Shown here: positions 1 through 64,000 of the stretch, in pieces
Layout of the letters: the number at the start of each line of letters is the position of its first letter
How positions within the stretch are numbered: position 1 is the first letter of the stretch
Source of the DNA: Rhodococcus gordoniae
Lineage (GTDB): Bacteria > Actinomycetota > Actinomycetes > Mycobacteriales > Mycobacteriaceae
Assembly: GCF_001646655.1 (NCBI RefSeq)
Contig: NZ_LPZN01000003.1
Location: 372,001 to 436,000, forward strand
Reading direction: 5' to 3'
DNA: 64,000 bases
Translations under genes and position numbers: made by a program
Notes under the pieces: model-generated
Seen by the model: the letters and a program-made list of their open reading frames with translations, nothing else
Databases searched by the model: none
Told to the model about the DNA's origin: nothing

Positions 1-1
1 G

Positions 2-340
2 AACGTGATCGAGAAACGACTGGCGGCGGTCGCCGAGGCCGATCTCGTCCTGGGTATCTACAACCCGGCGTCGCGCTCGCGCACCACGCAGGTCGCCGAT
101 GCGAAAGCGGTACTGCTGAAACATCGTCCGGCCGATACCGTCGTCGTGATCGGGTGCGATGTGGGACGGCCCGGCGAGTCGCTCGAGGTCACGACGCTCG
201 AGAAACTGGATCCGGCGAGCGTCGACATGAAGTGCCTGCTCATCGTCGGCGCGGCGGGTACGTCGGTGACGTCGACCGGTGCCGTGTGGACGAAACGGTC
301 GGTCGACGTTCGGATTCCGGAATCGTCCACCACCGCGTGA
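2..340 (+). CDS. cobJ: Precorrin-3B C17-methyltransferase, C-terminal part (truncated by window edge)
   Basis: This is the 3' end of a gene that starts before the window: the frame is open to the first base. The visible 112 residues carry a typical CobJ C-terminus: a GIYNPASRSRT segment near the start, then VVIGCDVGRPGES and the LIVGAAGTS strand of the second half of the tetrapyrrole methylase fold. CobJ methylates C17 of precorrin-3B with S-adenosylmethionine and contracts the ring in aerobic cobalamin synthesis. In many actinobacteria it is the C-terminal half of a CobIJ fusion, which cannot be checked here. It converges on cobM across a hairpin terminator. Confidence 0.85.
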   Translation, partial: NVIEKRLAAVAEADLVLGIYNPASRSRTTQVADAKAVLLKHRPADTVVVIGCDVGRPGESLEVTTLEKLDPASVDMKCLLIVGAAGTSVTSTGAVWTKRSVDVRIPESSTTA

Positions 341-385
341 CGTGCGGTGTCCACCCCGGATCGTCGACAGGTTCGCTCTCCGAAA

Positions 386-421
386 CGGGGTTCGCCCCTG
401 CTGCGACCGTGGCGAACCCCG
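386..421. terminator. Hairpin terminator between convergent cobJ and cobM
   Basis: Perfect 11-bp inverted repeat (CGGGGTTCGCC at 386-396, GGCGAACCCCG at 411-421) with a 14-nt loop in the gap between two convergent genes. There is no T-run, as is common in high-GC actinobacteria; it probably serves both strands. Confidence 0.65.
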
Positions 422-444
422 CTTCGGTGCGCGCGGATGAAACG

Positions 445-1206
445 CTATCCGAGTCCGTGGCGTTCGCGGGCGGGGTCGTAGAGGTGCGAGCAGGCGACGT
501 CGGGTTGCTCCCGTACCCCGAGTGCCCGTCCGACGACGATCACCGCGGTGTGCTTCAGCCCCGCTGCCTCGACGCTGTCGGCGATGTCCGCGAGGGTGCC
601 GCGCAGCACGATCTGGTTCGGGCGTGATGCGAACGCGACCACCGCGACGGGGCAGTCGGCACCGTACTCCACCGTGAGTTCCTCGGCTAGGACGCGGATG
701 CGCGTGATCGCCAGGTGCAGGACGAGACTTGCCCGGAGCCCGGCGACCCGCGCGAGCGCCTCGGTGTCGGGCATGGCGGTGGAGCGGGCCTGGGTGCGGG
801 TCAGCACGACCGTCTGTACGAGTTCGGGGACGGTCAGTTCGGTACCGAGCGCCGCGGCCGCCGCGGCGTAGGCCGGAACACCGGGCGTGACGTTCCAGGG
901 CACACCTGCGGCGTCGAGTCGTCGCGTCTGTTCGGTGAGCGCGGAGTACAGTGACGGGTCGCCGGAGCACAGCCGCACCGCATCGAGCCCGCGCCGGTGT
1001 GCGTCGACGAGGTGGGCGGTGATCTCGTCGAGGTCCAGATGTTGCGTGTCGATCAGTTCGGCGTCGTCACGGCAGTGCGAGAGGGTCTCGGCATCGAGAT
1101 AGGTACCGGCGTACAGAACGACCGGGACCTCGCGGAGCAGGTTCACCGCTCGTAGCGTGAGCAGGTCTGCCGCTCCCGGTCCGGAGCCTACGAAATGGAC
1201 TGTCAT
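445..1206 (-). CDS. cobM: Precorrin-4 C11-methyltransferase
   Basis: The 253-residue protein is a complete tetrapyrrole methylase of the usual CobM size. The N-terminal FVGSGPGAADLLTLRA motif is the family's first glycine-rich signature; VLYAGTYLD, RLCSGDPSLYSAL and the NVTPGVPAYAAAAAAL segment are typical of CobM/CbiF. It transfers a methyl group from SAM to C11 of precorrin-4 in aerobic corrin ring synthesis. Its ATG overlaps the stop of cobL by four bases (ATGA), so the two are translationally coupled and probably co-transcribed from upstream of cobL. The last residues are arginine-rich and look like an unconserved tail. Confidence 0.93.
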   Translation of the reverse strand: MTVHFVGSGPGAADLLTLRAVNLLREVPVVLYAGTYLDAETLSHCRDDAELIDTQHLDLDEITAHLVDAHRRGLDAVRLCSGDPSLYSALTEQTRRLDAAGVPWNVTPGVPAYAAAAAALGTELTVPELVQTVVLTRTQARSTAMPDTEALARVAGLRASLVLHLAITRIRVLAEELTVEYGADCPVAVVAFASRPNQIVLRGTLADIADSVEAAGLKHTAVIVVGRALGVREQPDVACSHLYDPARERHGLG

Positions 1207-2408
1207 CGTTCACCTTTCACTGCACTCCATTGCACCACGGGCCGTTGCGCGCGCCAGCCGGTGAATGTTCCGATCGGATCGGCGTGTTCGACGGACAGGC
1301 GCACGAGTTCACCGCCGTGCACCTTCCACCACCGCACCAGGACGGCCTCGGTCTCCAGGGTCACCGCGTGCGCGACGAGCCGTCCGCCGGGAGTCAGTGC
1401 GTCCCAGCACGCGTCGAGCACGCCGTCGCGGCTTCCTCCCCCGCCGACGAAGATCGCGTCGGGTGCTTCGAGACCGGCGAGCGCAGCAGGGGCGGGCCCG
1501 CGGACGACGCGGACGGCGGACGGCACACCCAACGCGGCGGCATTGCGTTCGATCGCGTCGGCGCGACCCGCATTGCTCTCCACCGAGATCGTGTGGCAAC
1601 GGGGATCGGTGCGTGCCCATTCGATTCCGACGGAACCGGCACCGGCACCGACGTCCCACAGCAGCTCCCCCGGACGCGGCGCGAGAGCACACACGGCGGC
1701 GAGACGCACGGTCCGCTTGCTGAGCTGGCCGTCGTGTTCGAACAGCTCGTCGGCGAGACCGGGCGCTGCCGACAGCCCTGCGGAACCGTCGGCCTCGATG
1801 CACAGCAGACTCAACGACGGAACCGATGCGTTCACGAGATCGTCTGCTGTCGAATCGATCCGGGATTCTGCATCCGCTCCGAGATTCGACAGCACCGAGA
1901 CACGGGAGTTGCCGAACCCGCCGTCGGACAGCAGCGCCGCGACGTCCGGCACCCGCGCTCCGTCGACGAGAACCACGAGCCGCCGGCCGCGGGTGAGAAA
2001 CCTTCGCAGTGAGTCGATCTCGCGTCCCACCACGGTGACCGTCTCACATTCCTCCGCAGACCAGCCCATGCGGGCGCGGGCGAGCGCCACCGAGGACACG
2101 GCGGGGATCACCCGCACGGCGTCGCGGCCCAGTCGACGGATCAGGGTGGTGCCGATCCCGGAGACCAGCGGATCGCCCGACGCGAGGGCGACGACATCCC
2201 TGCCTGCGTGCCGCTCGAGGAGATCGTCGAGGCCCGGCAGCAGCGGCGACGGCCACTGCTCGCGCATCGCACGCCCGGCGGGGACCAGGTCGAGGTGCCG
2301 CCGGCCGCCGAGCAGAACGTCGGCGGCGAGTATTCGTTCCCGGACGGCCGAGGGCACGCCCGGCCACCCCTCCGCCCCGATACCGACGACGGTGATGCGT
2401 GAACCCAT
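1203..2408 (-). CDS. cobL: Precorrin-6Y C5,15-methyltransferase (decarboxylating)
   Basis: Two-domain, 401-residue CobL. Residues 1 to about 200 form the CbiE-type tetrapyrrole methylase (starts GSRITVVGIGAEGW, then LASGDPLVSGIG). The C-terminal half is a CbiT-type SAM methyltransferase with the Rossmann signature LLWDVGAGAGSVGIEWAR. Together they methylate C5 and C15 of precorrin-6Y (dihydro-precorrin-6A) and decarboxylate the C12 acetate. I chose the ATG at 2408 because homology begins there; an upstream in-frame start would add 16 unconserved residues running into the intergenic region. It is divergent from the riboswitch-controlled chelatase operon and overlaps cobM by four bases. Confidence 0.93.
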   Translation of the reverse strand: MGSRITVVGIGAEGWPGVPSAVRERILAADVLLGGRRHLDLVPAGRAMREQWPSPLLPGLDDLLERHAGRDVVALASGDPLVSGIGTTLIRRLGRDAVRVIPAVSSVALARARMGWSAEECETVTVVGREIDSLRRFLTRGRRLVVLVDGARVPDVAALLSDGGFGNSRVSVLSNLGADAESRIDSTADDLVNASVPSLSLLCIEADGSAGLSAAPGLADELFEHDGQLSKRTVRLAAVCALAPRPGELLWDVGAGAGSVGIEWARTDPRCHTISVESNAGRADAIERNAAALGVPSAVRVVRGPAPAALAGLEAPDAIFVGGGGSRDGVLDACWDALTPGGRLVAHAVTLETEAVLVRWWKVHGGELVRLSVEHADPIGTFTGWRAQRPVVQWSAVKGER

Positions 2409-2459
2409 GGCGGTGAACCCTAACCGACGGCCTGCGGCTACACTCGGCCGCGGCAAGAC

Positions 2460-2630
2460 AATCGAAGGTGCCCCTCACGGGGATAATCGGGAAGCCGGTG
2501 AGAATCCGGCACAGGCCCGCTGCGGTGACCCGGGAGTCGTCGATCATGCGCGTACGCGCAGCCACTGGACCACACGTCCGGGAAGGCGATCGCACGGCGT
2601 CCGACCGGGAAGTCCGAATACCGGCCTTCG
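2460..2630 (+). ncRNA. Cobalamin (AdoCbl) riboswitch upstream of the chelatase-cobO-cobB-cobD operon
   Basis: The leader carries the conserved elements of the B12 riboswitch in order: a P2/P3 region with GGGAAGCCGGTGAGAATCCG near 2490, the GCTGCGGTGA element near 2520, the B12 box GCCACTG at 2561-2567, and the late GGGAAGTCCGAATACC element near 2608. It ends about 50 bases before the first gene. Expected effect is repression of the operon when adenosylcobalamin is plentiful. Boundaries are approximate because the P1 stem was not folded computationally. Confidence 0.92.
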
Positions 2631-2678
2631 AACAGCTTGCCGTGGAGAACATCCCAGCGGGAGCCTGTGGAGGTCGAA

Positions 2679-4571
2679 GTGCACGTGTATCCGTTCGGTG
2701 CGGTGGTCGGTTCCGACGACCTCGCGCTGGCCCTGACCCTGTGTGCGGTGTCGCCGTCGATCGGCGGTGTGCTGGTACGCGGCGAGAAGGGCACCGCGAA
2801 ATCGACGACGGTGCGTGCGCACGCCGCACTGTTGCCGCCGGTCACCGTCGTCGAGGGATGTCGGTTCTCGTGCGATCCGACCGCACCCGATCCGTCCTGT
2901 CCGGACGGCCCTCACCCTGCCGATGCGGCCGCGCATCTCCGGCCGGTGCGGCTCGTGGAACTACCCGTCGGGGCGGCGGAGGATCGCGTCACCGGCTCGC
3001 TGCATCTCGGCAAGGCGCTGTCCGAACGCAGGGCCGAGTACGAACCCGGTCTCCTGGCCCTCGCCCATCGGGGTGTGCTGTACGTCGACGAGGTCAACCT
3101 CCTGCACGACCACCTGGTGGACCTGCTGCTCGACGCCGCCGCGATGGGCCGCTCCACCGTCGAACGTGACGGTGTGTCCGTCGAACACGCTTCCCGGTTC
3201 GTGCTGGTCGGAACGATGAATCCCGAAGAAGGCGAACTGCGTCCGCAACTCCTCGACCGTTTCGGGCTCGCCGTCGACGTGGCCGCGCCCCGCGACCCGC
3301 AGGTGCGTGCCGAGATCGTGCGGCGGCGGATGGCCTTCGACGCCGATCCCGCCGGATTCACCGCCCGGTGGGCGGATCGGGACGCCGAATGGTCACGAGG
3401 CATCGTCGCCGCGCGCGAACTCGTCCCGCAGGTCGTGCTGAGCGACGACGCGCTGGTCTCGATCGCCGAGGTGTGCGCGGCCTTCGACGTGGACGGCATG
3501 CGCGCCGACCTCGTCACCGCTCGCACCGCGATCGCACACGCGGCGTGGCACGGGCGTACCGAAGTGACGCGCGAGGACATCGCGGCAGCGGCGCGGCTGG
3601 CATTGCCGCATCGGCGGCGGCGCAATCCCTTCGATGCACCCACGAGCAGCGAGGATCTACTCGACGAACTGCTGGGCGAGGACGACACCGACCCGGATCC
3701 CGATCCGGGCCCCGACGATCCCGGTGGCGGTGAGAGCGCACCCGGCGAGACTGCGGGCGATGTGTCCTCCGACTCGGCCGGCCGATCGTCCTCCACGCTG
3801 TCGTCGGCATCGGATCCGTATCGCACCAGGGTGTTCTCCGTCGACCGGGTCGGACACGGTGCGGCCGGTCGCCGGTCGCGGGCGGTCACCACGATCGGCC
3901 GTACCGTGGGCAGCCGCCGCGGCGATTCCGGTCCCGTCCACCTGCCTGCGACGATTCGCACCACGGCGTTCGCCGACAAGGACGGTTGGCAGCTTCGCCG
4001 GAAGATCGTCGAAGGCCGCGAGGCCAATCTGGTGCTGCTGTGCGTCGATGCCTCCGGCTCGATGGCGGCACGCAATCGCATGGTCCAGGTCAAGACGGCA
4101 GTCCTGTCGTTGCTGCTCGATGCCTACCGTCGCCGCGACACCGTCGGTCTCGTGACCTTCCGCGGCACCGGAGCGACGGTCGTGCTGCCGCCGACGAATT
4201 CGGTGGACGTGGCCGCCGCGCGCCTGCAGGAACTCCCCGCCGGCGGACGCACGCCGCTGGCCGAGGGCCTGATCGAGGCGGCCGAAACCGTGCGGCGCCA
4301 TTCGCTGCGCGATCCCGATCGCCGCACGCTTCTCGTCGTGGTCACCGACGGTCGCGCCACCGCCGGCCCCGACGCCGTCCGTCGTTCGCTCGAGGCCGCG
4401 GACGTGATTGCCGCTCAGGGAATCTCGTCGGTCGTCGTGGACTCCGAGACCGGCCGGTTCCGGATGGGGCTCGCGATGCGTCTGGCCGAGCGCCTCGGTG
4501 CCGAGTATGTACCCGTCGGTGAGGTGGACGCCGACGCACTTGCCGGAATCGTCAGGGAAAGGGCCGCCTGA
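2679..4571 (+). CDS. Magnesium/cobalt chelatase-type ATPase (fused AAA and VWA domains)
   Basis: About 630 residues. The N-terminal half is a ChlI/BchI-type AAA ATPase: YPFGAVVG at the start, Walker A GEKGTAKST near residue 30, Walker B VLYVDEVNLL near 130. A very acidic Asp/Pro linker follows, then a ChlD/CobT-like VWA domain with the metal site DASGSM. It most likely acts with CobN in ATP-driven cobalt insertion (compare Rv2850c beside cobO and cobB in M. tuberculosis); CobN is not in the window. The GTG at 2679 has GGAGG five bases upstream; GTG 2667 and TTG 2637 are alternatives. It is the first gene after the riboswitch; its stop overlaps the cobO start (TGATG). Confidence 0.9.
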   Translation: MHVYPFGAVVGSDDLALALTLCAVSPSIGGVLVRGEKGTAKSTTVRAHAALLPPVTVVEGCRFSCDPTAPDPSCPDGPHPADAAAHLRPVRLVELPVGAAEDRVTGSLHLGKALSERRAEYEPGLLALAHRGVLYVDEVNLLHDHLVDLLLDAAAMGRSTVERDGVSVEHASRFVLVGTMNPEEGELRPQLLDRFGLAVDVAAPRDPQVRAEIVRRRMAFDADPAGFTARWADRDAEWSRGIVAARELVPQVVLSDDALVSIAEVCAAFDVDGMRADLVTARTAIAHAAWHGRTEVTREDIAAAARLALPHRRRRNPFDAPTSSEDLLDELLGEDDTDPDPDPGPDDPGGGESAPGETAGDVSSDSAGRSSSTLSSASDPYRTRVFSVDRVGHGAAGRRSRAVTTIGRTVGSRRGDSGPVHLPATIRTTAFADKDGWQLRRKIVEGREANLVLLCVDASGSMAARNRMVQVKTAVLSLLLDAYRRRDTVGLVTFRGTGATVVLPPTNSVDVAAARLQELPAGGRTPLAEGLIEAAETVRRHSLRDPDRRTLLVVVTDGRATAGPDAVRRSLEAADVIAAQGISSVVVDSETGRFRMGLAMRLAERLGAEYVPVGEVDADALAGIVRERAA

Positions 4572-5185
4572 TGCCCCAGGGACAACCCACCGTCGTGCCC
4601 GACGACGGTCTCACCACCCGCCAGCGTCGCAACCGGCCTCTGCTGATGGTCAACACCGGTGACGGAAAAGGAAAGTCGACAGCGGCTTTCGGTCTCGCTC
4701 TGCGGGGATGGAACCAGGGATGGTCGGTCGCCGTCTTCCAGTTCGTCAAGTCCGCCAAGTGGCGACTCGGCGAGCAGACTGCCTTCGAGACTCTCGCCGG
4801 CCTGCACGACGAGCGGGGTACCGGTGGTCCCATCGAGTGGCACAAGATGGGGTCGGGCTGGTCGTGGTCGCGTAAGGAGGGCACCGAGGAGGATCACGCC
4901 GCCGATGCGCTCGCCGGGTGGCGCGAGATCCAGCGACGTCTCGCCGTGGAACAGCACGGGTTGTACGTGCTGGACGAGTTCACGTATCCGATCGACTGGG
5001 GCTGGATCGATATCGACGAGGTCGTCGAGACGTTGACCTCGCGACCGGGGCGCCAGCACGTGATGATCACGGGTCGCCGGGCCCATCCGAAGCTCGTCGA
5101 GGTCGCCGACCTCGTGACGGAGATGACGAAGGTGAAGCATCCGATGGACGCGGGGCAGAAGGGCCAGCGAGGGATCGAGTGGTGA
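4571..5185 (+). CDS. cobO: Cob(I)yrinic acid a,c-diamide adenosyltransferase
   Basis: A 204-residue P-loop protein of the CobO/CobA/BtuR type. Walker A NTGDGKGKSTAAFGLALR lies near residue 30; FQFVKSAKW and the acidic strand LYVLDEFTYPIDWGWID are family signatures, and the C-terminus MTEVKHPMDAGQKGQRGIEW-like block (near 185-204) is diagnostic. It transfers the 5'-deoxyadenosyl group of ATP to cob(I)yrinic acid a,c-diamide. It is coupled to both neighbours: its ATG overlaps the upstream stop by one base and its stop overlaps the GTG of cobB. Confidence 0.96.
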   Translation: MPQGQPTVVPDDGLTTRQRRNRPLLMVNTGDGKGKSTAAFGLALRGWNQGWSVAVFQFVKSAKWRLGEQTAFETLAGLHDERGTGGPIEWHKMGSGWSWSRKEGTEEDHAADALAGWREIQRRLAVEQHGLYVLDEFTYPIDWGWIDIDEVVETLTSRPGRQHVMITGRRAHPKLVEVADLVTEMTKVKHPMDAGQKGQRGIEW

Positions 5186-7557
5186 GAGTTCCACGTGTGG
5201 TCGTCGCCGCACCCGCGTCCGGGCACGGCAAGACGACTGTCGCCACCGGTCTCATGGCCGCTCTGCGACGGGCCGGACACATCGTGTCGGGCCACAAGAT
5301 CGGTCCCGACTACATCGATCCCGGTTACCACTCGCTCGCCACCGGGCGGCCCGGTCGCAATCTCGACCCGCACCTCGTCGGCGAAGACCTCGTCGCCCCC
5401 CTCTTCCTGCACGGCGCCGCCGGCGCGGACATCGCCGTGATCGAAGGCGTCATGGGGTTGTACGACGGGATGATCGGCACCGACGGGTACGCGTCCACCG
5501 CCCATACCGCGGCCCTGCTGTCCGCGCCGGTGATCCTCGTCGTCGACGTCTCGCACGCCTCCCGGTCGATCGCGGCGATCGTGCACGGCATGGCGTCCTA
5601 CGATCGCGGCACCCGGATCGCCGGTGTGATCCTGAACAAGGCCGGATCCCGGCGACATTCGGACGAGGTGATCCGCGCTCTCGAACCGACCGGCATCCCG
5701 GTCCTCGGAGTCCTCGGCCGCGACGACGGCATCACCGTCCCTTCACGGCATCTCGGACTCGTGCCGGCCGAGGAACGCGGTGAGGCGACAGCGCAGGTCG
5801 ATCGGCTCGCGGCGCAGATCGCCGAGCACATCGACCTCGGTGAGATCGTCGGTATCGCCTCGATGGCACCGGACCTTTCCGCCACGGCCTGGGATCCGGG
5901 ATCCTCCGCGGAGAACGGACCGGTGATCGCCGTCGCCGGTGGCCGGGCCTTCACCTTCCGGTACACCGAGACCGAGGAACTGCTGCGAGCCCACGGATGC
6001 CGGCCCGTGGCATTCGACCCGCTCCGTGACGAACGGCTTCCCGCCGGCACCGCAGGCATCTACCTCGGTGGGGGCTTCCCCGAGGTACATGCCGCCGACC
6101 TCGCCGCGAACGCGCCTCTACGCGCGCACCTGCGCGACGCGATCGCGGCGGGGGTTCCGACCGTCGCCGAATGTGCCGGTCTGCTCTATCTCGGTCGTGA
6201 CGTCGACGGGCACGAGATGGTGGGCGCGCTCGACGCCTCGGCGCGGATGACACCGCGCCTGACACTCGGCTACCGCACGGCGATCGCCCCGCAGGACACT
6301 CTTCTCGCTCCTGCCGGCAGCCGCGTCACCGGCCACGAATTCCACCGCACCGTGGTCGATTCCGGCGCGTCCCCGGCGTGGCTGCTCGACGGCCGGCCGG
6401 ACGGCGTCGCGACCGCGACCGTGCACGCCTCGTATCTGCACACGCACTGGGCCGGCCATCCCGAGCTCGCACGACGATTTGCAGACGCCGCACAGGCAGC
6501 GGAACCCGCGCCCGAACCCGTCTCCACACCGGCACGTCGTCGAACACACGAACCCGACCTGCACCATCACGGCGACCGCGACGCGACCGAAGGCCTGGTC
6601 GACCTGGCCGTCAACGTCTCGCGCCGGCCACGACCGGCCTGGCTCGACGACGCCCTGCGTTCCTCGCTCGACCGTCTCGATCGTTATCCCGACCCGAGCG
6701 ACGCCCGCGCCGCCCTTTCCGTCCGCCACGGCCGCAGCCTCGACGAGGTTCTCCCGACGGCCGGAGGCGCCGAGGCGTTCACGCTGATCGCCAGGGCGCG
6801 AGCATGGCGGAGACCGGTGGTGGTGCACCCGCAGTTCACCGAACCGGAAGCGGCGCTGCGGGTGGCCGGGCATCGCGTCACGCGGGTCGTGCTGCGCCGC
6901 GAGGACGGGTTCGTCCTCGATCCGGCTGCGGTTCCGGAGGACGCCGACCTGGTCGTCGTCGGCAATCCCACCAATCCCACCTCGGTGCTGCATCCGTCCG
7001 GCACGCTCCTGGCACTGGTGCGACCGGGACGGGTCGTCGTCGTCGACGAGGCGTTCATGGACGCCGTTCCGGGCGAGACGGACTCGCTGACGGACCGGCC
7101 CGTTCCGGGGCTCGTGGTGTTGCGGTCGCTCACCAAGACCTGGGCGATCCCGGGCCTGCGCGCCGGATATGTCGTCGGCGACCGCGAGGTGGTCGCGGAT
7201 CTCGCTGTGCAGCAACCACCCTGGTCGGTGTCGAGTCCCGCCGCGGCCGCGATGATCGCGTGCGCGTCCGACGAGGCGGCACGCGAGACCGCCGTCATCG
7301 CCCGGGAGATCGTCGCCGACAGGGCGGTTCTCGTCGACGCGCTCTCCGGTCTCGGGATCCGCGTGGTCCCGGCCGCTACGGCCCCGTTCGTGTTGGCGGA
7401 GGTATCCGAGGGGACTCGGGAGAAGCTTCGGGAGAGGGGCTTCGCGCTGCGTCGCGGCGATACCTTCCCCGGTCTCGGAGACGAGTGGGTGCGCATCGCG
7501 GTGCGTGATGCCGCCACCACGGGGGCGCTCGTCGAGGCGTGGAGAACGATCCTGTGA
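5182..7557 (+). CDS. cobB: Cobyrinic acid a,c-diamide synthase fused to a CobC-like PLP aminotransferase/decarboxylase
   Basis: A 791-residue fusion. Residues 1 to about 445 are CobB: N-terminal amidoligase with P-loop APASGHGKTTVATGL, then a class I glutamine amidotransferase-like domain with YLGGGFPEVHA and the nucleophile Cys in VAECAGLLYLG. After a short Pro/Arg/His-rich linker, residues about 465 to 791 are a fold-type I PLP enzyme like CobC/Rv2231c, with the PLP lysine in RSLTKTWAIPGLRAGY and PTNPTSVLHP upstream. CobB amidates the a and c side chains; CobC-like proteins make or supply the aminopropanol arm. The GTG at 5182 overlaps the cobO stop; longer upstream frames run antisense-like inside cobO. 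The CobD gene overlaps its end. Confidence 0.93.
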   Translation: MRVPRVVVAAPASGHGKTTVATGLMAALRRAGHIVSGHKIGPDYIDPGYHSLATGRPGRNLDPHLVGEDLVAPLFLHGAAGADIAVIEGVMGLYDGMIGTDGYASTAHTAALLSAPVILVVDVSHASRSIAAIVHGMASYDRGTRIAGVILNKAGSRRHSDEVIRALEPTGIPVLGVLGRDDGITVPSRHLGLVPAEERGEATAQVDRLAAQIAEHIDLGEIVGIASMAPDLSATAWDPGSSAENGPVIAVAGGRAFTFRYTETEELLRAHGCRPVAFDPLRDERLPAGTAGIYLGGGFPEVHAADLAANAPLRAHLRDAIAAGVPTVAECAGLLYLGRDVDGHEMVGALDASARMTPRLTLGYRTAIAPQDTLLAPAGSRVTGHEFHRTVVDSGASPAWLLDGRPDGVATATVHASYLHTHWAGHPELARRFADAAQAAEPAPEPVSTPARRRTHEPDLHHHGDRDATEGLVDLAVNVSRRPRPAWLDDALRSSLDRLDRYPDPSDARAALSVRHGRSLDEVLPTAGGAEAFTLIARARAWRRPVVVHPQFTEPEAALRVAGHRVTRVVLRREDGFVLDPAAVPEDADLVVVGNPTNPTSVLHPSGTLLALVRPGRVVVVDEAFMDAVPGETDSLTDRPVPGLVVLRSLTKTWAIPGLRAGYVVGDREVVADLAVQQPPWSVSSPAAAAMIACASDEAARETAVIAREIVADRAVLVDALSGLGIRVVPAATAPFVLAEVSEGTREKLRERGFALRRGDTFPGLGDEWVRIAVRDAATTGALVEAWRTIL

Positions 7558-8474
7558 AACACAGGGCCCTCGGGCTGGTGCTCGGTTACGCCGCCGACCA
7601 GGTCTTCGGCGATCCGCAGCGGTGGCATCCCGTGAGCGGCTTCGGGACGTTGGCGCGCGCCACCGAGAGCCGGCTCTATGCCGACAACCGTGCCTCCGGG
7701 GTGGTCTTCACCTCGGTGCTGGTGGGTTCCGTCGGAGCGGTGGGGTACGTCGCCGACCGCGCGACCCGCCGTCGCCCGGTGCTGTCGATCGCGGTCACCG
7801 CGCTCGCGACCTGGATCGTGCTCGGGGGCCGTTCGCTCGGGCACGAGGCCCGGACGATCGATGCCCAGCTGCGCGAGGGTGATCTCGCCGCGGCGCGGCG
7901 GCAGGTGACCCACCTGGTGGGTCGCGACCCGTCCCGGCTCGACGAGAACGGGATCGCCCGCGCCACGATCGAGTCGGTTGCCGAGAACACCTCCGACGCC
8001 GTCGTCGCGCCGCTGTGGTGGGGCGCGATCCTCGGTCCCGCCGGCCTGCTCGGCTACCGGGCCGCGAACACCCTCGACGCGCGTGTCGGCCACCGCACGC
8101 CGCGTCTCGAACGGTTCGGATGGGCCTCGGCGCGGTTCGACGACCTGCTCAACCTTGCCCCGGCGCGGCTGACGGCTCTGCTGGCCGCGGCGCTGGGGGA
8201 CGACTCTCGGGGTGCGATGGGTGCGTGGCGGCGGGACGCGCACCAGCATCCGAGTCCGAACGCCGGACCGGTCGAGGCGGCGTTCGCCGGCGCTCTCGGC
8301 ATCAGGCTCGGCGGCGCGAACGTCTATCACGGAGTGGTCGAGGACCGCGGCACGCTCGGCGACGGGCCTGCGCCGTCGCCGAGCGATATCGGACGGACCG
8401 CTCGGCTCGCCTCGAAGGTGGAAATCGGCGCCCTGGTGACGGCAGTCGCCGTCGCGCTCGCGTGCCGTCGATAG
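7554..8474 (+). CDS. cobD: Adenosylcobinamide-phosphate synthase (CobD/CbiB)
   Basis: A 306-residue membrane protein of the CobD/CbiB family. Near the N-terminus LVLGYAADQVFGDPQRWHPV contains the conserved D-x-x-x-G/DP-x-x-x-HPV block; the TIESVAENTSDAVVAPLWW segment near residue 145 is the strongest family signature, and NAGPVEAAFAGALG(I) follows. Several hydrophobic stretches suggest four or more membrane spans. It attaches aminopropanol (phosphate) to adenosylcobyric acid. The GTG at 7554 overlaps the cobB stop (GTGA); an in-frame GTG at 7539 is an alternative. It is the last gene of the riboswitch operon. Confidence 0.94.
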   Translation: MKHRALGLVLGYAADQVFGDPQRWHPVSGFGTLARATESRLYADNRASGVVFTSVLVGSVGAVGYVADRATRRRPVLSIAVTALATWIVLGGRSLGHEARTIDAQLREGDLAAARRQVTHLVGRDPSRLDENGIARATIESVAENTSDAVVAPLWWGAILGPAGLLGYRAANTLDARVGHRTPRLERFGWASARFDDLLNLAPARLTALLAAALGDDSRGAMGAWRRDAHQHPSPNAGPVEAAFAGALGIRLGGANVYHGVVEDRGTLGDGPAPSPSDIGRTARLASKVEIGALVTAVAVALACRR

Positions 8475-8534
8475 CTCCTTCCCGACCCTTCGCCCCCGGT
8501 CTTGTCGGTGGTTTCCCGCCCGAGGACACAGGTG

Positions 8535-9236
8535 TCACGGCATGTGGCGCAGGTCGTCGATGCGATGGTCGAATTCGCCGTCGGTGTCGTCGACCGCGTC
8601 CTCGAGGCGTCCGTTCTCGAGCGGCCGGTACACGAAGACGGTGTTCAGACCGACCTCGCGGGCGGCGCGGAGGTCGTAGGGATGCGAGGCGACCATCGCC
8701 GCGCGGGACGGATCGACTCCGAGATAACGGCAGGTGCGTTCGTAGAGGAAGTGCTCGGGTTTGAAGGCGCCGAACAGTTCGGCCGTGAGGATGACGTCGG
8801 CCTCGAGTTGCCGGTCGCGGAAGAGTGTCACCATCGTGGCCATATCGGTGTTCGACAGGGTCGCCACGACGGCCTGCGAACGGAGTTCCTTCAGTCCGGG
8901 TCGCACGTCCGGCCACGCTTCGAGGCGTTGCCATGCCCGCGCCGTCTCGATGCGCACATCGTCCGGAAGCTCGATCCCGAACTGCTCACACACGTCGCCG
9001 AGTCCGTCGACGTAGGAGTCCTGCACGCGATACCAGTTCTCCACCGACTGGTCGAGACGGAGGATGCGCTCGTAGTAGTCCTTCCTCCAGGCCCGGACCA
9101 GGTCGCCCACGGTCGCCGGATCGGCATCCGGTCCGAGGGCATCGGCCACCGCGCGGGTGACCGGGGTGTAGAAGTCCATCAGGGTGCCCTGCACGTCGAA
9201 GATGTACGCGTCGTATCGGCTCACGCTCCGGAGCAT
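8535..9236 (-). CDS. HAD-family haloacid dehalogenase (type II-like)
   Basis: A 233-residue HAD hydrolase. Motif I is IFDVQGTLMDF with the nucleophilic Asp; the second aspartate of the usual DxD of phosphatases is replaced by Gln, as in dehalogenases where a DxYGT pattern is usual. Motif II is the SNTD strand, motif III Lys is in GAFKPEHFLYE, motif IV in MVASHPYDLRAA, where the usual second acidic residue pattern is loose. This fits L-2-haloacid dehalogenase-type enzymes; the substrate is unknown. It stands alone between cobD and a divergent membrane protein. GTG at 9224 is an alternative start. Confidence 0.82.
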   Translation of the reverse strand: MLRSVSRYDAYIFDVQGTLMDFYTPVTRAVADALGPDADPATVGDLVRAWRKDYYERILRLDQSVENWYRVQDSYVDGLGDVCEQFGIELPDDVRIETARAWQRLEAWPDVRPGLKELRSQAVVATLSNTDMATMVTLFRDRQLEADVILTAELFGAFKPEHFLYERTCRYLGVDPSRAAMVASHPYDLRAAREVGLNTVFVYRPLENGRLEDAVDDTDGEFDHRIDDLRHMP

Positions 9237-9337
9237 GCCCGGTCACGTCCTCCCGAAACGAGCCCGCCGAAGACCCCACGCCGGTGTGACCCGCGTCGCA
9301 TACTGGGACCGAAGCGTCGCGCCTTCGGGGGTACACC

Positions 9338-9859
9338 ATGGACGACCTGGCCGAATTCCGTCACGATCTCGATCGCATCGAACACCGCGTCGCCGGTGAG
9401 GTGACCGTCGGCCGCTCACGCGTCCGGATCCTGGCGGGATGTGTCGCGCTGCTGGTGGTAGGTCTGCTGCTTCCGCAGGCCACGTCCGTGACGTCTCTGA
9501 CGACCCTCGTGCGCTGGGATTCCGACTCCGTCGCCCTGCCGGTGCGGATCTTCGACGCTTTCGTGGTGGTGTTCGGCATCCTCGTACCGCTCGTCGCGTT
9601 GCTCCGTCGTCGCTGGGGTGCCGCAGCGATCGCGATGCTCGGTTCGGGCGCGGCGTCGATGGTGGGGCTGTTCGCCGTCTGGTCGCAGGCCGGGATGGTC
9701 GCCCACACCCCACACGCACCGCATGTGGGCCTGTACCTGTGCTGGGGCGCCGTGATCGCCTCCACTGCGGTGTGGCTGCCTGTCGTACTCTCCACCGCTC
9801 CCCTGCGCAGCGATCCTCCGATCACGGCCGGAGTTCTGACACCCCGGCACGACCGCTGA
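9338..9859 (+). CDS. Small membrane protein of unknown function
   Basis: A 173-residue protein with a charged N-terminus (about 30 residues, Asp/Glu/Arg-rich) and four predicted membrane spans, at about residues 28-47, 66-88, 92-113 and 127-147. I do not recognise the family. The ATG follows a purine-rich GGGGG stretch. It stands between a divergent HAD gene and the next plus-strand gene, about 100 bases away, so it may be a single transcription unit. Confidence 0.7.
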   Translation: MDDLAEFRHDLDRIEHRVAGEVTVGRSRVRILAGCVALLVVGLLLPQATSVTSLTTLVRWDSDSVALPVRIFDAFVVVFGILVPLVALLRRRWGAAAIAMLGSGAASMVGLFAVWSQAGMVAHTPHAPHVGLYLCWGAVIASTAVWLPVVLSTAPLRSDPPITAGVLTPRHDR

Positions 9860-9902
9860 TCTCGCGTCCAGCAACTTCACAGTGGCGCGCATCACACCTT
9901 CG

Positions 9903-9928
9903 GTGCAACACTGTAATCAGTGCAACAC
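9903..9928 (+). promoter_or_regulatory. Direct repeat and palindrome upstream of the 9959 gene
   Basis: GTGCAACAC occurs twice in direct orientation (9903-9911 and 9920-9928, 17 bases apart). Between and overlapping them is the palindrome CACTG-TAAT-CAGTG (9909-9922). Both sit 30 bases before the ATG at 9959, where an operator would be expected. The protein that binds is unknown; the encoded protein itself is one candidate. Confidence 0.45.
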
Positions 9929-9958
9929 GCACCCCGGTCGCGTCCCCGGGAGGACATC

Positions 9959-10507
9959 ATGCGACATTCACACATCCACGGATTCGGACGAACGGGCGGT
10001 TGGCAGCAGGCCGACGTCCCCGACGCGAGCGATGCCGCCGAGTGGTTCGCCGGCAGGCTCCCCGACGACTGGTTCACCGGACAGCCCGACATCGAGATCG
10101 ACAGGGAGGAAATCTTCGTCGTCGGCCCCCTCGGGGTACCCGACGGCGCGAGCGACACCGAGATCGACGGACGCATCGCTCGGTTCCGCGAGACCACACG
10201 CGCCGACCGGATGCGCATCGCCGACGAGGCCGAGGCCCGCTACGGCCGCAAGGTGGCCTGGGGGGTGAAGATCGGCGACCGCACCGCCCTGTTCACCCAC
10301 CTCGCCGTCCCGGTCATGACACGGCTGCGCCAACCCGAGCGGAAGGTACTCGACACTCTCGTCGACGCGGGGGTCGCACGGTCCCGTTCCGACGCACTGA
10401 AGTGGACCGTCAGGCTCGTAGGCCGGCACTCGGAGCAGTGGCTCCAGGAACTGCGGGAAGCGATGAAAAAGGTCGACGATCTGCGTTCCGAAGGTCCGCA
10501 GGTCTGA
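9959..10507 (+). CDS. Hypothetical protein with a helical, possibly DNA-binding C-terminus
   Basis: 182 residues; not recognised. The N-terminal half has WF-GRLPDDWFTGQPDIEIDREEI-type text: aromatic and acidic, with the phrase VVGPLGVPDG. The C-terminal 80 residues (VPVMTRLRQPERKVLDTLVDAGVARSRSDALKWTVRL region) resemble the spacing of ribbon-helix-helix proteins, ending in a Lys/Glu-rich helix. The ATG at 9959 has GGGAGG eight bases upstream; an earlier in-frame start would overlap the repeated operator-like sequence. Its last 98 bases overlap the end of convergent cobK. Confidence 0.7.
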   Translation: MRHSHIHGFGRTGGWQQADVPDASDAAEWFAGRLPDDWFTGQPDIEIDREEIFVVGPLGVPDGASDTEIDGRIARFRETTRADRMRIADEAEARYGRKVAWGVKIGDRTALFTHLAVPVMTRLRQPERKVLDTLVDAGVARSRSDALKWTVRLVGRHSEQWLQELREAMKKVDDLRSEGPQV

Positions 10508-11240
10508 CCTCCGAGACTCGGAGAACCCAGTCCCGCGCCGTCGTCACGGAATCCACCGTGGCGACCCCGTGGGGCGCGGCAGGCCGGCGCACGACGATCA
10601 CGCGCACGCCCAGCTCGTCCGCCGCGTCGAGTTTGCCGCGGGTGAACGAACCACCGGAGTCTTTCGTGACGAGCGTGTCGATCCTGTTGTCGAGCAGAAG
10701 CTTCCGTTCGTCGTCCCTGGTGTAGGGGCCGCGCCCGAGCAGCACCGACCAACTCGGCGGCACGTCGGTCGTCACGGGGTCGACGACGCGGACGAGCACG
10801 TCGTGTGCAGCGAGCGGCCCGACGAAGCGGTCGAGCGTCTGCCGTCCCGTACTGAGGAAGATCCGCCGGCCGGTCGCGGCGTTACGGGCCGCGGCGTGGT
10901 GGTCGTCGACCCACGTCCACCGACCGTGCCGGTCGTGCCAGCCGGGCCTCTGCAGACGCAGCAACGGCACGTGTGCCACGGTGCATGCCGCAGCGGCGTT
11001 CGCACTGATGCCGGCTGCGAACGGATGGGTGGCGTCGACGACGGCTCGGATACCGCGCTCGCTCAGGTACCGGGCGAGGCCCTCGGCGCCACCGAACCCT
11101 CCGATGCGTACCGGGCCGACGGGCAGGCGCGGGTTGCGGACCCGGCCCGCGAGTGAGGACTCGAACTCGATCGCGTCGTCGTCCAGAGCAGCGGCGAGCG
11201 CGCGTGCTTCACCGGTTCCACCCAGGATCAGGACCGTCAC
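10410..11240 (-). CDS. cobK: Precorrin-6A reductase
   Basis: 276 residues. The N-terminus VLILGGTGEARALAAAL is the CobK/CbiJ dinucleotide-binding motif; GIRAVVDATHPFAAGIS near residue 68 and TLVTKDSGG near 200 are family signatures. It reduces precorrin-6A with NADPH. The C-terminus is odd: the family usually ends about where VTTARDWVL lies (near 243), but this frame continues about 33 residues (Pro/Ala/Arg-rich) into sequence that also codes the convergent neighbour. The GTG start overlaps the cobQ stop (GTGA), marking it as the last gene of cbtB-cbtA-cobQ-cobK. Confidence 0.9.
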   Translation of the reverse strand: MTVLILGGTGEARALAAALDDDAIEFESSLAGRVRNPRLPVGPVRIGGFGGAEGLARYLSERGIRAVVDATHPFAAGISANAAAACTVAHVPLLRLQRPGWHDRHGRWTWVDDHHAAARNAATGRRIFLSTGRQTLDRFVGPLAAHDVLVRVVDPVTTDVPPSWSVLLGRGPYTRDDERKLLLDNRIDTLVTKDSGGSFTRGKLDAADELGVRVIVVRRPAAPHGVATVDSVTTARDWVLRVSEVRPADLRNADRRPFSSLPAVPGATAPSAGLRA

Positions 11241-12715
11241 CGCAGAGTCCCCGTCAGCACCGGCAGGGTCCGCTCGTCGGACAGCATGTCGAGCAGGGCA
11301 TCCATGTCGAGGTGTTCGTCGACGAGGTCGGCGAGTGCCTCGATGCGGGACTCGCGTGCAGCCGGGAAACTCACCTCGCCGGTACGGATCTCACGACCCA
11401 CCGCCGCGGCGACCTCGTGCAGCCACGCCCACCGCAGAGCATCCCCTTCGAGGGCACCGTGCCACATGGTGCCGAACACCGAATCCACCCGTACGCCACC
11501 GAGGAAGTCCGTGCCGCCGTCGACGGTGATGCGTCCGTGATGGATCTCGTATCCGGAGGCAGCGGCGTCCAAGGCCGAACCCCGGGGTAACCGCAGAACC
11601 TTGGCCGGGCCGAACGTGGTGCGCACCGGGAGCAGTCCGAGGCCCGCCGCGTGCGCGCCGGGCACACCTTCGACACCGTGCGGATCGTCGATGTGCGTAC
11701 CGAGCATCTGGAATCCCCCGCAGATACCGAGGACCGGGTAACCCCGGTTCGCGTGTTCCACGATGGCGGTGTCGAGACCCCGCGAACGAAGCCACGCGAG
11801 ATCCGCCAGGGTCGCGCGGGTTCCGGGCACGATCACCACATCGGTTCCGGCGAGCGCCCGGGGATCGTCGACGAAACGAACCCGCACATCCGGCTCCAGG
11901 CACAACGCGTCGACGTCCGTGAAATTGCTGACGCGCGGCAGCATCACGACACCGATGGTCACGGCGCCGTCGCCGTCGTGCGCGGGACGGGAGGTGAGGG
12001 CGAGCGAGTCCTCGGAGTCGAGCCACAGGTCGCGCTGCCACGGCAGCACACCCACTACCGGGCGGCCGGTGAGCTGTTCGAGCGAATCCAGCCCGGGCTT
12101 CAGGAGCGAGACGTCGCCACGGAACTTGTTGATCACGAAGCCGCGGACCAACTGTTGATCCGCGGCGTCGAGCAGAGCCAGCGTGCCGTACATCGATGCG
12201 AAAACGCCACCGCGGTCGATATCGCCGACGACGACGGTGGGCATCGAACCATGCCGTGCCAGTCCCATGTTCACGTAGTCGTGGGCACGCAGGTTGATCT
12301 CCGCCGCGCTACCGGCACCTTCGCACACCACCACGTCGAACCGGTCGCGGAGATCGTCGAACGCGCCGAACGCCGCCTCGGCGAGATGCCGTCGACCACC
12401 GGCGAATTCGCCCGCTTCCAGCACACCGGCCGGCCGGCCGAGGACGACGACGTGGCTGCGCCGGTCGCTACCGGGTTTGAGCAGTACCGGGTTCATCGCG
12501 GCCTCCGGGATCGCGCGTGCGGCCACCGCCTGGATCCACTGAGCGCGACCGATCTCCGCGCCCTCGTTCGTCACCATCGAGTTGTTCGACATGTTCTGCG
12601 CCTTGAACGGCGCGACCTTCAGGCCGCGCCGCAACAAGGATCGGCAGATCCCGGTGACGACAACGGATTTCCCTGCATCCGAAGTCGTTCCGGCGACGAG
12701 CAGGCCCGAACCCAT
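11237..12715 (-). CDS. cobQ: Cobyric acid synthase
   Basis: 492 residues, normal length. The N-terminal amidoligase domain has LLVAGTTSDAGKSVVVTGICR (P-loop variant) and the diagnostic FKAQNMSNNSMVT; VCEGAGSAAEINLR follows near 125. The C-terminal class I amidotransferase-like domain carries VIVPGTRATLADLAWL and the nucleophile Cys in PVLGICGGFQMLG. It amidates the b, d, e and g side chains of adenosylcobyrinic a,c-diamide. I placed the start at the ATG 12715; longer frames upstream run through cbtA on the same strand in another frame. It begins 4 bases after the cbtA stop. Confidence 0.96.
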   Translation of the reverse strand: MGSGLLVAGTTSDAGKSVVVTGICRSLLRRGLKVAPFKAQNMSNNSMVTNEGAEIGRAQWIQAVAARAIPEAAMNPVLLKPGSDRRSHVVVLGRPAGVLEAGEFAGGRRHLAEAAFGAFDDLRDRFDVVVCEGAGSAAEINLRAHDYVNMGLARHGSMPTVVVGDIDRGGVFASMYGTLALLDAADQQLVRGFVINKFRGDVSLLKPGLDSLEQLTGRPVVGVLPWQRDLWLDSEDSLALTSRPAHDGDGAVTIGVVMLPRVSNFTDVDALCLEPDVRVRFVDDPRALAGTDVVIVPGTRATLADLAWLRSRGLDTAIVEHANRGYPVLGICGGFQMLGTHIDDPHGVEGVPGAHAAGLGLLPVRTTFGPAKVLRLPRGSALDAAASGYEIHHGRITVDGGTDFLGGVRVDSVFGTMWHGALEGDALRWAWLHEVAAAVGREIRTGEVSFPAARESRIEALADLVDEHLDMDALLDMLSDERTLPVLTGTLR

Positions 12716-12719
12716 GCGG

Positions 12720-13490
12720 TCAGGCCGGAATCGGCACGCGACGGGAGGCGCGTTCGGTGAGGTAGGCGAAGACCACGCCCAGCGTCGTCCACAGAGTGAG
12801 CTGCACGGTGAACGACGCCACCCGGAACTCCCACAGCAGCGTTGCGGGGAAGCCTTCCCCGACCTCGTCGACGCTCGGCAACGCGAGATATCCCAGGCCC
12901 ACCACGACGAGGAATGCGACTGCGGGACCGGCGATGCGGACGGTGTGCAGATCCTGGGTGGCGAGCGCCTTGGCCACCGCCACGGCAACGGCGATCGCGA
13001 CGAGTCCGAGGACCACCGAGGCGAGCCACAGCAGAGTGCGCTGATCGATCGTGGCGGGATCGCCGACGGCCGGCGGGTTGGCCGGATACTTCAGGAACGG
13101 AACCGCTTCGATCGCCAGCCACGCCCCGGCCGCACCGACCAGCCCGAGCTTCCAGCCCGGCATATCGGTGAGACGGCGCGCGAAGTGCAGCACCGACGCG
13201 TAGAGGGCACCGAGCGCGAGACCCGCCAGGCCGGTCGCGAGGAACAACCCCACCTTCTGGCCGGTACGGCCGACGAGAGCATCGTCGCCGTGACTGTGAC
13301 CGTGGGATTCGCCCGCGGCCGTCGCATGATCGTGATCGTGCGAATGCGATTCGCCTGCAGCCTCTTCGAGCGCGATCGCCGATTCGATGTGAGGTTCGCC
13401 GACGACGAAGGCGACACCGCCCGCGAGCAGACCCGCGACGAGTCCGGCGAGCAGGCCCCTCAGTAACAACCGGGTGTAGGTTCCGGGCAT
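12720..13490 (-). CDS. cbtA: CbtA-family cobalt transporter subunit
   Basis: 256 residues. The family begins YTRLLLRGLLAGLVAGLLAGG (first span); a His-rich segment HSHDHDHATAAGESHGHSHG lies near residues 48-67, a likely metal-gathering loop. Four further hydrophobic stretches follow, with the family feature EAVPFLKYPANPPAVG near 120. CbtA is a putative cobalt permease found under B12 riboswitches and beside CbtB. Here it lies between cbtB and cobQ in the same riboswitch-led operon, which supports cobalt uptake for corrin synthesis. Confidence 0.92.
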   Translation of the reverse strand: MPGTYTRLLLRGLLAGLVAGLLAGGVAFVVGEPHIESAIALEEAAGESHSHDHDHATAAGESHGHSHGDDALVGRTGQKVGLFLATGLAGLALGALYASVLHFARRLTDMPGWKLGLVGAAGAWLAIEAVPFLKYPANPPAVGDPATIDQRTLLWLASVVLGLVAIAVAVAVAKALATQDLHTVRIAGPAVAFLVVVGLGYLALPSVDEVGEGFPATLLWEFRVASFTVQLTLWTTLGVVFAYLTERASRRVPIPA

Positions 13491-13504
13491 CGTGATTCCC
13501 GTTC

Positions 13505-13699
13505 TCAATGGCACGGAAGACCGAGCAGGTGCCGGCCGTCGTGCATCAGTTCGTGCATGAACATGCCGGTGCGCGAGATCGCGCCCTGATCGAATCCGAC
13601 CAGATAGAGAACGAGAAATGCCGCCACGATCACTGCGGCGAGAGCCACTGCGAGTGCGGCAGAGCCGAGCGACTCGCCGGGTGTATGGACAACAGCCAT
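13505..13699 (-). CDS. cbtB: CbtB-family cobalt transporter subunit
   Basis: 64 residues, the normal size of CbtB. One membrane span (about residues 12-33) is followed by the C-terminal HELMHDGRHLLGLPCH, whose histidines and cysteine are the family's conserved metal-binding tail. I took the ATG at 13699 because GGAGG sits seven bases upstream; an in-frame ATG further up would add 14 residues inside the riboswitch expression platform. First gene of cbtB-cbtA-cobQ-cobK. Confidence 0.92.
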   Translation of the reverse strand: MAVVHTPGESLGSAALAVALAAVIVAAFLVLYLVGFDQGAISRTGMFMHELMHDGRHLLGLPCH

Positions 13700-13734
13700 G
13701 ACAATCCTCCAGGGATTTCGCGTCCCATTCGATT

Positions 13735-13860
13735 CCGTCATGTGCCGCGGGAGTTTTCTGGCTTCCGAAGATCTCGCGTTCTCCGGTTACAGTGGCGCGA
13801 CCGCTCCGGTTTCCCACCGGATTGCCTACACCTCGGCACATCGTTACCGACGAACCTTCG
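13735..13860 (-). ncRNA. Cobalamin riboswitch upstream of cbtB
   Basis: Read on the minus strand the leader shows GGTGGGAAACCGGAGCGG near 13810-13825, the B12 box GCCACTGT (complement of 13789-13796) and the late GGAAGCCAGAAAACTCCC element near 13750-13767, in the order of the AdoCbl riboswitch. It is shorter than the other copy in this window, with a small P6 region. It ends about 40 bases before the cbtB start, so it controls cobalt import plus cobQ and cobK. Confidence 0.93.
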
Positions 13861-13903
13861 CACCGCTCGGTCGGCGATGTCAAGCGGAAAGGACATACCT
13901 GCC

Positions 13904-14452
13904 GTGCCCCGATTGTTTCTCGTCGCACATGCATCCACCTGTGCGACGGAACAGGCCCGATTCCCCTGCGACGAGCCGCTCTCGGACAGAGGCCGACGCG
14001 AACTCGAGCGCGCCTCCGCACCGGTCGTCGACCGGTGGGTGTGTGCACCGGAGCGACGCACGGTCGACACCGTCCACGCCTTCGGGTTCCCCGCCGAGAT
14101 CGACCCTGCCCTACGCGAGCTCGACTACGGCACGTGGGCCGGATCTGCGATGGACGACGTACCCGAGAGCGAGTTGGAGGAGTGGCTGACCGATCCGGCG
14201 GCAGCACCGCACGGCGGCGAATCCGTGGAAGACCTGCTCGGCCGGGTCTACACCTGGCTGGCGGCACAGGGCGACGGCTACGAACGTGTCGCAGCGGTGA
14301 CCCACCCCGCGGTCGTCCGGGCCGCGACGGTGTGCGCTCTCGACGCTCCGGCGGCCGCGTTCTGGCGGGTCGACGTGCGGCCTCTGGACGTCGTCCGGTT
14401 GCACGGCCGACCGGGCCGGTGGACGTTGCGGCCGAACCGATTCCCGCGGTGA
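13904..14452 (+). CDS. Histidine-phosphatase-like protein with altered active site
   Basis: 182 residues with the histidine phosphatase (CobC/phosphoglycerate mutase) layout. The usual LVRHGET motif is here LVAHASTC: the acceptor His is kept, but the preceding Arg and following Gly are Ala. The later features ELDYGTWAG near 82 and the second His in VAAVTHPAVVRAA near 130 are intact. Loss of the first Arg usually means altered or lost phosphatase activity. Position beside a B12 riboswitch and cbtB suggests kinship with alpha-ribazole phosphatase, but that is inference. Start: GTG 13904 fits the family start; ATG 13878 would add about 9 residues. Confidence 0.78.
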   Translation: MPRLFLVAHASTCATEQARFPCDEPLSDRGRRELERASAPVVDRWVCAPERRTVDTVHAFGFPAEIDPALRELDYGTWAGSAMDDVPESELEEWLTDPAAAPHGGESVEDLLGRVYTWLAAQGDGYERVAAVTHPAVVRAATVCALDAPAAAFWRVDVRPLDVVRLHGRPGRWTLRPNRFPR

Positions 14453-14453
14453 G

Positions 14454-15383
14454 CTACCACGTCACGTCCTTCTCGCACTGCTTCCCGTCGACCGTCGATT
14501 CCACCTGGACGGTTGCGTGCTCGAGCCCGTGCGACGACAGCGCGGTGCGCGCCGAGTCGAGGATCCACTGCGGGTCGTGGTCGCTGACGAGATGCACGGT
14601 GGCGACGTCCATGCCGGTGGTCAGCGTCCACACGTGCAGGTCGTGCACGCCGCACACGCCGGGCAGCGCGAGCAGGTCGGTGCGCAGGAGGTCGACGTCG
14701 AGGTGCGCGGGCGAGGTCTGGGTGAGAATCCGGAGCGACTCGGCAGCCAGTCGCAGTGCGCGCGGCACGACCCACAGGGAGATGAGCACACCGACGACGA
14801 CGTCGGCGAGGCTCCAGCCGAAGATCATGACGAGTGCGCCTGCGATGAGGACGCCGACCGATCCGACGGCGTCGGCGAGCACCTCCATGTAGGCGCCGCG
14901 CACCGCGATGCTGTCCTTCGCGTCGGCCCGGAGCATGAGCATCACGACGATGTTTGCGGCGAGTCCCGCGAGGGCGGTGACGATCATGGGGAAACCGGGG
15001 AGTTCGGGGGCGTCCCCGATGCGGTCGATCGCCTCGTAGAAGACCCATCCCGCGACGCCGAGCAGCAGCACTGCGTTGACCATCGCGGTGAGGACCTCGG
15101 CGCGGTGCCAGCCGAAAGTACGCGAAGCGGCGGCACTTCCACGCCGGGCCAGAACGAGGGCGACCATGCCCATGGACACCCCGACGACGTCGGTGAGCAT
15201 GTGCCCCGCGTCGGCGAGGAGTGCGAGGGATCCGATCAGGAGACCGACGAACGCCTCGAGCACGAAGAACGCGCCGAGGATGCCCAGCGCGAAGCCCATG
15301 CGCCGGATGACGCCGCGCGTGGGACCGGCCCCGCGACCGTGACCATTGCCGACGCCGTGTGAGTGCCCGTGACCCGAACCCAT
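14454..15383 (-). CDS. Cation diffusion facilitator metal exporter
   Basis: 309 residues of the CDF (CzcD/ZitB-like) family. A His-rich N-terminus (HGHSHGVGNGHG) precedes six membrane spans. The metal-site motif ALLADAGHMLTDVVG in TM2 and its partner GAYMEVLADAVGSVGVL in TM5 carry the HxxxD and DxxxD pairs of zinc/cobalt exporters. The C-terminal cytoplasmic domain has GVHDLHVWTLTTGMDVATVHL, with conserved His. It most likely exports Zn or Co in exchange for protons. ATG 15383 has GGAGAGGGAG upstream. Location beside cobalt uptake genes is suggestive. Confidence 0.93.
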   Translation of the reverse strand: MGSGHGHSHGVGNGHGRGAGPTRGVIRRMGFALGILGAFFVLEAFVGLLIGSLALLADAGHMLTDVVGVSMGMVALVLARRGSAAASRTFGWHRAEVLTAMVNAVLLLGVAGWVFYEAIDRIGDAPELPGFPMIVTALAGLAANIVVMLMLRADAKDSIAVRGAYMEVLADAVGSVGVLIAGALVMIFGWSLADVVVGVLISLWVVPRALRLAAESLRILTQTSPAHLDVDLLRTDLLALPGVCGVHDLHVWTLTTGMDVATVHLVSDHDPQWILDSARTALSSHGLEHATVQVESTVDGKQCEKDVTW

Positions 15384-15420
15384 CGATCTCCCTCTCCGAA
15401 ACCTCGGGCCATCGTATGCA

Positions 15421-15439
15421 TGAATGCGCATATGTTTCA
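15421..15439. promoter_or_regulatory. Imperfect inverted repeat upstream of the CDF gene
   Basis: TGAA-N11-TTCA, with an AT-rich core (GCGCATATG), about 40 bases upstream of the CDF start. Spacing and AT content resemble ArsR/SmtB-type metal-sensor operators, but the arms are only four bases, so this is a weak call. Confidence 0.3.
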
Positions 15440-15480
15440 ACGCCAGGTGCCCGGCGTGGGTGGAGGACCTGTCCGAGGCC

Positions 15481-16644
15481 CTATTCGTCCGGGTCGTAGG
15501 CCGGGTGTTCGACGGTGGGCGGAAGGGTCGCGATCGCGGAGATCCGCTTGAGTCCGGCGGTCTGCAGCAAGTCCACGATCAACGACCTCATCTGCGCGAA
15601 CACCACCGTCGCCGACACCCCCGCCCCGGCGATGAGGTCGGGATCCATCTTCTTGGCGATGCTGCGCAGCACACGCGCGGCCTCGGCCTGATCGGGCTGC
15701 TCCCCCGGCTCCGCCAGAACCATCCCGCGGAGCACGTCCACCGCATCGGCCACCTCGACGAAACGCTGCACGAGCCGCGGATCGAGGATCTCGTCGTCGC
15801 GGACGAGGGTCAGCGACCGGCGCGCGAGCACCCGGATGTTGCGCATCGCGTGGTCGATGGGATCGGCTGCGGCGGCGAGCACCGCGAGTCTGCCCCGACT
15901 GTTCCAGTAGAGGGGCGAGATCCGGCTGATCTCCCGTCCGCCCGTGAGGTGGGTGCGCATCGTGTCGATCGCGGGCTGGGTGGCCCGCGCCTGCTTGAGT
16001 GCGTCCTCGATCGGTTTCGGATTGTTCTCGACGAGCCCGGCCTCGACCTTCCTCAGGACTTCGCTCGCCGTCGCGAGGACCTCGGCGGCGTTGCGCCGGG
16101 CACGCCGCACCGGATGGGTGGGGATCATGGCGACGACCGCGATCCCCGTGAGACCCCCGACCAGGGCGTCGACCATGCGATCGGGCCCCCCTGTGCCACC
16201 GGGCGGCAACAGCGTCGCCACGAGCACCGCGGAGTTCCCGGCCTGCATCGCGAAGATCGGGCCGCTGTTCAACGCGACCGCCGTACTCATCGCGATCGTC
16301 ACGACGAGCGCGATCTGCCACGGTCCGCTGCCGATCAGCGAGACGAGCAGGTCGCCCACGCCGATCCCGACGGTCACACCGCAGACCAGTTCGACGGAAC
16401 GCCGCAACCGGGCGCCGAGACCGAGCCCGAGGGAGACGACTGCCGCGATGGGCGCGAAGAAGGGCTGGGCGTGACCGACCAGATCCTTCGCCACCCACCA
16501 CGCCAGACCCGCCGCCAGCGCGCACTGGATGATCGGCAGCGCCGACGAACGCAGCCGTTCGAACGAGTCGGTCAGGCGCCTACGGGCTCCTCGGCGGGTG
16601 GGACGGCGTCTGGCCGCGACGGACAGTCTGTTGGCCACAGACAT
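15481..16644 (-). CDS. FUSC-family (aromatic acid exporter-like) membrane protein
   Basis: 387 residues. An Arg-rich N-terminus is followed by about five or six membrane spans between residues 35 and 175, including the family-like AQPFFAPIAAVVSLGLGLG and NSGPIFAMQAGNSAVLVATLL. The remaining 200 residues are a soluble, helical domain rich in charged residues. This layout fits FUSC/ArAE-type proteins (FusC, AaeB), which are proposed to export small aromatic acids; the substrate here is unknown. It lies directly downstream of the DUF3151 gene (12 bases), possibly co-transcribed. Confidence 0.82.
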   Translation of the reverse strand: MSVANRLSVAARRRPTRRGARRRLTDSFERLRSSALPIIQCALAAGLAWWVAKDLVGHAQPFFAPIAAVVSLGLGLGARLRRSVELVCGVTVGIGVGDLLVSLIGSGPWQIALVVTIAMSTAVALNSGPIFAMQAGNSAVLVATLLPPGGTGGPDRMVDALVGGLTGIAVVAMIPTHPVRRARRNAAEVLATASEVLRKVEAGLVENNPKPIEDALKQARATQPAIDTMRTHLTGGREISRISPLYWNSRGRLAVLAAAADPIDHAMRNIRVLARRSLTLVRDDEILDPRLVQRFVEVADAVDVLRGMVLAEPGEQPDQAEAARVLRSIAKKMDPDLIAGAGVSATVVFAQMRSLIVDLLQTAGLKRISAIATLPPTVEHPAYDPDE

Positions 16645-16656
16645 GTACGGCGGCGT

Positions 16657-17073
16657 CTATTCGACGCCCAGAGCTTCCGCTGCCCGCGGGTCGCAGTCCT
16701 CGAGCAGGTCCAGGCAGCGGGCGTGTTCGTCCGTCTCGCCGATCGTCTTCGCGGCCCGGGCGAGCACGGCGACGCAACGGAGGAAGCCGCGGTTGGGTTC
16801 GTGGCTGTAGGGCACGGGACCGAAGCCCTTCCAGCCGTTGCGACGCAGCTGGTCGAGACCGCGGTGGTATCCGGTGCGTGCGTAGGCGTAGGCGGCGATC
16901 GTCTCGCCACCGTCGAGTGCGGCCTCGGCGAGGTACGCCCATGCGATCGAGGCGGTGGGATGGTCGGCTGCGACCTTCGCCGGGTCCTCGTTGTTCAGCA
17001 GGGCCGACTCCGCGTCGTCGTCGCCGGGGAGCAGGGTGGGCTGAGGTCCGAGAAGGTCACCGAAAGACGTCAT
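16657..17073 (-). CDS. DUF3151 family protein
   Basis: 138 residues of the actinobacterial DUF3151 family (Rv0360c-like): starts TSFGDLLGPQPTLLPGD, then HPTASIAWAYLAEAAL and AYAYARTGYHRGLDQLRRNGWKG-type text, ending in an acidic ADP-rich tail. No function is known. The gene order DUF3151, Rv0361-like, fba, dedA and GH76 matches M. tuberculosis Rv0360c-Rv0365c (apart from mgtE), which supports the call. Confidence 0.9.
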   Translation of the reverse strand: MTSFGDLLGPQPTLLPGDDDAESALLNNEDPAKVAADHPTASIAWAYLAEAALDGGETIAAYAYARTGYHRGLDQLRRNGWKGFGPVPYSHEPNRGFLRCVAVLARAAKTIGETDEHARCLDLLEDCDPRAAEALGVE

Positions 17074-17152
17074 GGGGTCATTCTGCCCTCCCGCCGCAAA
17101 GGCTCGATAGAGTCCCCGGGTAACCGCAGGCCGTCGAGCGAGGTGCAGCACG

Positions 17153-18139
17153 TTGTCGGACCCGAAGAACGAAGAGACACCCGAGAAGACTTCGACGACC
17201 CCGGATGTGGGAACACCGGACGGGGATACGGAGAACGAGCCTGCCGACAAGGTGATTTCCCCCGGGGAGCGGGAGGTGGCGACCCTCGGGCAGACCGAGT
17301 CCGTCGTGGTGGGCACGGCAGATCGGCGTGCAGCCGCCGACGAGCCGGAAACCCCCGTCTCCGACGAAACCGGGAAGCCGGATGCCGACGCCACGCCCCC
17401 GGATGCGGATGCGGACGAGACAGCAGACACGAACGAGAGCGACACGAACGAGAGCATCGCCACGGACGAGACCGTGGCGATGCCCGTCGTCGAGCGGAAG
17501 GCCGTCGAGTCCCGCCCGGCTCCCGAGCCCGAACCCGCGCCCGACGTCGCCGATATGCCGACGGTGCAGATCCCCGTTCGCAACCATGTGCCCAAAGCGC
17601 CACCGCAGCGCATCGCGCCGCGCGGTGAGGAACCGCCGGCGCAGCCCGAGCCTGTCCGGGTGGCGGTCCAGCCCACACCCACGCGCATCCCGCCCGCACG
17701 CGACAAGGGACGCCGACGGTGGCTGGGAGCCGCAGGGGCGGTAGCCGCGCTGGTGGTGGTGGCGATCGCCGTGGCCGCGGTGGTGGTGTTCGTGCAGCAA
17801 CGCGCCGACAACTCCCCCGAGAGCCGCATCCGCTCGAGCATCGACACCTTCGTCGGAGCACTCGAATCGGGCGACCTCGCGACCCTGCAGGAGTCGACCT
17901 GCGGAGCGCTCTCCGACTTCTACGCGACGGTCGAACCGCAGAACTTCCGCGACATCCATCGACTCGCCGTCGAGCAGGGTGAGATTCCGGTGGTGACGAG
18001 CGTCGATCGCATCCAGATCACCGACAGCACCGCGATCGCCCAGGTCACCGCGCACACCGCGAACAATCCGTCCGATGTCACCGACCGCACCTTCGATCTC
18101 GCCCTCGACGGCGAGCAATGGAAGGTCTGCAGCGAATAA
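17153..18139 (+). CDS. Rv0361-like single-span membrane protein
   Basis: 328 residues. The first 180 are low-complexity, rich in Thr, Pro, Asp and Glu (likely cytoplasmic, disordered). One membrane span follows (about 198-219, GAAGAVAALVVVAIAVAAVVVF), then an extracytoplasmic domain of about 100 residues of the Rv0361/DUF4878-like NTF2 type: SRIRSSIDTFVGALESGDLATLQ with a Cys, ending in DGEQWKVCSE with a second Cys that may form a disulphide. The TTG start (17153) has GAGG upstream but is not certain. Function unknown. Confidence 0.8.
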   Translation: MSDPKNEETPEKTSTTPDVGTPDGDTENEPADKVISPGEREVATLGQTESVVVGTADRRAAADEPETPVSDETGKPDADATPPDADADETADTNESDTNESIATDETVAMPVVERKAVESRPAPEPEPAPDVADMPTVQIPVRNHVPKAPPQRIAPRGEEPPAQPEPVRVAVQPTPTRIPPARDKGRRRWLGAAGAVAALVVVAIAVAAVVVFVQQRADNSPESRIRSSIDTFVGALESGDLATLQESTCGALSDFYATVEPQNFRDIHRLAVEQGEIPVVTSVDRIQITDSTAIAQVTAHTANNPSDVTDRTFDLALDGEQWKVCSE

Positions 18140-18229
18140 CGGCAGCCCCGACCGACGGCGGCGCCGAACGCGCAGAAGTCGTCGATGCACTCGGCGTGTC
18201 GCGACGGCGCCTGCGCACCGACCGGACGA

Positions 18230-18263
18230 CGCAGGGCGCCGACGAGAACGTCGGCGCCCTGCG
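18230..18263. terminator. Hairpin terminator between the Rv0361-like gene and fba
   Basis: Perfect 14-bp GC-rich inverted repeat (CGCAGGGCGCCGAC and its complement) around a 6-base loop, between two convergent genes. Likely bidirectional; no T-run. Confidence 0.75.
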
Positions 18264-18278
18264 TGCAGCGGTGGTTTC

Positions 18279-19316
<1,038 letters not shown>

Positions 19317-19481
19317 AGCGGCTGTCCTCCAGATGAGAGTCGATGGGCATCCCACCGGGATAGGGTGGGTGCCCGGGTTGTCCTTGCAGTATGTCAAGTG
19401 AGACGCCCGCTCGATACTCGGGCCGTCCCGGGGGGTGTCGGGATTCGGGGAGAGGTGGACGCCGCCGGTACCCTGGACCGC

Positions 19482-20222
19482 GTGACTGTGCTCGAAGCCT
19501 CGGAGTCCGTGACCAATCTGGCCCTGCTACCGGGGTTTCTGGATCCTGTCAATCTGCTCAATTCGTTCGGGACCTGGATGCTCATCGGGCTGCTGCTCGT
19601 GGTGTTCATCGAATCCGGCCTGCTGTTCCCGCTGCTGCCCGGCGACTCGCTGCTGTTCACCGCGGGCCTGATCGCAGCGGCCAAGTCGGCGGAGGTCGAA
19701 CCGTTCGCCCCACTGTGGGTGCTCATGGTGACGATCCCGATCGCGGCGGTCCTCGGCGACCAGGTCGGCTATCTCATCGGCGCGAAGGGCGGAACCAGGC
19801 TGTTCAAGCCGGATGCGAAGCTCTTCAAGCAGGACTACATCGACGAGGCGCACCGCTTCTTCCTGCGCCACGGACCCGCGATGATCTTCCTGGCACGTTT
19901 CGTGCCGATCGTGCGTACCTATGCCCCGCTCGTCGCGGGCGCCGCGAAGATGCCCTACCGCGTGTTCATCACCTACAACGTCATCGGCGGCATCGTGTGG
20001 GGCGCCGGCGTGACGCTGCTCGGCTACCTGCTGGGACAGATCAGCTTCATCGCCGACAACATCGACATCATCTTCCTGGGCATCGTGTTCGTCTCGGTCA
20101 TCCCGATCATCACCGAGGTCGGCAAGCGCATGCTCAGCTCGCGTCGGGCCAAGAACGGCCGGGCGCCGGTCGCCGAGGTCGACGACGCGACCATGCCGAT
20201 CAACCGGCTCGAGTCCAAGTAG
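19482..20222 (+). CDS. DedA-family membrane protein
   Basis: 246 residues. Family features: FIESGLLFPLLPGDSLLFTAG near residue 45, AVLGDQVGYLIGAKGG near 90, and FLRHGPAMIFLARFVPIVRTYAPLVAGAAKM near 130, where the Arg-Phe-x-P-x-x-R motif is the DedA/VTT hallmark. Four to five membrane spans. DedA proteins act in lipid (undecaprenyl phosphate or phospholipid) flipping and proton-dependent membrane homeostasis. GTG 19482 was chosen because homology begins just after it; a much longer upstream frame is antisense to fba. Corresponds to Rv0364. Confidence 0.93.
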   Translation: MTVLEASESVTNLALLPGFLDPVNLLNSFGTWMLIGLLLVVFIESGLLFPLLPGDSLLFTAGLIAAAKSAEVEPFAPLWVLMVTIPIAAVLGDQVGYLIGAKGGTRLFKPDAKLFKQDYIDEAHRFFLRHGPAMIFLARFVPIVRTYAPLVAGAAKMPYRVFITYNVIGGIVWGAGVTLLGYLLGQISFIADNIDIIFLGIVFVSVIPIITEVGKRMLSSRRAKNGRAPVAEVDDATMPINRLESK

Positions 20223-20271
20223 GACGAGTCCGACCAGGAACGGTCCGGGTAGGAACGGTCCGCACACCTCG

Positions 20272-20319
20272 GAAGGTGGATTCCCGCCCGTCGAACGAAC
20301 GGGCCGGAATCCACCTTCT
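20272..20319. terminator. Hairpin terminator between dedA and the GH76 gene
   Basis: Long inverted repeat: GAAGGTGGATTCC(C)GCCCGT pairs with (A)CGGGC(C)GGAATCCACCTTC around an ACGA/TTCG-type loop, in the gap between convergent genes. Two internal mismatches; likely bidirectional. Confidence 0.75.
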
Positions 20320-20322
20320 TCC

Positions 20323-21498
20323 CTATCGGGACCGGGACGCCGCGACGGCGTAGGCGGCTTCCATGAGCATCCACCCACCGAGCTGCACGGACATGTCGCG
20401 CTCGGGTACGGCCGACTCCCGGACGGTGCCGCCCGCGAACCGCGCCACCGAGGTGCCGAGGCCGGGCAGCCGCGCCTGCTGCGACCAGTCACGTCCGAAG
20501 ACCGGCAGTTCCTCGACCTGCAGCCGGTTCTCCCAGGCAGCCTCCGCCGACGCCAGCACGATCCGTGCCGCGACAGTGCGGGCACGGACGTCGTCGCCGT
20601 CGACGACAGGCAGCGTGGTGGCGACCATCGCCAGGTAGCGGGCCAGGATCCCGTTGAACAATCCCCCGTCACCGCCTCCCCCGCCGGTGACGACGCTGCG
20701 TTCGGTGAGGTGGTCGTCGACCGCGGCGACGAGCGCGTGGACCCTCCGCCGATGGCAGGGATCGTCGAGTTGCAGGGCCAGCTCGGTCTCGAGGCCGAGC
20801 GTCACGCCCTGGCAGTAGCTGTAGATCGCGCGTTCGTGCACGCCGTCGCGGATGCCGTCCAGGACCAGACCGGTCTCGGGGTCGAGCAGGACGTCGTGGA
20901 GCCAGTCGGCCATCTCCTCCGCGCGGTAGACCCTGCCGGTGCGGGCGAGCAGCAGCGCCGCCGGACCGTTCGCGGGGGCATTGAAGAAGTTGTCACGCCG
21001 ACGCCACGGGATGCCGCCGCCGCACTCCGGTTGCCAGGCGTCGACGAGCTCGTCGACGAGGGTCGCGATCGCGCCGCGATGGTCGACGTAGAGGTGCCGT
21101 TCGGCACGTTCGAGCGACAGGCCGAGCCACGCCATGTCGTCGTAGTAGTTGTTGGTCCAGCCGGTGATGTTGCGGAAGCGGTGGGTGCGCGCGAGCCGCA
21201 CGACGCGGCGACGCCGGCGCGGGGTGGCGTCGCGCTCGGCAGCGTCGACGGCGGTATCGATCAGGTGCGCCTGCCACCAGTAGTGCCAGGACAAGAACAG
21301 TCGCTCGCGACGAACGGCCGGCCATCCGACCACGCCGAGAGCGGTGCCGGGCAACGCCCAGAGCCGACGGACATGCCGCGACACGATCGCTCCCTCGGCG
21401 GCATCGGCCCGTTCCGACCAGACTGCTGCTGCGGTGTTCATCACCCTCCACACTGCCCGACCTGCGGCCGTCCCGACGACGGTCCGCGCGACTTTCAT
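20323..21498 (-). CDS. Glycoside hydrolase family 76 (alpha-1,6-mannanase-like) protein
   Basis: 391 residues resembling Rv0365c. The GH76 catalytic acidic pair is visible in TNNYYDDMAWLGLSLERA near residue 120; GGIPWRRRDNFFNAPANGPAALLLAR near 165 and YSYCQGVTLGLE near 235 are family blocks. GH76 enzymes cleave alpha-1,6-mannan; in this group they may trim mannose glycans of the envelope, though no signal peptide is evident here, so a cytoplasmic role is possible. ATG 21441 (MNTAAAVW) is an alternative start with GGAGGG just upstream. Confidence 0.87.
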   Translation of the reverse strand: MKVARTVVGTAAGRAVWRVMNTAAAVWSERADAAEGAIVSRHVRRLWALPGTALGVVGWPAVRRERLFLSWHYWWQAHLIDTAVDAAERDATPRRRRRVVRLARTHRFRNITGWTNNYYDDMAWLGLSLERAERHLYVDHRGAIATLVDELVDAWQPECGGGIPWRRRDNFFNAPANGPAALLLARTGRVYRAEEMADWLHDVLLDPETGLVLDGIRDGVHERAIYSYCQGVTLGLETELALQLDDPCHRRRVHALVAAVDDHLTERSVVTGGGGGDGGLFNGILARYLAMVATTLPVVDGDDVRARTVAARIVLASAEAAWENRLQVEELPVFGRDWSQQARLPGLGTSVARFAGGTVRESAVPERDMSVQLGGWMLMEAAYAVAASRSR

Positions 21499-21518
21499 CC
21501 CGGAATGCGGGCCGGGTG

Positions 21519-22205
21519 TTACCAGGCGTCCGAGAAATCGGCGTGCTGCCGGATCCACGCGTGCATCGCGATGCCCGCGGCGACACCCGCGTTGATCGAC
21601 CGTGTGGAGCCGAACTGGGCGATCGAGACGGTCATCGACGCCACGTCGCGGGCCTGCTCGGTGACACCGGGGCCTTCCTGGCCGAACAGCAGCAGGCAGC
21701 GGCGCGGCAGGGTCGCGGTCTCCAGCCGCACCGAACCCGGAGTGTTGTCCACGGCCACGATCTCGAGGTTCTGCTCGGCCGCCCACGCGACGAGGGCGTC
21801 GACATCGGAGTGGTGGAGCAGATGCTGGTAGCGGTCGGTGACCATCGCTCCGCGCCGGTTCCATCGGCGTCGTCCGACGATGTGCACGGTGCCCACGGCG
21901 AATGCGTTGGCGGTGCGGACGACCGTGCCGATGTTCGCGTCGTGAGCGAAGTTCTCGATGGCGACGTGCAGCGGGTGGCGACGACCGTCGATGTCCGCCA
22001 CGATCGCCTCACGGGTCCAGTAGCGGTAGGCGTCGACGACGTTGCGCCGGTCGCCGTGGGCGAGCAGCTCGGGGTCGTATCGCGGGTCGGTGGGCGGCTC
22101 GGTGCCGAACTCCTCGATCCACGGTCCGACGCCGTGCGGGTGCTCACCCCATTCGGTGGGTCCCGCCACGTCCTCGACGGCCGGCCCGGAATGCGTGTCG
22201 GTCAC
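21519..22205 (-). CDS. TrmH/SpoU-family RNA 2'-O-methyltransferase
   Basis: 228 residues. The SPOUT knot motifs are clear: IENFAHDANIGTVVRTANAF (motif 1, with Asn and Arg), LLLFGQEGPGVTEQA (motif 2) and SIAQFGSTRSINAGVAAGIAMHAW (motif 3). An N-terminal extension of about 75 acidic, His-containing residues precedes the domain. It methylates a ribose 2'-OH in tRNA or rRNA; the exact target is not known (Rv0380c-like). GTG 22205 begins just downstream of the lipoprotein stop on the same strand. Confidence 0.9.
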   Translation of the reverse strand: MTDTHSGPAVEDVAGPTEWGEHPHGVGPWIEEFGTEPPTDPRYDPELLAHGDRRNVVDAYRYWTREAIVADIDGRRHPLHVAIENFAHDANIGTVVRTANAFAVGTVHIVGRRRWNRRGAMVTDRYQHLLHHSDVDALVAWAAEQNLEIVAVDNTPGSVRLETATLPRRCLLLFGQEGPGVTEQARDVASMTVSIAQFGSTRSINAGVAAGIAMHAWIRQHADFSDAW

Positions 22206-22207
22206 CG

Positions 22208-22828
22208 TCAGAACGTTTCGTTCGAACCCGCTGCGACGCGGAAACCGTGACCGGTGGCGTCGTTGGTGCAGGTCACGTCGGCTGCGGTGGCGGCACACGT
22301 GTAGCCGAGCTGCGAGAGCGACGATCCCGGAGGCAAGGTGGGGCTCGCACCGTCGGGCGAGAGGTAGACCGGCCCACCGGAGCACACGAACTCCCCTTCG
22401 CCGGAGTCCTGCACGCGGATGCCGAGTCCCCAGTTGACCATGCAGTCCTCCGGGCGCGGCGGGATCGGATCGGTGGGGCCTTCGCAGCCCGCCTCGGTGC
22501 GGGTGGGCAGCCGGACGATGCCGCATTCGAAGGTGCCGTCGGGGCTGCTGAAGTAGTACGACTCGTTGCGCTGGTATTCGACCTGCGCAAGCGGTGCCGG
22601 TTCCTCCGGGGAGGTCTCCGGCTCGGGAGCCGGTTCGGTCGTCGACGGGGTCGTCTCCTCGGTGGTGCTCGGAGCGACCGTCGTGGACGAGGTCGTCGAG
22701 GCAGCCGCCGAGGTCGTCGTCGACGTCGCTCCGGAGTCGGCCTCCGGCCCGTCCGCGGAGCCTCCGCATCCTGCGACGAACAGTGCCGCACCCGTGACGA
22801 CTGCGACCGGCCACATCCGAATTCTCAC
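22208..22828 (-). CDS. Putative secreted lipoprotein
   Basis: 206 residues. A signal peptide with a lipobox (LFVAGC, cleavage before Cys near residue 20) is followed by about 60 residues of Thr/Ser/Glu/Pro-rich linker typical of actinobacterial lipoproteins. The C-terminal domain (about 130 residues) has six cysteines (ECGI, GCEG, DCMV, FVCSGG, YTCAA, VTCTN) and the phrases SPDGTFECGI and YLSPDGA, seen in a family of actinobacterial exported proteins of unknown function. GTG 22828 start; 2 bases upstream of the methyltransferase GTG. Confidence 0.85.
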   Translation of the reverse strand: MRIRMWPVAVVTGAALFVAGCGGSADGPEADSGATSTTTSAAASTTSSTTVAPSTTEETTPSTTEPAPEPETSPEEPAPLAQVEYQRNESYYFSSPDGTFECGIVRLPTRTEAGCEGPTDPIPPRPEDCMVNWGLGIRVQDSGEGEFVCSGGPVYLSPDGASPTLPPGSSLSQLGYTCAATAADVTCTNDATGHGFRVAAGSNETF

Positions 22829-22875
22829 GCAACACCCTTCCCGACGACGTGCGGGTGTCACTCTATCGAGCGGCG

Positions 22876-23658
22876 TCAGTGGCCGGTCAGGCGCCGGTTG
22901 ACCAGGCGATTCATCCATCCGGGCGACACCTGGGCGAGCGTGGCGAGCACGGTCGCCTGCCGGCCCACGGGCCGATGCACCCGTCCCGAGCGCCGCGTGG
23001 GGCGGGTCGCGTCGAACACCGCGCGGGCGACGTCGTCGGCCCCGAGGTTCACGCCCAGGGAGCGTCGCGAGCCGATGTCCATCCCGTCGACCATGTTGGT
23101 GTCGACGAACAGCGGCCACAGTGCCTGCACCTTGATGTCGTGGCGCGCCCACTCGAGTTCGAGGGCTTCGGTCAGGCCCCGCACCGCGAACTTGGTGGCG
23201 CTGTAGGTGGCGAGGTCGGGTTGTCCGTAGAGCGCCGACGCCGAGCACATGTTCACGATCTGCGCGCCGGGGGTGTCGCGCAGGTACGGGAAGGCGGCGT
23301 GGCAGCCGAGGACGACACCGGTGACGTTGACGTCGACGATCTGCCGGTGACGGCTCGCCGGGGTGTCCTCGAACGGGCCGGACGACAGCAGGCCCGCATT
23401 GTTGACGAGGATGTCGAGCCGGCCGTCGGTGCAGAACTCTTCGAGTGCGCGGGTCCACGCGGAGGTGTCGGTGACGTCCAGGACACCGGTGACCACCTGC
23501 CCCGAGGGGATCGAGGCAGCTTCGTCGGCGAGGCTCGCGAGCCCTGCGGTATCGACGTCGAAAGCACCGACGCGGTGGCCGTGGCGGGCGAAGAGCAGGG
23601 CGGTGGAGCGGCCGATTCCGGCGGCGGCTCCGGTGACGACCACGGTGGGAGCGGACAT
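22876..23658 (-). CDS. Short-chain dehydrogenase/reductase
   Basis: 260-residue classical SDR: VVVTGAAAGIGRSTALL (cofactor motif), DVTD, NNAGLL near 90, and the catalytic Ser in NMCSASAL, Tyr and Lys in YSATKFAVRG. The Asp at the end of beta-2 (AFDVDTAG) suggests NAD preference. The C-terminus ends in a basic segment. Substrate unknown; this type is often annotated as oxidising secondary alcohols in lipid metabolism. Monocistronic, divergent from the next gene. Confidence 0.88.
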   Translation of the reverse strand: MSAPTVVVTGAAAGIGRSTALLFARHGHRVGAFDVDTAGLASLADEAASIPSGQVVTGVLDVTDTSAWTRALEEFCTDGRLDILVNNAGLLSSGPFEDTPASRHRQIVDVNVTGVVLGCHAAFPYLRDTPGAQIVNMCSASALYGQPDLATYSATKFAVRGLTEALELEWARHDIKVQALWPLFVDTNMVDGMDIGSRRSLGVNLGADDVARAVFDATRPTRRSGRVHRPVGRQATVLATLAQVSPGWMNRLVNRRLTGH

Positions 23659-23725
23659 GGCATCACCCTAATCGCGGGCGGGAGCCGACAGGACCGAGCG
23701 GGGATAGGCTGGGATCGGAGGAGCT

Positions 23726-24166
23726 GTGAATCGTCGTATCGTCGCTACTGTCGCATTCGTCACCGCGGGATATGTCGTCGTTCTCGCGTTGTGGCTGAAC
23801 CTGTTCCTGCCGATCTCCGAACCGGGCACCGAGGGCTTCCAGGTGGTCTTCCTCGTCTGTCTGTACGGCACCGTGCTCGGCCTGTCCTTGGCGCTCGCGG
23901 GTCGGAGTCCGAAGGCTCTGCGCAGGATCGAACGCGAGGGTTACGAAGGGTGGGCGATCATCCGTTCGGCAACGCCGCTGGATCTCACCGCGACCGGTCA
24001 GTTGACCCGGCTCGATCTCGAACTCACGGTGCCGGGTTCGGAGTCCTATCGCGGCACCGTCGTCTACGAGGTCGACCGCCGTAACCTGCACCGCTACGCA
24101 CCCGGCGAGGTCGTGAGCATCTGGGTGGATCCGCTCGACCGCGACCGGATCGTGCTCTATCCCTGA
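23726..24166 (+). CDS. Small membrane protein with a DUF3592-like domain
   Basis: 146 residues. Two membrane spans (about 6-28 and 38-58) are followed by an extramembrane beta-rich segment of about 80 residues: GWAIIRSATP, YRGTVVYEV and the closing VVSIWVDPLDRDRIVLYP. The ending, a beta-strand into VDP-x-D-x-x-x-V, matches DUF3592-type domains in my memory of the family. GTG 23726 has GGAGGAG upstream. Its stop overlaps the convergent YhhN gene by 10 bases. Function unknown. Confidence 0.7.
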   Translation: MNRRIVATVAFVTAGYVVVLALWLNLFLPISEPGTEGFQVVFLVCLYGTVLGLSLALAGRSPKALRRIEREGYEGWAIIRSATPLDLTATGQLTRLDLELTVPGSESYRGTVVYEVDRRNLHRYAPGEVVSIWVDPLDRDRIVLYP

Positions 24167-24885
24167 AGCTCCCGGCGTGTGAGTGCGAGCAGCCCCTCGA
24201 CGAGCAGCAGCTGGGCCGCTGCGTAGGTGGCCAGGACGAATCCTTCCGCCGCCGCGCGGGCCTTCTCGTCCTTCAGCAGGGTGCGACGAACGATGATCGA
24301 GCCGTCGGAGAGCGTGAAGATCAGCCCGCCGAGACCGAGCCGGCTCCGCCGATCCGAGCCCGGCACGGGCAGCCCCGCGCGCACTCGCGCACCGGGGGCG
24401 AGGGCGGGATCGCCCGCGAGGGTGGCGGTGGTGGCGAGCAGCGCACCGTATCCGGTCAGCGGCGCGGCCACGGATCGGTTGCGGACGGCGAGCAGACCGG
24501 CCGCGCCGGCCAGCGCACCGGCGCGCTGCACCGCGACCGGCGTCGACACGCGCGCACCGTGCCGGGCGAGGATCGTCGAGTAGGCCGTCTGCATGGCACC
24601 GAAACAGGCTGCACCGCTCAGGATCCTACGGTCCTCGTCGGATCGGATCATGGCGATGTCGCCGAGGGTGGCCGCGGCGAGACCCGCGACCAGCAGGGCG
24701 GTGTCGGCGCGGTCGGTGTCGTGGGATCGGCGCAGCACCCGCACCGCGAGCGCGGGTGCGATGAGCGGTTTGGCGATCTTCTGCAGTTTCTCGTTCCCGG
24801 ACACCCCACCGATGACGGTGGCAACCGACGCCGCGGCGAACACCGCGTGCTCGACGCCCCACTTCTTTCGATCGAACCGACCCAT
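24157..24885 (-). CDS. Lysoplasmalogenase (YhhN family) membrane protein
   Basis: 242 residues. YhhN/TMEM86-type layout: several hydrophobic spans with the conserved DTALLVAGLAAATLGDIAMI (Gly-Asp in a span) and FTLSDGSIIVRR near 195 (Ser-Asp), the two family aspartates. N-terminal GRFDRKKWGVEHAVFAAASV. YhhN proteins hydrolyse the vinyl ether of lysoplasmalogens, but actinobacterial members are uncharacterised. Start at ATG 24885; upstream in-frame sequence lies in galK's downstream end. Confidence 0.8.
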   Translation of the reverse strand: MGRFDRKKWGVEHAVFAAASVATVIGGVSGNEKLQKIAKPLIAPALAVRVLRRSHDTDRADTALLVAGLAAATLGDIAMIRSDEDRRILSGAACFGAMQTAYSTILARHGARVSTPVAVQRAGALAGAAGLLAVRNRSVAAPLTGYGALLATTATLAGDPALAPGARVRAGLPVPGSDRRSRLGLGGLIFTLSDGSIIVRRTLLKDEKARAAAEGFVLATYAAAQLLLVEGLLALTRRELQG

Positions 24886-24908
24886 GCGCGCACAGTACCC
24901 GGAGATGA

Positions 24909-26030
24909 TCAGCAGCGGCGCGCACCGCCGGACGCTGTGGCGCGCAGGAAGGTCGGTGCCGCGAAGTCGCGACGTGCGGCGGCGTCGGCGACCGCCTGCC
25001 GCACCGGGTCGACGTGACCGTTCTCGCACAATGCGATCGCCGACCCGCCGAAGCCGCCGCCCACCATCCGGGCACCCAGAGCACCCGCTGCGACAGCCGC
25101 GCCGACGGCGGTGTCGAGTTCGGGGCAGCTGACCTCGAAGTCGTCGCGCAACGAGCGGTGCGACGCGTCGAGCAGCGGGCCGAGATCCCGGATCCGCCCT
25201 GCCCGCAACAATTCCGCGGCCTCACGGACCCGGGCGATCTCGTCGATCACGTGCCGGGCGCGGCGACGGAGGACGCGATCGTCGAGCGGGTCTGCGGATG
25301 CGGCGTTCCGCAGGGTGCCGACGCCGAGGAGCCGGGTGGCGTCCTCGACCTCACCGCGGCGCTGTCCGTACTGCCCGTCGGCGAGCCGGTGCCCGGTTCC
25401 GGTGTCGACGACCAGCACGGTCAGTCCCTGCGCCTCCGCGTCGAACGGGATGTGTTCGCTGCTGCCGTCGGCGAAGTCGAGCAGCAGCGCGTGTCCGGGG
25501 CGTGCGTGCAACGCGATCCGCTGGTCGAGTCCGCCGGTGCGTGCACCGGCGTAGTCGTTCTCCGCGCGCACGCACGCCGTGGCGAGCCGATCACGGCCGT
25601 CCTCGTCGAGGGGCAGCCCGCACAGGTCGGCGAGTGCCACCGCGATCGACGTCCCGAGCGCGGCGGACGACGAGAGTCCCGCTCCGACGGGCACGTCCGA
25701 GGCGACCGCGATGTCGGCGCCGGTGAATCCCGGCGGATCGAGCGTCCAGATCACTCCGGCGACGTAGGCGGCCCAGCCGTCGACGTGCCGGTCGCGCAGA
25801 TCGAGGTCGACGGGGTCGAATCCGGCGCTGCGCACGCGCAGCAGATGATCGGAGCGGCGACGCATCGCCACGGTGGTGACCTGTGGGAGAGCCATCGGCA
25901 GGCACAGACCACCGGCGTAGTCGACGTGCTCGCCGATGAGGTTGACGCGCCCGGGGGCACACCAGCAGCCCTCGGGTTCGGTGCCGAACTCCGCCGTGAA
26001 CGCCGCGCGGACGGTCTCTGCGAGTGTCAT
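24909..26030 (-). CDS. galK: Galactokinase
   Basis: 373 residues of the GHMP kinase family. Galactokinase signature GRVNLIGEHVDYAGGLCLPMAL near residue 27, GHMP motif PVGAGLSSSAAL near 115, Asp base in GGLDQRIAL near 170, and motif 3 GARMVGGGFGGSAIAL near 320. It phosphorylates alpha-D-galactose at C1 (Leloir pathway). Its ATG overlaps the galT stop (ATGA), so it is the last gene of pyrE-galT-galK. Confidence 0.95.
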   Translation of the reverse strand: MTLAETVRAAFTAEFGTEPEGCWCAPGRVNLIGEHVDYAGGLCLPMALPQVTTVAMRRRSDHLLRVRSAGFDPVDLDLRDRHVDGWAAYVAGVIWTLDPPGFTGADIAVASDVPVGAGLSSSAALGTSIAVALADLCGLPLDEDGRDRLATACVRAENDYAGARTGGLDQRIALHARPGHALLLDFADGSSEHIPFDAEAQGLTVLVVDTGTGHRLADGQYGQRRGEVEDATRLLGVGTLRNAASADPLDDRVLRRRARHVIDEIARVREAAELLRAGRIRDLGPLLDASHRSLRDDFEVSCPELDTAVGAAVAAGALGARMVGGGFGGSAIALCENGHVDPVRQAVADAAARRDFAAPTFLRATASGGARRC

Positions 26031-27142
26031 GTCGCCACCTCACGTAGCCGGGTGGCGATCCGTTCGGGGGTGGTGTCGCTGATCCACGCCCCCATCGCCG
26101 ATTCGGATCCCGCGAGATATTTCAGCTTGTCCGGGGCCCGTCGCAACGAGAAGATCTGGCAGAACAGCCGCACCTCCTCGCGACCCGCACCGATCGGTGC
26201 CTGATGCCAGGCGGCGATGTAGGGGGTGCGGTCGACGCCGGGGAAGAACCGGTCGACGCGGCCGAGGAGGTCGCGGTAGGCCCGGGCGAGTTCGTCGCGT
26301 TCGGGCTCGCCCAGGGCCGCGAGGTCCGGGACGTCGCGGTGCGGGACGAGATGCACCTCGACGGGCCAGCGGGCCGCGGCGGGGACGTAGGCCGACCACG
26401 TGTCGCCGGACCACACGAGTCGGGTCCCTGCCCGGCGTTCGGCGTCGAGGATGTCGCTCTGCAGCGACCTGCCGGTCCGCCGGCGATGCTCGCGGGCACG
26501 GTCCAGCAGAGTCTGCGAGCGCGGCGGGACGAACGGGTAGGCGTAGATCTGACCGTGCGGATGTTGCAGTGTCACACCGATTTCCACACCGCGGTTCTCG
26601 AAGCAGAAGACCTGCTGCACGTCCGGCAGACGCGAGAGCGCGGCAGTGCGGGCGGCGAGCGCATCGATGACGGTGCGCGCCCGGGGCAGGGCGAGGTCCG
26701 CGAACCGGACGTCGTGGTCGGGGGTGAACGCGACGACCTCGCAGCGGCCGGTCGCCGGTCGCCGCGGCCACAGCCCGTCGCCGTCGACGAGATCCTCACC
26801 GGCCGGCGGTGCCCCGAGCGAGGGGAAACGGTTCTCGAACACCACGACGTCGTAGTCGCCGGCCGGGATCTCGCTGCGCACCCCCGCCCTGCTCGGGCAC
26901 AGCGGGCAGTCGACGGCCGACGGCAGGAAGGTGCGGTCCATGCGATGCGCCGCGAAGGTCACCCACTCCCCCGTCAGCGGGTCGCGGCGCATCTCGGAGG
27001 TCGCCGCGACCGGCGGCAGGTCGCGGCCGTCGTGGAGGTCGCGGGTCGCGGCACCGGAGACGAACGGCTCGGTGTCGTCGAAGTAGATCAGTTCCCGGCC
27101 GTCCGCGAGACGCGTGACGGTCTGCCGGACCCGCGCCCCCAC
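26027..27142 (-). CDS. galT: Galactose-1-phosphate uridylyltransferase
   Basis: 371 residues. Zinc ligands in DCPLCPS near 75, FENRFPSLG, and the nucleophilic histidine in the HPHGQIYAYPF block near 185; the C-terminal EVHLVPHRDV block holds further histidines. It exchanges UMP between UDP-glucose and galactose-1-phosphate. The GTG at 27142, four bases after the pyrE stop, was chosen from the spacing; an earlier frame overlaps pyrE. Coupled to galK by a four-base overlap. Confidence 0.94.
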   Translation of the reverse strand: MGARVRQTVTRLADGRELIYFDDTEPFVSGAATRDLHDGRDLPPVAATSEMRRDPLTGEWVTFAAHRMDRTFLPSAVDCPLCPSRAGVRSEIPAGDYDVVVFENRFPSLGAPPAGEDLVDGDGLWPRRPATGRCEVVAFTPDHDVRFADLALPRARTVIDALAARTAALSRLPDVQQVFCFENRGVEIGVTLQHPHGQIYAYPFVPPRSQTLLDRAREHRRRTGRSLQSDILDAERRAGTRLVWSGDTWSAYVPAAARWPVEVHLVPHRDVPDLAALGEPERDELARAYRDLLGRVDRFFPGVDRTPYIAAWHQAPIGAGREEVRLFCQIFSLRRAPDKLKYLAGSESAMGAWISDTTPERIATRLREVAT

Positions 27143-27146
27143 GCGG

Positions 27147-27686
27147 CTACTCGTCGTCCAGACCCAGGTCGGCCAGGCCGAGCAGGGAGCGGTACTCGAC
27201 GCCCTCCGCGGCGATGACCGCATCGGCGCCGGTCGCGCGGTCGACGACGGTCGCGACACCCACGACGATCGCGCCGGCCTCACGCAGCGCCTTGACGGCG
27301 GTGAGCGGCGAATTGCCGGTGGTGGTGGTGTCCTCGACGACGAGCACCCGCTTGCCGGTCACGTCCGGTCCCTCGATCTGCCGCTGCATGCCGTGGGCCT
27401 TGGCGGCCTTGCGGACGACGAAGGCGTCGATGGGGCGGCCGGCGGCGTGCATGACGGCGAGGGCGACCGGGTCGGCACCCATGGTGAGGCCGCCGACGGC
27501 GTCGAAATCCCAGTCGGAGACGAGTTCGCGCAGGAGCGTGCCGATGAGCGGTCCGGCCTTGTGATGCAGGGTCGCGCGGCGCAGGTCGACGTAGTAGTCG
27601 GCTTCCTTCCCGGACGACAGGGTCACGCGGCCGTGCACCACCGCCAGCTCGCGTACCAGTGCTGCCAGTTCGTCGCGGTCACTCAT
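27147..27686 (-). CDS. pyrE: Orotate phosphoribosyltransferase
   Basis: 179 residues. PRPP motif VLVVEDTTTTGNS near residue 115, SSGKEADYYVDLRRATLH near 25 and GGLTMGADPVALAVMHAAG near 65 are OPRTase signatures, as is VRKAAKAHGMQRQIEG. It makes OMP from orotate and PRPP in pyrimidine synthesis. It leads a short run into galT and galK. In M. tuberculosis pyrE (Rv0382c) also lies between spoU and clpB. Confidence 0.96.
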   Translation of the reverse strand: MSDRDELAALVRELAVVHGRVTLSSGKEADYYVDLRRATLHHKAGPLIGTLLRELVSDWDFDAVGGLTMGADPVALAVMHAAGRPIDAFVVRKAAKAHGMQRQIEGPDVTGKRVLVVEDTTTTGNSPLTAVKALREAGAIVVGVATVVDRATGADAVIAAEGVEYRSLLGLADLGLDDE

Positions 27687-27772
27687 TGCGTTCTCACCCG
27701 TCGTTCGTGCGCGCGACGCCGGTGCGGTCGCGCTCGTGTCGGGGAACGAGCCTAGTCGCTGCGACCTGCCGG

Positions 27773-28390
27773 TCAGGCAGCGACGGTGCCGGATACCGGC
27801 TCGGGCTGCCGGACCTCGGTCCCGGTCGCCGCGGAGGTGTCGGTGGTGCGGCCCGGTGCGGGGACGGGCGCGGGCGCCTCGAACAGCGCGACGGGGCCGA
27901 CGGCCGCGAGTTTCGCGAACAGCGAGGTGGGAAAGCGGCCGATCGCGGTGTCGAGCGCACTGCCGAGGTCGTTGTGCACGCGGACGGCTCCGGCGATGCG
28001 TTGCTCGCGGGTCTGCAGTTCCCGGGCGACCCGGATGAACGGCCAGTGGTTGACACCCTCGAGTCCACTGATGAGTTCGTGCAGCGTCGCGGACAGTGCG
28101 TTCTCGGCGCCGGCGCGTTCGGTCAGGCCCAGACGCCGGTCTCGCACGCCGATGGCCAGCGAGCGGGCGCCGACGATCGGCCGGATACGTTCGCGTTCGA
28201 CGCCGGCTCCGGCCGACGCCGCGATGAGCGCGGGCACCAGATCGTAGCGGTCGTCGAGTTCGTGGAGGAGCAGACGAAGGCTCTCCCGGTGGCGTTGCTG
28301 CAACGTCCGTAGACGGCGCACGCCTGCGCGCAACCACAGCACCACCGCAACCACGACAGCAACACAGAGCACCACAGCCACAGACGTCAC
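27773..28390 (-). CDS. LemA-like membrane protein
   Basis: 205 residues. One N-terminal membrane span (about 3-20), then a helical domain with the LemA-like pattern: LQQRHRESLRLLLHELDDRYDLVPALIAA (about 24-55) and a long helix including RELQTREQRIAGAVRVHNDLGSALDTAIGRFPTSLFA. The last residues are Pro/Thr-rich. LemA-family proteins have unclear roles. The GTG at 28390 places the span at the N-terminus; upstream start codons exist in frame. It is between pyrE and an SDR, on the same strand. Confidence 0.75.
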   Translation of the reverse strand: MTSVAVVLCVAVVVAVVLWLRAGVRRLRTLQQRHRESLRLLLHELDDRYDLVPALIAASAGAGVERERIRPIVGARSLAIGVRDRRLGLTERAGAENALSATLHELISGLEGVNHWPFIRVARELQTREQRIAGAVRVHNDLGSALDTAIGRFPTSLFAKLAAVGPVALFEAPAPVPAPGRTTDTSAATGTEVRQPEPVSGTVAA

Positions 28391-28503
28391 GCGCAGAAAT
28401 GTACCCAGCGCACGAATCGCGCCGAATACCGCACCCGGCGTGTCCGGCGCTGTGTATCCGTACTGTGATCTGGGAACGCTCGCCGTCAGTTCGTCCGAGC
28501 CGA

Positions 28504-29286
28504 TCAGGTGCGGCCGCGGCCGTTGCCGACGGTGTTGGTCAGCTTCCGCACGAGGTTCTGCGGCACCAGTCGTCCGGCCGTCGCGAGCACCTTGTACTGC
28601 AGCCCCGGGATGCTGCGGACCTTGCCCTTGTCGAGGTCGGCGAGCGAGGTACGCACCACCTGATCGACGTCGAGCCACATCGGCTTCGGGGTGGACGACA
28701 TGTCGATCCCGGCGCGCTGGTGGAACTCGGTGCGCACGAAGCCGGGACACAGCGCCTGCACGCGCACGCCCGTGCCGGCGAGTCCACCGGCCAGCCCTTC
28801 GGTGAACGACACGACGTAGGCCTTGCTGCCCGAGTAGGTCGAGCCGCGGCCGGGGAGCAGACCGGCCACACTGGCGACGTTGACGATGTCGCCCTTGCCC
28901 GCCTCGATCATCGACGGCAGCGCGGCACGGGTGAACGCGACGACCGAGGTGACGTTGACGTCGAGCTGCGCCTGCAGCAGGGCCGGATCGGCGGTCCAGA
29001 ACTCGCCGGTCGTACCGAAGCCGGCGTTGTTGACGAGCATGTCGACGCCGCGGCCGAGTCGCGCGACGACCTGGTCGCGGCCCTCGGCGGTCGCCAGATC
29101 GGCGACGATGATCTCCGACGACGCCCCGAACTTGTGCTTCAGTTCGGTGGCGAGTTCGTCGAGAGCGGGACGGGTACGGGCGACGAGTACGAGGTCGTAA
29201 CCGCGACCGGCGAGGGTGCGGGCGAAACCCGCACCGATTCCCGAAGTAGGTCCGGTCACGAGCGCAACAGGTCGGGCGGAAGTCAT
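28504..29286 (-). CDS. Short-chain dehydrogenase/reductase
   Basis: 260-residue [36 protein letters not shown] near 87, catalytic Ser in VASVAG, Tyr/Lys in [10 protein letters not shown]. Arg at the end of beta-2 ([10 protein letters not shown]) suggests NADPH preference. The YSGSKAYV form and C-terminal [13 protein letters not shown] place it among the SDRs common beside mycolic and lipid genes (DltE-like). Substrate unknown. ATG 29286 chosen; GTG 29295 would add three residues. Confidence 0.88.
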
Positions 29287-29326
29287 GGCCGTCACACTAG
29301 TGACGCCGGCCCCTTCCGACCACCTG

Positions 29327-29995
29327 TCAACGATGCGCGGACGGACGTCCCGGATCCTGCGTGCCGCGATCGAGTTCGTCGGGTTCGACGAGAGGTGGCA
29401 GCACGTGGAGGATGCCGGAAAGCCGGGCCACCGTCTCGATGGCCGAGTCCCACTCGCGGCCGGTGCTGCCGACAGGGATCGATCCGAGGGTCCATTCGCC
29501 TTCGCTCCACAGCATCTGCACGTGGTCGGGGATGGATTCGGTGAACGCGACCATCCGCTGATCGCACACGCGGCGCGCGATCTCGAGGTCGGTGGCGAAG
29601 ACGATGCGCGGCCCGATGGAGCCGAGCAGGTTCATGTCCGGGTCCTTCGGCGGCGGCGTCGACTTCAGCCGGAGGTCGATGTCGACGTCGGAGCCGACCT
29701 TGCGCCGGACCGCGACGATCGTCGCGGTCTCCTCGATGTCGAACAGGATGAATTCCTCGCCGCGGCGAACCCCGCGGACGATGTCGATCGCGCCCAGATA
29801 CTCCTGCTTGGCGAGCGCCGCGCGGTGCCAGGTGGACGGCAGGTGGTCCTCGGCGGAGGTGTACTTGTAGCCCTGCGCCTTGGCCCAGATCTCCCGGATG
29901 CGACCCGACTGCTCCCGCCGTGTCCGGTCGACGTAGAGCAGCGCGACCGCACCCAGCAGTGCGACCGCGGCCAGAGAGAACCACATGACAGTCAT
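29327..29995 (-). CDS. Single-span membrane protein; candidate TtfA (TMM transport factor A)
   Basis: 222 residues. N-terminal span (about 4-22), then a cytoplasmic domain of about 180 residues: [48 protein letters not shown] and a C-terminal [22 protein letters not shown]. tuberculosis Rv0383c (TtfA, an MmpL3 partner in trehalose monomycolate export) is also a single-span protein between pyrE and clpB, so position and topology fit. I have not matched the sequence directly; the name is inference. It is followed on the same strand by an SDR and LemA-like gene. Confidence 0.72.
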
Positions 29996-30015
29996 CGTCG
30001 AGTCAGCCTAGCGGG

Positions 30016-30867
30016 TCAGCGGCCCGAACCACCGAAGGATGGGAGGGACGCGCTGACGACGGTCTCGGCGGTCATCCGCCCCTGTTCGACGGCGCTGCCG
30101 GTCGCCACGGCGGTCGCTCCGACCTCGAGACTCCGGGCCGTGCTGCCGGTCAGGGTGATGATCTCGGTGTCGGGTGTGAGGACGACGGTGACGGTCGAAC
30201 CGCCGATGACGCCGAGCGTGATGCTGCCGCCGTCGTTCGCGGTGATCGTGCCCACGACCGCACCCGCATCACCCATGACCTCGCCGAGTCCGCCCGGGAG
30301 CCGGTCCAGGGGCAGTCCCGGTGTGGTCGGTTCGGCCGGCGGCGGAAGGGTCGTCGTGGGCGGGGGTGCGACGGTCGCCGGGGCGCGATCCGACGCGACC
30401 CGCGAGGTGGAGTCGTCGGGCCGGCTGAGCAGGAAGCCGATGGTGCCGCCGAGTGCGACGAGGACCACCGCGGCGAGCGCGAGCAGTCCCCGGCGCGGCC
30501 CGCGCGGCGGCTTCCCGGGATCCGCGCCGGGTACCGGGCCCGTGGGCGGCCGGTCCTGGGCGGGGAACACCTGGGTGGGCTGATGACCGTGCGGAGGCGG
30601 GTAACCCTGCAGGGACGGAGAAGGCTGTTGCGACGGATGAGGCTGCGCCGAGGGGTAGGCCTGCGTGGGCCGGTATTCGCTCCCCGGTGTGCCCCACTGC
30701 TCGTAGCGGGTGTACGCCACCGTCGGGTTGGTCACCGGCCGCCCGTACGCCTCGGCCGGATCGTCGGTGTGCAGCACTCGGGTCGCGGCGTCGTCCGTCC
30801 CGTTCGACGACTCGTCGAGTGCGTAGGCCCGTTCTTGTGGGGTGCGCGGATCCTGGGGATTCGTCAT
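30016..30867 (-). CDS. Membrane-anchored protein with Pro-rich N-terminus and DUF5666-like domain
   Basis: 283 residues. Residues 1-130 are Pro/Gln/Tyr-rich, with repeated PTQ(A/V)(Y/F)P phrases (likely cytoplasmic, disordered). One span (about 133-153) is followed by a Thr/Pro-rich spacer and a C-terminal beta domain: VVGTITANDGGSITLGVIGGSTVTVVLTPDTEI, typical of DUF5666 (repeated beta-strand 'gTV' units). Function unknown. ATG 30867 chosen for the MTNPQDPRTP start; gap to clpB is about 70 bases, where no clear signal is seen. Confidence 0.8.
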   Translation of the reverse strand: MTNPQDPRTPQERAYALDESSNGTDDAATRVLHTDDPAEAYGRPVTNPTVAYTRYEQWGTPGSEYRPTQAYPSAQPHPSQQPSPSLQGYPPPHGHQPTQVFPAQDRPPTGPVPGADPGKPPRGPRRGLLALAAVVLVALGGTIGFLLSRPDDSTSRVASDRAPATVAPPPTTTLPPPAEPTTPGLPLDRLPGGLGEVMGDAGAVVGTITANDGGSITLGVIGGSTVTVVLTPDTEIITLTGSTARSLEVGATAVATGSAVEQGRMTAETVVSASLPSFGGSGR

Positions 30868-30935
30868 AACGTCTTCCAGAGTAGGCCGTGCGCGGGCCCG
30901 GCAACCGGAGCTGCCGGGACCGCGCACGGATGCCG

Positions 30936-33491
<2,556 letters not shown>

Positions 33492-33607
33492 TGCGCGCCC
33501 CTTTCTTTCTCGGTGCACCCACGCGCGGCGAGTGCCCCATGTCGATTCTGCAGCCGATCCCCTCTCGTGGACAGGTCTCGGCGGTGTCGAACTGTCCAAC
33601 CGATCAT

Positions 33608-33632
33608 AAGTTGAGTTTGTTCCACTCAACTT
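33608..33632. promoter_or_regulatory. HAIR operator (HspR box) upstream of clpB
   Basis: Perfect inverted repeat AAGTTGAGT-N7-ACTCAACTT, matching the HAIR consensus CTTGAGT-N7-ACTCAAG with two symmetric changes. It lies 117 bases upstream of the clpB start and 127 bases upstream of the divergent flavohemoprotein. HspR, encoded at 47694-48098, should repress here in the absence of heat. Confidence 0.93.
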
Positions 33633-33758
33633 TCCTGAGTTCGGTGACTCTCGCCACAACCCGTTCGCAGGTTGTGACGACCTGGTGGTCAGTGGCCCGC
33701 CGCCCTCCGAACGACTACAGTGGCGGCGTTCGCGCAGCACGGATACAGGGAGGATGGC

Positions 33759-34919
33759 GTGGAGGCTTTCGCCATCGCCCGGGTTCAGCTCAGCTTCGCA
33801 TCGATCATCGCCACTCCCACCGGAGCCGAACGCTTCGCGACGGCGTTCTACACGGCCATGTGGGCCGAATCCACCGGCATCCGCGAACTGTTCCCCGCCG
33901 GGATGGAGAGCATGCGCCGCCGGTTCTCGACCGCGGTCGGCTGGGTCGTCGGACGTCTCCACGAACCCGACACCGTCGACAACTTCCTGGCACAGCTCGC
34001 CCGCGACCACCGCAAGTACGGCGTCGAACCCGTGCACTACCGCGTCGCCGGCAGCGCCCTGCTCGTCGCCATCCGCGAATGCACCCCCCTGATCCTGTGG
34101 ACCGCGGCGCTCGAACGGACGTGGGCCGAGGTGATCGACCGGCTCGTCGAGACCATGGCGACCGCCGCCGCCACCGACGACCTGCCCGCCTCGTGGGGCG
34201 CCACCGTCGTCGGCCACGAACGCGTACTCCCCGACCTGGCGATCATCCGCCTCGAGACCGACGGCCCCATTCCCTATCACGCCGGGCAGTACATGAGCGT
34301 GCAGATCCCGCAGCGTCCGCACATGTGGCGGTACCTGTCCGCGGCCATTCCACCGAACCCGCACGGGCAGATCGAATTCCATGTGCGACGGGTCTCCACC
34401 GGATGGGTGAGCCCCGCGCTCGTCGGCGAGACCGCCGTGGGCGACCGGTGGACGATCGGCCCGCCGCTCGGCGGCCTGCACGTCGACCGCGAGAGCGGCC
34501 GGGACGTGCTGATGATCGCCTCCGGCACCGGTCTCGCACCCATGCGCGCGCAGATCATGGAGATGGCGATGCGCGGCGACAACCCGCGCGTCCATCTGTT
34601 CTACGGCGGCAAGTACCCGTGCGACCTGTACGACCTCGAGACCCTGTGGCAGATCGCCATGACCAACCCGTGGCTGACCATCGTGCCCGTGCTCGAGGAG
34701 AAGGAAAACCCTTGGTGGCACCCGGCTCCCGTGAAGGAACCCCCCACCGGCCTCAACCGGCCGGTGTACGGGAAGCTCGGTAGGGTCGCCGGGCAGTTCG
34801 GTACGTGGGCCGATCGTCAGATCCAGATCGCCGGGTCGCCGTCGATGATCCGGACCACGCTGTACGCGCTGTCGGCGGCGGGCACCCCGCGTCAGAACAT
34901 CAGCTTCGACCCGCTCTGA
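33759..34919 (+). CDS. Flavohemoprotein-like oxidoreductase (Rv0385-like)
   Basis: 386 residues: an N-terminal globin (about 1-130) and a C-terminal FAD/NAD(P) reductase (about 145-386). Globin features: [21 protein letters not shown] with the Phe/Pro at CD1, and [13 protein letters not shown] with the proximal His. In the reductase, [16 protein letters not shown], the RYLSAA FAD motif (usual RxYS with Leu for Tyr), [13 protein letters not shown] (nucleotide) and [11 protein letters not shown]. Such proteins act as NO dioxygenases or related redox enzymes. GTG 33759 with GGGAGG five bases upstream. Divergent from clpB, as in M. tuberculosis. Confidence 0.88.
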
Positions 34920-34980
34920 TCCGCGTGCGCAGTTTCCGTGCTGCGAGGATGTTCCGCACCGGGGACACCGGATTCGGCGG

Positions 34981-35547
34981 CTACATCCGCTGCGCCGCGA
35001 CCGCCCGCGCGAATTCCGGATGCGCCTGCGACACGACGAGTTCCGAACCGTCCTCCGCCACCGACATTCCCAGAGTCGCCCGTTTCGGTTCGAGCACCCG
35101 CAGAGCGACGTAGATCGGCAGGAACGACAGGCCGAAGACGCTGAGCAGCGCCAGGCCGTAGATCTTCGGGGCGCCCTGCACGAGCGCGAACACCAGCGCG
35201 AGGAAGATGACACCGAGAACCGTGCATGTCGCGGCGGCAGCGATCTGCCAGCGCGTGCGGACGGCGACGCACCGGGCGCACACGGGCCAATCGACCGCGG
35301 CGACCTGCACGGCGTAGGCGGCTTCGAGTGCCGAGCCGATCCGGCTCGACCCCCCGCGGGGCTCCGACGCATCGGCCGCGACCGTCACCCGGACACGACC
35401 GGTCTCGGGTTCGCCGTGCCGCGGGCAGATCGGCGGAATGGGATCGACCGGTCGTATCGAACCGTCTCCGAGCGTGTTCGTCGCCCCGGAACCCGGATAC
35501 TCGACCGCCAACCGCACCTCGACCCGCTGGGCGTCCCCGTTCACCAT
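34981..35547 (-). CDS. Two-span membrane protein of unknown function
   Basis: 188 residues. Near residue 38 a [10 protein letters not shown] motif precedes a soluble segment; then WPVCARC and two membrane spans (about 102-123 and 128-148), and a cytoplasmic tail with [23 protein letters not shown]. The neighbour 35599-35976 shares both the PPxCxxHGEP motif and the tail AHPNFVRAV, so the two are paralogues. No function recognised; the Cys and His could bind metal. ATG 35547. Confidence 0.75.
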
Positions 35548-35598
35548 GCGAGGGAGTATGTCAGCACGCCCCCGGCAGTGAAAGACCGCCCGCGACGA

Positions 35599-35976
35599 TC
35601 AGTGCTCGTACGGTTGTGCGGAGGCAGGAAGCCCCCCCGCACGTCCGTCCTCGACAGCGCGCACGAAGTTCGGATGGGCGTCGGCGACGACCAGCACGGA
35701 GGCGTCGATCGGGGCTTCGAGTCCCAGCCGGCCCTGACGGATGTACCGGACTCCGAGTCCGAGAGCGGGAGACCACAGGCCCCCGAAGAACGCCATCGTG
35801 AACAGCGCCATGTTCTCGCGCGCTGCACCGACCGCGCCGAGGATGCGGATCTGTCCGCGGGTGTGGCGGGTCTTCCGTCTCGTCGTGACCCAGGTGTTCA
35901 GAATCCGGACCGCGGGCTCACCGTGCAGCGCACAGACCGGCGGGAGCGGGTCGCGCACGGTGAGGAAGGCGTCCAC
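35599..35976 (-). CDS. Paralogue of the 34981 membrane protein
   Basis: 125 residues. PPVCALHGEPAVRILNTW near residue 12 matches the neighbour's [10 protein letters not shown]; membrane spans at about 44-63 and perhaps 65-80 with the sequence FTMAFFGGLWSPALGLGVRY; tail VVADAHPNFVRAV as in the neighbour. It lacks the long N-terminal segment of that protein. GTG 35976 has GGGGGAG just upstream, but spacing is short, so the start is uncertain. No function known. Confidence 0.68.
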   Translation of the reverse strand: MDAFLTVRDPLPPVCALHGEPAVRILNTWVTTRRKTRHTRGQIRILGAVGAARENMALFTMAFFGGLWSPALGLGVRYIRQGRLGLEAPIDASVLVVADAHPNFVRAVEDGRAGGLPASAQPYEH

Positions 35977-36257
35977 TCCCCCTTCCGGCTCGGCTTCGCT
36001 TCGTCGCGGCGCTTCGGTTCCAGACGTACTTGCGCGCGAGTACCTTTCGTGATCCCCCTGAATCCCATGGACGAAAAGTGTAACGGGCGGTCGCGACACC
36101 CGCGTCGATGCTCGGCACCCTCGCGGCGCCGGTGCCCGGCGCACGGGAAGATACGCCCCACGACGAGCGCCTGCAGCAGCGGAACAGAGAAGCGTGATGT
36201 AACGCGGATCACATTTTGTGCGATGCCCCATCATCAGCCACACACAGAGGAACGGAC

Positions 36258-36782
36258 ATGAGCAGGATTCACGTGTGGCTCGCGATGGTCGTCGCCATCG
36301 CGGGGATCGGACTGATCGGCCCGACCGCGTCCGCCGCAACGCCCTATTGCGGCATCACCTGGGGTTCGCTCGACACATCGAACCCGACGATGGTCACCTC
36401 ACCGTTCACCGCCGTGCGATCGGGACGGCACGAGTGTTTCGACCGGATCGTCGTCGACCTCGCCGGGCCGGCCGCGGGCTACCGCGTCGGCTACGTCCCC
36501 ACCGTCTACGAGGACGGTTCCGGATTCGAGGTGCCGCTGCGCGGTGGCGCCTATCTCCAGGTGGTGATCCTCGCTCCCGCCTACTACGTGCCGGCCGACC
36601 GACGCGAAGTGGTCGATGTCGCCGGCTACCGAACCCTGCGGCAGGTGGCATGGGCCAACAGTTTCGAAGGACAGACCACTCTCGGAGTCGGCGTGCGCGC
36701 CCGGCTGCCGTTCCGGGTGTTCACCCTCGACGGCCCCGGCAGCGGTTCACGGGTGGTGCTGGACGTCGCGCACCAGTGGTGA
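36258..36782 (+). CDS. Secreted AMIN-like domain protein
   Basis: 174 residues. A signal peptide (residues 1-26, ending PTASA before ATPYCG) is followed by a single beta-rich domain: WGSLDTSNPTM, HECFDRIVVDLAG, YRVGYVP, VAGYRTLRQVAWANSFEGQTTLGVGVRARLPFRVF and a last strand GSRVVLDVAHQW. This fits the AMIN-like domain of actinobacterial exported proteins, as I remember it. Two cysteines (about 31 and 60) may form a disulphide. ATG 36258 with GAGGAA upstream. Function unknown, cell-envelope location likely. Confidence 0.78.
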   Translation: MSRIHVWLAMVVAIAGIGLIGPTASAATPYCGITWGSLDTSNPTMVTSPFTAVRSGRHECFDRIVVDLAGPAAGYRVGYVPTVYEDGSGFEVPLRGGAYLQVVILAPAYYVPADRREVVDVAGYRTLRQVAWANSFEGQTTLGVGVRARLPFRVFTLDGPGSGSRVVLDVAHQW

Positions 36783-36808
36783 GACAGAGAACAAGGGTGG
36801 CAGCAACT

Positions 36809-36834
36809 CTCGGCGGCCGCGGGCGGCCGCCGAG
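36809..36834. terminator. Hairpin terminator between the AMIN-like gene and fadD-like gene
   Basis: 12-bp inverted repeat (CTCGGCGGCCGC / GCGGCCGCCGAG) with a very small loop, in the gap between convergent genes. Likely bidirectional; no T-run. Confidence 0.65.
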
Positions 36835-36876
36835 ACCTGTTGCAGGAAACCGGACTGCACAGCGCAGTGAAGACCG

Positions 36877-38430
36877 TCAGCGGTAGGACGCCCGCAGCGT
36901 CTTCTTGTCGAGCTTGCCCAGTGGTGTCAGCGGCAGCGAGTCGAGGAAGTCGACCGACTTGGGTGCGTGCACCGAACCCTTTGCCGCGCGCACCTTCTCG
37001 ATCAGTTCCTCGGCCGGTACCGACTGCCCCTCGCGCAACACGACGCACGCTTTGACGGCCTCGCCCCACTTGGCGTCGGGCACACCGACGACGGCCACGG
37101 ACGCGACCGCCGGGTGCGACGAGATGGCGTCCTCGATCTCGCGGGGGAAGACGTTGAACCCGCCGGTGACGATCATGTCCTTCTTGCGATCGACGATCGT
37201 CATGAAGCCGTTCTTGTCGGCGCGCGCGACGTCGCCGGTGTGCAGCCATCCGCCTCGCAGAGCGTCGGCGGTCTCTTCCGGCTTGTTCAGATAGCCCTTC
37301 ATCACCAGCGGACCGCGCACGCAGATCTCGCCGAGTTCGCCCTGCGGCACCTCGTTCAGGTCGTCGTCGAGCAGACGGACGTCGAGCCACGGCACGGGCC
37401 GGCCGCACGACGCGAGGCGCCCCGGATCGTCGGCCAGGTGCTCTTCCTTGCGCAGTACCGAGATCGTCATGCCGCATTCGGACTGGCCGTAGAACTGGAA
37501 GAAGACAGGACCGAGCCGCTCGATCCCCTCGCGCAGGCGGGACGGCGACATGGCCGAGGCGCCGTAGAACAGGGTCTCGAGGCTCGACAGGTCGCGGCTG
37601 TCGACATCCGGGTGGTCGAGCAGCATGTAGATCATCGTCGGCACGAGCATGGTCGCGTTGATGCGGTGCTTCTCGATCGTTTCGAGCACGAGCGCGGGGT
37701 CGAAGTGGGGCAGCACGTAGAGGCATCCACCGCGCAGGAGCGTGGGGACGAAGAACGCCGCACCGGCGTGCGAGAGTGGGGTGCACACGAGGAAGCGAGG
37801 CTGCTCGGGCCACTGCCACTCGGACATCTGGATCTGGTTGAGGGCCGCGCCCGAACGGAACGAGCCCATCACGCCCTTCGGCTTCCCGGTGGTGCCGCCG
37901 GTGTAGACGATGGACGAGGTGTCCTCGATGTCGACGGGCGCGGAGACGAGCCGCTGCTCGGTGAACTGCTCCGACAGGGCGAGAATGTCGGTTCCGACCG
38001 AGGACGGGCCGAGAGAGAACAAGTTCTTCAGGGTCGGCACCTGCTCGCGCAGCTCGGCGGCGCGCTCCTCGAAGTGGCCGGGATCGAAGATCAGGGTCTC
38101 GATCCCCGCATCGGTCGAGATGTACAGGTGGTCGGAGAGCGACCCCATGGGGTTCAGCGCGGTGTTGCGGCAGCCGGCGACCATCGTGGCGCCCATCGAG
38201 ATGAGCACCTCGGGCCGGTTCTTGGAGAGCATCGCCACGGCCGATCCCTGCCCGACCTCCACGGATGCGAGCGCCTGCTGGAACCGGCTGATGGCGGCGC
38301 GCATCTCCGCTCCGGTGAGGACGACGTCACCGAGGTGCAGGGCGGGGCGGTCGGCGCTGCGATCGAGCGCGGTGATGAGGAGATCGGGCGTGAATGCGGG
38401 ACGGTAGAGGTCGGCGTACTCCTCGGGCAT
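36877..38430 (-). CDS. Acyl-CoA synthetase (FadD-like AMP-forming ligase)
   Basis: 517 residues of the ANL superfamily. P-loop-like motif SSIVYTGGTTGKPKGVMGS near 175, FYGQSECGMTIS (A5) near 320, GWLHTGDVARADKNGFMTIVDRKKDMIVTGGFNVFPREIE (A7-A8, near 400-440), and the catalytic Lys in LPLTPLGKLDKKTLR at the end. It activates a carboxylate as adenylate and then CoA thioester. The substrate is not known; in this context a steroid side chain or ring-derived acid is plausible. ATG 38430 with GGAAGGA upstream. Divergent from a flavoprotein gene, with a KstR-type box between. Confidence 0.9.
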   Translation of the reverse strand: MPEEYADLYRPAFTPDLLITALDRSADRPALHLGDVVLTGAEMRAAISRFQQALASVEVGQGSAVAMLSKNRPEVLISMGATMVAGCRNTALNPMGSLSDHLYISTDAGIETLIFDPGHFEERAAELREQVPTLKNLFSLGPSSVGTDILALSEQFTEQRLVSAPVDIEDTSSIVYTGGTTGKPKGVMGSFRSGAALNQIQMSEWQWPEQPRFLVCTPLSHAGAAFFVPTLLRGGCLYVLPHFDPALVLETIEKHRINATMLVPTMIYMLLDHPDVDSRDLSSLETLFYGASAMSPSRLREGIERLGPVFFQFYGQSECGMTISVLRKEEHLADDPGRLASCGRPVPWLDVRLLDDDLNEVPQGELGEICVRGPLVMKGYLNKPEETADALRGGWLHTGDVARADKNGFMTIVDRKKDMIVTGGFNVFPREIEDAISSHPAVASVAVVGVPDAKWGEAVKACVVLREGQSVPAEELIEKVRAAKGSVHAPKSVDFLDSLPLTPLGKLDKKTLRASYR

Positions 38431-38496
38431 GGTCGTCCTTCCGGTGTGCTGTGACGGTCCGTTGTGTGACGTCACCGGTCGGCGTTCCGCGTTGTG

Positions 38497-38521
38497 GTGA
38501 CCATCACCTGCCGATGGTCAC
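38497..38521. promoter_or_regulatory. Strong inverted repeat in the fadD/reductase intergenic region
   Basis: Perfect 9-bp inverted repeat GTGACCATC-N7-GATGGTCAC. About 25 bases to the left is a further palindrome GTGACGTCAC (38466-38475). Both are in a 250-base divergent gap, so a regulator probably binds here; its identity is unknown. Confidence 0.6.
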
Positions 38522-38544
38522 GATAACCGCTCCGAGCCTAAAAC

Positions 38545-38558
38545 TGAAACACGTTCCA
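38545..38558. promoter_or_regulatory. KstR-type operator candidate
   Basis: TGAAACACGTTCCA fits the TnnAACnnGTTnnA consensus of the cholesterol regulator KstR exactly. It lies between divergent fadD-like (start 38430) and reductase (start 38684) genes. KstR itself is not in the window. It is the only match I saw in the intergenic regions checked by eye. Confidence 0.55.
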
Positions 38559-38683
38559 CCCTGCCTTTTCGGTGATTTCTCGCCTAGAGTCTTGGGCACA
38601 TCCGGCGACGACGCCCGATTCGGACGCTCACCTCGGCGACGACGCCGATTCGTTGCCACAGCACACCACCCGGGGGATCGCGC

Positions 38684-39475
38684 ATGCAGTCGGCCACGTC
38701 GTCACCGAGCAAGACCGAGACGGCAGTCACCGCAACCGTCGTCGAACATCATCGTCTCCGGCACGACCTCGCCGTCGTCCGCCTCGAATGCGACGACGCC
38801 ATCGTCGATTTCCGCCCCGGCCAGTACGTCGACGTCGCTGTGCCGCAGCGCCCCACGCTGCCGCGTCGCCTCTCCCCCGCTCTGCCGCCCTCGTTGGACG
38901 GCAAACTCGAGTTCCACGTGCGCACGGTTCCGGGCGGCTGGGTGAGCGGGGCGATCGTCGCCGACACCCGACCGGGCGACGTATGGCAGATCGGCGCGGG
39001 CCGCGGCGGCGACCTCCACATCGACGACACCGGGCGCATCGTCATCATGGTGGCCGGCGGAACGGGCCTCGCGCCGCTGCGGTCGTTGATCCTCGACGCG
39101 GCGCGCCGGCCGGAACCCCCCCGCACCTTCCTGTTCACGGGCGCCCGCAACCCGTGCGACCTGTACGCCGCCGACATGCTCACCCTCCTGTCGGAGGCGC
39201 TGCCGTGGCTGACGGTGGTGCCGGTCGTGGAGACCCTCGAGATCCCCGACGTCCCCGACCCCTGGTTCGACCGCATCGCGCCGCGCATCGACGAGTTCGG
39301 ACCCGACCCCGACGAACTGCTCGAGGGCAGTATCGACGAGGTCGTCACGTCCTACGGCGCGTTCGGCGACCACCAGGTGCTCGTGTGCGGGCCGGCAGCC
39401 ATGGTGCGCACCACCGCTCAGCGACTGATCGAGACGGGCACCCCGGCCGAGAACATCCGCTACGACCCGTACTGA
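38684..39475 (+). CDS. Standalone ferredoxin-reductase-like FAD/NAD(P) oxidoreductase
   Basis: 263 residues: an FNR-type reductase with no globin and no [2Fe-2S] domain. FRPGQYVDVAVPQRPTLPRRLSPA (FAD, RRLS for the RxYS motif), AGGTGLAPLRSLILDAARRP (nucleotide), NPCDLYAADML, VVPVVE and LVCGPAAMVRTTAQRL. It closely parallels the C-terminal half of the flavohemoprotein at 33759, for example IPQRP and [10 protein letters not shown] there. It would pass electrons from NAD(P)H via FAD to an unknown partner; KshA needs such a partner, but KshB has a ferredoxin domain that this lacks. Its end overlaps the convergent KstD gene by 16 bases. Confidence 0.85.
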   Translation: MQSATSSPSKTETAVTATVVEHHRLRHDLAVVRLECDDAIVDFRPGQYVDVAVPQRPTLPRRLSPALPPSLDGKLEFHVRTVPGGWVSGAIVADTRPGDVWQIGAGRGGDLHIDDTGRIVIMVAGGTGLAPLRSLILDAARRPEPPRTFLFTGARNPCDLYAADMLTLLSEALPWLTVVPVVETLEIPDVPDPWFDRIAPRIDEFGPDPDELLEGSIDEVVTSYGAFGDHQVLVCGPAAMVRTTAQRLIETGTPAENIRYDPY

Positions 39476-41163
39476 GCGGCGTCGCGGGCAGCGATGTACC
39501 CGAACACCAGGCCCTGTCCGATCGTGGCACCCGCGCCGGGATAGCTGTGCCCGAACGCGTTGGCTGCGGTGTTGCCGATCGCGTAGAGACCGGTGATCGG
39601 GCTGCCGTCCTCCCGGAGAACCCGCGCCCGCTCGTCGGCGCGCAGGCCACCGCAGGTACCGAGATCGCTCAAGGTCATCTTCACCGCGTAGAGCGGCCCG
39701 CGGGTCAGGGGACGCAGGTTCGGATTCGGCTGGACCGTGGGGTCGCCGTAGTAACGGTCGTAGGCGCTGCGTCCACGCCCGAACTCGGAATCCGTTCCGG
39801 CTGCGGCGTCGTCGTTGAACTTGCCGAAGGTCGCCGCGAAGGTCTCCACCGGCACCCCCATCGATGCGGCGAGCTCTTCGGCCGTGGATGCGCGGTGGGC
39901 GATGCCCGCCTTGTACCAGGCTTCCGGGAGCGGCTGACGCGGGAACACCCCGGCCGCGAAGACATAGCTGTTGCGGTACTTCTGGTCGAACACGATCCAC
40001 ATCGACTCGACCGGATCACCGGTACGTTCGCGTTCGAGCACCAGCTGTCCGAAGGACATGTAGTCCGACGACTCGTTCGCGAACCGTCGTCCGGTCTGAT
40101 CGACGATGAAGGAACCGGGCAGGGAACGCTCGGCGAGCATGACCATCGGCGGCCTACCCGGGCGGGTCGGTGCAACGGCGGGGAACCACCATGCCTGATC
40201 CATGAGGTCGAGATCGGCGCCGACCTCCTGGGCCGCCTTGATCGCGTCGCCCGTGTTGGTCTCCGCGCCGAGGCTCTCGTGATCGAGCAGGTTCTCGGAC
40301 TGGTACTTGCGCCGCATCGCCATGTCGTGATCGAAACCGCCCGCGGCGAGCACCACACCGCGACGCGCGGTCACGGTGACCTCCCGCCCGTTCTGCGCCA
40401 CGACCGCACCGGTCACCCGGTCACCCTCGGTGACCAGACGCACCAGCGAGGTCTCGGTCCACACCGGCACCCCCGCCTTCAGCACACCCGCGAACAGGCC
40501 CGCGGCGATGGCCTGTCCACCGGCGACGTATTCACGCTTGACGGCGAGTCCGGCGACGCCCTGTGCCAGCCGCTTGAAGATGCGCGGGAAACCCTTGTGC
40601 GGCACGCGCAGCATGAGGTTCATCCACTTGTAGTCGGCGCCCGTGGTGGGCATCGGCAGGCTCGCCTCCATGAGTCCCGGACGCAGCCGCGACCGTTCCT
40701 CTCCGAGCACCGACAGGTCGAACGGCAGGCATTCACAGCTGCGGCCCACCGCCGAACCACCCGGAAGTTCGGGGTGGTAATCGGAGTAGCCCTCGGCCCA
40801 GAACAGCTTCATGGGAGTGGTGCGGCGGAGCATCTCGACCGTCTCGGTCCCGTAGTCGACGAACGCTTCGCCTCGCTCGACGGGGGCGGTACCGTCGACG
40901 ACCGACCGGACGTAGGTGTGACCACGCTCGACGGTGTCTCCCGAGCCCGACTCCTTCAGCACGGGATTGGCCGGCACCCAGAAGGCACCACCGGAGCGGG
41001 CGGTGGAACCGCCGACATATTCGGATTTCTCGACGATGAGCGCCGACAGTCCCGCTTCGTGCGCGGCGATCGCGGCGGCCATACCTGTACCCGACCCGAT
41101 CACGAGCAGGTCGACGGTGGTGTCCTGGGCGGGTACCACGGGCGGTACGGATGTCGGGGCCAT
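39460..41163 (-). CDS. FAD-dependent 3-ketosteroid dehydrogenase-like protein (KstD family, divergent type)
   Basis: 567 residues. N-terminal FAD motif LLVIGSGTGMAAAIAAHEAGL, then GGSTARSGGAFWVPANPVL near 52 and VLAAGGFDHD near 280; the C-terminal YAIGNTAANAFGHSYPGAGATIGQGLVFG block is the KstD/fumarate-reductase-like FAD end. The KstD catalytic tyrosine position before GN (YAIGN) is kept. It groups more with KstD3/Rv0785-like proteins than with the classical KstD1 (next such gene at 45980). Likely reaction: dehydrogenation of a 3-ketosteroid ring. ATG 41163 with AAGGAG upstream. Confidence 0.85.
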   Translation of the reverse strand: MAPTSVPPVVPAQDTTVDLLVIGSGTGMAAAIAAHEAGLSALIVEKSEYVGGSTARSGGAFWVPANPVLKESGSGDTVERGHTYVRSVVDGTAPVERGEAFVDYGTETVEMLRRTTPMKLFWAEGYSDYHPELPGGSAVGRSCECLPFDLSVLGEERSRLRPGLMEASLPMPTTGADYKWMNLMLRVPHKGFPRIFKRLAQGVAGLAVKREYVAGGQAIAAGLFAGVLKAGVPVWTETSLVRLVTEGDRVTGAVVAQNGREVTVTARRGVVLAAGGFDHDMAMRRKYQSENLLDHESLGAETNTGDAIKAAQEVGADLDLMDQAWWFPAVAPTRPGRPPMVMLAERSLPGSFIVDQTGRRFANESSDYMSFGQLVLERERTGDPVESMWIVFDQKYRNSYVFAAGVFPRQPLPEAWYKAGIAHRASTAEELAASMGVPVETFAATFGKFNDDAAAGTDSEFGRGRSAYDRYYGDPTVQPNPNLRPLTRGPLYAVKMTLSDLGTCGGLRADERARVLREDGSPITGLYAIGNTAANAFGHSYPGAGATIGQGLVFGYIAARDAAQYGS

Positions 41164-41236
41164 CGACAGTCTCCTTCTCGTCGTTGTCTGCGGGACGCTA
41201 GGGCAGTTGCTCAGGACACGAGCCCGGTCGTCCCGG

Positions 41237-42172
41237 TCACCGGGAGATCCGCCCGTCGACCAGGCTACGCATCATCTTCCACACCTCCTGCCGCGCCGGC
41301 TCGGTGAGCGAGAGCGCAGGGAAGGTCAGGAATCCGTGGAACAGGCCGTCGAATCTGCGGTGCTGCACGGACACTTCGGCTGCGGCGAGGCGTGCGGCGT
41401 AGTCGTCGCCGGACGAGCACGGCGGATCGAGTTCGGCGGTGACGACGACCGCCGAGGGCAGTCCGGCGAACGTTTCGGCGCGGGTCGGGATCAGGCGGGG
41501 ATCGTCGGTGCCGTCCGGTGCGTACTGCTCCCAGTACCACCGCATCGCCGCCGCGGAGTTGTAGTAGCCGGTCCCGTACTTCCGGTACGACTCGGTGTCG
41601 AAGTCGTCGTCGATCACCGGATAGAACAATGCCTGACCGAGCACCGCCGGTCCGCCCTTGTCGCGCGCGGCGAGGGCGACGGTGGCGGCGAGGTTTCCAC
41701 CGGCACTGTCGCCGGCGACCACTATGCGCGCCGGGTCTCCTCCGTACGACGCGATGGCTGCGGCCGCCCAACCGAGCGCGGCGTACATGTCGTCGTGCGC
41801 GGCCGGCGCAGGATGTTCCGGGGCCAGCCGGTAGTCGACGGATACGACGACGGCCCCGACGCCGTCCGCCATCGACCGGCAGAACTCGTCGTGACTGTCG
41901 AGATCGCAGAAGACGAACCCACCTCCGTGCGCGAACACGACGACCGGGAGGGCGGTCTCGGGGGACTCCGGACGGTAGAGGCGCAACGCGAGGTCGCCTC
42001 CGGGCCCGTCGACGACGAGATCGTGCACCTCACGCATGGCGGGGAGGTTCCGGAGCGGACCGCGACGACTGCGGATGATCTCCCGGAGTTCCGTCGGCGG
42101 AATCGTCGTGACGTCCGGAAAACCCGCCTCCAGGGTCTTCAGCATGGACTCCACCTCGGGATGCAACGGCAT
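41237..42172 (-). CDS. Alpha/beta hydrolase (HSL-type esterase)
   Basis: 311 residues of the hormone-sensitive-lipase family. Oxyanion motif FAHGGGFVFCD near 80, nucleophile GDSAGGN near 155, Asp in VVTAELDPPCSSGDDYA near 253, and His in FDGLFHGFLTFP near 283. It cleaves small carboxylic esters in the cytoplasm. In this cluster a plausible substrate is the acetate ester made by the steroid monooxygenase (testosterone acetate), which is inference. ATG 42172 with GGAGGAGA upstream. Confidence 0.9.
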   Translation of the reverse strand: MPLHPEVESMLKTLEAGFPDVTTIPPTELREIIRSRRGPLRNLPAMREVHDLVVDGPGGDLALRLYRPESPETALPVVVFAHGGGFVFCDLDSHDEFCRSMADGVGAVVVSVDYRLAPEHPAPAAHDDMYAALGWAAAAIASYGGDPARIVVAGDSAGGNLAATVALAARDKGGPAVLGQALFYPVIDDDFDTESYRKYGTGYYNSAAAMRWYWEQYAPDGTDDPRLIPTRAETFAGLPSAVVVTAELDPPCSSGDDYAARLAAAEVSVQHRRFDGLFHGFLTFPALSLTEPARQEVWKMMRSLVDGRISR

Positions 42173-42342
42173 GTCGGTCTCCTCCGCAGTCGATACGTGC
42201 GGGCCACGCTAGGTCCGCCCCGGGACGCACCGGAAGGCGATATCCCGTCCATCGGGTCGTGTATCGGCAAGCGGGACCGGACGTGCCCCACGTCCCGTCT
42301 CGGCGCACACTCCCTGTCGGACCGATCGACGAAGGAGAGCGT

Positions 42343-43245
42343 ATGACCGACGGATCGAACCGCAGTTCGGCGGTGCGCATCGGAATCACCAGTCCGATCG
42401 TCACGCGGGTCCCCGGGGTCTCCGCCCGATGGGAAGCGGGCGCGGGTATCGAGGAACTGTCGCAGATCGCGGTCGCCGCCGATCGCGCGGGATTCCACCA
42501 CCTCACCTGCAGCGAACATGTCGCCGTACCGGTGCCGGTGGCCGAGACGCGAGGTGGGACCTATTGGGATCCGCTGGCGACCCTCGGCTTCCTGGCGGCC
42601 CGCACCGATCGGATCCGGTTGGTCACCCAGGTTCTCGTCCTCGGCTACCACCATCCTCTGGAGATCGCCAAGCGCTACGGCACTCTCGACACGGTCAGCT
42701 CGGGACGGCTGACGCTGGGACTCGGCGTCGGTTCGCTCGAGGAGGAGTTCGCGTTGCTCGATGCGCCGTTCACCGATCGTGGCGCCCGTGCGGACGACGC
42801 CCTCGCGGCACTGCGCGCTTCCCTCTCACAGCGCGAACCCTCCTATCGTGGAGAATATTTCGAGTACTCGGAGGTGGTCGTCGACCCCTGTGCCGTGCAA
42901 CCGCGGGTGCCGATGTGGATCGGCGGCCGCACCCCGCGTTCCCTACGACGCGCGTGCGAGTTCGGGGACGGCTGGGTGCCCTTCGGTCTGGCCTTCGACG
43001 ACATGAAGGCGATGCTCGCGAAGAGACAGCCGCCGCCCGGGTTCGAGATCGTGCTGTCGGTCGCCCGGCTCGACCCGCTCGGCGATCCCGATGCGACGCG
43101 GAGGCGACTCGACCGGGCGATCGCAGCGGGCGCGACGATCGTCGGCGCCGGTGTGGACGCCGGATCCGCCGACCACTACTGCGACCAGCTCTCCGCCCTC
43201 GCCGAACTGTTCGGCGAGGAATTCGGTGATCTCGACGAGCGGTGA
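42343..43245 (+). CDS. Luciferase-like (F420- or FMN-dependent) oxidoreductase
   Basis: 300 residues of the LLM family. Strands and loops in order: VRIGITSPIVTRVPG, AVAADRAGFHHLTCSEHVAVP, RIRLVTQVLVLGYHHPLEIAKRYGTLDTVSSGRLTLGLGVGSLEEEF (the conserved central part) and PRVPMWIGGRTPRSLRRACEFGDGWVP. The HPLEIAKRYGTLD and GLGVG features are common in the TIGR03619 F420-dependent group, but FMN cannot be excluded. ATG 42343 with AAGGAGA upstream. Substrate unknown; steroid-related by context. Confidence 0.87.
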   Translation: MTDGSNRSSAVRIGITSPIVTRVPGVSARWEAGAGIEELSQIAVAADRAGFHHLTCSEHVAVPVPVAETRGGTYWDPLATLGFLAARTDRIRLVTQVLVLGYHHPLEIAKRYGTLDTVSSGRLTLGLGVGSLEEEFALLDAPFTDRGARADDALAALRASLSQREPSYRGEYFEYSEVVVDPCAVQPRVPMWIGGRTPRSLRRACEFGDGWVPFGLAFDDMKAMLAKRQPPPGFEIVLSVARLDPLGDPDATRRRLDRAIAAGATIVGAGVDAGSADHYCDQLSALAELFGEEFGDLDER

Positions 43246-43254
43246 CCCCGACAT

Positions 43255-43271
43255 CTCCCGCTGTCCGGGAG
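43255..43271. promoter_or_regulatory. Inverted repeat CTCCC-N7-GGGAG upstream of the ketosteroid isomerase gene
   Basis: CTCCC-N7-GGGAG, part of the longer CTGTCCGGGAGAACG context, lies about 80 bases upstream of the isomerase start. The CTGTNCGG core recurs before kstD (47597) and the steroid monooxygenase (52126). Confidence 0.45.
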
Positions 43272-43347
43272 AACGTCGATGCCGTGTGCCGGTAGGTCGC
43301 TAGCGTCGGCGCGACACCTTTCGTCCCGCACCATCACAGGAGCGACC

Positions 43348-43731
43348 GTGACCGTTTCCGACGCCCGTACGCAGCGCATCCGCGCCACCGTGCACGCCTA
43401 TCTCGACGCCGTGGCAGCGGGGGTGGCGGTCGACATCGCCGCCCTGTATGCCGACGACGCCACCCTGGAGGATCCTGCCGGCAGCGAACCCCGCGTCGGC
43501 AAGGCAGCGATCACCGAGTTCTACAAGGCTGTCGAAGCCACGGAGAACACCACCGAGCTGCTCACGCTCCGGATCAGCGGAGCGACCGCCGCCTTCCACT
43601 TCCGCGTGGTCACGACGGCGGGTGAACAGACCTACGAAGTGGAGCCCATCGACGTCATGACGTTCGACGACGAGGGACGAATCACCAGCATGCGAGCGGT
43701 CTGGGCGCCGAGCGACATGCGTGTTCGCTGA
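43348..43731 (+). CDS. ksi: Ketosteroid isomerase (3-oxo-delta5-steroid isomerase)
   Basis: 127 residues, the size of bacterial KSI. The catalytic residues of the family line up: Tyr18 (in HAYLDAV), Asp42 (in ATLEDPAGSEP, the catalytic base) and Asp102 (in VEPIDVMTF, which hydrogen-bonds the oxyanion). Such a match of the EDPAGSEP and PIDxMTF blocks is characteristic. It moves the double bond from delta5 to delta4 in 3-oxosteroids such as 5-pregnene-3,20-dione. GTG 43348 with AGGAG six bases upstream. An inverted repeat lies upstream. Confidence 0.93.
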   Translation: MTVSDARTQRIRATVHAYLDAVAAGVAVDIAALYADDATLEDPAGSEPRVGKAAITEFYKAVEATENTTELLTLRISGATAAFHFRVVTTAGEQTYEVEPIDVMTFDDEGRITSMRAVWAPSDMRVR

Positions 43732-43811
43732 CCGGTCGACGGGACACGGTTCGCGCACTGCGCCGTGGGTGACGGACACTGGAACGAACGCCGATCGATT
43801 GGAGTTTTTGG

Positions 43812-44306
43812 ATGACAGCGGAACACGCGGTGCTCGATCCTCGACGGATCCGCGACGTGATGAGCAATTTCTGCACGGGCGTCACGGTGATCACCGCGCT
43901 CGACGGCGACGAGCCTCTCGGGTTCGCGTGCCAGTCGTTCGTGTCCGTATCACTGGATCCGCCGCTCATCTCGTTCTGCCCCGCCCGCACCTCGAAGACG
44001 TGGCCGAAGATCCGGGAGGTGGGCACCCTGGCCGTCAACGTCCTGTCCGAGAGCCAGCGCACCCTGTGCGGTGCGTTCGCGGTGAGCGGCGGCAACAAGT
44101 TCCGCGGGGTGCGCTGGGAACGAGGCGACAACGGCGCTCCGGCCATCGAGGGAGCCCTCGCGCGGGTCGAGGCGACCGTGGAGACCGAGTACGAGGCCGG
44201 CGACCACACGATCGTGCTGGCACGGGTCACCGGGCTGACGTCACTGCACACCAACGGCCCCCTGCTGTTCTTCCAGGGCACCTACGGCGGTTTCGACCGC
44301 GGATGA
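43812..44306 (+). CDS. Flavin reductase (HsaB-like)
   Basis: 164 residues of the flavin reductase-like domain. [41 protein letters not shown] and [15 protein letters not shown] are the HsaB/HpaC-type FMN-binding and substrate-binding loops, with GNKFRGVRW and a final FFQGTYGGF. It would reduce FMN/FAD with NAD(P)H for a two-component monooxygenase; the HsaA-like gene at 57895 is a candidate partner. ATG 43812 follows GGAG eight bases upstream. Confidence 0.88.
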
Positions 44307-44388
44307 CGGGAATAGACGGTCACCGGTAGAGGTTGCTCCGGGGGTGTGCCCGGCGGCCGATACCGGGCCCCGACGCGAAGGATCACCG

Positions 44389-45378
44389 GTGACCGTTCCC
44401 CTCTCCATCCTCGACCTCGCCCACATCGGCAAGGGTGAGACCGCCCGCGAGAGCTTCGACGCCAGCGTGAAGATGGCCCGGCTCGCCGAGCAGTGGGGCT
44501 ACCGGCGCATCTGGTACGCCGAGCATCACAACATGCCGACGATCGCCTCGTCGGCGACGAGCGTGCTCATCGCGCACGTCGCCGCGCACACCTCGTCGAT
44601 CCGTCTCGGCTCGGGCGGCATCATGCTGCCCAACCATTCGCCGCTGACCATCGCCGAACAGTTCGGCACCCTCGCCACGCTGCATCCGGGCCGCATCGAT
44701 CTCGGTCTCGGGCGCGCGCCGGGCAGCGACCAGAAGACCATGCGGGCACTGCGACGCGACCCGACCTCGGCCGACAGCTTCCCGCAGGACGTCCTCGAAC
44801 TGCAGGCGTATCTGAAGGGCGAGTCGCGGATACCGGGGGTCGACGCGATTCCCGGTAAGGGCACCGACGTTCCGCTGTACATCCTCGGATCGTCGCTGTT
44901 CGGGGCGAAACTCGCTGCGTTGCTGGGGCTTCCGTACGCATTCGCATCGCACTTCGCTCCGCAGGCGCTCGAGGACGCGGTGAAGCTGTACCGCCGCGAG
45001 TTCCAGCCCTCCCCCGAGCATCCGGAGCCCTACGTCATCGCCGGCGTCGGCGTCATCGCCGCCGACAGCACCGAGGAAGCGCTGTCGTTGTTCGAGGCGA
45101 CCAAGCGCGCACGGGTCGTGCAGATGGTCGGACGCGGACGCACTTTCACCGACGAGGAGATCGACATGCTGCTCGACTCCCCCGCCGGGATGCAGGTGCT
45201 CGAGATGCTGCGGTACACGGCCGTGGGCACTCCCGGCCAGGTGCGCGACTACCTCGACCGCTTCACCGAACACGCGCAGGCCGACGAACTGATCGTCGTC
45301 TCCTCGGCCCCCGGACGCGACGCCTGGCTGCGCTCGCTGGAGCTCGTCGCCGAGGTCAGCGACCTGGTCCCGGCCTGA
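44389..45378 (+). CDS. Luciferase-like monooxygenase family protein
   Basis: 329 residues; second LLM gene in the island. [33 protein letters not shown] with [22 protein letters not shown], then [39 protein letters not shown] near 80-115 are typical of the MsnO8/YhbW-type group. GTG 44389 has AAGGA upstream; it matches the family start. Probably a flavin-dependent monooxygenase; substrate unknown. Confidence 0.87.
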
Positions 45379-45461
45379 TCGACGAGGGCTTACGCGTCAG
45401 GCTACCGGCGGGTACACTTCGGCGACCGGTCAGAACCCGAGTCGTCAATCGCAGGAGCAGA

Positions 45462-45914
45462 ATGAAGTACCGCACCCGCGCTGTCGCCGCCGCGGCTCTC
45501 ACCGTCGCGGCAGCACTCACCGCGCCGGCCACCGCCGCAGCCGATTCGCCATCCCCCGACGGACCCACCATCTCGGTGACGATCCGCAACGACACCGACG
45601 CACCGATGGTGCTCACGTCGAAGGACAATCCCTACGGGAGGTGGGTGGACGAGCCGGCCACCGTGGTTCCGGCCCGGTCGACGGAGACGGTGTCGGCGAG
45701 CAGCACCGATCGCCGCGGATTCGGAATCCGGATCGGCTACACGATGCCCGGCGACGCGACGGTAGCGCTCATGGCCAACAACTACGGCACGGGCGTCGCG
45801 AACGGCGACGGTACCCACATCGAAGGCGTCAACCGGCACGGATTCGCGGTCGCGACGACCGTGGAGGACGGATATCCGTTCATGACAGCGAACTTCGCCG
45901 TCACCCGCCCCTGA
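45462..45914 (+). CDS. Small secreted protein of unknown function
   Basis: 150 residues. Signal peptide with cleavage after TAAA (about residue 27), then a beta-rich domain rich in Thr, Asp and Gly: SVTIRNDTDAPMVLTSKDNPYGRW, GFGIRIGYTMPGDATVALMANNYGTG, and GFAVATTVEDGYPFMTANFAV. It has no cysteines or membrane span. The fold looks like a beta-sandwich (crystallin or aegerolysin-like), but I do not recognise the family. Ends at a strong terminator. Confidence 0.72.
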   Translation: MKYRTRAVAAAALTVAAALTAPATAAADSPSPDGPTISVTIRNDTDAPMVLTSKDNPYGRWVDEPATVVPARSTETVSASSTDRRGFGIRIGYTMPGDATVALMANNYGTGVANGDGTHIEGVNRHGFAVATTVEDGYPFMTANFAVTRP

Positions 45915-45922
45915 CACGGCAC

Positions 45923-45960
45923 CGGGCCCGGAAGGATACCTGCGTATCCTTCCGGGCCCG
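45923..45960. terminator. Strong hairpin terminator between the secreted protein and kstD
   Basis: Perfect 17-bp inverted repeat (CGGGCCCGGAAGGATAC and its complement) with a four-base loop, between two convergent genes. Bidirectional. Confidence 0.85.
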
Positions 45961-45979
45961 GACTCGTCGGGTCACATAC

Positions 45980-47515
45980 TCAGCGCGATGCCGCGTCCAT
46001 CACCGACAGGTGCGCGAACAACGCGCTCGTGCCGATCGGATTGCCGCCGCCGGGGTAGACGGTGCCGCTGGGTGCGGCCATCGTGTTGCCCGCCGCGTAC
46101 AGCCCGGGGATCGGTTCGCCGTTGCCGTCGAGCACGCGACCGACGGTGTCGGTCCGCAACCCGCCCTTGGTACCGAGGTCCGAGATGCCGAACTGCGCCG
46201 CGTGGAAGGGTCCCTGTTCGATCGGAACCAGCGCGGAACCGCCGCCGGTGAAGGCCAGATCGTACGGCTCGCCACCGCGATCGAAGTCCTCGTCGACGCC
46301 CTTCGCAGCCAGCTCGTTCCACCGGGCGACAGTCGCCTGCAGGGTCTCCGCAGGCACGCCGATCTGCTCGGCGAGCTCCTCGAGGGTGCCGGCGGTCTTC
46401 CACAACCCCGCCTCGACGTACTTCTCGGTTTCGACGAGAGGCACATTCGTCGCCCCGACCGGCGGAACCGCCCCGCGCCGGTCGTCGTAGATCATCCAGA
46501 ACGGCAGGGTCATCTCACCACGCTCCATGCGGGCGATGACGTCCCGGCCCAGTCGGTCGTAGGGCGCGTACTCGTTGGTGAACCGCTTGCCCTCCTGGTC
46601 GACGAAGATGCCGCCGGTGAAGCACAGCGCGAACGCCGAGCGTCCGTCCGGATGGGTCAGACCCGGCGACCACCAGGCCTCGCCCATCAGATCCACATCG
46701 GCGCCCACGGCGATACCCGCCTGGTGCGCCTTGCCGAGATTCGACCACGGACCCATGGAGTCCCGTGCAGCGCCCGGCACACCGTACTTGCTGCGCATCT
46801 CGTCGTTCTGATCGAAACCGCCGGCTGCGAGGACGATGCCCTTGCGCGCGCGGATCGTCCGCCGCTCACCGTTGTTCTCGACGACCGCGCCGACCACCAC
46901 ACCGTCCTCGACGATGAGTTCCTCGAGCGGGGTGTTCCGGTGCAGCTCCACATTCGGGTACTTGCGCATGGCGACGAGGAATCGGCCGACGAGAGCGCGA
47001 CCACCGATGAGCACATCGGGCAGGGCCTCACCGTTGCGTTCGCGGCCGAGGGGGCCACGGACCGACTCGTTGAGCTCGGGGTCGTCGGCGACCGGCAGGG
47101 GCGACGGGATGATGTGACGGCCCTGCGCGCGGGCCTTCGGGGCCTTGCCGAAATAGTCGGGCCACGGGTAGACCATGAATTCGAGGTCGTCGTCGGATTC
47201 CAGGTAGTCGACGAGGGGGGCGCCGCCGCGGACGTAGGCCTCCTGCAGCTCGCGCGGGGTGCGGTCGCCGACGACCGCGTGGTAGTAGGTCAGCGCGTCC
47301 TCGATGGTGTCGTCGTCACCGGCACGCTGCAAGACCGCGTTGGTGGGAAACCAGACACCCCCACCACCGGAATACGCCGTGGTACCGCCGAAGTACTCGG
47401 ACGCCTCGACGAGGATCACCGAAAGTCCTTCACGTGCAGCGGTGTACGCACCGCAACACCCTCCGGCTCCCGACCCCACCACGAGGACGTCGCATTCTTC
47501 CGCCCACTCCGTCAT
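45980..47515 (-). CDS. kstD: 3-ketosteroid delta1-dehydrogenase
   Basis: 511 residues, the same length as R. erythropolis KstD1. FAD motif ECDVLVVGSGAGGCCGAYTAA; GGTTAYSGGGGVWFPTNAVLQRAG; catalytic tyrosines in WPDYFG (about 117), APYDRLGR (about 320) and GLYAAGN (about 485), plus Gly in the same block. MIGGRAL-like DVLIGGRALVGR and SDLGTKGGLRTD are also conserved. It introduces the 1,2-double bond in 4-androstene-3,17-dione and similar 3-ketosteroids, needed with KshA to open ring B. ATG 47515 with GGAAGG upstream. Confidence 0.93.
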   Translation of the reverse strand: MTEWAEECDVLVVGSGAGGCCGAYTAAREGLSVILVEASEYFGGTTAYSGGGGVWFPTNAVLQRAGDDDTIEDALTYYHAVVGDRTPRELQEAYVRGGAPLVDYLESDDDLEFMVYPWPDYFGKAPKARAQGRHIIPSPLPVADDPELNESVRGPLGRERNGEALPDVLIGGRALVGRFLVAMRKYPNVELHRNTPLEELIVEDGVVVGAVVENNGERRTIRARKGIVLAAGGFDQNDEMRSKYGVPGAARDSMGPWSNLGKAHQAGIAVGADVDLMGEAWWSPGLTHPDGRSAFALCFTGGIFVDQEGKRFTNEYAPYDRLGRDVIARMERGEMTLPFWMIYDDRRGAVPPVGATNVPLVETEKYVEAGLWKTAGTLEELAEQIGVPAETLQATVARWNELAAKGVDEDFDRGGEPYDLAFTGGGSALVPIEQGPFHAAQFGISDLGTKGGLRTDTVGRVLDGNGEPIPGLYAAGNTMAAPSGTVYPGGGNPIGTSALFAHLSVMDAASR

Positions 47516-47540
47516 GACTGCTGCCTTCCGTCGACCGTTC

Positions 47541-47558
47541 GTGTGGAACACGCCACAC
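47541..47558. promoter_or_regulatory. Inverted repeat upstream of kstD
   Basis: GTGTGG-N6-CCACAC, 26 bases upstream of the kstD start. Further upstream (47591-47606) is TCTCGCTGTACGGGAG, which shares CTGTNCGGGAGA with the site before the isomerase gene. Confidence 0.5.
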
Positions 47559-47615
47559 TAGGCAGAAGGTGAAGAGTCGCGACACGATCATCTCGCTGTA
47601 CGGGAGAAAAACGTC

Positions 47616-47703
47616 CGATCGGTCGCGCTCGACCGTGGTGCGGTCGGTCCCGCTCGACCGCGGTGCGGTCAGTCCCGCTCGACCGCGGTGCGGTCAGTCC
47701 CGT
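47616..47703. repeat. 25-bp tandem repeat at the 3' end of hspR
   Basis: About 3.5 copies of a 25-base unit: 47616-47640 (three mismatches), 47641-47665, 47666-47690 (one mismatch) and a partial 47691-47703. Each unit holds a small GACCGC-GGT-GCGGTC hairpin. The hspR stop codon lies in the last, partial copy. Confidence 0.85.
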
Positions 47704-48098
47704 CGGTTGCGCGGCTTCCAGACCACGAGGGCATTGCTGCGGGCCACCGGCACCAGATCGCCGCGCGTCGAACGCAACTGCACGACCTCTGCGTTGAGTT
47801 CCGCGACGCGATGCTGCAGCGCCTCGACCTGGTTGGTCAATTCGATGATCCGCTTGATCCCGGCGAGGTTGACGCCTTCGTCCTGGGAGAGTCGCTGCAC
47901 CTCGCGCAGCAGTTCGACGTCGCGCGGCGAATACCGGCGGCCGCCGCCGCTGGTGCGATGCGGGGTGACGAGTCCGAGTCGGTCGTAATTACGCAGCGTC
48001 TGCGCATGCATCCCGGCGAGTTCTGCTGCCACCGAGATGACGTAGACGCGCGCATCGGGGTCCGGTGACAGATCCCGCGGCATTCTCGTCTCGCTCAT
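47694..48098 (-). CDS. hspR: HspR heat-shock repressor (MerR family)
   Basis: 134 residues. Residues 20-90 are a MerR-type winged helix: VYVISVAAELAGMHAQTLRNYDRLGLVTPHRTSGGGRRYS, as in HspR; then a coiled coil and the conserved C-terminal ALVVWKPRNRR motif. It binds HAIR sequences with DnaK as co-repressor and represses dnaK, clpB and its own operon. ATG 48098 overlaps the dnaJ stop (ATGA), and it is the last gene of dnaK-grpE-dnaJ-hspR. Confidence 0.96.
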   Translation of the reverse strand: MSETRMPRDLSPDPDARVYVISVAAELAGMHAQTLRNYDRLGLVTPHRTSGGGRRYSPRDVELLREVQRLSQDEGVNLAGIKRIIELTNQVEALQHRVAELNAEVVQLRSTRGDLVPVARSNALVVWKPRNRRD

Positions 48099-49282
48099 CA
48101 CGCACCTGCCCATCCCTCTCGAGGATCGAAACCGCCTGCCTCTTCTGCACGAAGATAGTTGTGAAGTGCTTCCGTCGCCTTCTCGTCGAGATTCTGCGGG
48201 ATCGCGACCTTCACGGTCACGAGCAGATCTCCGGCGCCGCCCCCGCGCTTGGGGACGCCGCGTCCACGCACCCGGAGGACCCGCCCGTCGGCGGTTCCCG
48301 GCGGGATCTTGAGCCCCACCCGGCCGTCGAGGGTCGGCACCGAGACGGTGCCACCCAGGACGAGTTCGCCGTAACTGACGGGCAGCACGAGGGTGAGATC
48401 GTCGCCCTCACGGCCGAACACGCGGTCGGGTCGCACGTGCACCGTCACGAACAGGTCGCCCGACGGGGCACCGCGCAGACCGGCCTCGCCCTGGCCGGCG
48501 AGACGGATACGGGAGCCGTCCTTGATACCGGCGGGCACACGCACGGTGATGGTGCGGGTGCGGTTCTGGACACCGGTGCCGCGGCAGTCGGTGCAGGGAT
48601 TGTCGATGATCGATCCGCTGCCCCGGCAGTCGTCACAGGGCTCGGAGAAACCGAACGCACCCTGGTTGCGGGAGACCACACCGCTTCCGTTGCAGTTCGG
48701 GCACACCCGCGGACTCGTTCCCGGCTGGGCACCGCTGCCGTGGCAGGTGGTGCACGGCGCCGGGCTGGTCATCCGCAGGGGAATCGTGACGCCCTGAACG
48801 GCGTCGCGGAAGTCGAGCGTCGTCTCGGTCTCGACATCGGACCCGCGGCGCGGACGCGAACGACCGGCGGTGGGCGCGGTGCCGCCACCGGCGCGGTTGA
48901 ACAGCCCGCCGAACAGGTCGCCGAGCCCACCGTCGCCGCCACCACCACCGCCGAACAGGTCGCCGATGTCGAAGGTCGCCCCGGTGCCACCGGAGAATCC
49001 GCCGGTGCCGGCACGGAAGCCACCACCGCCGGGGAAACCGCCGGAGGCGAACATGCGCCGGGTCTCGTCGTATTCCTTGCGCTTGGCGGGATCCGACAGA
49101 ACGGCGTTGGCCTCGCTGACGGCCTTGAAGCGCTCTTCGGCCTTCGCGTCACCGTGGTTGGCGTCGGGATGCAGATCCCGTGCCAGTTTCCGGTAGGCCT
49201 TCTTGATCTCGTCCTGCGTCGCGTCGGGGGAGACGCCCAGGTCCTTGTAGAAGTCCTTCTCGATCCACTCCCGCTGGCTCAC
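48098..49282 (-). CDS. dnaJ: DnaJ co-chaperone (DnaJ1 type)
   Basis: 394 residues. J domain with the HPD motif ([14 protein letters not shown]), Gly/Phe-rich linker to about 150, four CxxCxGxG zinc repeats ([32 protein letters not shown]) near 185-240 and the C-terminal substrate domains. It stimulates DnaK's ATPase. GTG 49282, 33 bases after the grpE stop. Part of dnaK-grpE-dnaJ-hspR. Confidence 0.97.
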
Positions 49283-49314
49283 CGGGCGTCTCCTCCTCTC
49301 GCGTTTTCTTGTTC

Positions 49315-49947
49315 TTACTCTGTGCCGGACTCACCCGACGGCGTATCCACCGGATCGCCGTCGGTCACCGTCACCATCGCGTGCCGCAGAATGCGGTCGC
49401 CGAAGCGGTAGCCCTTGCGGAGCACCGCCCCGAGCACCGGATGGTTGCCGTCGCCTTCCATCTGGACGGCCTCGTGCAGTTCGGGATCGAAGGCATCGCC
49501 CTCGACACCGAATGCGGCCAGTCCGAGGGAGTCGAACACGCCGGTGAGCTTGTCCGACAATGCTTTCAACGGACCCGACTCGAGGTCGCCGTGCGCGCGG
49601 GCACGGTCGAGGTCGTCGAGGACGTCGAGGAACTTCGCCGCGACGGATGCCTTGGCCTCCTCCGCGGACGCCGCGCGCTGCGCTTCGGCGCGGCGACGGT
49701 AGTTCGCGAACTCCGCGCTCACCCGCTGCAGGTCGGCGGTGCGCTCGGCGAGTTCCTTCGCCTCCTGCGACTGCCCCTCGGTCTTCTCGGCCTTCTCGGC
49801 CTCACCCTCCGCAGGAACCGACTCGATCACCTCACCCTCCTCGGCGCGCGGCTCGTCGGCCGGGTCGCGCACCTCGAAGGTCTCGGGGTCGATCCGTCGC
49901 TTGTCGGTGACGGTCACCGGTTCCTGCTCGGGCTTGTCGGCACTCAC
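49315..49947 (-). CDS. grpE: GrpE nucleotide exchange factor
   Basis: 210 residues. The first 60 are acidic and low-complexity, followed by a long coiled coil (about 65-115, [26 protein letters not shown]) and the C-terminal beta domain with [20 protein letters not shown]. It releases ADP from DnaK. The GTG at 49947 overlaps the dnaK stop (GTGA). Confidence 0.95.
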
Positions 49948-51785
49948 TTCTTCTCCGAATCGTTGGGCTCGTCGACGACCTCGGCGTCGACGACGTCGTC
50001 GGCACCTGCGGCCGCGCCGTCACCGGCAGCGGCACCGTCGGCGCCCTGCGCCTCGTAGATGGCCTGGCCGAGTGCCTGCGACTCGGTCGCGAGCTTCTCG
50101 ACGGCGGCCTTGACCGCGTTGATGTCCGAGCCGGAGAGAGCGTCGTTGGCCTCCTTGACGGCAGCCTCGACCTTCTCCTTGACGTCGGCCGGCACCTTGT
50201 CCTCGTTCTCCTTGATGAACTTCTCGGTCTGGTGCACGAGCGACTCGGCCTGGTTGCGGACCTCGGCCTCCTCGCGACGCTTGCGGTCCTCCTCGGCGTG
50301 GGCCTCGGCATCCTTGACCATCCGGTCGATCTCCTCCTGGGACAGGCCGGAGCCTTCCTGGATCTTGATCGTGTTCTCCTTGCCGGTGCCCTTGTCGCGG
50401 GCGGTGACGTGGACGATGCCGTTGGCGTCGATGTCGAAGGTCACCTCGATCTGCGGGACACCGCGCGGAGCCGGTGCGATGCCGCCGAGCTCGAAGGAGC
50501 CGAGCAGCTTGTTGTGCGCCGCGATCTCACGCTCACCCTGGAAGACCTGGATCTGCACGGACGGCTGGTTGTCGTCGGCCGTGGTGAAGGTCTCCGACCG
50601 CTTGGTGGGGATCGTGGTGTTGCGCTCGATGAGCTTGGTCATCACGCCGCCCTTGGTCTCGATACCGAGCGACAGCGGGGTGACGTCGAGCAGGAGCACG
50701 TCCTTGACCTCGCCCTTGAGGACGCCGGCCTGCAGGGCAGCACCCACGGCGACGACCTCGTCGGGGTTCACACCCTTGTTGGGCTCGCGGCCACCGGTGA
50801 GCTCGCGCACCAGATCGGTGACGGCGGGCATACGGGTCGAGCCGCCCACGAGGACGACGTGGTCGATGTCGCCGACGGAGATGCCGGCGTCCTTGACGAC
50901 CTGCTGGAACGGAGCGCGGGTGCGCTCGAGGAGGTCGCCGGTGATCTTCTGGAACTCCGAGCGGGACAGCTGCTCGTCGAGGAAGAGCGGGTTCTTGTCG
51001 GCGTCGACGGTGATGTACGGCAGGTTGATCGAGGTCGACTGCGAGGACGACAGCTCGATCTTCGCCTTCTCCGCGGCCTCACGCAGACGCTGCAGGGCCA
51101 TCTTGTCCTTGGTCAGGTCGACGCCGTGCTGCGCCTTGAACTTGTCGACGAGCCAGTTGACGATGCGCTCGTCCCAGTCGTCGCCGCCGAGATGGTTGTC
51201 GCCGGAGGTCGCGCGGACCTCGACGACGCCGTCGCCGATCTCGAGGAGGGACACGTCGAAGGTGCCGCCACCGAGGTCGAAGACCAGGATGGTCTGTTCC
51301 TTCTCACCCTTGTCGAGGCCGTAGGCGAGCGCGGCCGCGGTGGGCTCGTTGACGATGCGCAGGACGTTGAGACCGGCGATGGTGCCGGCTTCCTTCGTCG
51401 CCTGACGCTGGGCGTCGTTGAAGTACGCCGGGACGGTGATGACCGCGTCGGTGATGTCTTCACCGAGGTACGACTCGGCGTCGCGCTTGAGCTTCATCAG
51501 CGTGCGGGCGCTGATCTCCTGCGGCGTGTACTTCTTGTCGTCGATGGCCACGGTCCAGTCGGAGCCGATGTGGCGCTTGACCGAACGGATGGTGCGGTCG
51601 ACGTTGGTGACCGCCTGGTTCTTGGCGGGCTGCCCCACCAGAACCTCACCGTTCTTCGCGAATGCGACGACGGACGGGGTGGTACGGGACCCCTCCGCGT
51701 TGGCGACCACCACGGGCTCGCCGCCTTCCAGAACGGAAACGACCGAGTTGGTGGTTCCGAGGTCGATGCCGACCGCACGAGCCAT
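49944..51785 (-). CDS. dnaK: DnaK (Hsp70) chaperone
   Basis: 613 residues. Begins [21 protein letters not shown] (phosphate 1), [17 protein letters not shown] (phosphate 2), [10 protein letters not shown] (adenosine), [32 protein letters not shown] linker; C-terminal Gly/Ala-rich tail ending in [12 protein letters not shown]-dependent folding chaperone and co-repressor of HspR. ATG 51785 has GGAGG upstream. Three HAIR-like sites precede it. Confidence 0.98.
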
Positions 51786-51844
51786 AATTTTCCTCCAATG
51801 TTCCTGCCGCGGCGCGTGTGCACCGCGAAAACGTTCCATGCCGA

Positions 51845-51938
51845 CCTGAGCCTGTTCGACTCAGGTGAGCGCGGTCGACTCAAGCCTGCACCGGAGCGAC
51901 TCTCGTCGTCAAGTGAAGTTGAGCCTGTTGCACTCAAG
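51845..51938. promoter_or_regulatory. Three HAIR-like operators upstream of dnaK
   Basis: CCTGAGC-N7-ACTCAGG (51845-51865), GTGAGC-N7-ACTCAAG (51865-51884) and GTTGAGC-N7-ACTCAAG (51918-51938). All follow the TGAG(T/C)-N7-ACTCA(A/G)(G) core of HspR boxes with one to three arm mismatches. They lie 60 to 153 bases upstream of the dnaK start. Tandem sites suggest cooperative repression. Confidence 0.88.
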
Positions 51939-52117
51939 TTGTCTGACTCGTCCAACGGCAGGTCGTGGGAATTTGTTCCGGAGGTGACGAGCGTCACTCA
52001 TGTGCCCAATCCTGTCGGCTCGTCTGCCGCCGCGTCCGAAACGACCCGCTGGGCGGGATATGCCGGTGCCGTGCCGCTTCTCTCGGTCATAGCGTGAATT
52101 CACTTCATGAACCCCAG

Positions 52118-52140
52118 GTCCGGTCCTGTACGGACCGGAC
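52118..52140. promoter_or_regulatory. Perfect inverted repeat upstream of the steroid monooxygenase gene
   Basis: GTCCGGTCC-TGTAC-GGACCGGAC: 9-bp perfect arms with a 5-base palindromic core, 30 bases before the GTG at 52170. Its core CTGTACGG also appears upstream of kstD and (CTGTCCGG) the isomerase. Likely an operator. Confidence 0.7.
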
Positions 52141-52169
52141 GGCTCGTGCTCGCGGAAAGGCTTCCCCCA

Positions 52170-53795
52170 GTGAACGGACGACATTCGGAACCCGAGATCA
52201 TCACCGACTTCGACGTCGTCGTAGTCGGTGCCGGCATCGCCGGTTTGTACGCGATCCATCGTTTCCGCAGCCGCGGCCTGACGGTCCGGGCGTTCGAGGC
52301 CGGATCCGGGGTAGGCGGTGTCTGGTACTGGAACCGCTACCCCGGAGCGCGCTGCGACGTCGAGTCCATCGACTACTCGTACTCGTTCTCCCCCGACCTC
52401 GAGCAGGAATGGAACTGGAGCGAGAAGTACGCCACTCAGCCCGAGATCCTGGCCTATCTCGAGCACGTCGCCGATCGTTTCGAGCTGCGCCGCGACATTC
52501 GGTTCGACACCCGGGTCACGTCGGCGGTTCTCGACGAGGACACTCTGCGCTGGACCGTACGCACCGACGGCGGCGACGTGGTCTCGGCGCGGTTCTTCGT
52601 CGTAGCGGCCGGACCGCTCTCGAATGCGAATATTCCTGCCTTCGACGGCCTCGAACGTTTCACCGGCGATGTCTTCCACACCGCCCACTGGCCCCACGAC
52701 GGTGTCGATTTCACCGGCCGGCGCGTCGGCGTGATCGGCACCGGATCGTCGGGCATCCAATCCGTCCCGATCATCGCCGAGCAGGCCGAGAAGCTGTTCG
52801 TCTTCCAGCGCTCCGCCAACTACAGCATTCCGGCGGGCAACAGGCCGCTCGACGACACCGCCCGCGCCGAACAGAAGGCGAACTACGCCGAACGACGGCG
52901 GTTGTCCCGGGAATCCGGTGGCGGTTCCCCGCACCGGCCGCATCCGAAGCCGGCACTCGAGGTGTCCGAGGAGGAACGACGCGCCGTCTACGAGGAACGC
53001 TGGAAACTCGGTGGTGTCCTCTTCTCGAAAGCCTTCCCGGATCAGCTCACCGACCGGGCGGCCAACGACACCGCCCGCGCGTTCTGGGAGGAGAAGATCC
53101 GCGCGGTCGTCGACGATCCCGCAATCGCCGAACTGCTCGTCCCCGAGGACCATCCCATCGGGGCCAAGCGCATCGTCACCGACAGCGGCTACTACGAGAC
53201 GTACAACCGCGACAACGTCGAACTCGTCGACCTGCGCAGCACCCCGATCGTAGGGATGGACGAGACCGGCATCATCACCACCGGGGCCCACTACGACCTC
53301 GACGGGATCGTCCTCGCCACCGGTTTCGACGCCATGACCGGATCACTCGACAAGCTCGAGATCGTGGGGCGCGGTGGACGTAGCCTGAAGGACAAGTGGG
53401 CCGCCGGACCACAGACCTATCTCGGCCTCGGCATCGACGGCTTCCCCAACTTCTTCAACCTCACCGGCCCCGGCAGCCCGTCGGTCCTTGCGAACATGGT
53501 GCTGCACTCCGAACTTCACGTCGACTGGGTCGCCGACGTCATCGCCTATCTCGACGCTCGCGGCGCGGCCGGCATCGAGGGCACCCCGGAGGCCGTTGCC
53601 GACTGGGTGGAGGAATGTCGCAGCCGGGCCGAGGCGTCGTTGCTGAATTCCGCGAACTCCTGGTACGTCGGCGCGAACATCCCCGGACGACCCCGCGTGT
53701 TCATGCCCTTCCTCGGCGGCTTCGGTGCCTACCGCGACATCATCACCGAGGTAGCGGAATCCGGCTACAAGGGCTTCACGATCATCGAGGGTTGA
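52170..53795 (+). CDS. Steroid monooxygenase (Baeyer-Villiger, progesterone 20-monooxygenase type)
   Basis: 541 residues. Rossmann motifs GAGIAG (20-25) and GTGSSG (190-195) flank the Baeyer-Villiger fingerprint F-x-G-x3-H-x3-W-P, exactly FTGDVFHTAHWP at 164-175. Over most of its length it reads like the R. rhodochrous steroid monooxygenase (STMO) I remember, including WYWNRYPGARCDVES and the C-terminal GYKGFTIIEG; this also supports the GTG 52170 start. STMO oxygenates the C17-C20 bond of progesterone, giving testosterone acetate, with NADPH and FAD. Gene is alone, between dnaK (divergent) and a terminator. Confidence 0.9.
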   Translation: MNGRHSEPEIITDFDVVVVGAGIAGLYAIHRFRSRGLTVRAFEAGSGVGGVWYWNRYPGARCDVESIDYSYSFSPDLEQEWNWSEKYATQPEILAYLEHVADRFELRRDIRFDTRVTSAVLDEDTLRWTVRTDGGDVVSARFFVVAAGPLSNANIPAFDGLERFTGDVFHTAHWPHDGVDFTGRRVGVIGTGSSGIQSVPIIAEQAEKLFVFQRSANYSIPAGNRPLDDTARAEQKANYAERRRLSRESGGGSPHRPHPKPALEVSEEERRAVYEERWKLGGVLFSKAFPDQLTDRAANDTARAFWEEKIRAVVDDPAIAELLVPEDHPIGAKRIVTDSGYYETYNRDNVELVDLRSTPIVGMDETGIITTGAHYDLDGIVLATGFDAMTGSLDKLEIVGRGGRSLKDKWAAGPQTYLGLGIDGFPNFFNLTGPGSPSVLANMVLHSELHVDWVADVIAYLDARGAAGIEGTPEAVADWVEECRSRAEASLLNSANSWYVGANIPGRPRVFMPFLGGFGAYRDIITEVAESGYKGFTIIEG

Positions 53796-53825
53796 CATTC
53801 GCCGCGATCGACGCACGTCACGAGG

Positions 53826-53854
53826 CGGGCTCTGCCGGAACACGGCGGAGCCCG
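53826..53854. terminator. Hairpin terminator after the steroid monooxygenase gene
   Basis: 12-bp inverted repeat (CGGGCTCTGCCG / CGGCGGAGCCCG, one T-G wobble) around a five-base loop between convergent genes. Confidence 0.7.
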
Positions 53855-53966
53855 TTCCCTGCCTCGGCGTCCGGGTTCTGCAACCGACGCGAGTACCCGG
53901 CGGGCCGCGCCGACAGCCGAGCGCGAATGCTCCGCTGCCGGCACGACCCGGTGTGCGTGATCGGAA

Positions 53967-54791
53967 TCAGTTGCGCCCGTCGAACAACGCGTCCGGTCGT
54001 AACTTCTCGTTCAAGGTTCTCGCACGTTTGGATGCCAGGCGCTCGAACTGCTCGGGGTGGCTCGAGATCCAGAAGTCGTCGCGCACGATGCCGTCGAACA
54101 ACACCCGCGCGGCGTCGTCCGGCGCCATGCCTTCCCGGATCTGTTCACGCCAGAAACCGGCGTCGTCAGTGGTCGCGTCGCGGACCGGGACGTCCTCGAA
54201 GATGCGCGTGGCGACCTGGCCCGGACTGAACACCGAGACACCGATCTGCGGATACACCTCGGCGCATTCGAGATAGAGACATTCGGTGAGCGCCTGGACG
54301 CCGTGCTTCGACGCCGCGTAGGCCGTCATCCGCGGTGTGATGGCGATGCCACCCACCGAGCACGTGTTCACGATGTGCGACCGACGCGGGTCGGCACCCA
54401 TCCGCGGGACGAACGAGCGGATACCGTGGAAGACACCCAGCAGATTGACGTCGATCACCCGGCGCCACTCGTCGGCGGGAACCTCCCACGTGAAACCGAG
54501 AGATTCCAGCCCCGCATTGTTGAGAAGCACCGACACCGAACCGAATTCGGAGTACACCGCGTCCGCGAGGGCATCCACCGCGGCCGCATCACGGACGTCG
54601 GTCGGGATCACCAGCGCCGTGTGCCCGTCGGCTCGCAGCTTCGCCGCGACCGTCTCGGCACGGTGGGCGGAGACGTCCGCGAGCACCACGTTCATGCCGA
54701 GTTCGGTGGCCCGGCGGGCCGCGCTCTCCCCGATGCCGCTGCCGGCTCCGGTCACGACAGCGGTGCCGCCCGCAAGATCCTCGAATCGCAC
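53967..54791 (-). CDS. Short-chain dehydrogenase/reductase
   Basis: 274 residues: AVVTGAGSGIGESAARRA cofactor site, Asp after beta-2 (VLADVSAHR, NAD), NNAGLESLG near 90, Ser in TCSVGG, Tyr/Lys in YAASKHGVQAL. The C-terminal part (RFEDVPVRD, EKLRPDALF) matches SDRs found in steroid clusters, in my reading. A 17- or 3-hydroxysteroid dehydrogenase role is plausible by context. GTG 54791 with AGGAGG five bases upstream; 8 bases after the next gene's end. Confidence 0.85.
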   Translation of the reverse strand: MRFEDLAGGTAVVTGAGSGIGESAARRATELGMNVVLADVSAHRAETVAAKLRADGHTALVIPTDVRDAAAVDALADAVYSEFGSVSVLLNNAGLESLGFTWEVPADEWRRVIDVNLLGVFHGIRSFVPRMGADPRRSHIVNTCSVGGIAITPRMTAYAASKHGVQALTECLYLECAEVYPQIGVSVFSPGQVATRIFEDVPVRDATTDDAGFWREQIREGMAPDDAARVLFDGIVRDDFWISSHPEQFERLASKRARTLNEKLRPDALFDGRN

Positions 54792-54799
54792 GGTGCCTC

Positions 54800-55633
54800 C
54801 TACTTCACGCAGTGGCCGGCGTCGACGGGCAAAGTCACACCGGTGACGTAGCGGGATTCCTCGGATGCGAGGAACAGGCTCGCGTTCGCGATGTCCTCGG
54901 GCTCGATCAACGGCACCGGAAGCAGATGCATCGATTGCAGAGCCGCCTCGAATTGTTCCCGTGTCGGGTCCTCGGCACCCGGGCAGAAGGTGCGCATCGT
55001 GGCCGGGTTCTCGACCATCGGGGTCCGGGTGTTGGCGGGATGGATCGTGTTGACCCGCACCCGTTGCGGCGCAAGCTCGTTCGCGAGCGATTTCATCAGG
55101 CCCACGACACCGTGTTTGGCGGCGGTGTAATGGCCGACACTCACGAGCCCACGAAGACCGGCGATGGAGCTGATCAGCACGATCGAACCTCCGCGCCCGC
55201 CGTCCAGGATGTGGGGAATGGCCGCCTTGCACGTGCGCCACACGCCGGTCAGGTTGACGTCGAGCATGGTCTGCCAGCGTTCGGTGTCCATCTCGGTCGC
55301 CCGGCCCGAGGAGCTGATCCCCGCCGTCGCGCACACGACGTCCAGGCGGCCGAGTGTTGCGACCGCCTGCGCCACCGCATCGTCGAGCGACGGCTGATCG
55401 CGCACGTCCACCTCGAAGGGACAGATCTTCCGACCGAGCGATTCCACCAGTCGCACGGTCTCGGCGAGATCGTGGGGTGACGCACCGGGAGTGGTCGCAT
55501 GTTCGACCGGTGCGCACACGTCGACGGCGACGATGTCGGCGCCCTCCTGCGCGAACCGCACGGCCTGGGCGCGTCCCATACCTCGTGCCGCACCGGTGAT
55601 CAGCGCGACCTTCCCTTCCAGGCGTCCACTCAT
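54800..55633 (-). CDS. SDR, mycofactocin-coupled type (carveol dehydrogenase-like)
   Basis: 277 residues. ALITGAARGMGRAQAV cofactor motif and the insertion VCAPVEHATTPGASPHDLAETVRLVESLGR after beta-2 is the hallmark of the mycofactocin-associated SDR group (TIGR03971), where NAD is held non-exchangeably. Ser in LISSIAG, Tyr/Lys in YTAAKHGVVGL. It oxidises a secondary alcohol, probably passing electrons to mycofactocin. ATG 55633 overlaps the stop of the upstream SDR (ATGA). Confidence 0.86.
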   Translation of the reverse strand: MSGRLEGKVALITGAARGMGRAQAVRFAQEGADIVAVDVCAPVEHATTPGASPHDLAETVRLVESLGRKICPFEVDVRDQPSLDDAVAQAVATLGRLDVVCATAGISSSGRATEMDTERWQTMLDVNLTGVWRTCKAAIPHILDGGRGGSIVLISSIAGLRGLVSVGHYTAAKHGVVGLMKSLANELAPQRVRVNTIHPANTRTPMVENPATMRTFCPGAEDPTREQFEAALQSMHLLPVPLIEPEDIANASLFLASEESRYVTGVTLPVDAGHCVK

Positions 55634-56439
55634 CAGGCCACCTTCTGGGTCAGACCGCCGTCGACGATCATCTGCAGGCCGGTGACGTACCGGGATTCGT
55701 CCGATGCCAGGAACAACACCGCATTGCTCACGTCGACCGGTTCGATCCACGGCACGCGCAGGACCGTCTTCCTCGACAGCACCTCGGCGGCGTCGTCGGC
55801 GGTGGGAGCGTCGAGGTCGGGGCGCAGCCGCGCGAAGGTCGCGGGATTGAGCGTCATCGGCGTCGCCGCCGCACCCGGGTGGACCGTGTTGACGCGGATC
55901 GTCCGTGACCCGAGTTCGTTGGCGAGGGTCTTGGCCAGGCCCGTGACCGCGTGCTTCGCCGCCGAGTAGTGCGACGCCCCCGGTACGGCCTTGATCGCGG
56001 CGGTGGAACTGACGATGATCACCGAGCCCCCGGCGGGATCGAGTTCGGCGACACCGGCCTTGACGGTGTGCCAGGTGCCGGTGAGGTTGACGTCGATCGA
56101 CCGGTTCCAGATCTCGTCGTCGATCTCCCAGGACGGTCCCGGATTGTCACTGATGCCGGCGTTGGCGACCACGACGTCGAGCGGCCCGAGTTCGGACACT
56201 CCGGACCGCACCGCCGCGACCACCGCGTCGAAGTCGCGGACGTCCGCGGTTCCGGTGACGATCCGGCGCCCCGTGGCCCGCACGAGGCGGGCAGTTTCGG
56301 CCAATGCGGGCTCCGTGCGACCGCCCGGCAGATCCAGCGCGACGATGTCGGCGCCTTCCTCGGCCAGCCGTGTCGCGCACGCGCGACCGAGCCCACCTCC
56401 CGCACCCGTGATCAATACGGTCTTCCCCGTCATCCGCAT
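55633..56439 (-). CDS. SDR related to the mycofactocin-coupled group
   Basis: 268 residues. VLITGAGGGLGRACATRL, Asp in ALDLPGG, a shorter post-beta-2 insertion than its neighbour (RTEPALAETARLVRATGR), ANAGISDNPG near 95, catalytic Ser in VSSTAA, Tyr/Lys in YSAAKHAVTGL, and a C-terminal RYVTGLQMIVDGGL typical of the family. First gene of a three-SDR operon read leftwards. Likely acts on a hydroxysteroid or a side-chain alcohol. Divergent from kshA. Confidence 0.85.
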   Translation of the reverse strand: MRMTGKTVLITGAGGGLGRACATRLAEEGADIVALDLPGGRTEPALAETARLVRATGRRIVTGTADVRDFDAVVAAVRSGVSELGPLDVVVANAGISDNPGPSWEIDDEIWNRSIDVNLTGTWHTVKAGVAELDPAGGSVIIVSSTAAIKAVPGASHYSAAKHAVTGLAKTLANELGSRTIRVNTVHPGAAATPMTLNPATFARLRPDLDAPTADDAAEVLSRKTVLRVPWIEPVDVSNAVLFLASDESRYVTGLQMIVDGGLTQKVA

Positions 56440-56536
56440 GGTGCACCTGCTGTCGTCCGCACGATCCGTGTTTCCTTCCGACGTGGCTTGCCGTGAGGTG
56501 ACGCTAACCAGCGGGGACTCGCGTTCGGGAGGGTTT

Positions 56537-56553
56537 CTCCCACGTGGCGGGAG
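56537..56553. promoter_or_regulatory. Inverted repeat CTCCC-N7-GGGAG between the SDR operon and kshA
   Basis: Same arms and spacing as the site at 43255-43271 upstream of the isomerase gene. It lies in the 239-base divergent gap. Confidence 0.4.
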
Positions 56554-56678
56554 GGACGCGTCCGAGCCTTCGGTTCTTCGCGTTCCATCCAGCGGGAGGA
56601 ACTGTTTCCCTCCGACACGCCGATGAGTTCTATGAGGCAGATCACATATCTCTCCCCCATGACGGTACGGAGGAATTC

Positions 56679-57851
56679 ATGTCTCTCGACGCAACCCCGG
56701 CAGTCTCGGACGACGACATCGAGGTCCGCGAGATCGAAGCCGCGGCAGCCCCCACCCGCTTCGCGCGTGGCTGGCACTGTCTCGGTCTCCTCCGCGACTT
56801 CCAGGACGGCAAGCCGCACTCCATCGAGGCCTTCGGCACCAAGCTCGTCGTCTTCGCCGACAGCAAGGGACAACTCAACGTCCTCGACGCCTACTGCCGG
56901 CACATGGGCGGTGACCTGAGCCGCGGTGAGATCAAGGGTGACTCCATCGCGTGTCCGTTCCACGACTGGCGCTGGAACGGTAAGGGCAGATGCACCGACA
57001 TCCCCTACGCCCGCCGCGTGCCGCCGATCGCCAAGACCCGCGCGTGGACGACGCTCGAGCGCAACGGTCAGCTCTACGTGTGGAACGACCCGCAGGGCAA
57101 CCCGCCGCCGGCCGACGTCACGATCCCCGAGATCGCGGGCTACGGCACCGACGAGTGGACGGACTGGAGCTGGAAGACTCTGCGCATCAAGGGCTCGCAC
57201 TGCCGCGAGATCGTCGACAACGTCGTCGACATGGCGCACTTCTTCTACATCCACTACTCGTTCCCGCGTTACTTCAAGAACGTCTTCGAAGGCCACACCG
57301 CCACGCAGTACATGCACTCCACCGGCCGGGAGGACGTCATCTCCGGCACCAACTACGACGACCCCAACGCCGAGCTGCGTTCTGAGGCCTCGTACTTCGG
57401 TCCGTCGTACATGATCGACTGGCTCGAATCCGATGCCAACGGCCAGACCATCGAGACGGTCCTCATCAACTGTCACTACCCGGTGAGCAACGACGAGTTC
57501 GTGCTGCAGTACGGGGCGATCGTCAAGAAGCTGCCGGGTCTGTCCGACGAGGCGTCGGCCGGAATGGCCGCACAGTTCGCCGAGGGTGTGCAGCTGGGTT
57601 TCGAGCAGGACGTCGAGATCTGGAAGAACAAGGCACCCATCGACAACCCGCTGCTGTCCGAGGAGGACGGCCCGGTGTACCAGTTGCGCCGCTGGTACCA
57701 GCAGTTCTACGTCGACGTCGAGGACGTCACCGAGGACATGACCAAGCGCTTCGAGTTCGAGATCGACACCACCCGGGCGGTCGCGAGCTGGCAGAAGGAG
57801 GTCGCGGAGAACATCGCGAAGCAGGCCGAGGGTTCTGCCACGGCGTCCTAG
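56679..57851 (+). CDS. kshA: 3-ketosteroid 9alpha-hydroxylase, oxygenase component
   Basis: 390 residues. Rieske ligands Cys73, His75, Cys92 and His95 in AYCRHMGG and ACPFHDW; mononuclear iron residues match the family spacing: Asn181, His187, His192 in NVVDMAHFFYIHYSF, and an Asp later. FEGHTATQYMHSTGRED, VLINCHYPVSNDEFVLQYG and DGPVYQLRRWYQQFYVDVEDV are KshA blocks. It hydroxylates C9 of 3-ketosteroids, which opens ring B with KstD. ATG 56679 with GGAGG upstream. KshB, its reductase, is not in the window. First of kshA-hsaA-like-hsaC-like operon. Confidence 0.94.
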   Translation: MSLDATPAVSDDDIEVREIEAAAAPTRFARGWHCLGLLRDFQDGKPHSIEAFGTKLVVFADSKGQLNVLDAYCRHMGGDLSRGEIKGDSIACPFHDWRWNGKGRCTDIPYARRVPPIAKTRAWTTLERNGQLYVWNDPQGNPPPADVTIPEIAGYGTDEWTDWSWKTLRIKGSHCREIVDNVVDMAHFFYIHYSFPRYFKNVFEGHTATQYMHSTGREDVISGTNYDDPNAELRSEASYFGPSYMIDWLESDANGQTIETVLINCHYPVSNDEFVLQYGAIVKKLPGLSDEASAGMAAQFAEGVQLGFEQDVEIWKNKAPIDNPLLSEEDGPVYQLRRWYQQFYVDVEDVTEDMTKRFEFEIDTTRAVASWQKEVAENIAKQAEGSATAS

Positions 57852-57894
57852 TCCCCCGCCGCGCAGAACCACACCCACCAGAAGGAAAGTCAGC

Positions 57895-59076
57895 ATGAGC
57901 TACGAAGTCCTGGCCTGTATCGAGGCCGCCGCCGACGACATCTTCGTCGAAGGCATCGAGGCCGAGCGGATCGGCAAGGTCGCCGACGCGACCGCCAAGC
58001 GCATGAAGGAGGCCGGCTGCATCCGCATGCTGCAGCCCAAGGAACACGGCGGCCTCGAGGCCCACCCGCGCGAGTTCGCGGAGACCGTCATGCGGATGGC
58101 GTCGATCAACCCGTCGGCGGGCTGGGTCCACGGCATCGTGGGCGTGCACCCCTGGCAGCTCGCGTTCGCCGACCCCCGGGTCCAGCAGGAGGTCTGGGGC
58201 GAGGATCAGGACACGTGGCTCGCGTCGCCGTACATGCCGGGCGGCATGTGCGTGCCGGTCGACGGCGGTTACACGTTCTCCGGCAGGTGGTCGTTCTCCT
58301 CCGGGACCGACCACTGTGACTGGGCGTTCCTCGGTGCCTTCGCGTGCAACCCGGACGGCAGTATGCAGATGCCGCCGCGAATGCTGCACGTGATCATTCC
58401 GCGCTCGGACTACGAGATCATCGAGGACTCCTGGGACGTCGTGGGTCTGCGCGGCACCGGCTCCAAGGACGTCGTGGTCGAGGACGCGTTCGTGCCCGAC
58501 TACCGCGTCATGGACTGCGACGAGGTCATCGACGGGACCGCGGTGCGCAAGTACGGCCGCACCGAGACGCTGTACCTGATGCCGTGGTCGAACATGTTCC
58601 CGCTGGGCATTACGTCGGCCACCATCGGCATCTGCGAGGGTCTCCTGCACCACGCCAACGAGTACCAGCGCGAGCGCATCAACCCGCAGGGCACCGCGGT
58701 CAAGGACGATCCGTACACGATGTTCGCGATCGGTGAGGCCACCGCGAAGCTGCGGTCGGCGCGGGATTCGCTGCTGGCCAACGTCGATCGCATGTGGGAT
58801 CTGGTCGACGCCGGCAGGACCCCGACGTTCGAGCAGCGCGCTCTGGGCCGCGAGACCCAGGTGAACGCGGCATGGCAGGCCGTCACCGCGATCGACCAGG
58901 TCTACGCCCGCTGCGGCGGCAACGCCCTGCGCATGGACAAGCCCATGCAGCGCTTCTGGCGCGACGCGCACGCCGGGCTGCACCACGCGATCCACGTTCC
59001 CGGCACCGTCTACCACGCCGCGACATTGAGCAGCCTCGGCGTGGACCCGCAGGGCCCGCTGCGTTCCATGATCTGA
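57895..59076 (+). CDS. HsaA-like flavin-dependent aromatic monooxygenase
   Basis: 393 residues of the acyl-CoA-dehydrogenase-fold monooxygenases. IRMLQPKEHGGL, SAGWVHGIVGVHPWQLAFAD, PRVQQEVWGED, FSGRWSFSSGTDHCDWAFLGAF and VVGLRGTGSKDVVVEDAFVP match the HsaA layout, with QRFWRDAHAGLHHA near the end. HsaA hydroxylates the phenol 3-HSA to 3,4-DHSA with reduced flavin from HsaB. The sequence is related but not identical to classical HsaA, so a paralogue for another phenol is possible. 43 bases after kshA. Confidence 0.87.
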   Translation: MSYEVLACIEAAADDIFVEGIEAERIGKVADATAKRMKEAGCIRMLQPKEHGGLEAHPREFAETVMRMASINPSAGWVHGIVGVHPWQLAFADPRVQQEVWGEDQDTWLASPYMPGGMCVPVDGGYTFSGRWSFSSGTDHCDWAFLGAFACNPDGSMQMPPRMLHVIIPRSDYEIIEDSWDVVGLRGTGSKDVVVEDAFVPDYRVMDCDEVIDGTAVRKYGRTETLYLMPWSNMFPLGITSATIGICEGLLHHANEYQRERINPQGTAVKDDPYTMFAIGEATAKLRSARDSLLANVDRMWDLVDAGRTPTFEQRALGRETQVNAAWQAVTAIDQVYARCGGNALRMDKPMQRFWRDAHAGLHHAIHVPGTVYHAATLSSLGVDPQGPLRSMI

Positions 59077-59119
59077 CCGCTGGATCACCACTACTTCGAA
59101 TCCACAACGGAGACATACC

Positions 59120-60052
59120 ATGACGAACCCCCATGTCGGCGGCTTCGGCACCGACATCCGCGCCCTGGGCTACGTGAAGGTCCAGACCGACAACATCGAG
59201 CGCTGGCGCACCTTCGCGTTCGACGTGCTCGGTTTCGCGAAGGGCTCCGGCCCGGACCCCGACGCCCTGTACCTGCGCATGGACGAGCGCGCCGCGCGCA
59301 TCGTCGTCGTACCGGGTGAGACCGACGAGGTCGTCACGGTCGGCTGGGAGGTCCGTGACCATGCCGCACTGGTCCGGGTCACCGAGGCCGTCGAACGCGC
59401 CGGCATCGCGGTCAAGCCGCTGTCGCTCGAGGAGGCGGACGCCCGCCGCGTCGAGGAGGTCGTCACCTTCCAGGATCCCGCCGGCACCACACTCGAGGTC
59501 TTCCACGGCGCGGTCCTCGACCACAGCCCGGTCGTGACCCCGTTCGGTGCCGAGTTCGTCACCGGCGCACAGGGTCTGGGTCACGTCGTGCTGCCGACGA
59601 TGGATCCGAACGGCACGTTCGACTTCTACACCGACGTCCTCGGCTTCCTGCCGCGCGGCGCCTTCCGGATCCCGGCGCCGCCGGAGTTCGGCCCGCTGCG
59701 GGTGCGTTTCCTGGGTGTCAACCAGCGTCACCACAGCCTCGCGCTGTGTCCGGCCCCGCACGGCGGTGCGCCCGGCCTGGTGCACATCATGGTCGAGGTC
59801 GACACGCTCGACGCCGTCGGGCAGGCGCTCGACCGTGTCGTGAAGGACGGCTTCTCGGTGTCGTCGACGCTGGGCCGCCACACCAACGACAAGATGGTGT
59901 CGTTCTACGTGCGGGCCCCCGGTGGCTGGGATATCGAGTTCGGCACCGACGGGCAGTTGGTGGACGAGACGTTCTACACGTCCGAGGAGATCACCGCGGA
60001 CAGTTACTGGGGCCACGACTGGTCCGGCAGCGAACCTCTCGCAGCGATGTAG
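59120..60052 (+). CDS. HsaC-like extradiol dioxygenase
   Basis: 310 residues, two VOC modules. Fe(II) ligands His155 (GLGHVVL), His222 (GLVHIMVEV) and Glu273 (WDIEFGTDG); second-shell His near 204 (NQRHHSLAL) and Tyr in SFYVRAPGG. It cleaves the catechol ring of 3,4-DHSA-type substrates between the hydroxylated and adjacent carbon. It follows the HsaA-like gene by 43 bases, and ends before a terminator. Compared with RHA1 HsaC it has a longer N-terminus. Confidence 0.9.
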   Translation: MTNPHVGGFGTDIRALGYVKVQTDNIERWRTFAFDVLGFAKGSGPDPDALYLRMDERAARIVVVPGETDEVVTVGWEVRDHAALVRVTEAVERAGIAVKPLSLEEADARRVEEVVTFQDPAGTTLEVFHGAVLDHSPVVTPFGAEFVTGAQGLGHVVLPTMDPNGTFDFYTDVLGFLPRGAFRIPAPPEFGPLRVRFLGVNQRHHSLALCPAPHGGAPGLVHIMVEVDTLDAVGQALDRVVKDGFSVSSTLGRHTNDKMVSFYVRAPGGWDIEFGTDGQLVDETFYTSEEITADSYWGHDWSGSEPLAAM

Positions 60053-60096
60053 CGCCACACGCTGCGCAGCCCTGTCCGTACAACCACAGATCGCTC

Positions 60097-60147
60097 CCCG
60101 AGGAGGGGGAACCCCATCCGGCCAGGACAACGGGTTCCCTCTCCTCG
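60097..60147. terminator. Hairpin terminator after the hsaC-like gene
   Basis: Inverted repeat CCGAGGAG(G)GGGAACCC / GGGTTCCC(T)CTCCTCGG with a loop of about 17 bases. Ends the kshA-hsaA-like-hsaC-like operon before the IclR gene. Confidence 0.65.
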
Positions 60148-60194
60148 GCATACGATCCGGGTGATCCACTTCACAAAGCGGCAAGAGTATGTCA

Positions 60195-60207
60195 CTATTC
60201 CTAATAG
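60195..60207. promoter_or_regulatory. Small inverted repeat upstream of the iclR gene
   Basis: CTATT-CCT-AATAG in an AT-rich patch 59 bases upstream of the iclR start. AT-rich patches are rare in this genome, so it may be part of a promoter or operator of this regulator. Confidence 0.35.
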
Positions 60208-60265
60208 AAATACCAACGTCAGCTGTGTTTCGTGGCAATCTTCGCCCGGATCGAGGGAGATATCG

Positions 60266-61054
60266 GTGACCGCACCCGCGACTGCAGACTCCACCCCCAC
60301 CGCGATTCTCGAACGAATCTCGCTCGTCCTGGACGCCTTCGACGGCCCGGGGCGCCTCACCCTCGCCCAGGTCGTCAGGCGGACCGGGCTCCCCCGCTCC
60401 TCCGCTCATCGGATGCTCGAACGCCTCGTAGAGATACGGTGGCTACGCCGCGAAGGCCGCGACTACGAGCTCGGCACCCGCCTGATGGAACTCGGCTCGA
60501 TCGCCGTGCACCAGAACCGCCTGCACAGCGCGGCCGCTCCGATCCTGCAGGACCTGCACCGCGCCACCGGTTATGTGGTGCATCTCGGAGTGCTCGACGG
60601 ATCCGATGTGCTCTATCTCGACAAGGTCGGTGGCCGGCTCGCTGCGGAGCTGCCCACCCGCGTGGGCAGCCGCTATCCCGCACGTGATTCCGCAATCGGC
60701 AAGACCCTGCTCGCCTACACGCCGGACGGCACCCACGACCTCACCGACTTCACTCCCGAACTGCGCAAGGTCCGGGAGATGGGCGTGGCGTACGAGGTGA
60801 GCCGGATCTCCGGGGGAATCGGCGTCATCGCGGTCCCGATCGGCCCCGTGGGCGATGTCGTCGCCGCCCTGTCCATCTGCGGACCGACCGGACACCTCGA
60901 ATTCGATCATCGTCACGCGGCCCCGGTCCGTATGGCGGCGAAAGCGATCCACCGATCCCTCACCGGACGTCCCCGCACCGCGCCGGCTGCGCCACGCCCA
61001 CGTCACCCCGGTCCGCCCGCCGCGACAGCGCACTCCCGCCTGCAATACGCCTGA
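60266..61054 (+). CDS. IclR-family transcriptional regulator
   Basis: 262 residues. N-terminal winged helix: ILERISLVLDAFDGPGRLTLAQVVRRTGLPRSSAHRMLERLVEIRWLRREG (about 12-62). Ligand-binding domain from about 85 with YVVHLGVLDGSDVLYLDKVGG, GSRYPARDSAIGKTLLAY and GVIAVPIGPVGDVVAALSICGP. The C-terminal 30 residues are Pro/Arg-rich and unlike the family. Probably regulates the adjacent kshA or SDR operon in response to a steroid intermediate (inference). GTG 60266 with GAGGGAG upstream. Confidence 0.88.
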   Translation: MTAPATADSTPTAILERISLVLDAFDGPGRLTLAQVVRRTGLPRSSAHRMLERLVEIRWLRREGRDYELGTRLMELGSIAVHQNRLHSAAAPILQDLHRATGYVVHLGVLDGSDVLYLDKVGGRLAAELPTRVGSRYPARDSAIGKTLLAYTPDGTHDLTDFTPELRKVREMGVAYEVSRISGGIGVIAVPIGPVGDVVAALSICGPTGHLEFDHRHAAPVRMAAKAIHRSLTGRPRTAPAAPRPRHPGPPAATAHSRLQYA

Positions 61055-61101
61055 CCACCACATCCTGCGCCGTCGGTGCCCGCCACCGGCGGAAGGGAGA
61101 A

Positions 61102-61806
61102 CTAGCTCCGCTCACGCCGTTCGAGACCGAGCACGAAATCCTCCACCTCGCGCCAGGATCCCGACGCCTTCGGAACCGGATTGCCCAACTCGTCGCGCGC
61201 CCGGACACCCGAGAACGTCTCGGCCGCCTCGTCGATGTCGGTCAGCACCTGTCTGGCCAGATCGATCTCCGCCTGGAAATAGCGTTCGGCCCACAGCAGG
61301 CTCATCCTGGAGAACGCCCAGGCGGGTTCGCGAGTCGCGTGCTCTCCGTGCAACCCGGCCCGCTCCCGCATCGCCTCCATGTTCTCGATATGCGACCGGA
61401 CGAGTTTCTTCAGTTCCTCGGGCTCGTTGAGATGCCCCATCCACAGCCGCAGCATGAGGCCGTGTTTGAGGACCGGCTGCTCCACGGGCGCGTCCCGCGA
61501 CCAGTTCCGCACGGCGCGGGTGCCACGCTCGGTGATGCGGTAGACCCTGCGGCCCCGCTCCCCGGGCTCGGACACCATTTCCGACTCGGCCAGTCCCGCC
61601 GACTCGAGTTTCTTCAACTCGGCGTAGATCTGGCTGACGGACGGACTCCAGTAGAAGAAGCCGATGCTCCAGTCCGCCCACTTCTTCAGGTCGTATCCGG
61701 TGAGTCCCTCACCGAAGGTGAGCATGCCCAGAACAGCCCAGCTCGTGGCGGGCAACGACGGATAACTGTCGTCGGACACGTCGGCGACAGGCTCGATCTC
61801 GGGCAT
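61102..61806 (-). CDS. PadR-family transcriptional regulator
   Basis: 234 residues. PadR winged helix near 18-90: SWAVLGMLTFGEGLTGYDLKKWADWSIGFFYWSPSVSQIYAELKKLESAGLAESEMV and GRRVYRITERGTRAVRNW. C-terminal coiled dimerisation helices with the family's Vir-C region (about 115-200, including YFQAEIDLARQVLTDID). Phenolic ligands are common in the family, so it may sense ring intermediates; target unknown. Convergent with iclR (47 bases apart). Confidence 0.88.
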   Translation of the reverse strand: MPEIEPVADVSDDSYPSLPATSWAVLGMLTFGEGLTGYDLKKWADWSIGFFYWSPSVSQIYAELKKLESAGLAESEMVSEPGERGRRVYRITERGTRAVRNWSRDAPVEQPVLKHGLMLRLWMGHLNEPEELKKLVRSHIENMEAMRERAGLHGEHATREPAWAFSRMSLLWAERYFQAEIDLARQVLTDIDEAAETFSGVRARDELGNPVPKASGSWREVEDFVLGLERRERS

Positions 61807-61956
61807 GTTCGAAGCCTAACAGCCCAGGTAGATGCGGGTGCGGCAGCCGGGATTCCGTACCCGGGCCGGAACATGATCTCCCGGTCCGTGGGAGAACGGG
61901 CAGCCGGGCCGCTCGCCGGTGACTACCGTCGCAGTCACGATCAAGGAGGTCCGATC

Positions 61957-62211
61957 ATGGACAGCGTCCGGTGCAACACGTGTGGCAATCGCGTCCTCGT
62001 CGAGAAGTACAGCGAGGCGCACACCAGCATCCAATGGCTCGACGACGCCGACCGCGTCTGCCCCGAGTTCGCACGGTCCCGCACCACCCGGGACGGTCGC
62101 GCCTGGGTTCCCACCTGCCACAAGTTGCAGCAGACGATCGACGACCTGATCGTCTCGGGCCAGATCGGCCTGTCGCTGCGCAGCTATCCGGTGCCCGGTC
62201 GACTCGAGTGA
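61957..62211 (+). CDS. Small Cys-containing protein (possible zinc or iron-sulphur site)
   Basis: 84 residues. Four cysteines: Cys6, Cys9 (CNTCGN), Cys35 (DRVCPEF) and Cys54 (PTCHKL), plus His22 and His55. The rest is a small alpha/beta region with a C-terminal VSGQIGLSLRSYPVPGR. I do not recognise the family. ATG 61957 has AAGGAGG seven bases upstream, so it is surely translated. It follows the PadR gene in divergent orientation. Confidence 0.75.
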   Translation: MDSVRCNTCGNRVLVEKYSEAHTSIQWLDDADRVCPEFARSRTTRDGRAWVPTCHKLQQTIDDLIVSGQIGLSLRSYPVPGRLE

Positions 62212-62243
62212 CCCCCGACGGACCGCCGATCTCCCTCCCGGGG

Positions 62244-63698
62244 CTACCGCACCCCCGCGACCAGCCCTTCCGCACTGCGCGCCGCCACCGAGGCGGCCTT
62301 CGCGGTGAACGGATCGAGCAGCGGGTGCTCTGCACGGGACCGCCAGTGCCGCACCGCATCCACGGCCGCCGCCCGGATCTCGGCGGGCGAGGCGTCGTCG
62401 ACGAGACCGAGCCGACGGGTGGCGCCGATCCCGAACCCACCGACCACGCGCTGCAACGCGAGAACCTCTTCGCCGGGCAACGACACCGTCGACGACCGCA
62501 ATCTGCCCAGCAGTCGGAGCTCGGCGAAACCGTGGTCGTCGGCCAGTTCGCGCCGCACCACTCCCAGCAGTTCGCGGTCGCCGCACATGTCCAGCACCCG
62601 TTCGAGTGCCAGCAGCGCCGAGTGGGTCTTGAGCTGATCGGCACGCTGACCGAACTGCACGTCGATCACCTGACGCAGCTCGTCGAGCCCACTGCGCGCG
62701 ACGAGTTCGGCGGCGAGAGAAGGTGAATCGCGGGCACCGAGCTGCACGAGCAGCACCGCCGTGCGGATGCCGAACAGACCGAACCTGTCCACCAGACGCG
62801 CGCGCATCCCGGGATCGACGGGAAGGTCGACGTCCGGTCGCGCGAAGCGGTCGGCCGACAACATCGCGACCTGCAGTTGCTCCGCCGGGACCTGCGCGAG
62901 CGCCTCGAACGCTGCGAACTCGTTCTGCCGCAGCGTCCGTGCGGCGAGCGCGAGCAATCCGGCGACCGGCACGACCGCCTGACACAGGCCGGTGCGTTCG
63001 AGTTCGTCGGTGAACCTCGCCGCGACCTGCTTCGCCGACATCATCGCGTCGGCGCGACCGGCCCCGACCTCGTCGGCACGCGACACCACCCCGACGATCC
63101 CGAGCGGCCCGGCTCCCCCGCCGACATGCCGGCCGATCCGCTCGAGGAACTCGACGTCGGCGGCACCGAGCGAACGCATCAGGTAGACGACGGCGTCGGC
63201 ACCCGAGGCCGACTCCTCCGGGGTGAGCAGGGCCAGGGTCCGCGCCGACACCTCCCGCGACAGCGACGACGTGCCGGGAGTGTCGATGATGGTGGTCTGG
63301 GCCAGGGCGCTGGCCGGCCATTCGACGTCGATGAAGTCGACGCGGTCGGCGGTGAGATCACCGAGGTCGAAGGTCAGACGGCCGTCGGGGCGCTGCACGG
63401 GCACCGGCATGTGACGATCCCCGTCGTACCAGGCGTTCACCGACGGTACGGGTCCGTTGCGGTACCAGGTGACGACGCGCGTGCATTCCGTCGCGTCGGT
63501 GGGCGCGATGTCCTGTCCCACGAGCGCGTTGAGCAGGGTCGACTTGCCGGCCTTGAGGGATCCGGCGAGCGCGACCCGCAGCGGCTGGTCGAGTCGCGCG
63601 GCACACTCGTCGAGTCGGTCTGCGACAGCCGGGTTTCCACCGTACGACGCGCGGGCCCGGCCGAGCAGGTCGCGGGCGCGGGCGAGAGCCGGGATCAC
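62244..63698 (-). CDS. Dynamin-like GTPase (IniC-like)
   Basis: 484 residues. GTPase motifs: P-loop GSLKAGKSTLLNAL near 44, switch II IDTPGTSS near 140, and the G4-like VSRADEVG near 210. The C-terminal half is helical without an obvious membrane span. This fits dynamin-family proteins IniC/IniA of actinobacteria, involved in membrane remodelling and response to cell-envelope drugs. GTG 63698 overlaps the stop of the upstream partner (GTGA), forming a pair. Confidence 0.86.
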   Translation of the reverse strand: MIPALARARDLLGRARASYGGNPAVADRLDECAARLDQPLRVALAGSLKAGKSTLLNALVGQDIAPTDATECTRVVTWYRNGPVPSVNAWYDGDRHMPVPVQRPDGRLTFDLGDLTADRVDFIDVEWPASALAQTTIIDTPGTSSLSREVSARTLALLTPEESASGADAVVYLMRSLGAADVEFLERIGRHVGGGAGPLGIVGVVSRADEVGAGRADAMMSAKQVAARFTDELERTGLCQAVVPVAGLLALAARTLRQNEFAAFEALAQVPAEQLQVAMLSADRFARPDVDLPVDPGMRARLVDRFGLFGIRTAVLLVQLGARDSPSLAAELVARSGLDELRQVIDVQFGQRADQLKTHSALLALERVLDMCGDRELLGVVRRELADDHGFAELRLLGRLRSSTVSLPGEEVLALQRVVGGFGIGATRRLGLVDDASPAEIRAAAVDAVRHWRSRAEHPLLDPFTAKAASVAARSAEGLVAGVR

Positions 63699-64000
63699 GC
63701 CTGCACTCCCGCGAGTTCCGCGGCGCGGGATCGCAGTCGGCCCAGTTCCGCGACCTGCATGTCGAGTTCACCGATCCGACGCCGGCGTTCCTGCTCCTGC
63801 ACGGTCGCGGCCTGCCGGGCCGCGTCGAGCGACTCGTCGAGCGAACGCAGTGTCTGCTCGGCGATCTCGGTGAAGTGATCGCGGAGCTGACGCTGGATGA
63901 GGCGCAGCCGGTCCTTCGATTCCTTGCCGACCTGGAAACTCACGTCGTCGGTGAACTTGCGGATCGCGTTCTTCGCGTCGGCGCGACGCTTGGTGAGCCG
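63695..64000 (-). CDS. Dynamin-like GTPase, C-terminal part (IniA-like; truncated by window edge)
   Basis: The gene runs off the right edge; the last 101 residues are visible. They form a coiled-coil, charged helix region (RLRLIQRQLRDHFTEIAEQTLRSLDESLDAARQAA, then MQVAELGRLRSRAAELAG) typical of the end of dynamin-like stalk regions. Paired with the downstream IniC-like gene as in iniAC. No GTPase motif is in the window, so the identity rests on context. Confidence 0.65.
   Translation of the reverse strand, partial: RLTKRRADAKNAIRKFTDDVSFQVGKESKDRLRLIQRQLRDHFTEIAEQTLRSLDESLDAARQAATVQEQERRRRIGELDMQVAELGRLRSRAAELAGVQA

Follow-up and report, generated by a model that had tools for sequence, protein, structure and literature searches.

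Gene content and layout of the locus

The window analysed in this study is a stretch of 64,000 nucleotides in which no tRNA was found, and its genes from 28504 rightward were covered by profile searches against a family library. An earlier sequence-only reading had placed a C21-steroid catabolic island in the interval 36877..61054; the open reading frames of the families it named are intact at their positions there, and the families and catalytic motifs were confirmed, but the continuity of the island, its edge at 36877, its single KstD and the plain identities given to HsaA, HsaB and HsaC did not stand. The steroid monooxygenase, a type I Baeyer-Villiger monooxygenase (BVMO) encoded at 52170..53795 (+), is identical to the characterised Rhodococcus rhodochrous enzyme (PDB 4aos) at 489 of 531 aligned residues (92%), and its product carries the BVMO fingerprint FTGDVFHTAHWP. 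KshA, the oxygenase of 3-ketosteroid 9alpha-hydroxylase (56679..57851, +), matches its R. rhodochrous counterpart (PDB 4qdc, which we take to be KshA5) at 364 of 387 aligned residues (94% identity), and it has a KshA_C score of 315.6 over a cut-off of 23.3 and the Rieske CxH..CxxH and iron-site DX3DX2HX4H motifs. Genome-wide, four KshA copies were detected with PF19298, and the one match to PF00848 is not a KshA. The proposed ketosteroid isomerase (KSI; 43348..43731, +), of the SnoaL/NTF2 fold, is likewise borne out by homology to solved KSIs (6p3l, 99 bits; 1ocv, a steroid delta-isomerase, 70.5 bits) and by retention of the catalytic Asp that is mutated to Asn in 6p44, the other residues being judged on what we presume to be the catalytic set.

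Two genes of the 3-ketosteroid dehydrogenase type were recognised in place of the one listed earlier. The KstD of that list, a putative KstD1-type gene whose start was revised from a conserved start codon (45980..47515, -), passes NF009474 'FAD-binding protein' (900 against 675) and scores below the cut-offs of the KstD models, and among solved chains it comes nearest to 3-ketosteroid dehydrogenases (396 bits). The added one, a 3-ketosteroid delta1-dehydrogenase at 39460..41139 (-), exceeds the NF009479 cut-off (1062 bits against 793); its homologues lie within 15 kb of a BVMO on pRHL1 and on N. farcinica plasmid 2 (70-72% identity) and adjoin the esterase orthologue in two Nocardia (78-79%). 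That esterase, a LipP1-like member of the HSL family (41237..42172, -), displays Abhydrolase_3, HGGG and GDSAG, which upholds its family assignment; it scores 338.8 bits against the LipP1-type model NF058653, under the cut-off of 350, and is a candidate 17-acetate (steryl acetate) hydrolase.

The HsaA-, HsaB- and HsaC-like genes keep their families and their co-location with the monooxygenase, but all three fall under the NCBIfam equivalog cut-offs. The HsaB-like flavin reductase (43812..44306, +) reaches 192.5 of 230 (NF045630), the HsaA-like flavin-dependent oxygenase (57895..59076, +) 354.6 of 450 (NF045629), and the HsaC-like extradiol dioxygenase (59120..60052, +), which has the extradiol signature, 363.1 of 450 (NF045631), all three being divergent paralogues. 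Among solved chains, 57895 is closest to 2or0 'Hydroxylase' (512 bits; 3afe reaches 278), and 59120 passes TIGR03213 (386.1, cut-off 366.45). This HsaC-like product shares 79-96% identity with its linked counterparts in seven genera (in g29 the range is 71-76%) and 36-70% with the other HsaC copies of its own genome, which encodes five HsaC-like genes in total. No HsaD match at E<=1e-30 was found inside the window. Genome-wide there are four HsaD-family matches, one over the cut-off at C28:18744 (517.8 against 400) and three weaker ones on C28, C34 and C89; the canonical set at C28 also has an HsaC over its cut-off (564.8 against 450).

Three short-chain dehydrogenases (SDRs; family motif YxxxK) follow the monooxygenase. 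The classical one (adh_short; 53967..54755, -) is kept only in close relatives, with a counterpart at most 9.2 kb from the monooxygenase in 3 of 65 neighbourhoods. The other two (54800..55633, -, and 55633..56433, -) exceed the cut-off of 300 of the mycofactocin-coupled model TIGR03971 (392 and 308.4, respectively) and are candidate hydroxysteroid dehydrogenases, and a mycofactocin radical-SAM gene is encoded in the genome (659.7 against 265). Two LLM genes, an F420/LLM-type oxidoreductase (42373..43245, +; TIGR03619, 237.9 over 166.9; 77-83% identity in three same-genus relatives) and an MsnO8-family LLM monooxygenase (44389..45378, +; TIGR03558, 405.6 over 166.95), were considered, in view of PMC12239570, as conserved type II BVMOs of the system and rejected, as only 0/65 and 3/65 neighbourhoods, respectively, contain them at up to 9.2 kb from the monooxygenase, the latter only in the same genus. 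At the right end lie an IclR-family regulator (60266..61054, +; IclR_C and HTH_IclR) and a PadR-family regulator (61102..61806, -; PadR, 41 bits over 27).

The steroid genes are not in one place, as the earlier reading had it, because a dnaK heat-shock operon (47694..51785, -) splits them into two halves, and a single uninterrupted island was therefore discarded. This operon, with the order MerR-family gene, dnaJ, grpE, dnaK, does not belong to the steroid system on family profiles and comparison with relatives; the label hspR for its MerR-family gene was assigned by position. In Nocardia the KstD and monooxygenase genes are neighbours, whereas here the chaperone operon lies in between. Again, the proposed edge at 36877 and the membership of the FadD8-like gene 36877 and the reductase 38684 in the pathway were abandoned, since in four related genomes, whose fetched stretches gave no match to KshA, HsaA, HsaC, KSI or KstD45980, both genes are neighbours of clpB or of the dnaK operon. 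A FadD of the 36877 type has such surroundings in one more genome (G025b), and neither gene is near the monooxygenase in Nocardia-type clusters. The segment 36877-39475 is probably chromosome backbone.

Co-location with the monooxygenase in other genomes

In total, 65 monooxygenase neighbourhoods from 64 genomes and 20 control stretches were compared for 12 partner genes; neighbourhoods of the same genus are not independent, and gene and site positions in them are those of tblastn matches rather than start codons. HsaA and IclR were each noticed in 35 of the 65 neighbourhoods, HsaC in 34, PadR in 33, SDR54800 in 30, the esterase in 29, KSI and KstD45980 in 28 each, SDR55633 in 26 and HsaB in 24. 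Eleven of the 12 partner genes were absent from all 20 controls, and SDR54800 was present in one. The co-location of this set with the monooxygenase is beyond chance.

In 24 of the neighbourhoods, spread over four genera, both halves are represented by at least two genes each with no chaperone gene within 15 kb, and these, together with the palindrome common to both sides, are the reason why we consider that the halves belong together. The monooxygenase is also often without the set nearby, as 26 neighbourhoods have neither half (at least two genes) within 15 kb, seven have the right half only and five the left half only. In three Prescottella genomes KshA, HsaA and HsaC lie about 14-19 kb from the monooxygenase.

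The esterase was followed in 35 chosen genomes, which all have the monooxygenase and were in many cases picked because the cluster had already been seen there, and so are not a random sample. In 29 of them its best match genome-wide is linked to the monooxygenase (no more than 22 kb away), with 50-83% identity outside the present genome (several linked esterases at 50-55%), and in six it is unlinked. Moreover, three plasmids, from R. jostii RHA1, R. erythropolis R138 and N. farcinica, encode the esterase beside a BVMO; these monooxygenases are just 62-63% identical and may differ in substrate. Neither the pRHL1 record nor the stretch of the N. farcinica plasmid carries feature annotation.

A palindrome at promoters of both halves

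In several genera, promoters in each of the two halves carry the palindrome TCTCCC-N7-GGGAGA. It is perfect upstream of the KSI gene (TCTCCCGCTGTCCGGGAGA, 43254..43272) and upstream of padR (TCTCCCGGTCCGTGGGAGA, 61877..61895), in the latter case at the same place in 3/3 same-genus relatives. These two, one per half, are the only perfect copies in the 4.82 Mb genome, a uniqueness that is partly circular because the pattern was first found in the window; at one mismatch the genome has 10 sites, six of them outside the cluster, against three for a reversed control pattern. The SDR/KshA divergent promoter has a one-mismatch site (56536..56554) and a second conserved, weaker match (56581-56599), and the KstD45980 promoter a partial site (47589..47607) with a perfect right half GGGAGA and a poor left half. 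At the monooxygenase promoter, a CCCG-CTGGG-CGGG core with the spacing of the operator (52042..52060) stands inside a 21-bp block that is invariant in four aligned same-genus sequences, with a matrix score of only 3.8. Two candidates were set aside, namely a perfect palindrome at 52118 beside the monooxygenase start, lost in three relatives, and a one-mismatch operator at 60242 in the IclR promoter, absent at that place in relatives. A two-mismatch site at 41229 for KstD39460 has an equivalent upstream of none of 25 homologues.

Across the neighbourhoods, 35 sites with at most one mismatch (10 perfect) were counted in 1,579 kb, against one (none perfect) in 400 kb of control DNA; plasmid stretches gave three in 168 kb. 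A hand count puts 29 of these 35 sites upstream of a cluster gene, at a distance of about 220 bp or less. At up to two mismatches, promoter sites were detected for KshA (15/27), KstD45980 (15/28), SDR55633 (13/30), KSI (12/33), the monooxygenase (21/65) and PadR (6/35), some of these genes using one divergent promoter in common, and in 10 of 1000 random 340-bp control stretches; none was found at dnaK, dnaJ, grpE, hspR, clpB, FadD, HsaB, HsaC or SDR54800. Of 36 esterase promoters, only three have a site. Among the unlinked esterases, those of genomes G108 and G095 have a perfect palindrome about 1.07 kb upstream, the sole such site in G108 and one of two in G095; that of G144 has only a two-mismatch site, 1.2 kb upstream, and those of G142, G183 and G048 have none. 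The shared palindrome suggests 41237 as a candidate for the acetate-removing enzyme.

The cluster's PadR is the most likely binder of the palindrome. Each of the 35 chosen genomes has exactly one PadR match (E<=1e-15), every one of them within 22 kb of the monooxygenase, and PadR would, from its promoter palindrome, also control its own gene. However, 16 of the 35 neighbourhoods with PadR show no site at one mismatch or fewer, and four have a site with PadR absent from the fetched DNA. Binding by IclR instead seems to us possible but rather unlikely: IclR is as frequent near the monooxygenase and accompanies 18 of the 23 motif-positive neighbourhoods, against 19 for PadR, but the palindrome occurs at the padR promoter here and in all three same-genus relatives, compared with 1 of 37 iclR promoters, and five neighbourhoods with IclR and no PadR are siteless, as are, to be sure, the 16 with PadR.

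Proposed route and comparison with known systems

On these comparisons we regard it as likely that the locus is a co-regulated 3-ketosteroid (C21/C19) regulon, probably under PadR control, that includes an entry reaction for 20-keto C21 steroids; its catabolic genes appear to form one regulon around an unrelated chaperone operon, joined by a single operator, the palindrome linking the halves across dnaK. Substrates and step order, as we infer them from the gene families, would be as follows. Progesterone would be converted to testosterone 17-acetate by the 52170 monooxygenase, and pregnenolone would enter by 3-hydroxyl oxidation and KSI isomerisation before that step; the 41237 esterase would remove the acetate, and a mycofactocin-coupled SDR may then oxidise the 17-hydroxyl. 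Ring B would be opened by KstD (39460 and/or 45980) with KshA, ring A by HsaA with HsaB and then HsaC; HsaD and the subsequent enzymes, whose genes lie elsewhere, would take over the products. The C21 route of the earlier reading (Baeyer-Villiger entry, esterase, ring opening) is retained on the monooxygenase identity, the cross-genus co-location and the common palindrome, but its restriction to C21 steroids is doubtful, since PMC8228715 places kshA5 among the R. rhodochrous kshA genes with the highest expression on androstenedione. As KshA5 is also described as broad in substrate range in the literature passages available, the system need not be C21-specific. The literature searched, as far as its text was accessible, gave no account of an operator or regulator of KshA5.

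The same expression and broad range, together with the distance of KshA, HsaA and HsaC from the monooxygenase in the Prescottella genomes, would fit a broad, mainly C19 (testosterone/androstenedione) 3-ketosteroid system to which the monooxygenase, as an accessory, adds C21 substrates. We hold this to be the foremost of the alternatives, though still well short of probable, as the monooxygenase, esterase and ring genes are co-located, including in a plasmid copy, and an operator-like palindrome stands at the monooxygenase promoter. Somewhat less probable is a ring-first order, in which KshA, HsaA/B and HsaC act on steroids that retain the C17 side chain or 17-acetate, such as 1-dehydroprogesterone or boldenone acetate, with side-chain removal later or in parallel. 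It would explain a separate ring-opening set beside the canonical one; the genome already has HsaC and HsaD at C28 and further KshA and HsaC copies, the HsaA/B/C scores here are under the androstane equivalog cut-offs, and 1-dehydroprogesterone is an observed intermediate in Caenibius. On the other hand, a review describes KshA5 as favouring substrates that lack the C17 side chain. That two unrelated steroid gene groups merely happen to flank the dnaK operon is very improbable: the operon does lie in between, and the left group is bordered by genes that are probably backbone, but both groups stand together free of chaperone genes in the 24 neighbourhoods of four genera and share the palindrome.

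A bolder form of our reading, which we put forward as speculative and rather unlikely as a whole, is that Rhodococcus, Nocardia and allied genera share a PadR regulon, marked by the palindrome, for a dedicated C21 route, with the 41237 type as the missing steryl acetyl hydrolase, mycofactocin-coupled SDRs oxidising the 17-hydroxyl, and KshA, HsaA and HsaC opening rings with the C17 side chain or acetate attached. Progesterone is a common hormone pollutant. The cluster supplies a named candidate acetate hydrolase (41237) and a candidate regulator (PadR) with a defined DNA site, and it is a test case for why one genome retains four KshA and five HsaC-like genes.

Compared with the canonical 9,10-seco HsaABCD set, the locus is alike in reaction types but differs in that its HsaA/B/C are under the equivalog cut-offs and HsaD lies outside the window, the canonical copy being at C28; it is not a complete 9,10-seco ring A/B cluster. 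Its KshA resembles the R. rhodochrous enzyme 4qdc in sequence and in both metal-site motifs, and its monooxygenase resembles 4aos in identity and fingerprint. The latter enzyme is reported to convert progesterone to testosterone acetate and, in the earlier work as cited in PMC12239570, is presented as an enzyme only, without a catabolic pathway. The earlier reading knew of no description of this exact set. This is tempered by R. ruber Chol-4 (PMC6498646, 2019), where the Fig. 5c legend 'Steroids pathway' gives kstD, kshA, hyd, hsaC, iclR, padR, ntaA and chnB in succession, a list that corresponds to the present right half together with KstD and HsaB; in the portions of that article available, chnB is called 'cyclohexanone monooxygenase', with no C21 role, esterase, KSI or operator. 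The pdc cluster of Caenibius tardaugens (PMC12239570, 2025) shares the pathway logic, a type I BVMO converting progesterone to testosterone acetate, and LLM genes; its BVMO shares 30.4% identity with the R. rhodochrous monooxygenase. That study states that no acetate hydrolase is known for the bacterium it used as a model, and that the progesterone pathway has not been described in the Rhodococcus source of the classical monooxygenase. The present locus falls outside the pdc type: that cluster combines BVMO and LLM genes with TetR and LuxR regulators, whereas the set here has ring genes, KSI and esterase, with IclR and PadR as its regulators.

Gene content and enzyme identities

By gene calling and family searches in the source genome (4.82 Mb, 114 contigs), the left half of the gene region was found to hold a FadD8-like ligase (36877, minus strand), a reductase (38684, plus), a KstD (39460, minus), the HSL-type esterase (41237, minus), a KSI-type protein (43348, plus), an HsaB-like reductase (43812, plus), a protein without family (45462, plus) and another KstD (45980, minus). 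The KSI and flavin reductase genes are flanked in this genus by two LLM-family genes (42373-43245 and 44389-45378, both plus). A MerR-family gene, taken as hspR, follows with dnaJ, grpE and dnaK (47694-51785, minus), and the right half comprises the steroid monooxygenase (52170, plus), three SDRs (53967-56433, minus), KshA (56679, plus), HsaA-like (57895, plus), HsaC-like (59120, plus) and IclR (60266, plus) genes, and PadR (61102, minus).

The monooxygenase shares 489 of 531 residues with the R. rhodochrous steroid monooxygenase 4aos, scoring 1133 bits against 613 for the next family, phenylacetone monooxygenase, and is 90-92% identical in three same-genus relatives. KshA shares 364 of 387 residues with 4qdc, which we take to be KshA5; the review text lists the entry codes in one place and the substrate range of KshA5 in another. 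For the KSI candidate, matches to solved ketosteroid isomerases reach 99 and 70.5 bits, and the position at which 6p44 has Asn in place of Asp is Asp. In the family-model search, the HsaA, HsaB and HsaC candidates all scored under the equivalog cut-offs. The source genome harbors four KshA and five HsaC-like genes. Identity to the HsaC of the window is 47% for the canonical copy, 67-70% for two more and 36% for the remaining one; linked copies in 35 neighbourhoods are closer, at 79-96% in seven genera and 71-76% in the Mycobacterium group. A genome-wide search gave four HsaD-family matches, none inside the window, and only one, on contig C28, exceeded the cut-off (517.8 > 400). A reductase at C28:61110 could be a candidate for the role of KshB. 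Two SDRs of the window passed the mycofactocin-coupled model, and the genome also encodes the mycofactocin radical-SAM protein (659.7 > 265). Two more kshA/hsaA/hsaC sets with IclR genes were also observed, at C28:54-79 kb and C29:112-119 kb.

Linkage of the two halves across genera

The monooxygenase was detected in 194 of 401 family genomes (E<=1e-150), and 65 neighbourhoods from 64 genomes, mainly the most similar ones, were compared (55 fetched stretches, nine named loci and a second copy in one genome). As controls served 20 stretches at a distance of about 400 kb, taken from 20 of these genomes. Within 9.2 kb of the monooxygenase and at 40% identity or more, partners were noticed in the following numbers of the 65 neighbourhoods: HsaA 35, IclR 35, HsaC 34, PadR 33, SDR54800 30, esterase 29, KSI 28, KstD45980 28, SDR55633 26, KshA 26, HsaB 24 and KstD39460 22; each was found in 0/20 controls, except SDR54800 (1/20). 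Within 15 kb, two or more genes of each half occurred together without a chaperone gene in 24/65 neighbourhoods (genera g9, g13, g20 and g23), and both halves with chaperones in three, all of this genus. The right half stood alone in seven and the left half in five, and neither half was present in 26 (19 without and seven with chaperones).

The usual compact order is KSI-KstD | monooxygenase, HsaB, PadR, esterase, IclR-HsaC-HsaA-KshA, as in Nocardia cyriacigeorgica (L019) and N. sienata (L026), each with one gene missing, and in part in Skermania (L022) and R. rhodnii (L030). The dnaK operon separates KstD from the monooxygenase in this genus; the ring genes of Prescottella G183 are bounded by the monooxygenase/clpB side and by hspR-dnaJ-grpE. 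The sequence-only reading had proposed a candidate C21-steroid island in one place (36877..61054); its gene grouping holds in substance, but its boundary does not. The Mycobacterium-group neighbourhoods (L021, L023, L025, G029, G177, G301) have another make-up; some of them contain IclR, SDRs and HsaA-like genes. One Speluncibacter genome (G025; L018, L027) carries two close monooxygenase copies, one beside IclR and PadR and the other beside an hspR-dnaJ-grpE-dnaK operon.

A shared palindrome and its candidate binder

Comparison of the window's intergenic regions disclosed the palindrome TCTCCC-N7-GGGAGA at the KSI (43254) and padR (61877) promoters; the SDR/KshA promoter (56536) has it with a single mismatch, and the KstD promoter (47589) in part. 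Since it was first found here, other genomes are the fairer tests. Allowing one mismatch, 35 sites, ten of them perfect, were found in 1,579 kb of monooxygenase neighbourhoods, three in 168 kb of plasmid stretches and one, not perfect, in 400 kb of controls; by our count, 29 of the 35 precede a cluster gene by no more than about 220 bp, and the divergent KstD|monooxygenase promoter of Nocardia is among these places. None was detected at this threshold in 11 Mycobacterium-group neighbourhoods. With up to two mismatches, it occurred at the promoters of KshA (15/27), KstD45980 (15/28), SDR55633 (13/30), KSI (12/33), monooxygenase (21/65) and PadR (6/35), seldom at those of esterase (3/36), FNR (1/12), HsaA (1/36) and IclR (1/37), and at none of dnaK, dnaJ, grpE, hspR, clpB, FadD, HsaB, HsaC, SDR54800 or KstD39460, with 10 of 1000 random 340-bp pieces as background. 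The source genome has two perfect copies, both in the window, and ten with at most one mismatch (four in the window, none on C28 or C29) against three of the reversed control pattern. Sixteen further genomes, ten of them already known to have a perfect copy in the fetched stretch, gave 18 perfect palindromes against none reversed, and 12 of the 18, by our count, fall inside the monooxygenase neighbourhood or close to the esterase.

All 35 chosen genomes gave exactly one PadR match at E<=1e-15, in every case no more than 22 kb from the monooxygenase. The promoter of padR itself carries the palindrome in this genus; in the Mycobacterium group, no PadR match at 40% was found within 15 kb of the monooxygenase. 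PadR was present in 19 and absent from four neighbourhoods with the palindrome, and present in 16 and absent from 26 without it. The corresponding IclR counts, 18/5 and 18/24, make an association nearly as good, so that binding by PadR is only the likelier reading and is not proven. At the monooxygenase promoter itself, four aligned same-genus sequences share a 21-bp invariant block with CCCG-CTGGG-CGGG, spaced as in the palindrome though scoring low on the matrix in the window (3.8), and a 26-bp invariant run on the dnaK side. The 384-bp space common to this promoter and dnaK (51786-52169) also displays conserved CTCAAG/TTGAG elements, which resemble the consensus of HspR sites; the monooxygenase could conceivably be under heat-shock control.

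The esterase and comparison with known systems

The esterase, at 68-70% identity, adjoins the monooxygenase on pRHL1 (R. jostii RHA1), pLRE138 (R. erythropolis R138) and N. farcinica plasmid 2, adjacency in two unannotated plasmid records being judged by match spacing; pLRE138 reads KshA-HsaA-HsaC-BVMO-hydrolase-SDR-SDR on a single strand. Although 19-47 first-look candidates were obtained per genome, 29 of the 35 chosen genomes had their best genome-wide match (50 to 83% identity outside the source genome) no more than 22 kb from the monooxygenase. It was unlinked in six (G144, G048, G095, G108, G142, G183); in G144 and G048 its neighbour is a homologue of KstD39460 (78-79%), the arrangement also found in the window, and in G108 and G095 a perfect palindrome precedes the match by about 1.07 kb, and a longer ORF fusing a Dabb domain to the esterase by about 0.28-0.36 kb. 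Two Rhodococcus relatives have the orthologue within such an ORF (L153:9135-10814, L154:8688-10448), the Dabb domain (Pfam PF07876) being N-terminal, and a Dabb protein also occurs near the pLRE138 cluster.

In Caenibius, as described in sections of PMC12239570, BVMO and LLM enzymes convert progesterone to testosterone acetate and a Dabb protein is among the progesterone-induced genes; the same sections call the acetate hydrolase unknown and state that the R. rhodochrous progesterone pathway is not described. A figure legend names a matching gene set in R. ruber, the legend itself giving no C21 or progesterone role (PMC6498646), and excerpts of PMC5348764 report that R. ruber KstD2 prefers progesterone and name ro09040 as KstD2-branch. 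We observed a 70% homologue of KstD (39460) on pRHL1. In a search with subscription journals mostly outside its range, which took in passages of PMC8228715, PMC7807495, PMC6153880, PMC11279926 and PMC4064121, no publication was found linking the cluster, a PadR and progesterone. Function is inferred for the whole system, which supplies candidates that can be tested, one for the acetate hydrolase and one for the regulator. It represents a variant, better defined, of the steroid catabolic clusters already known.
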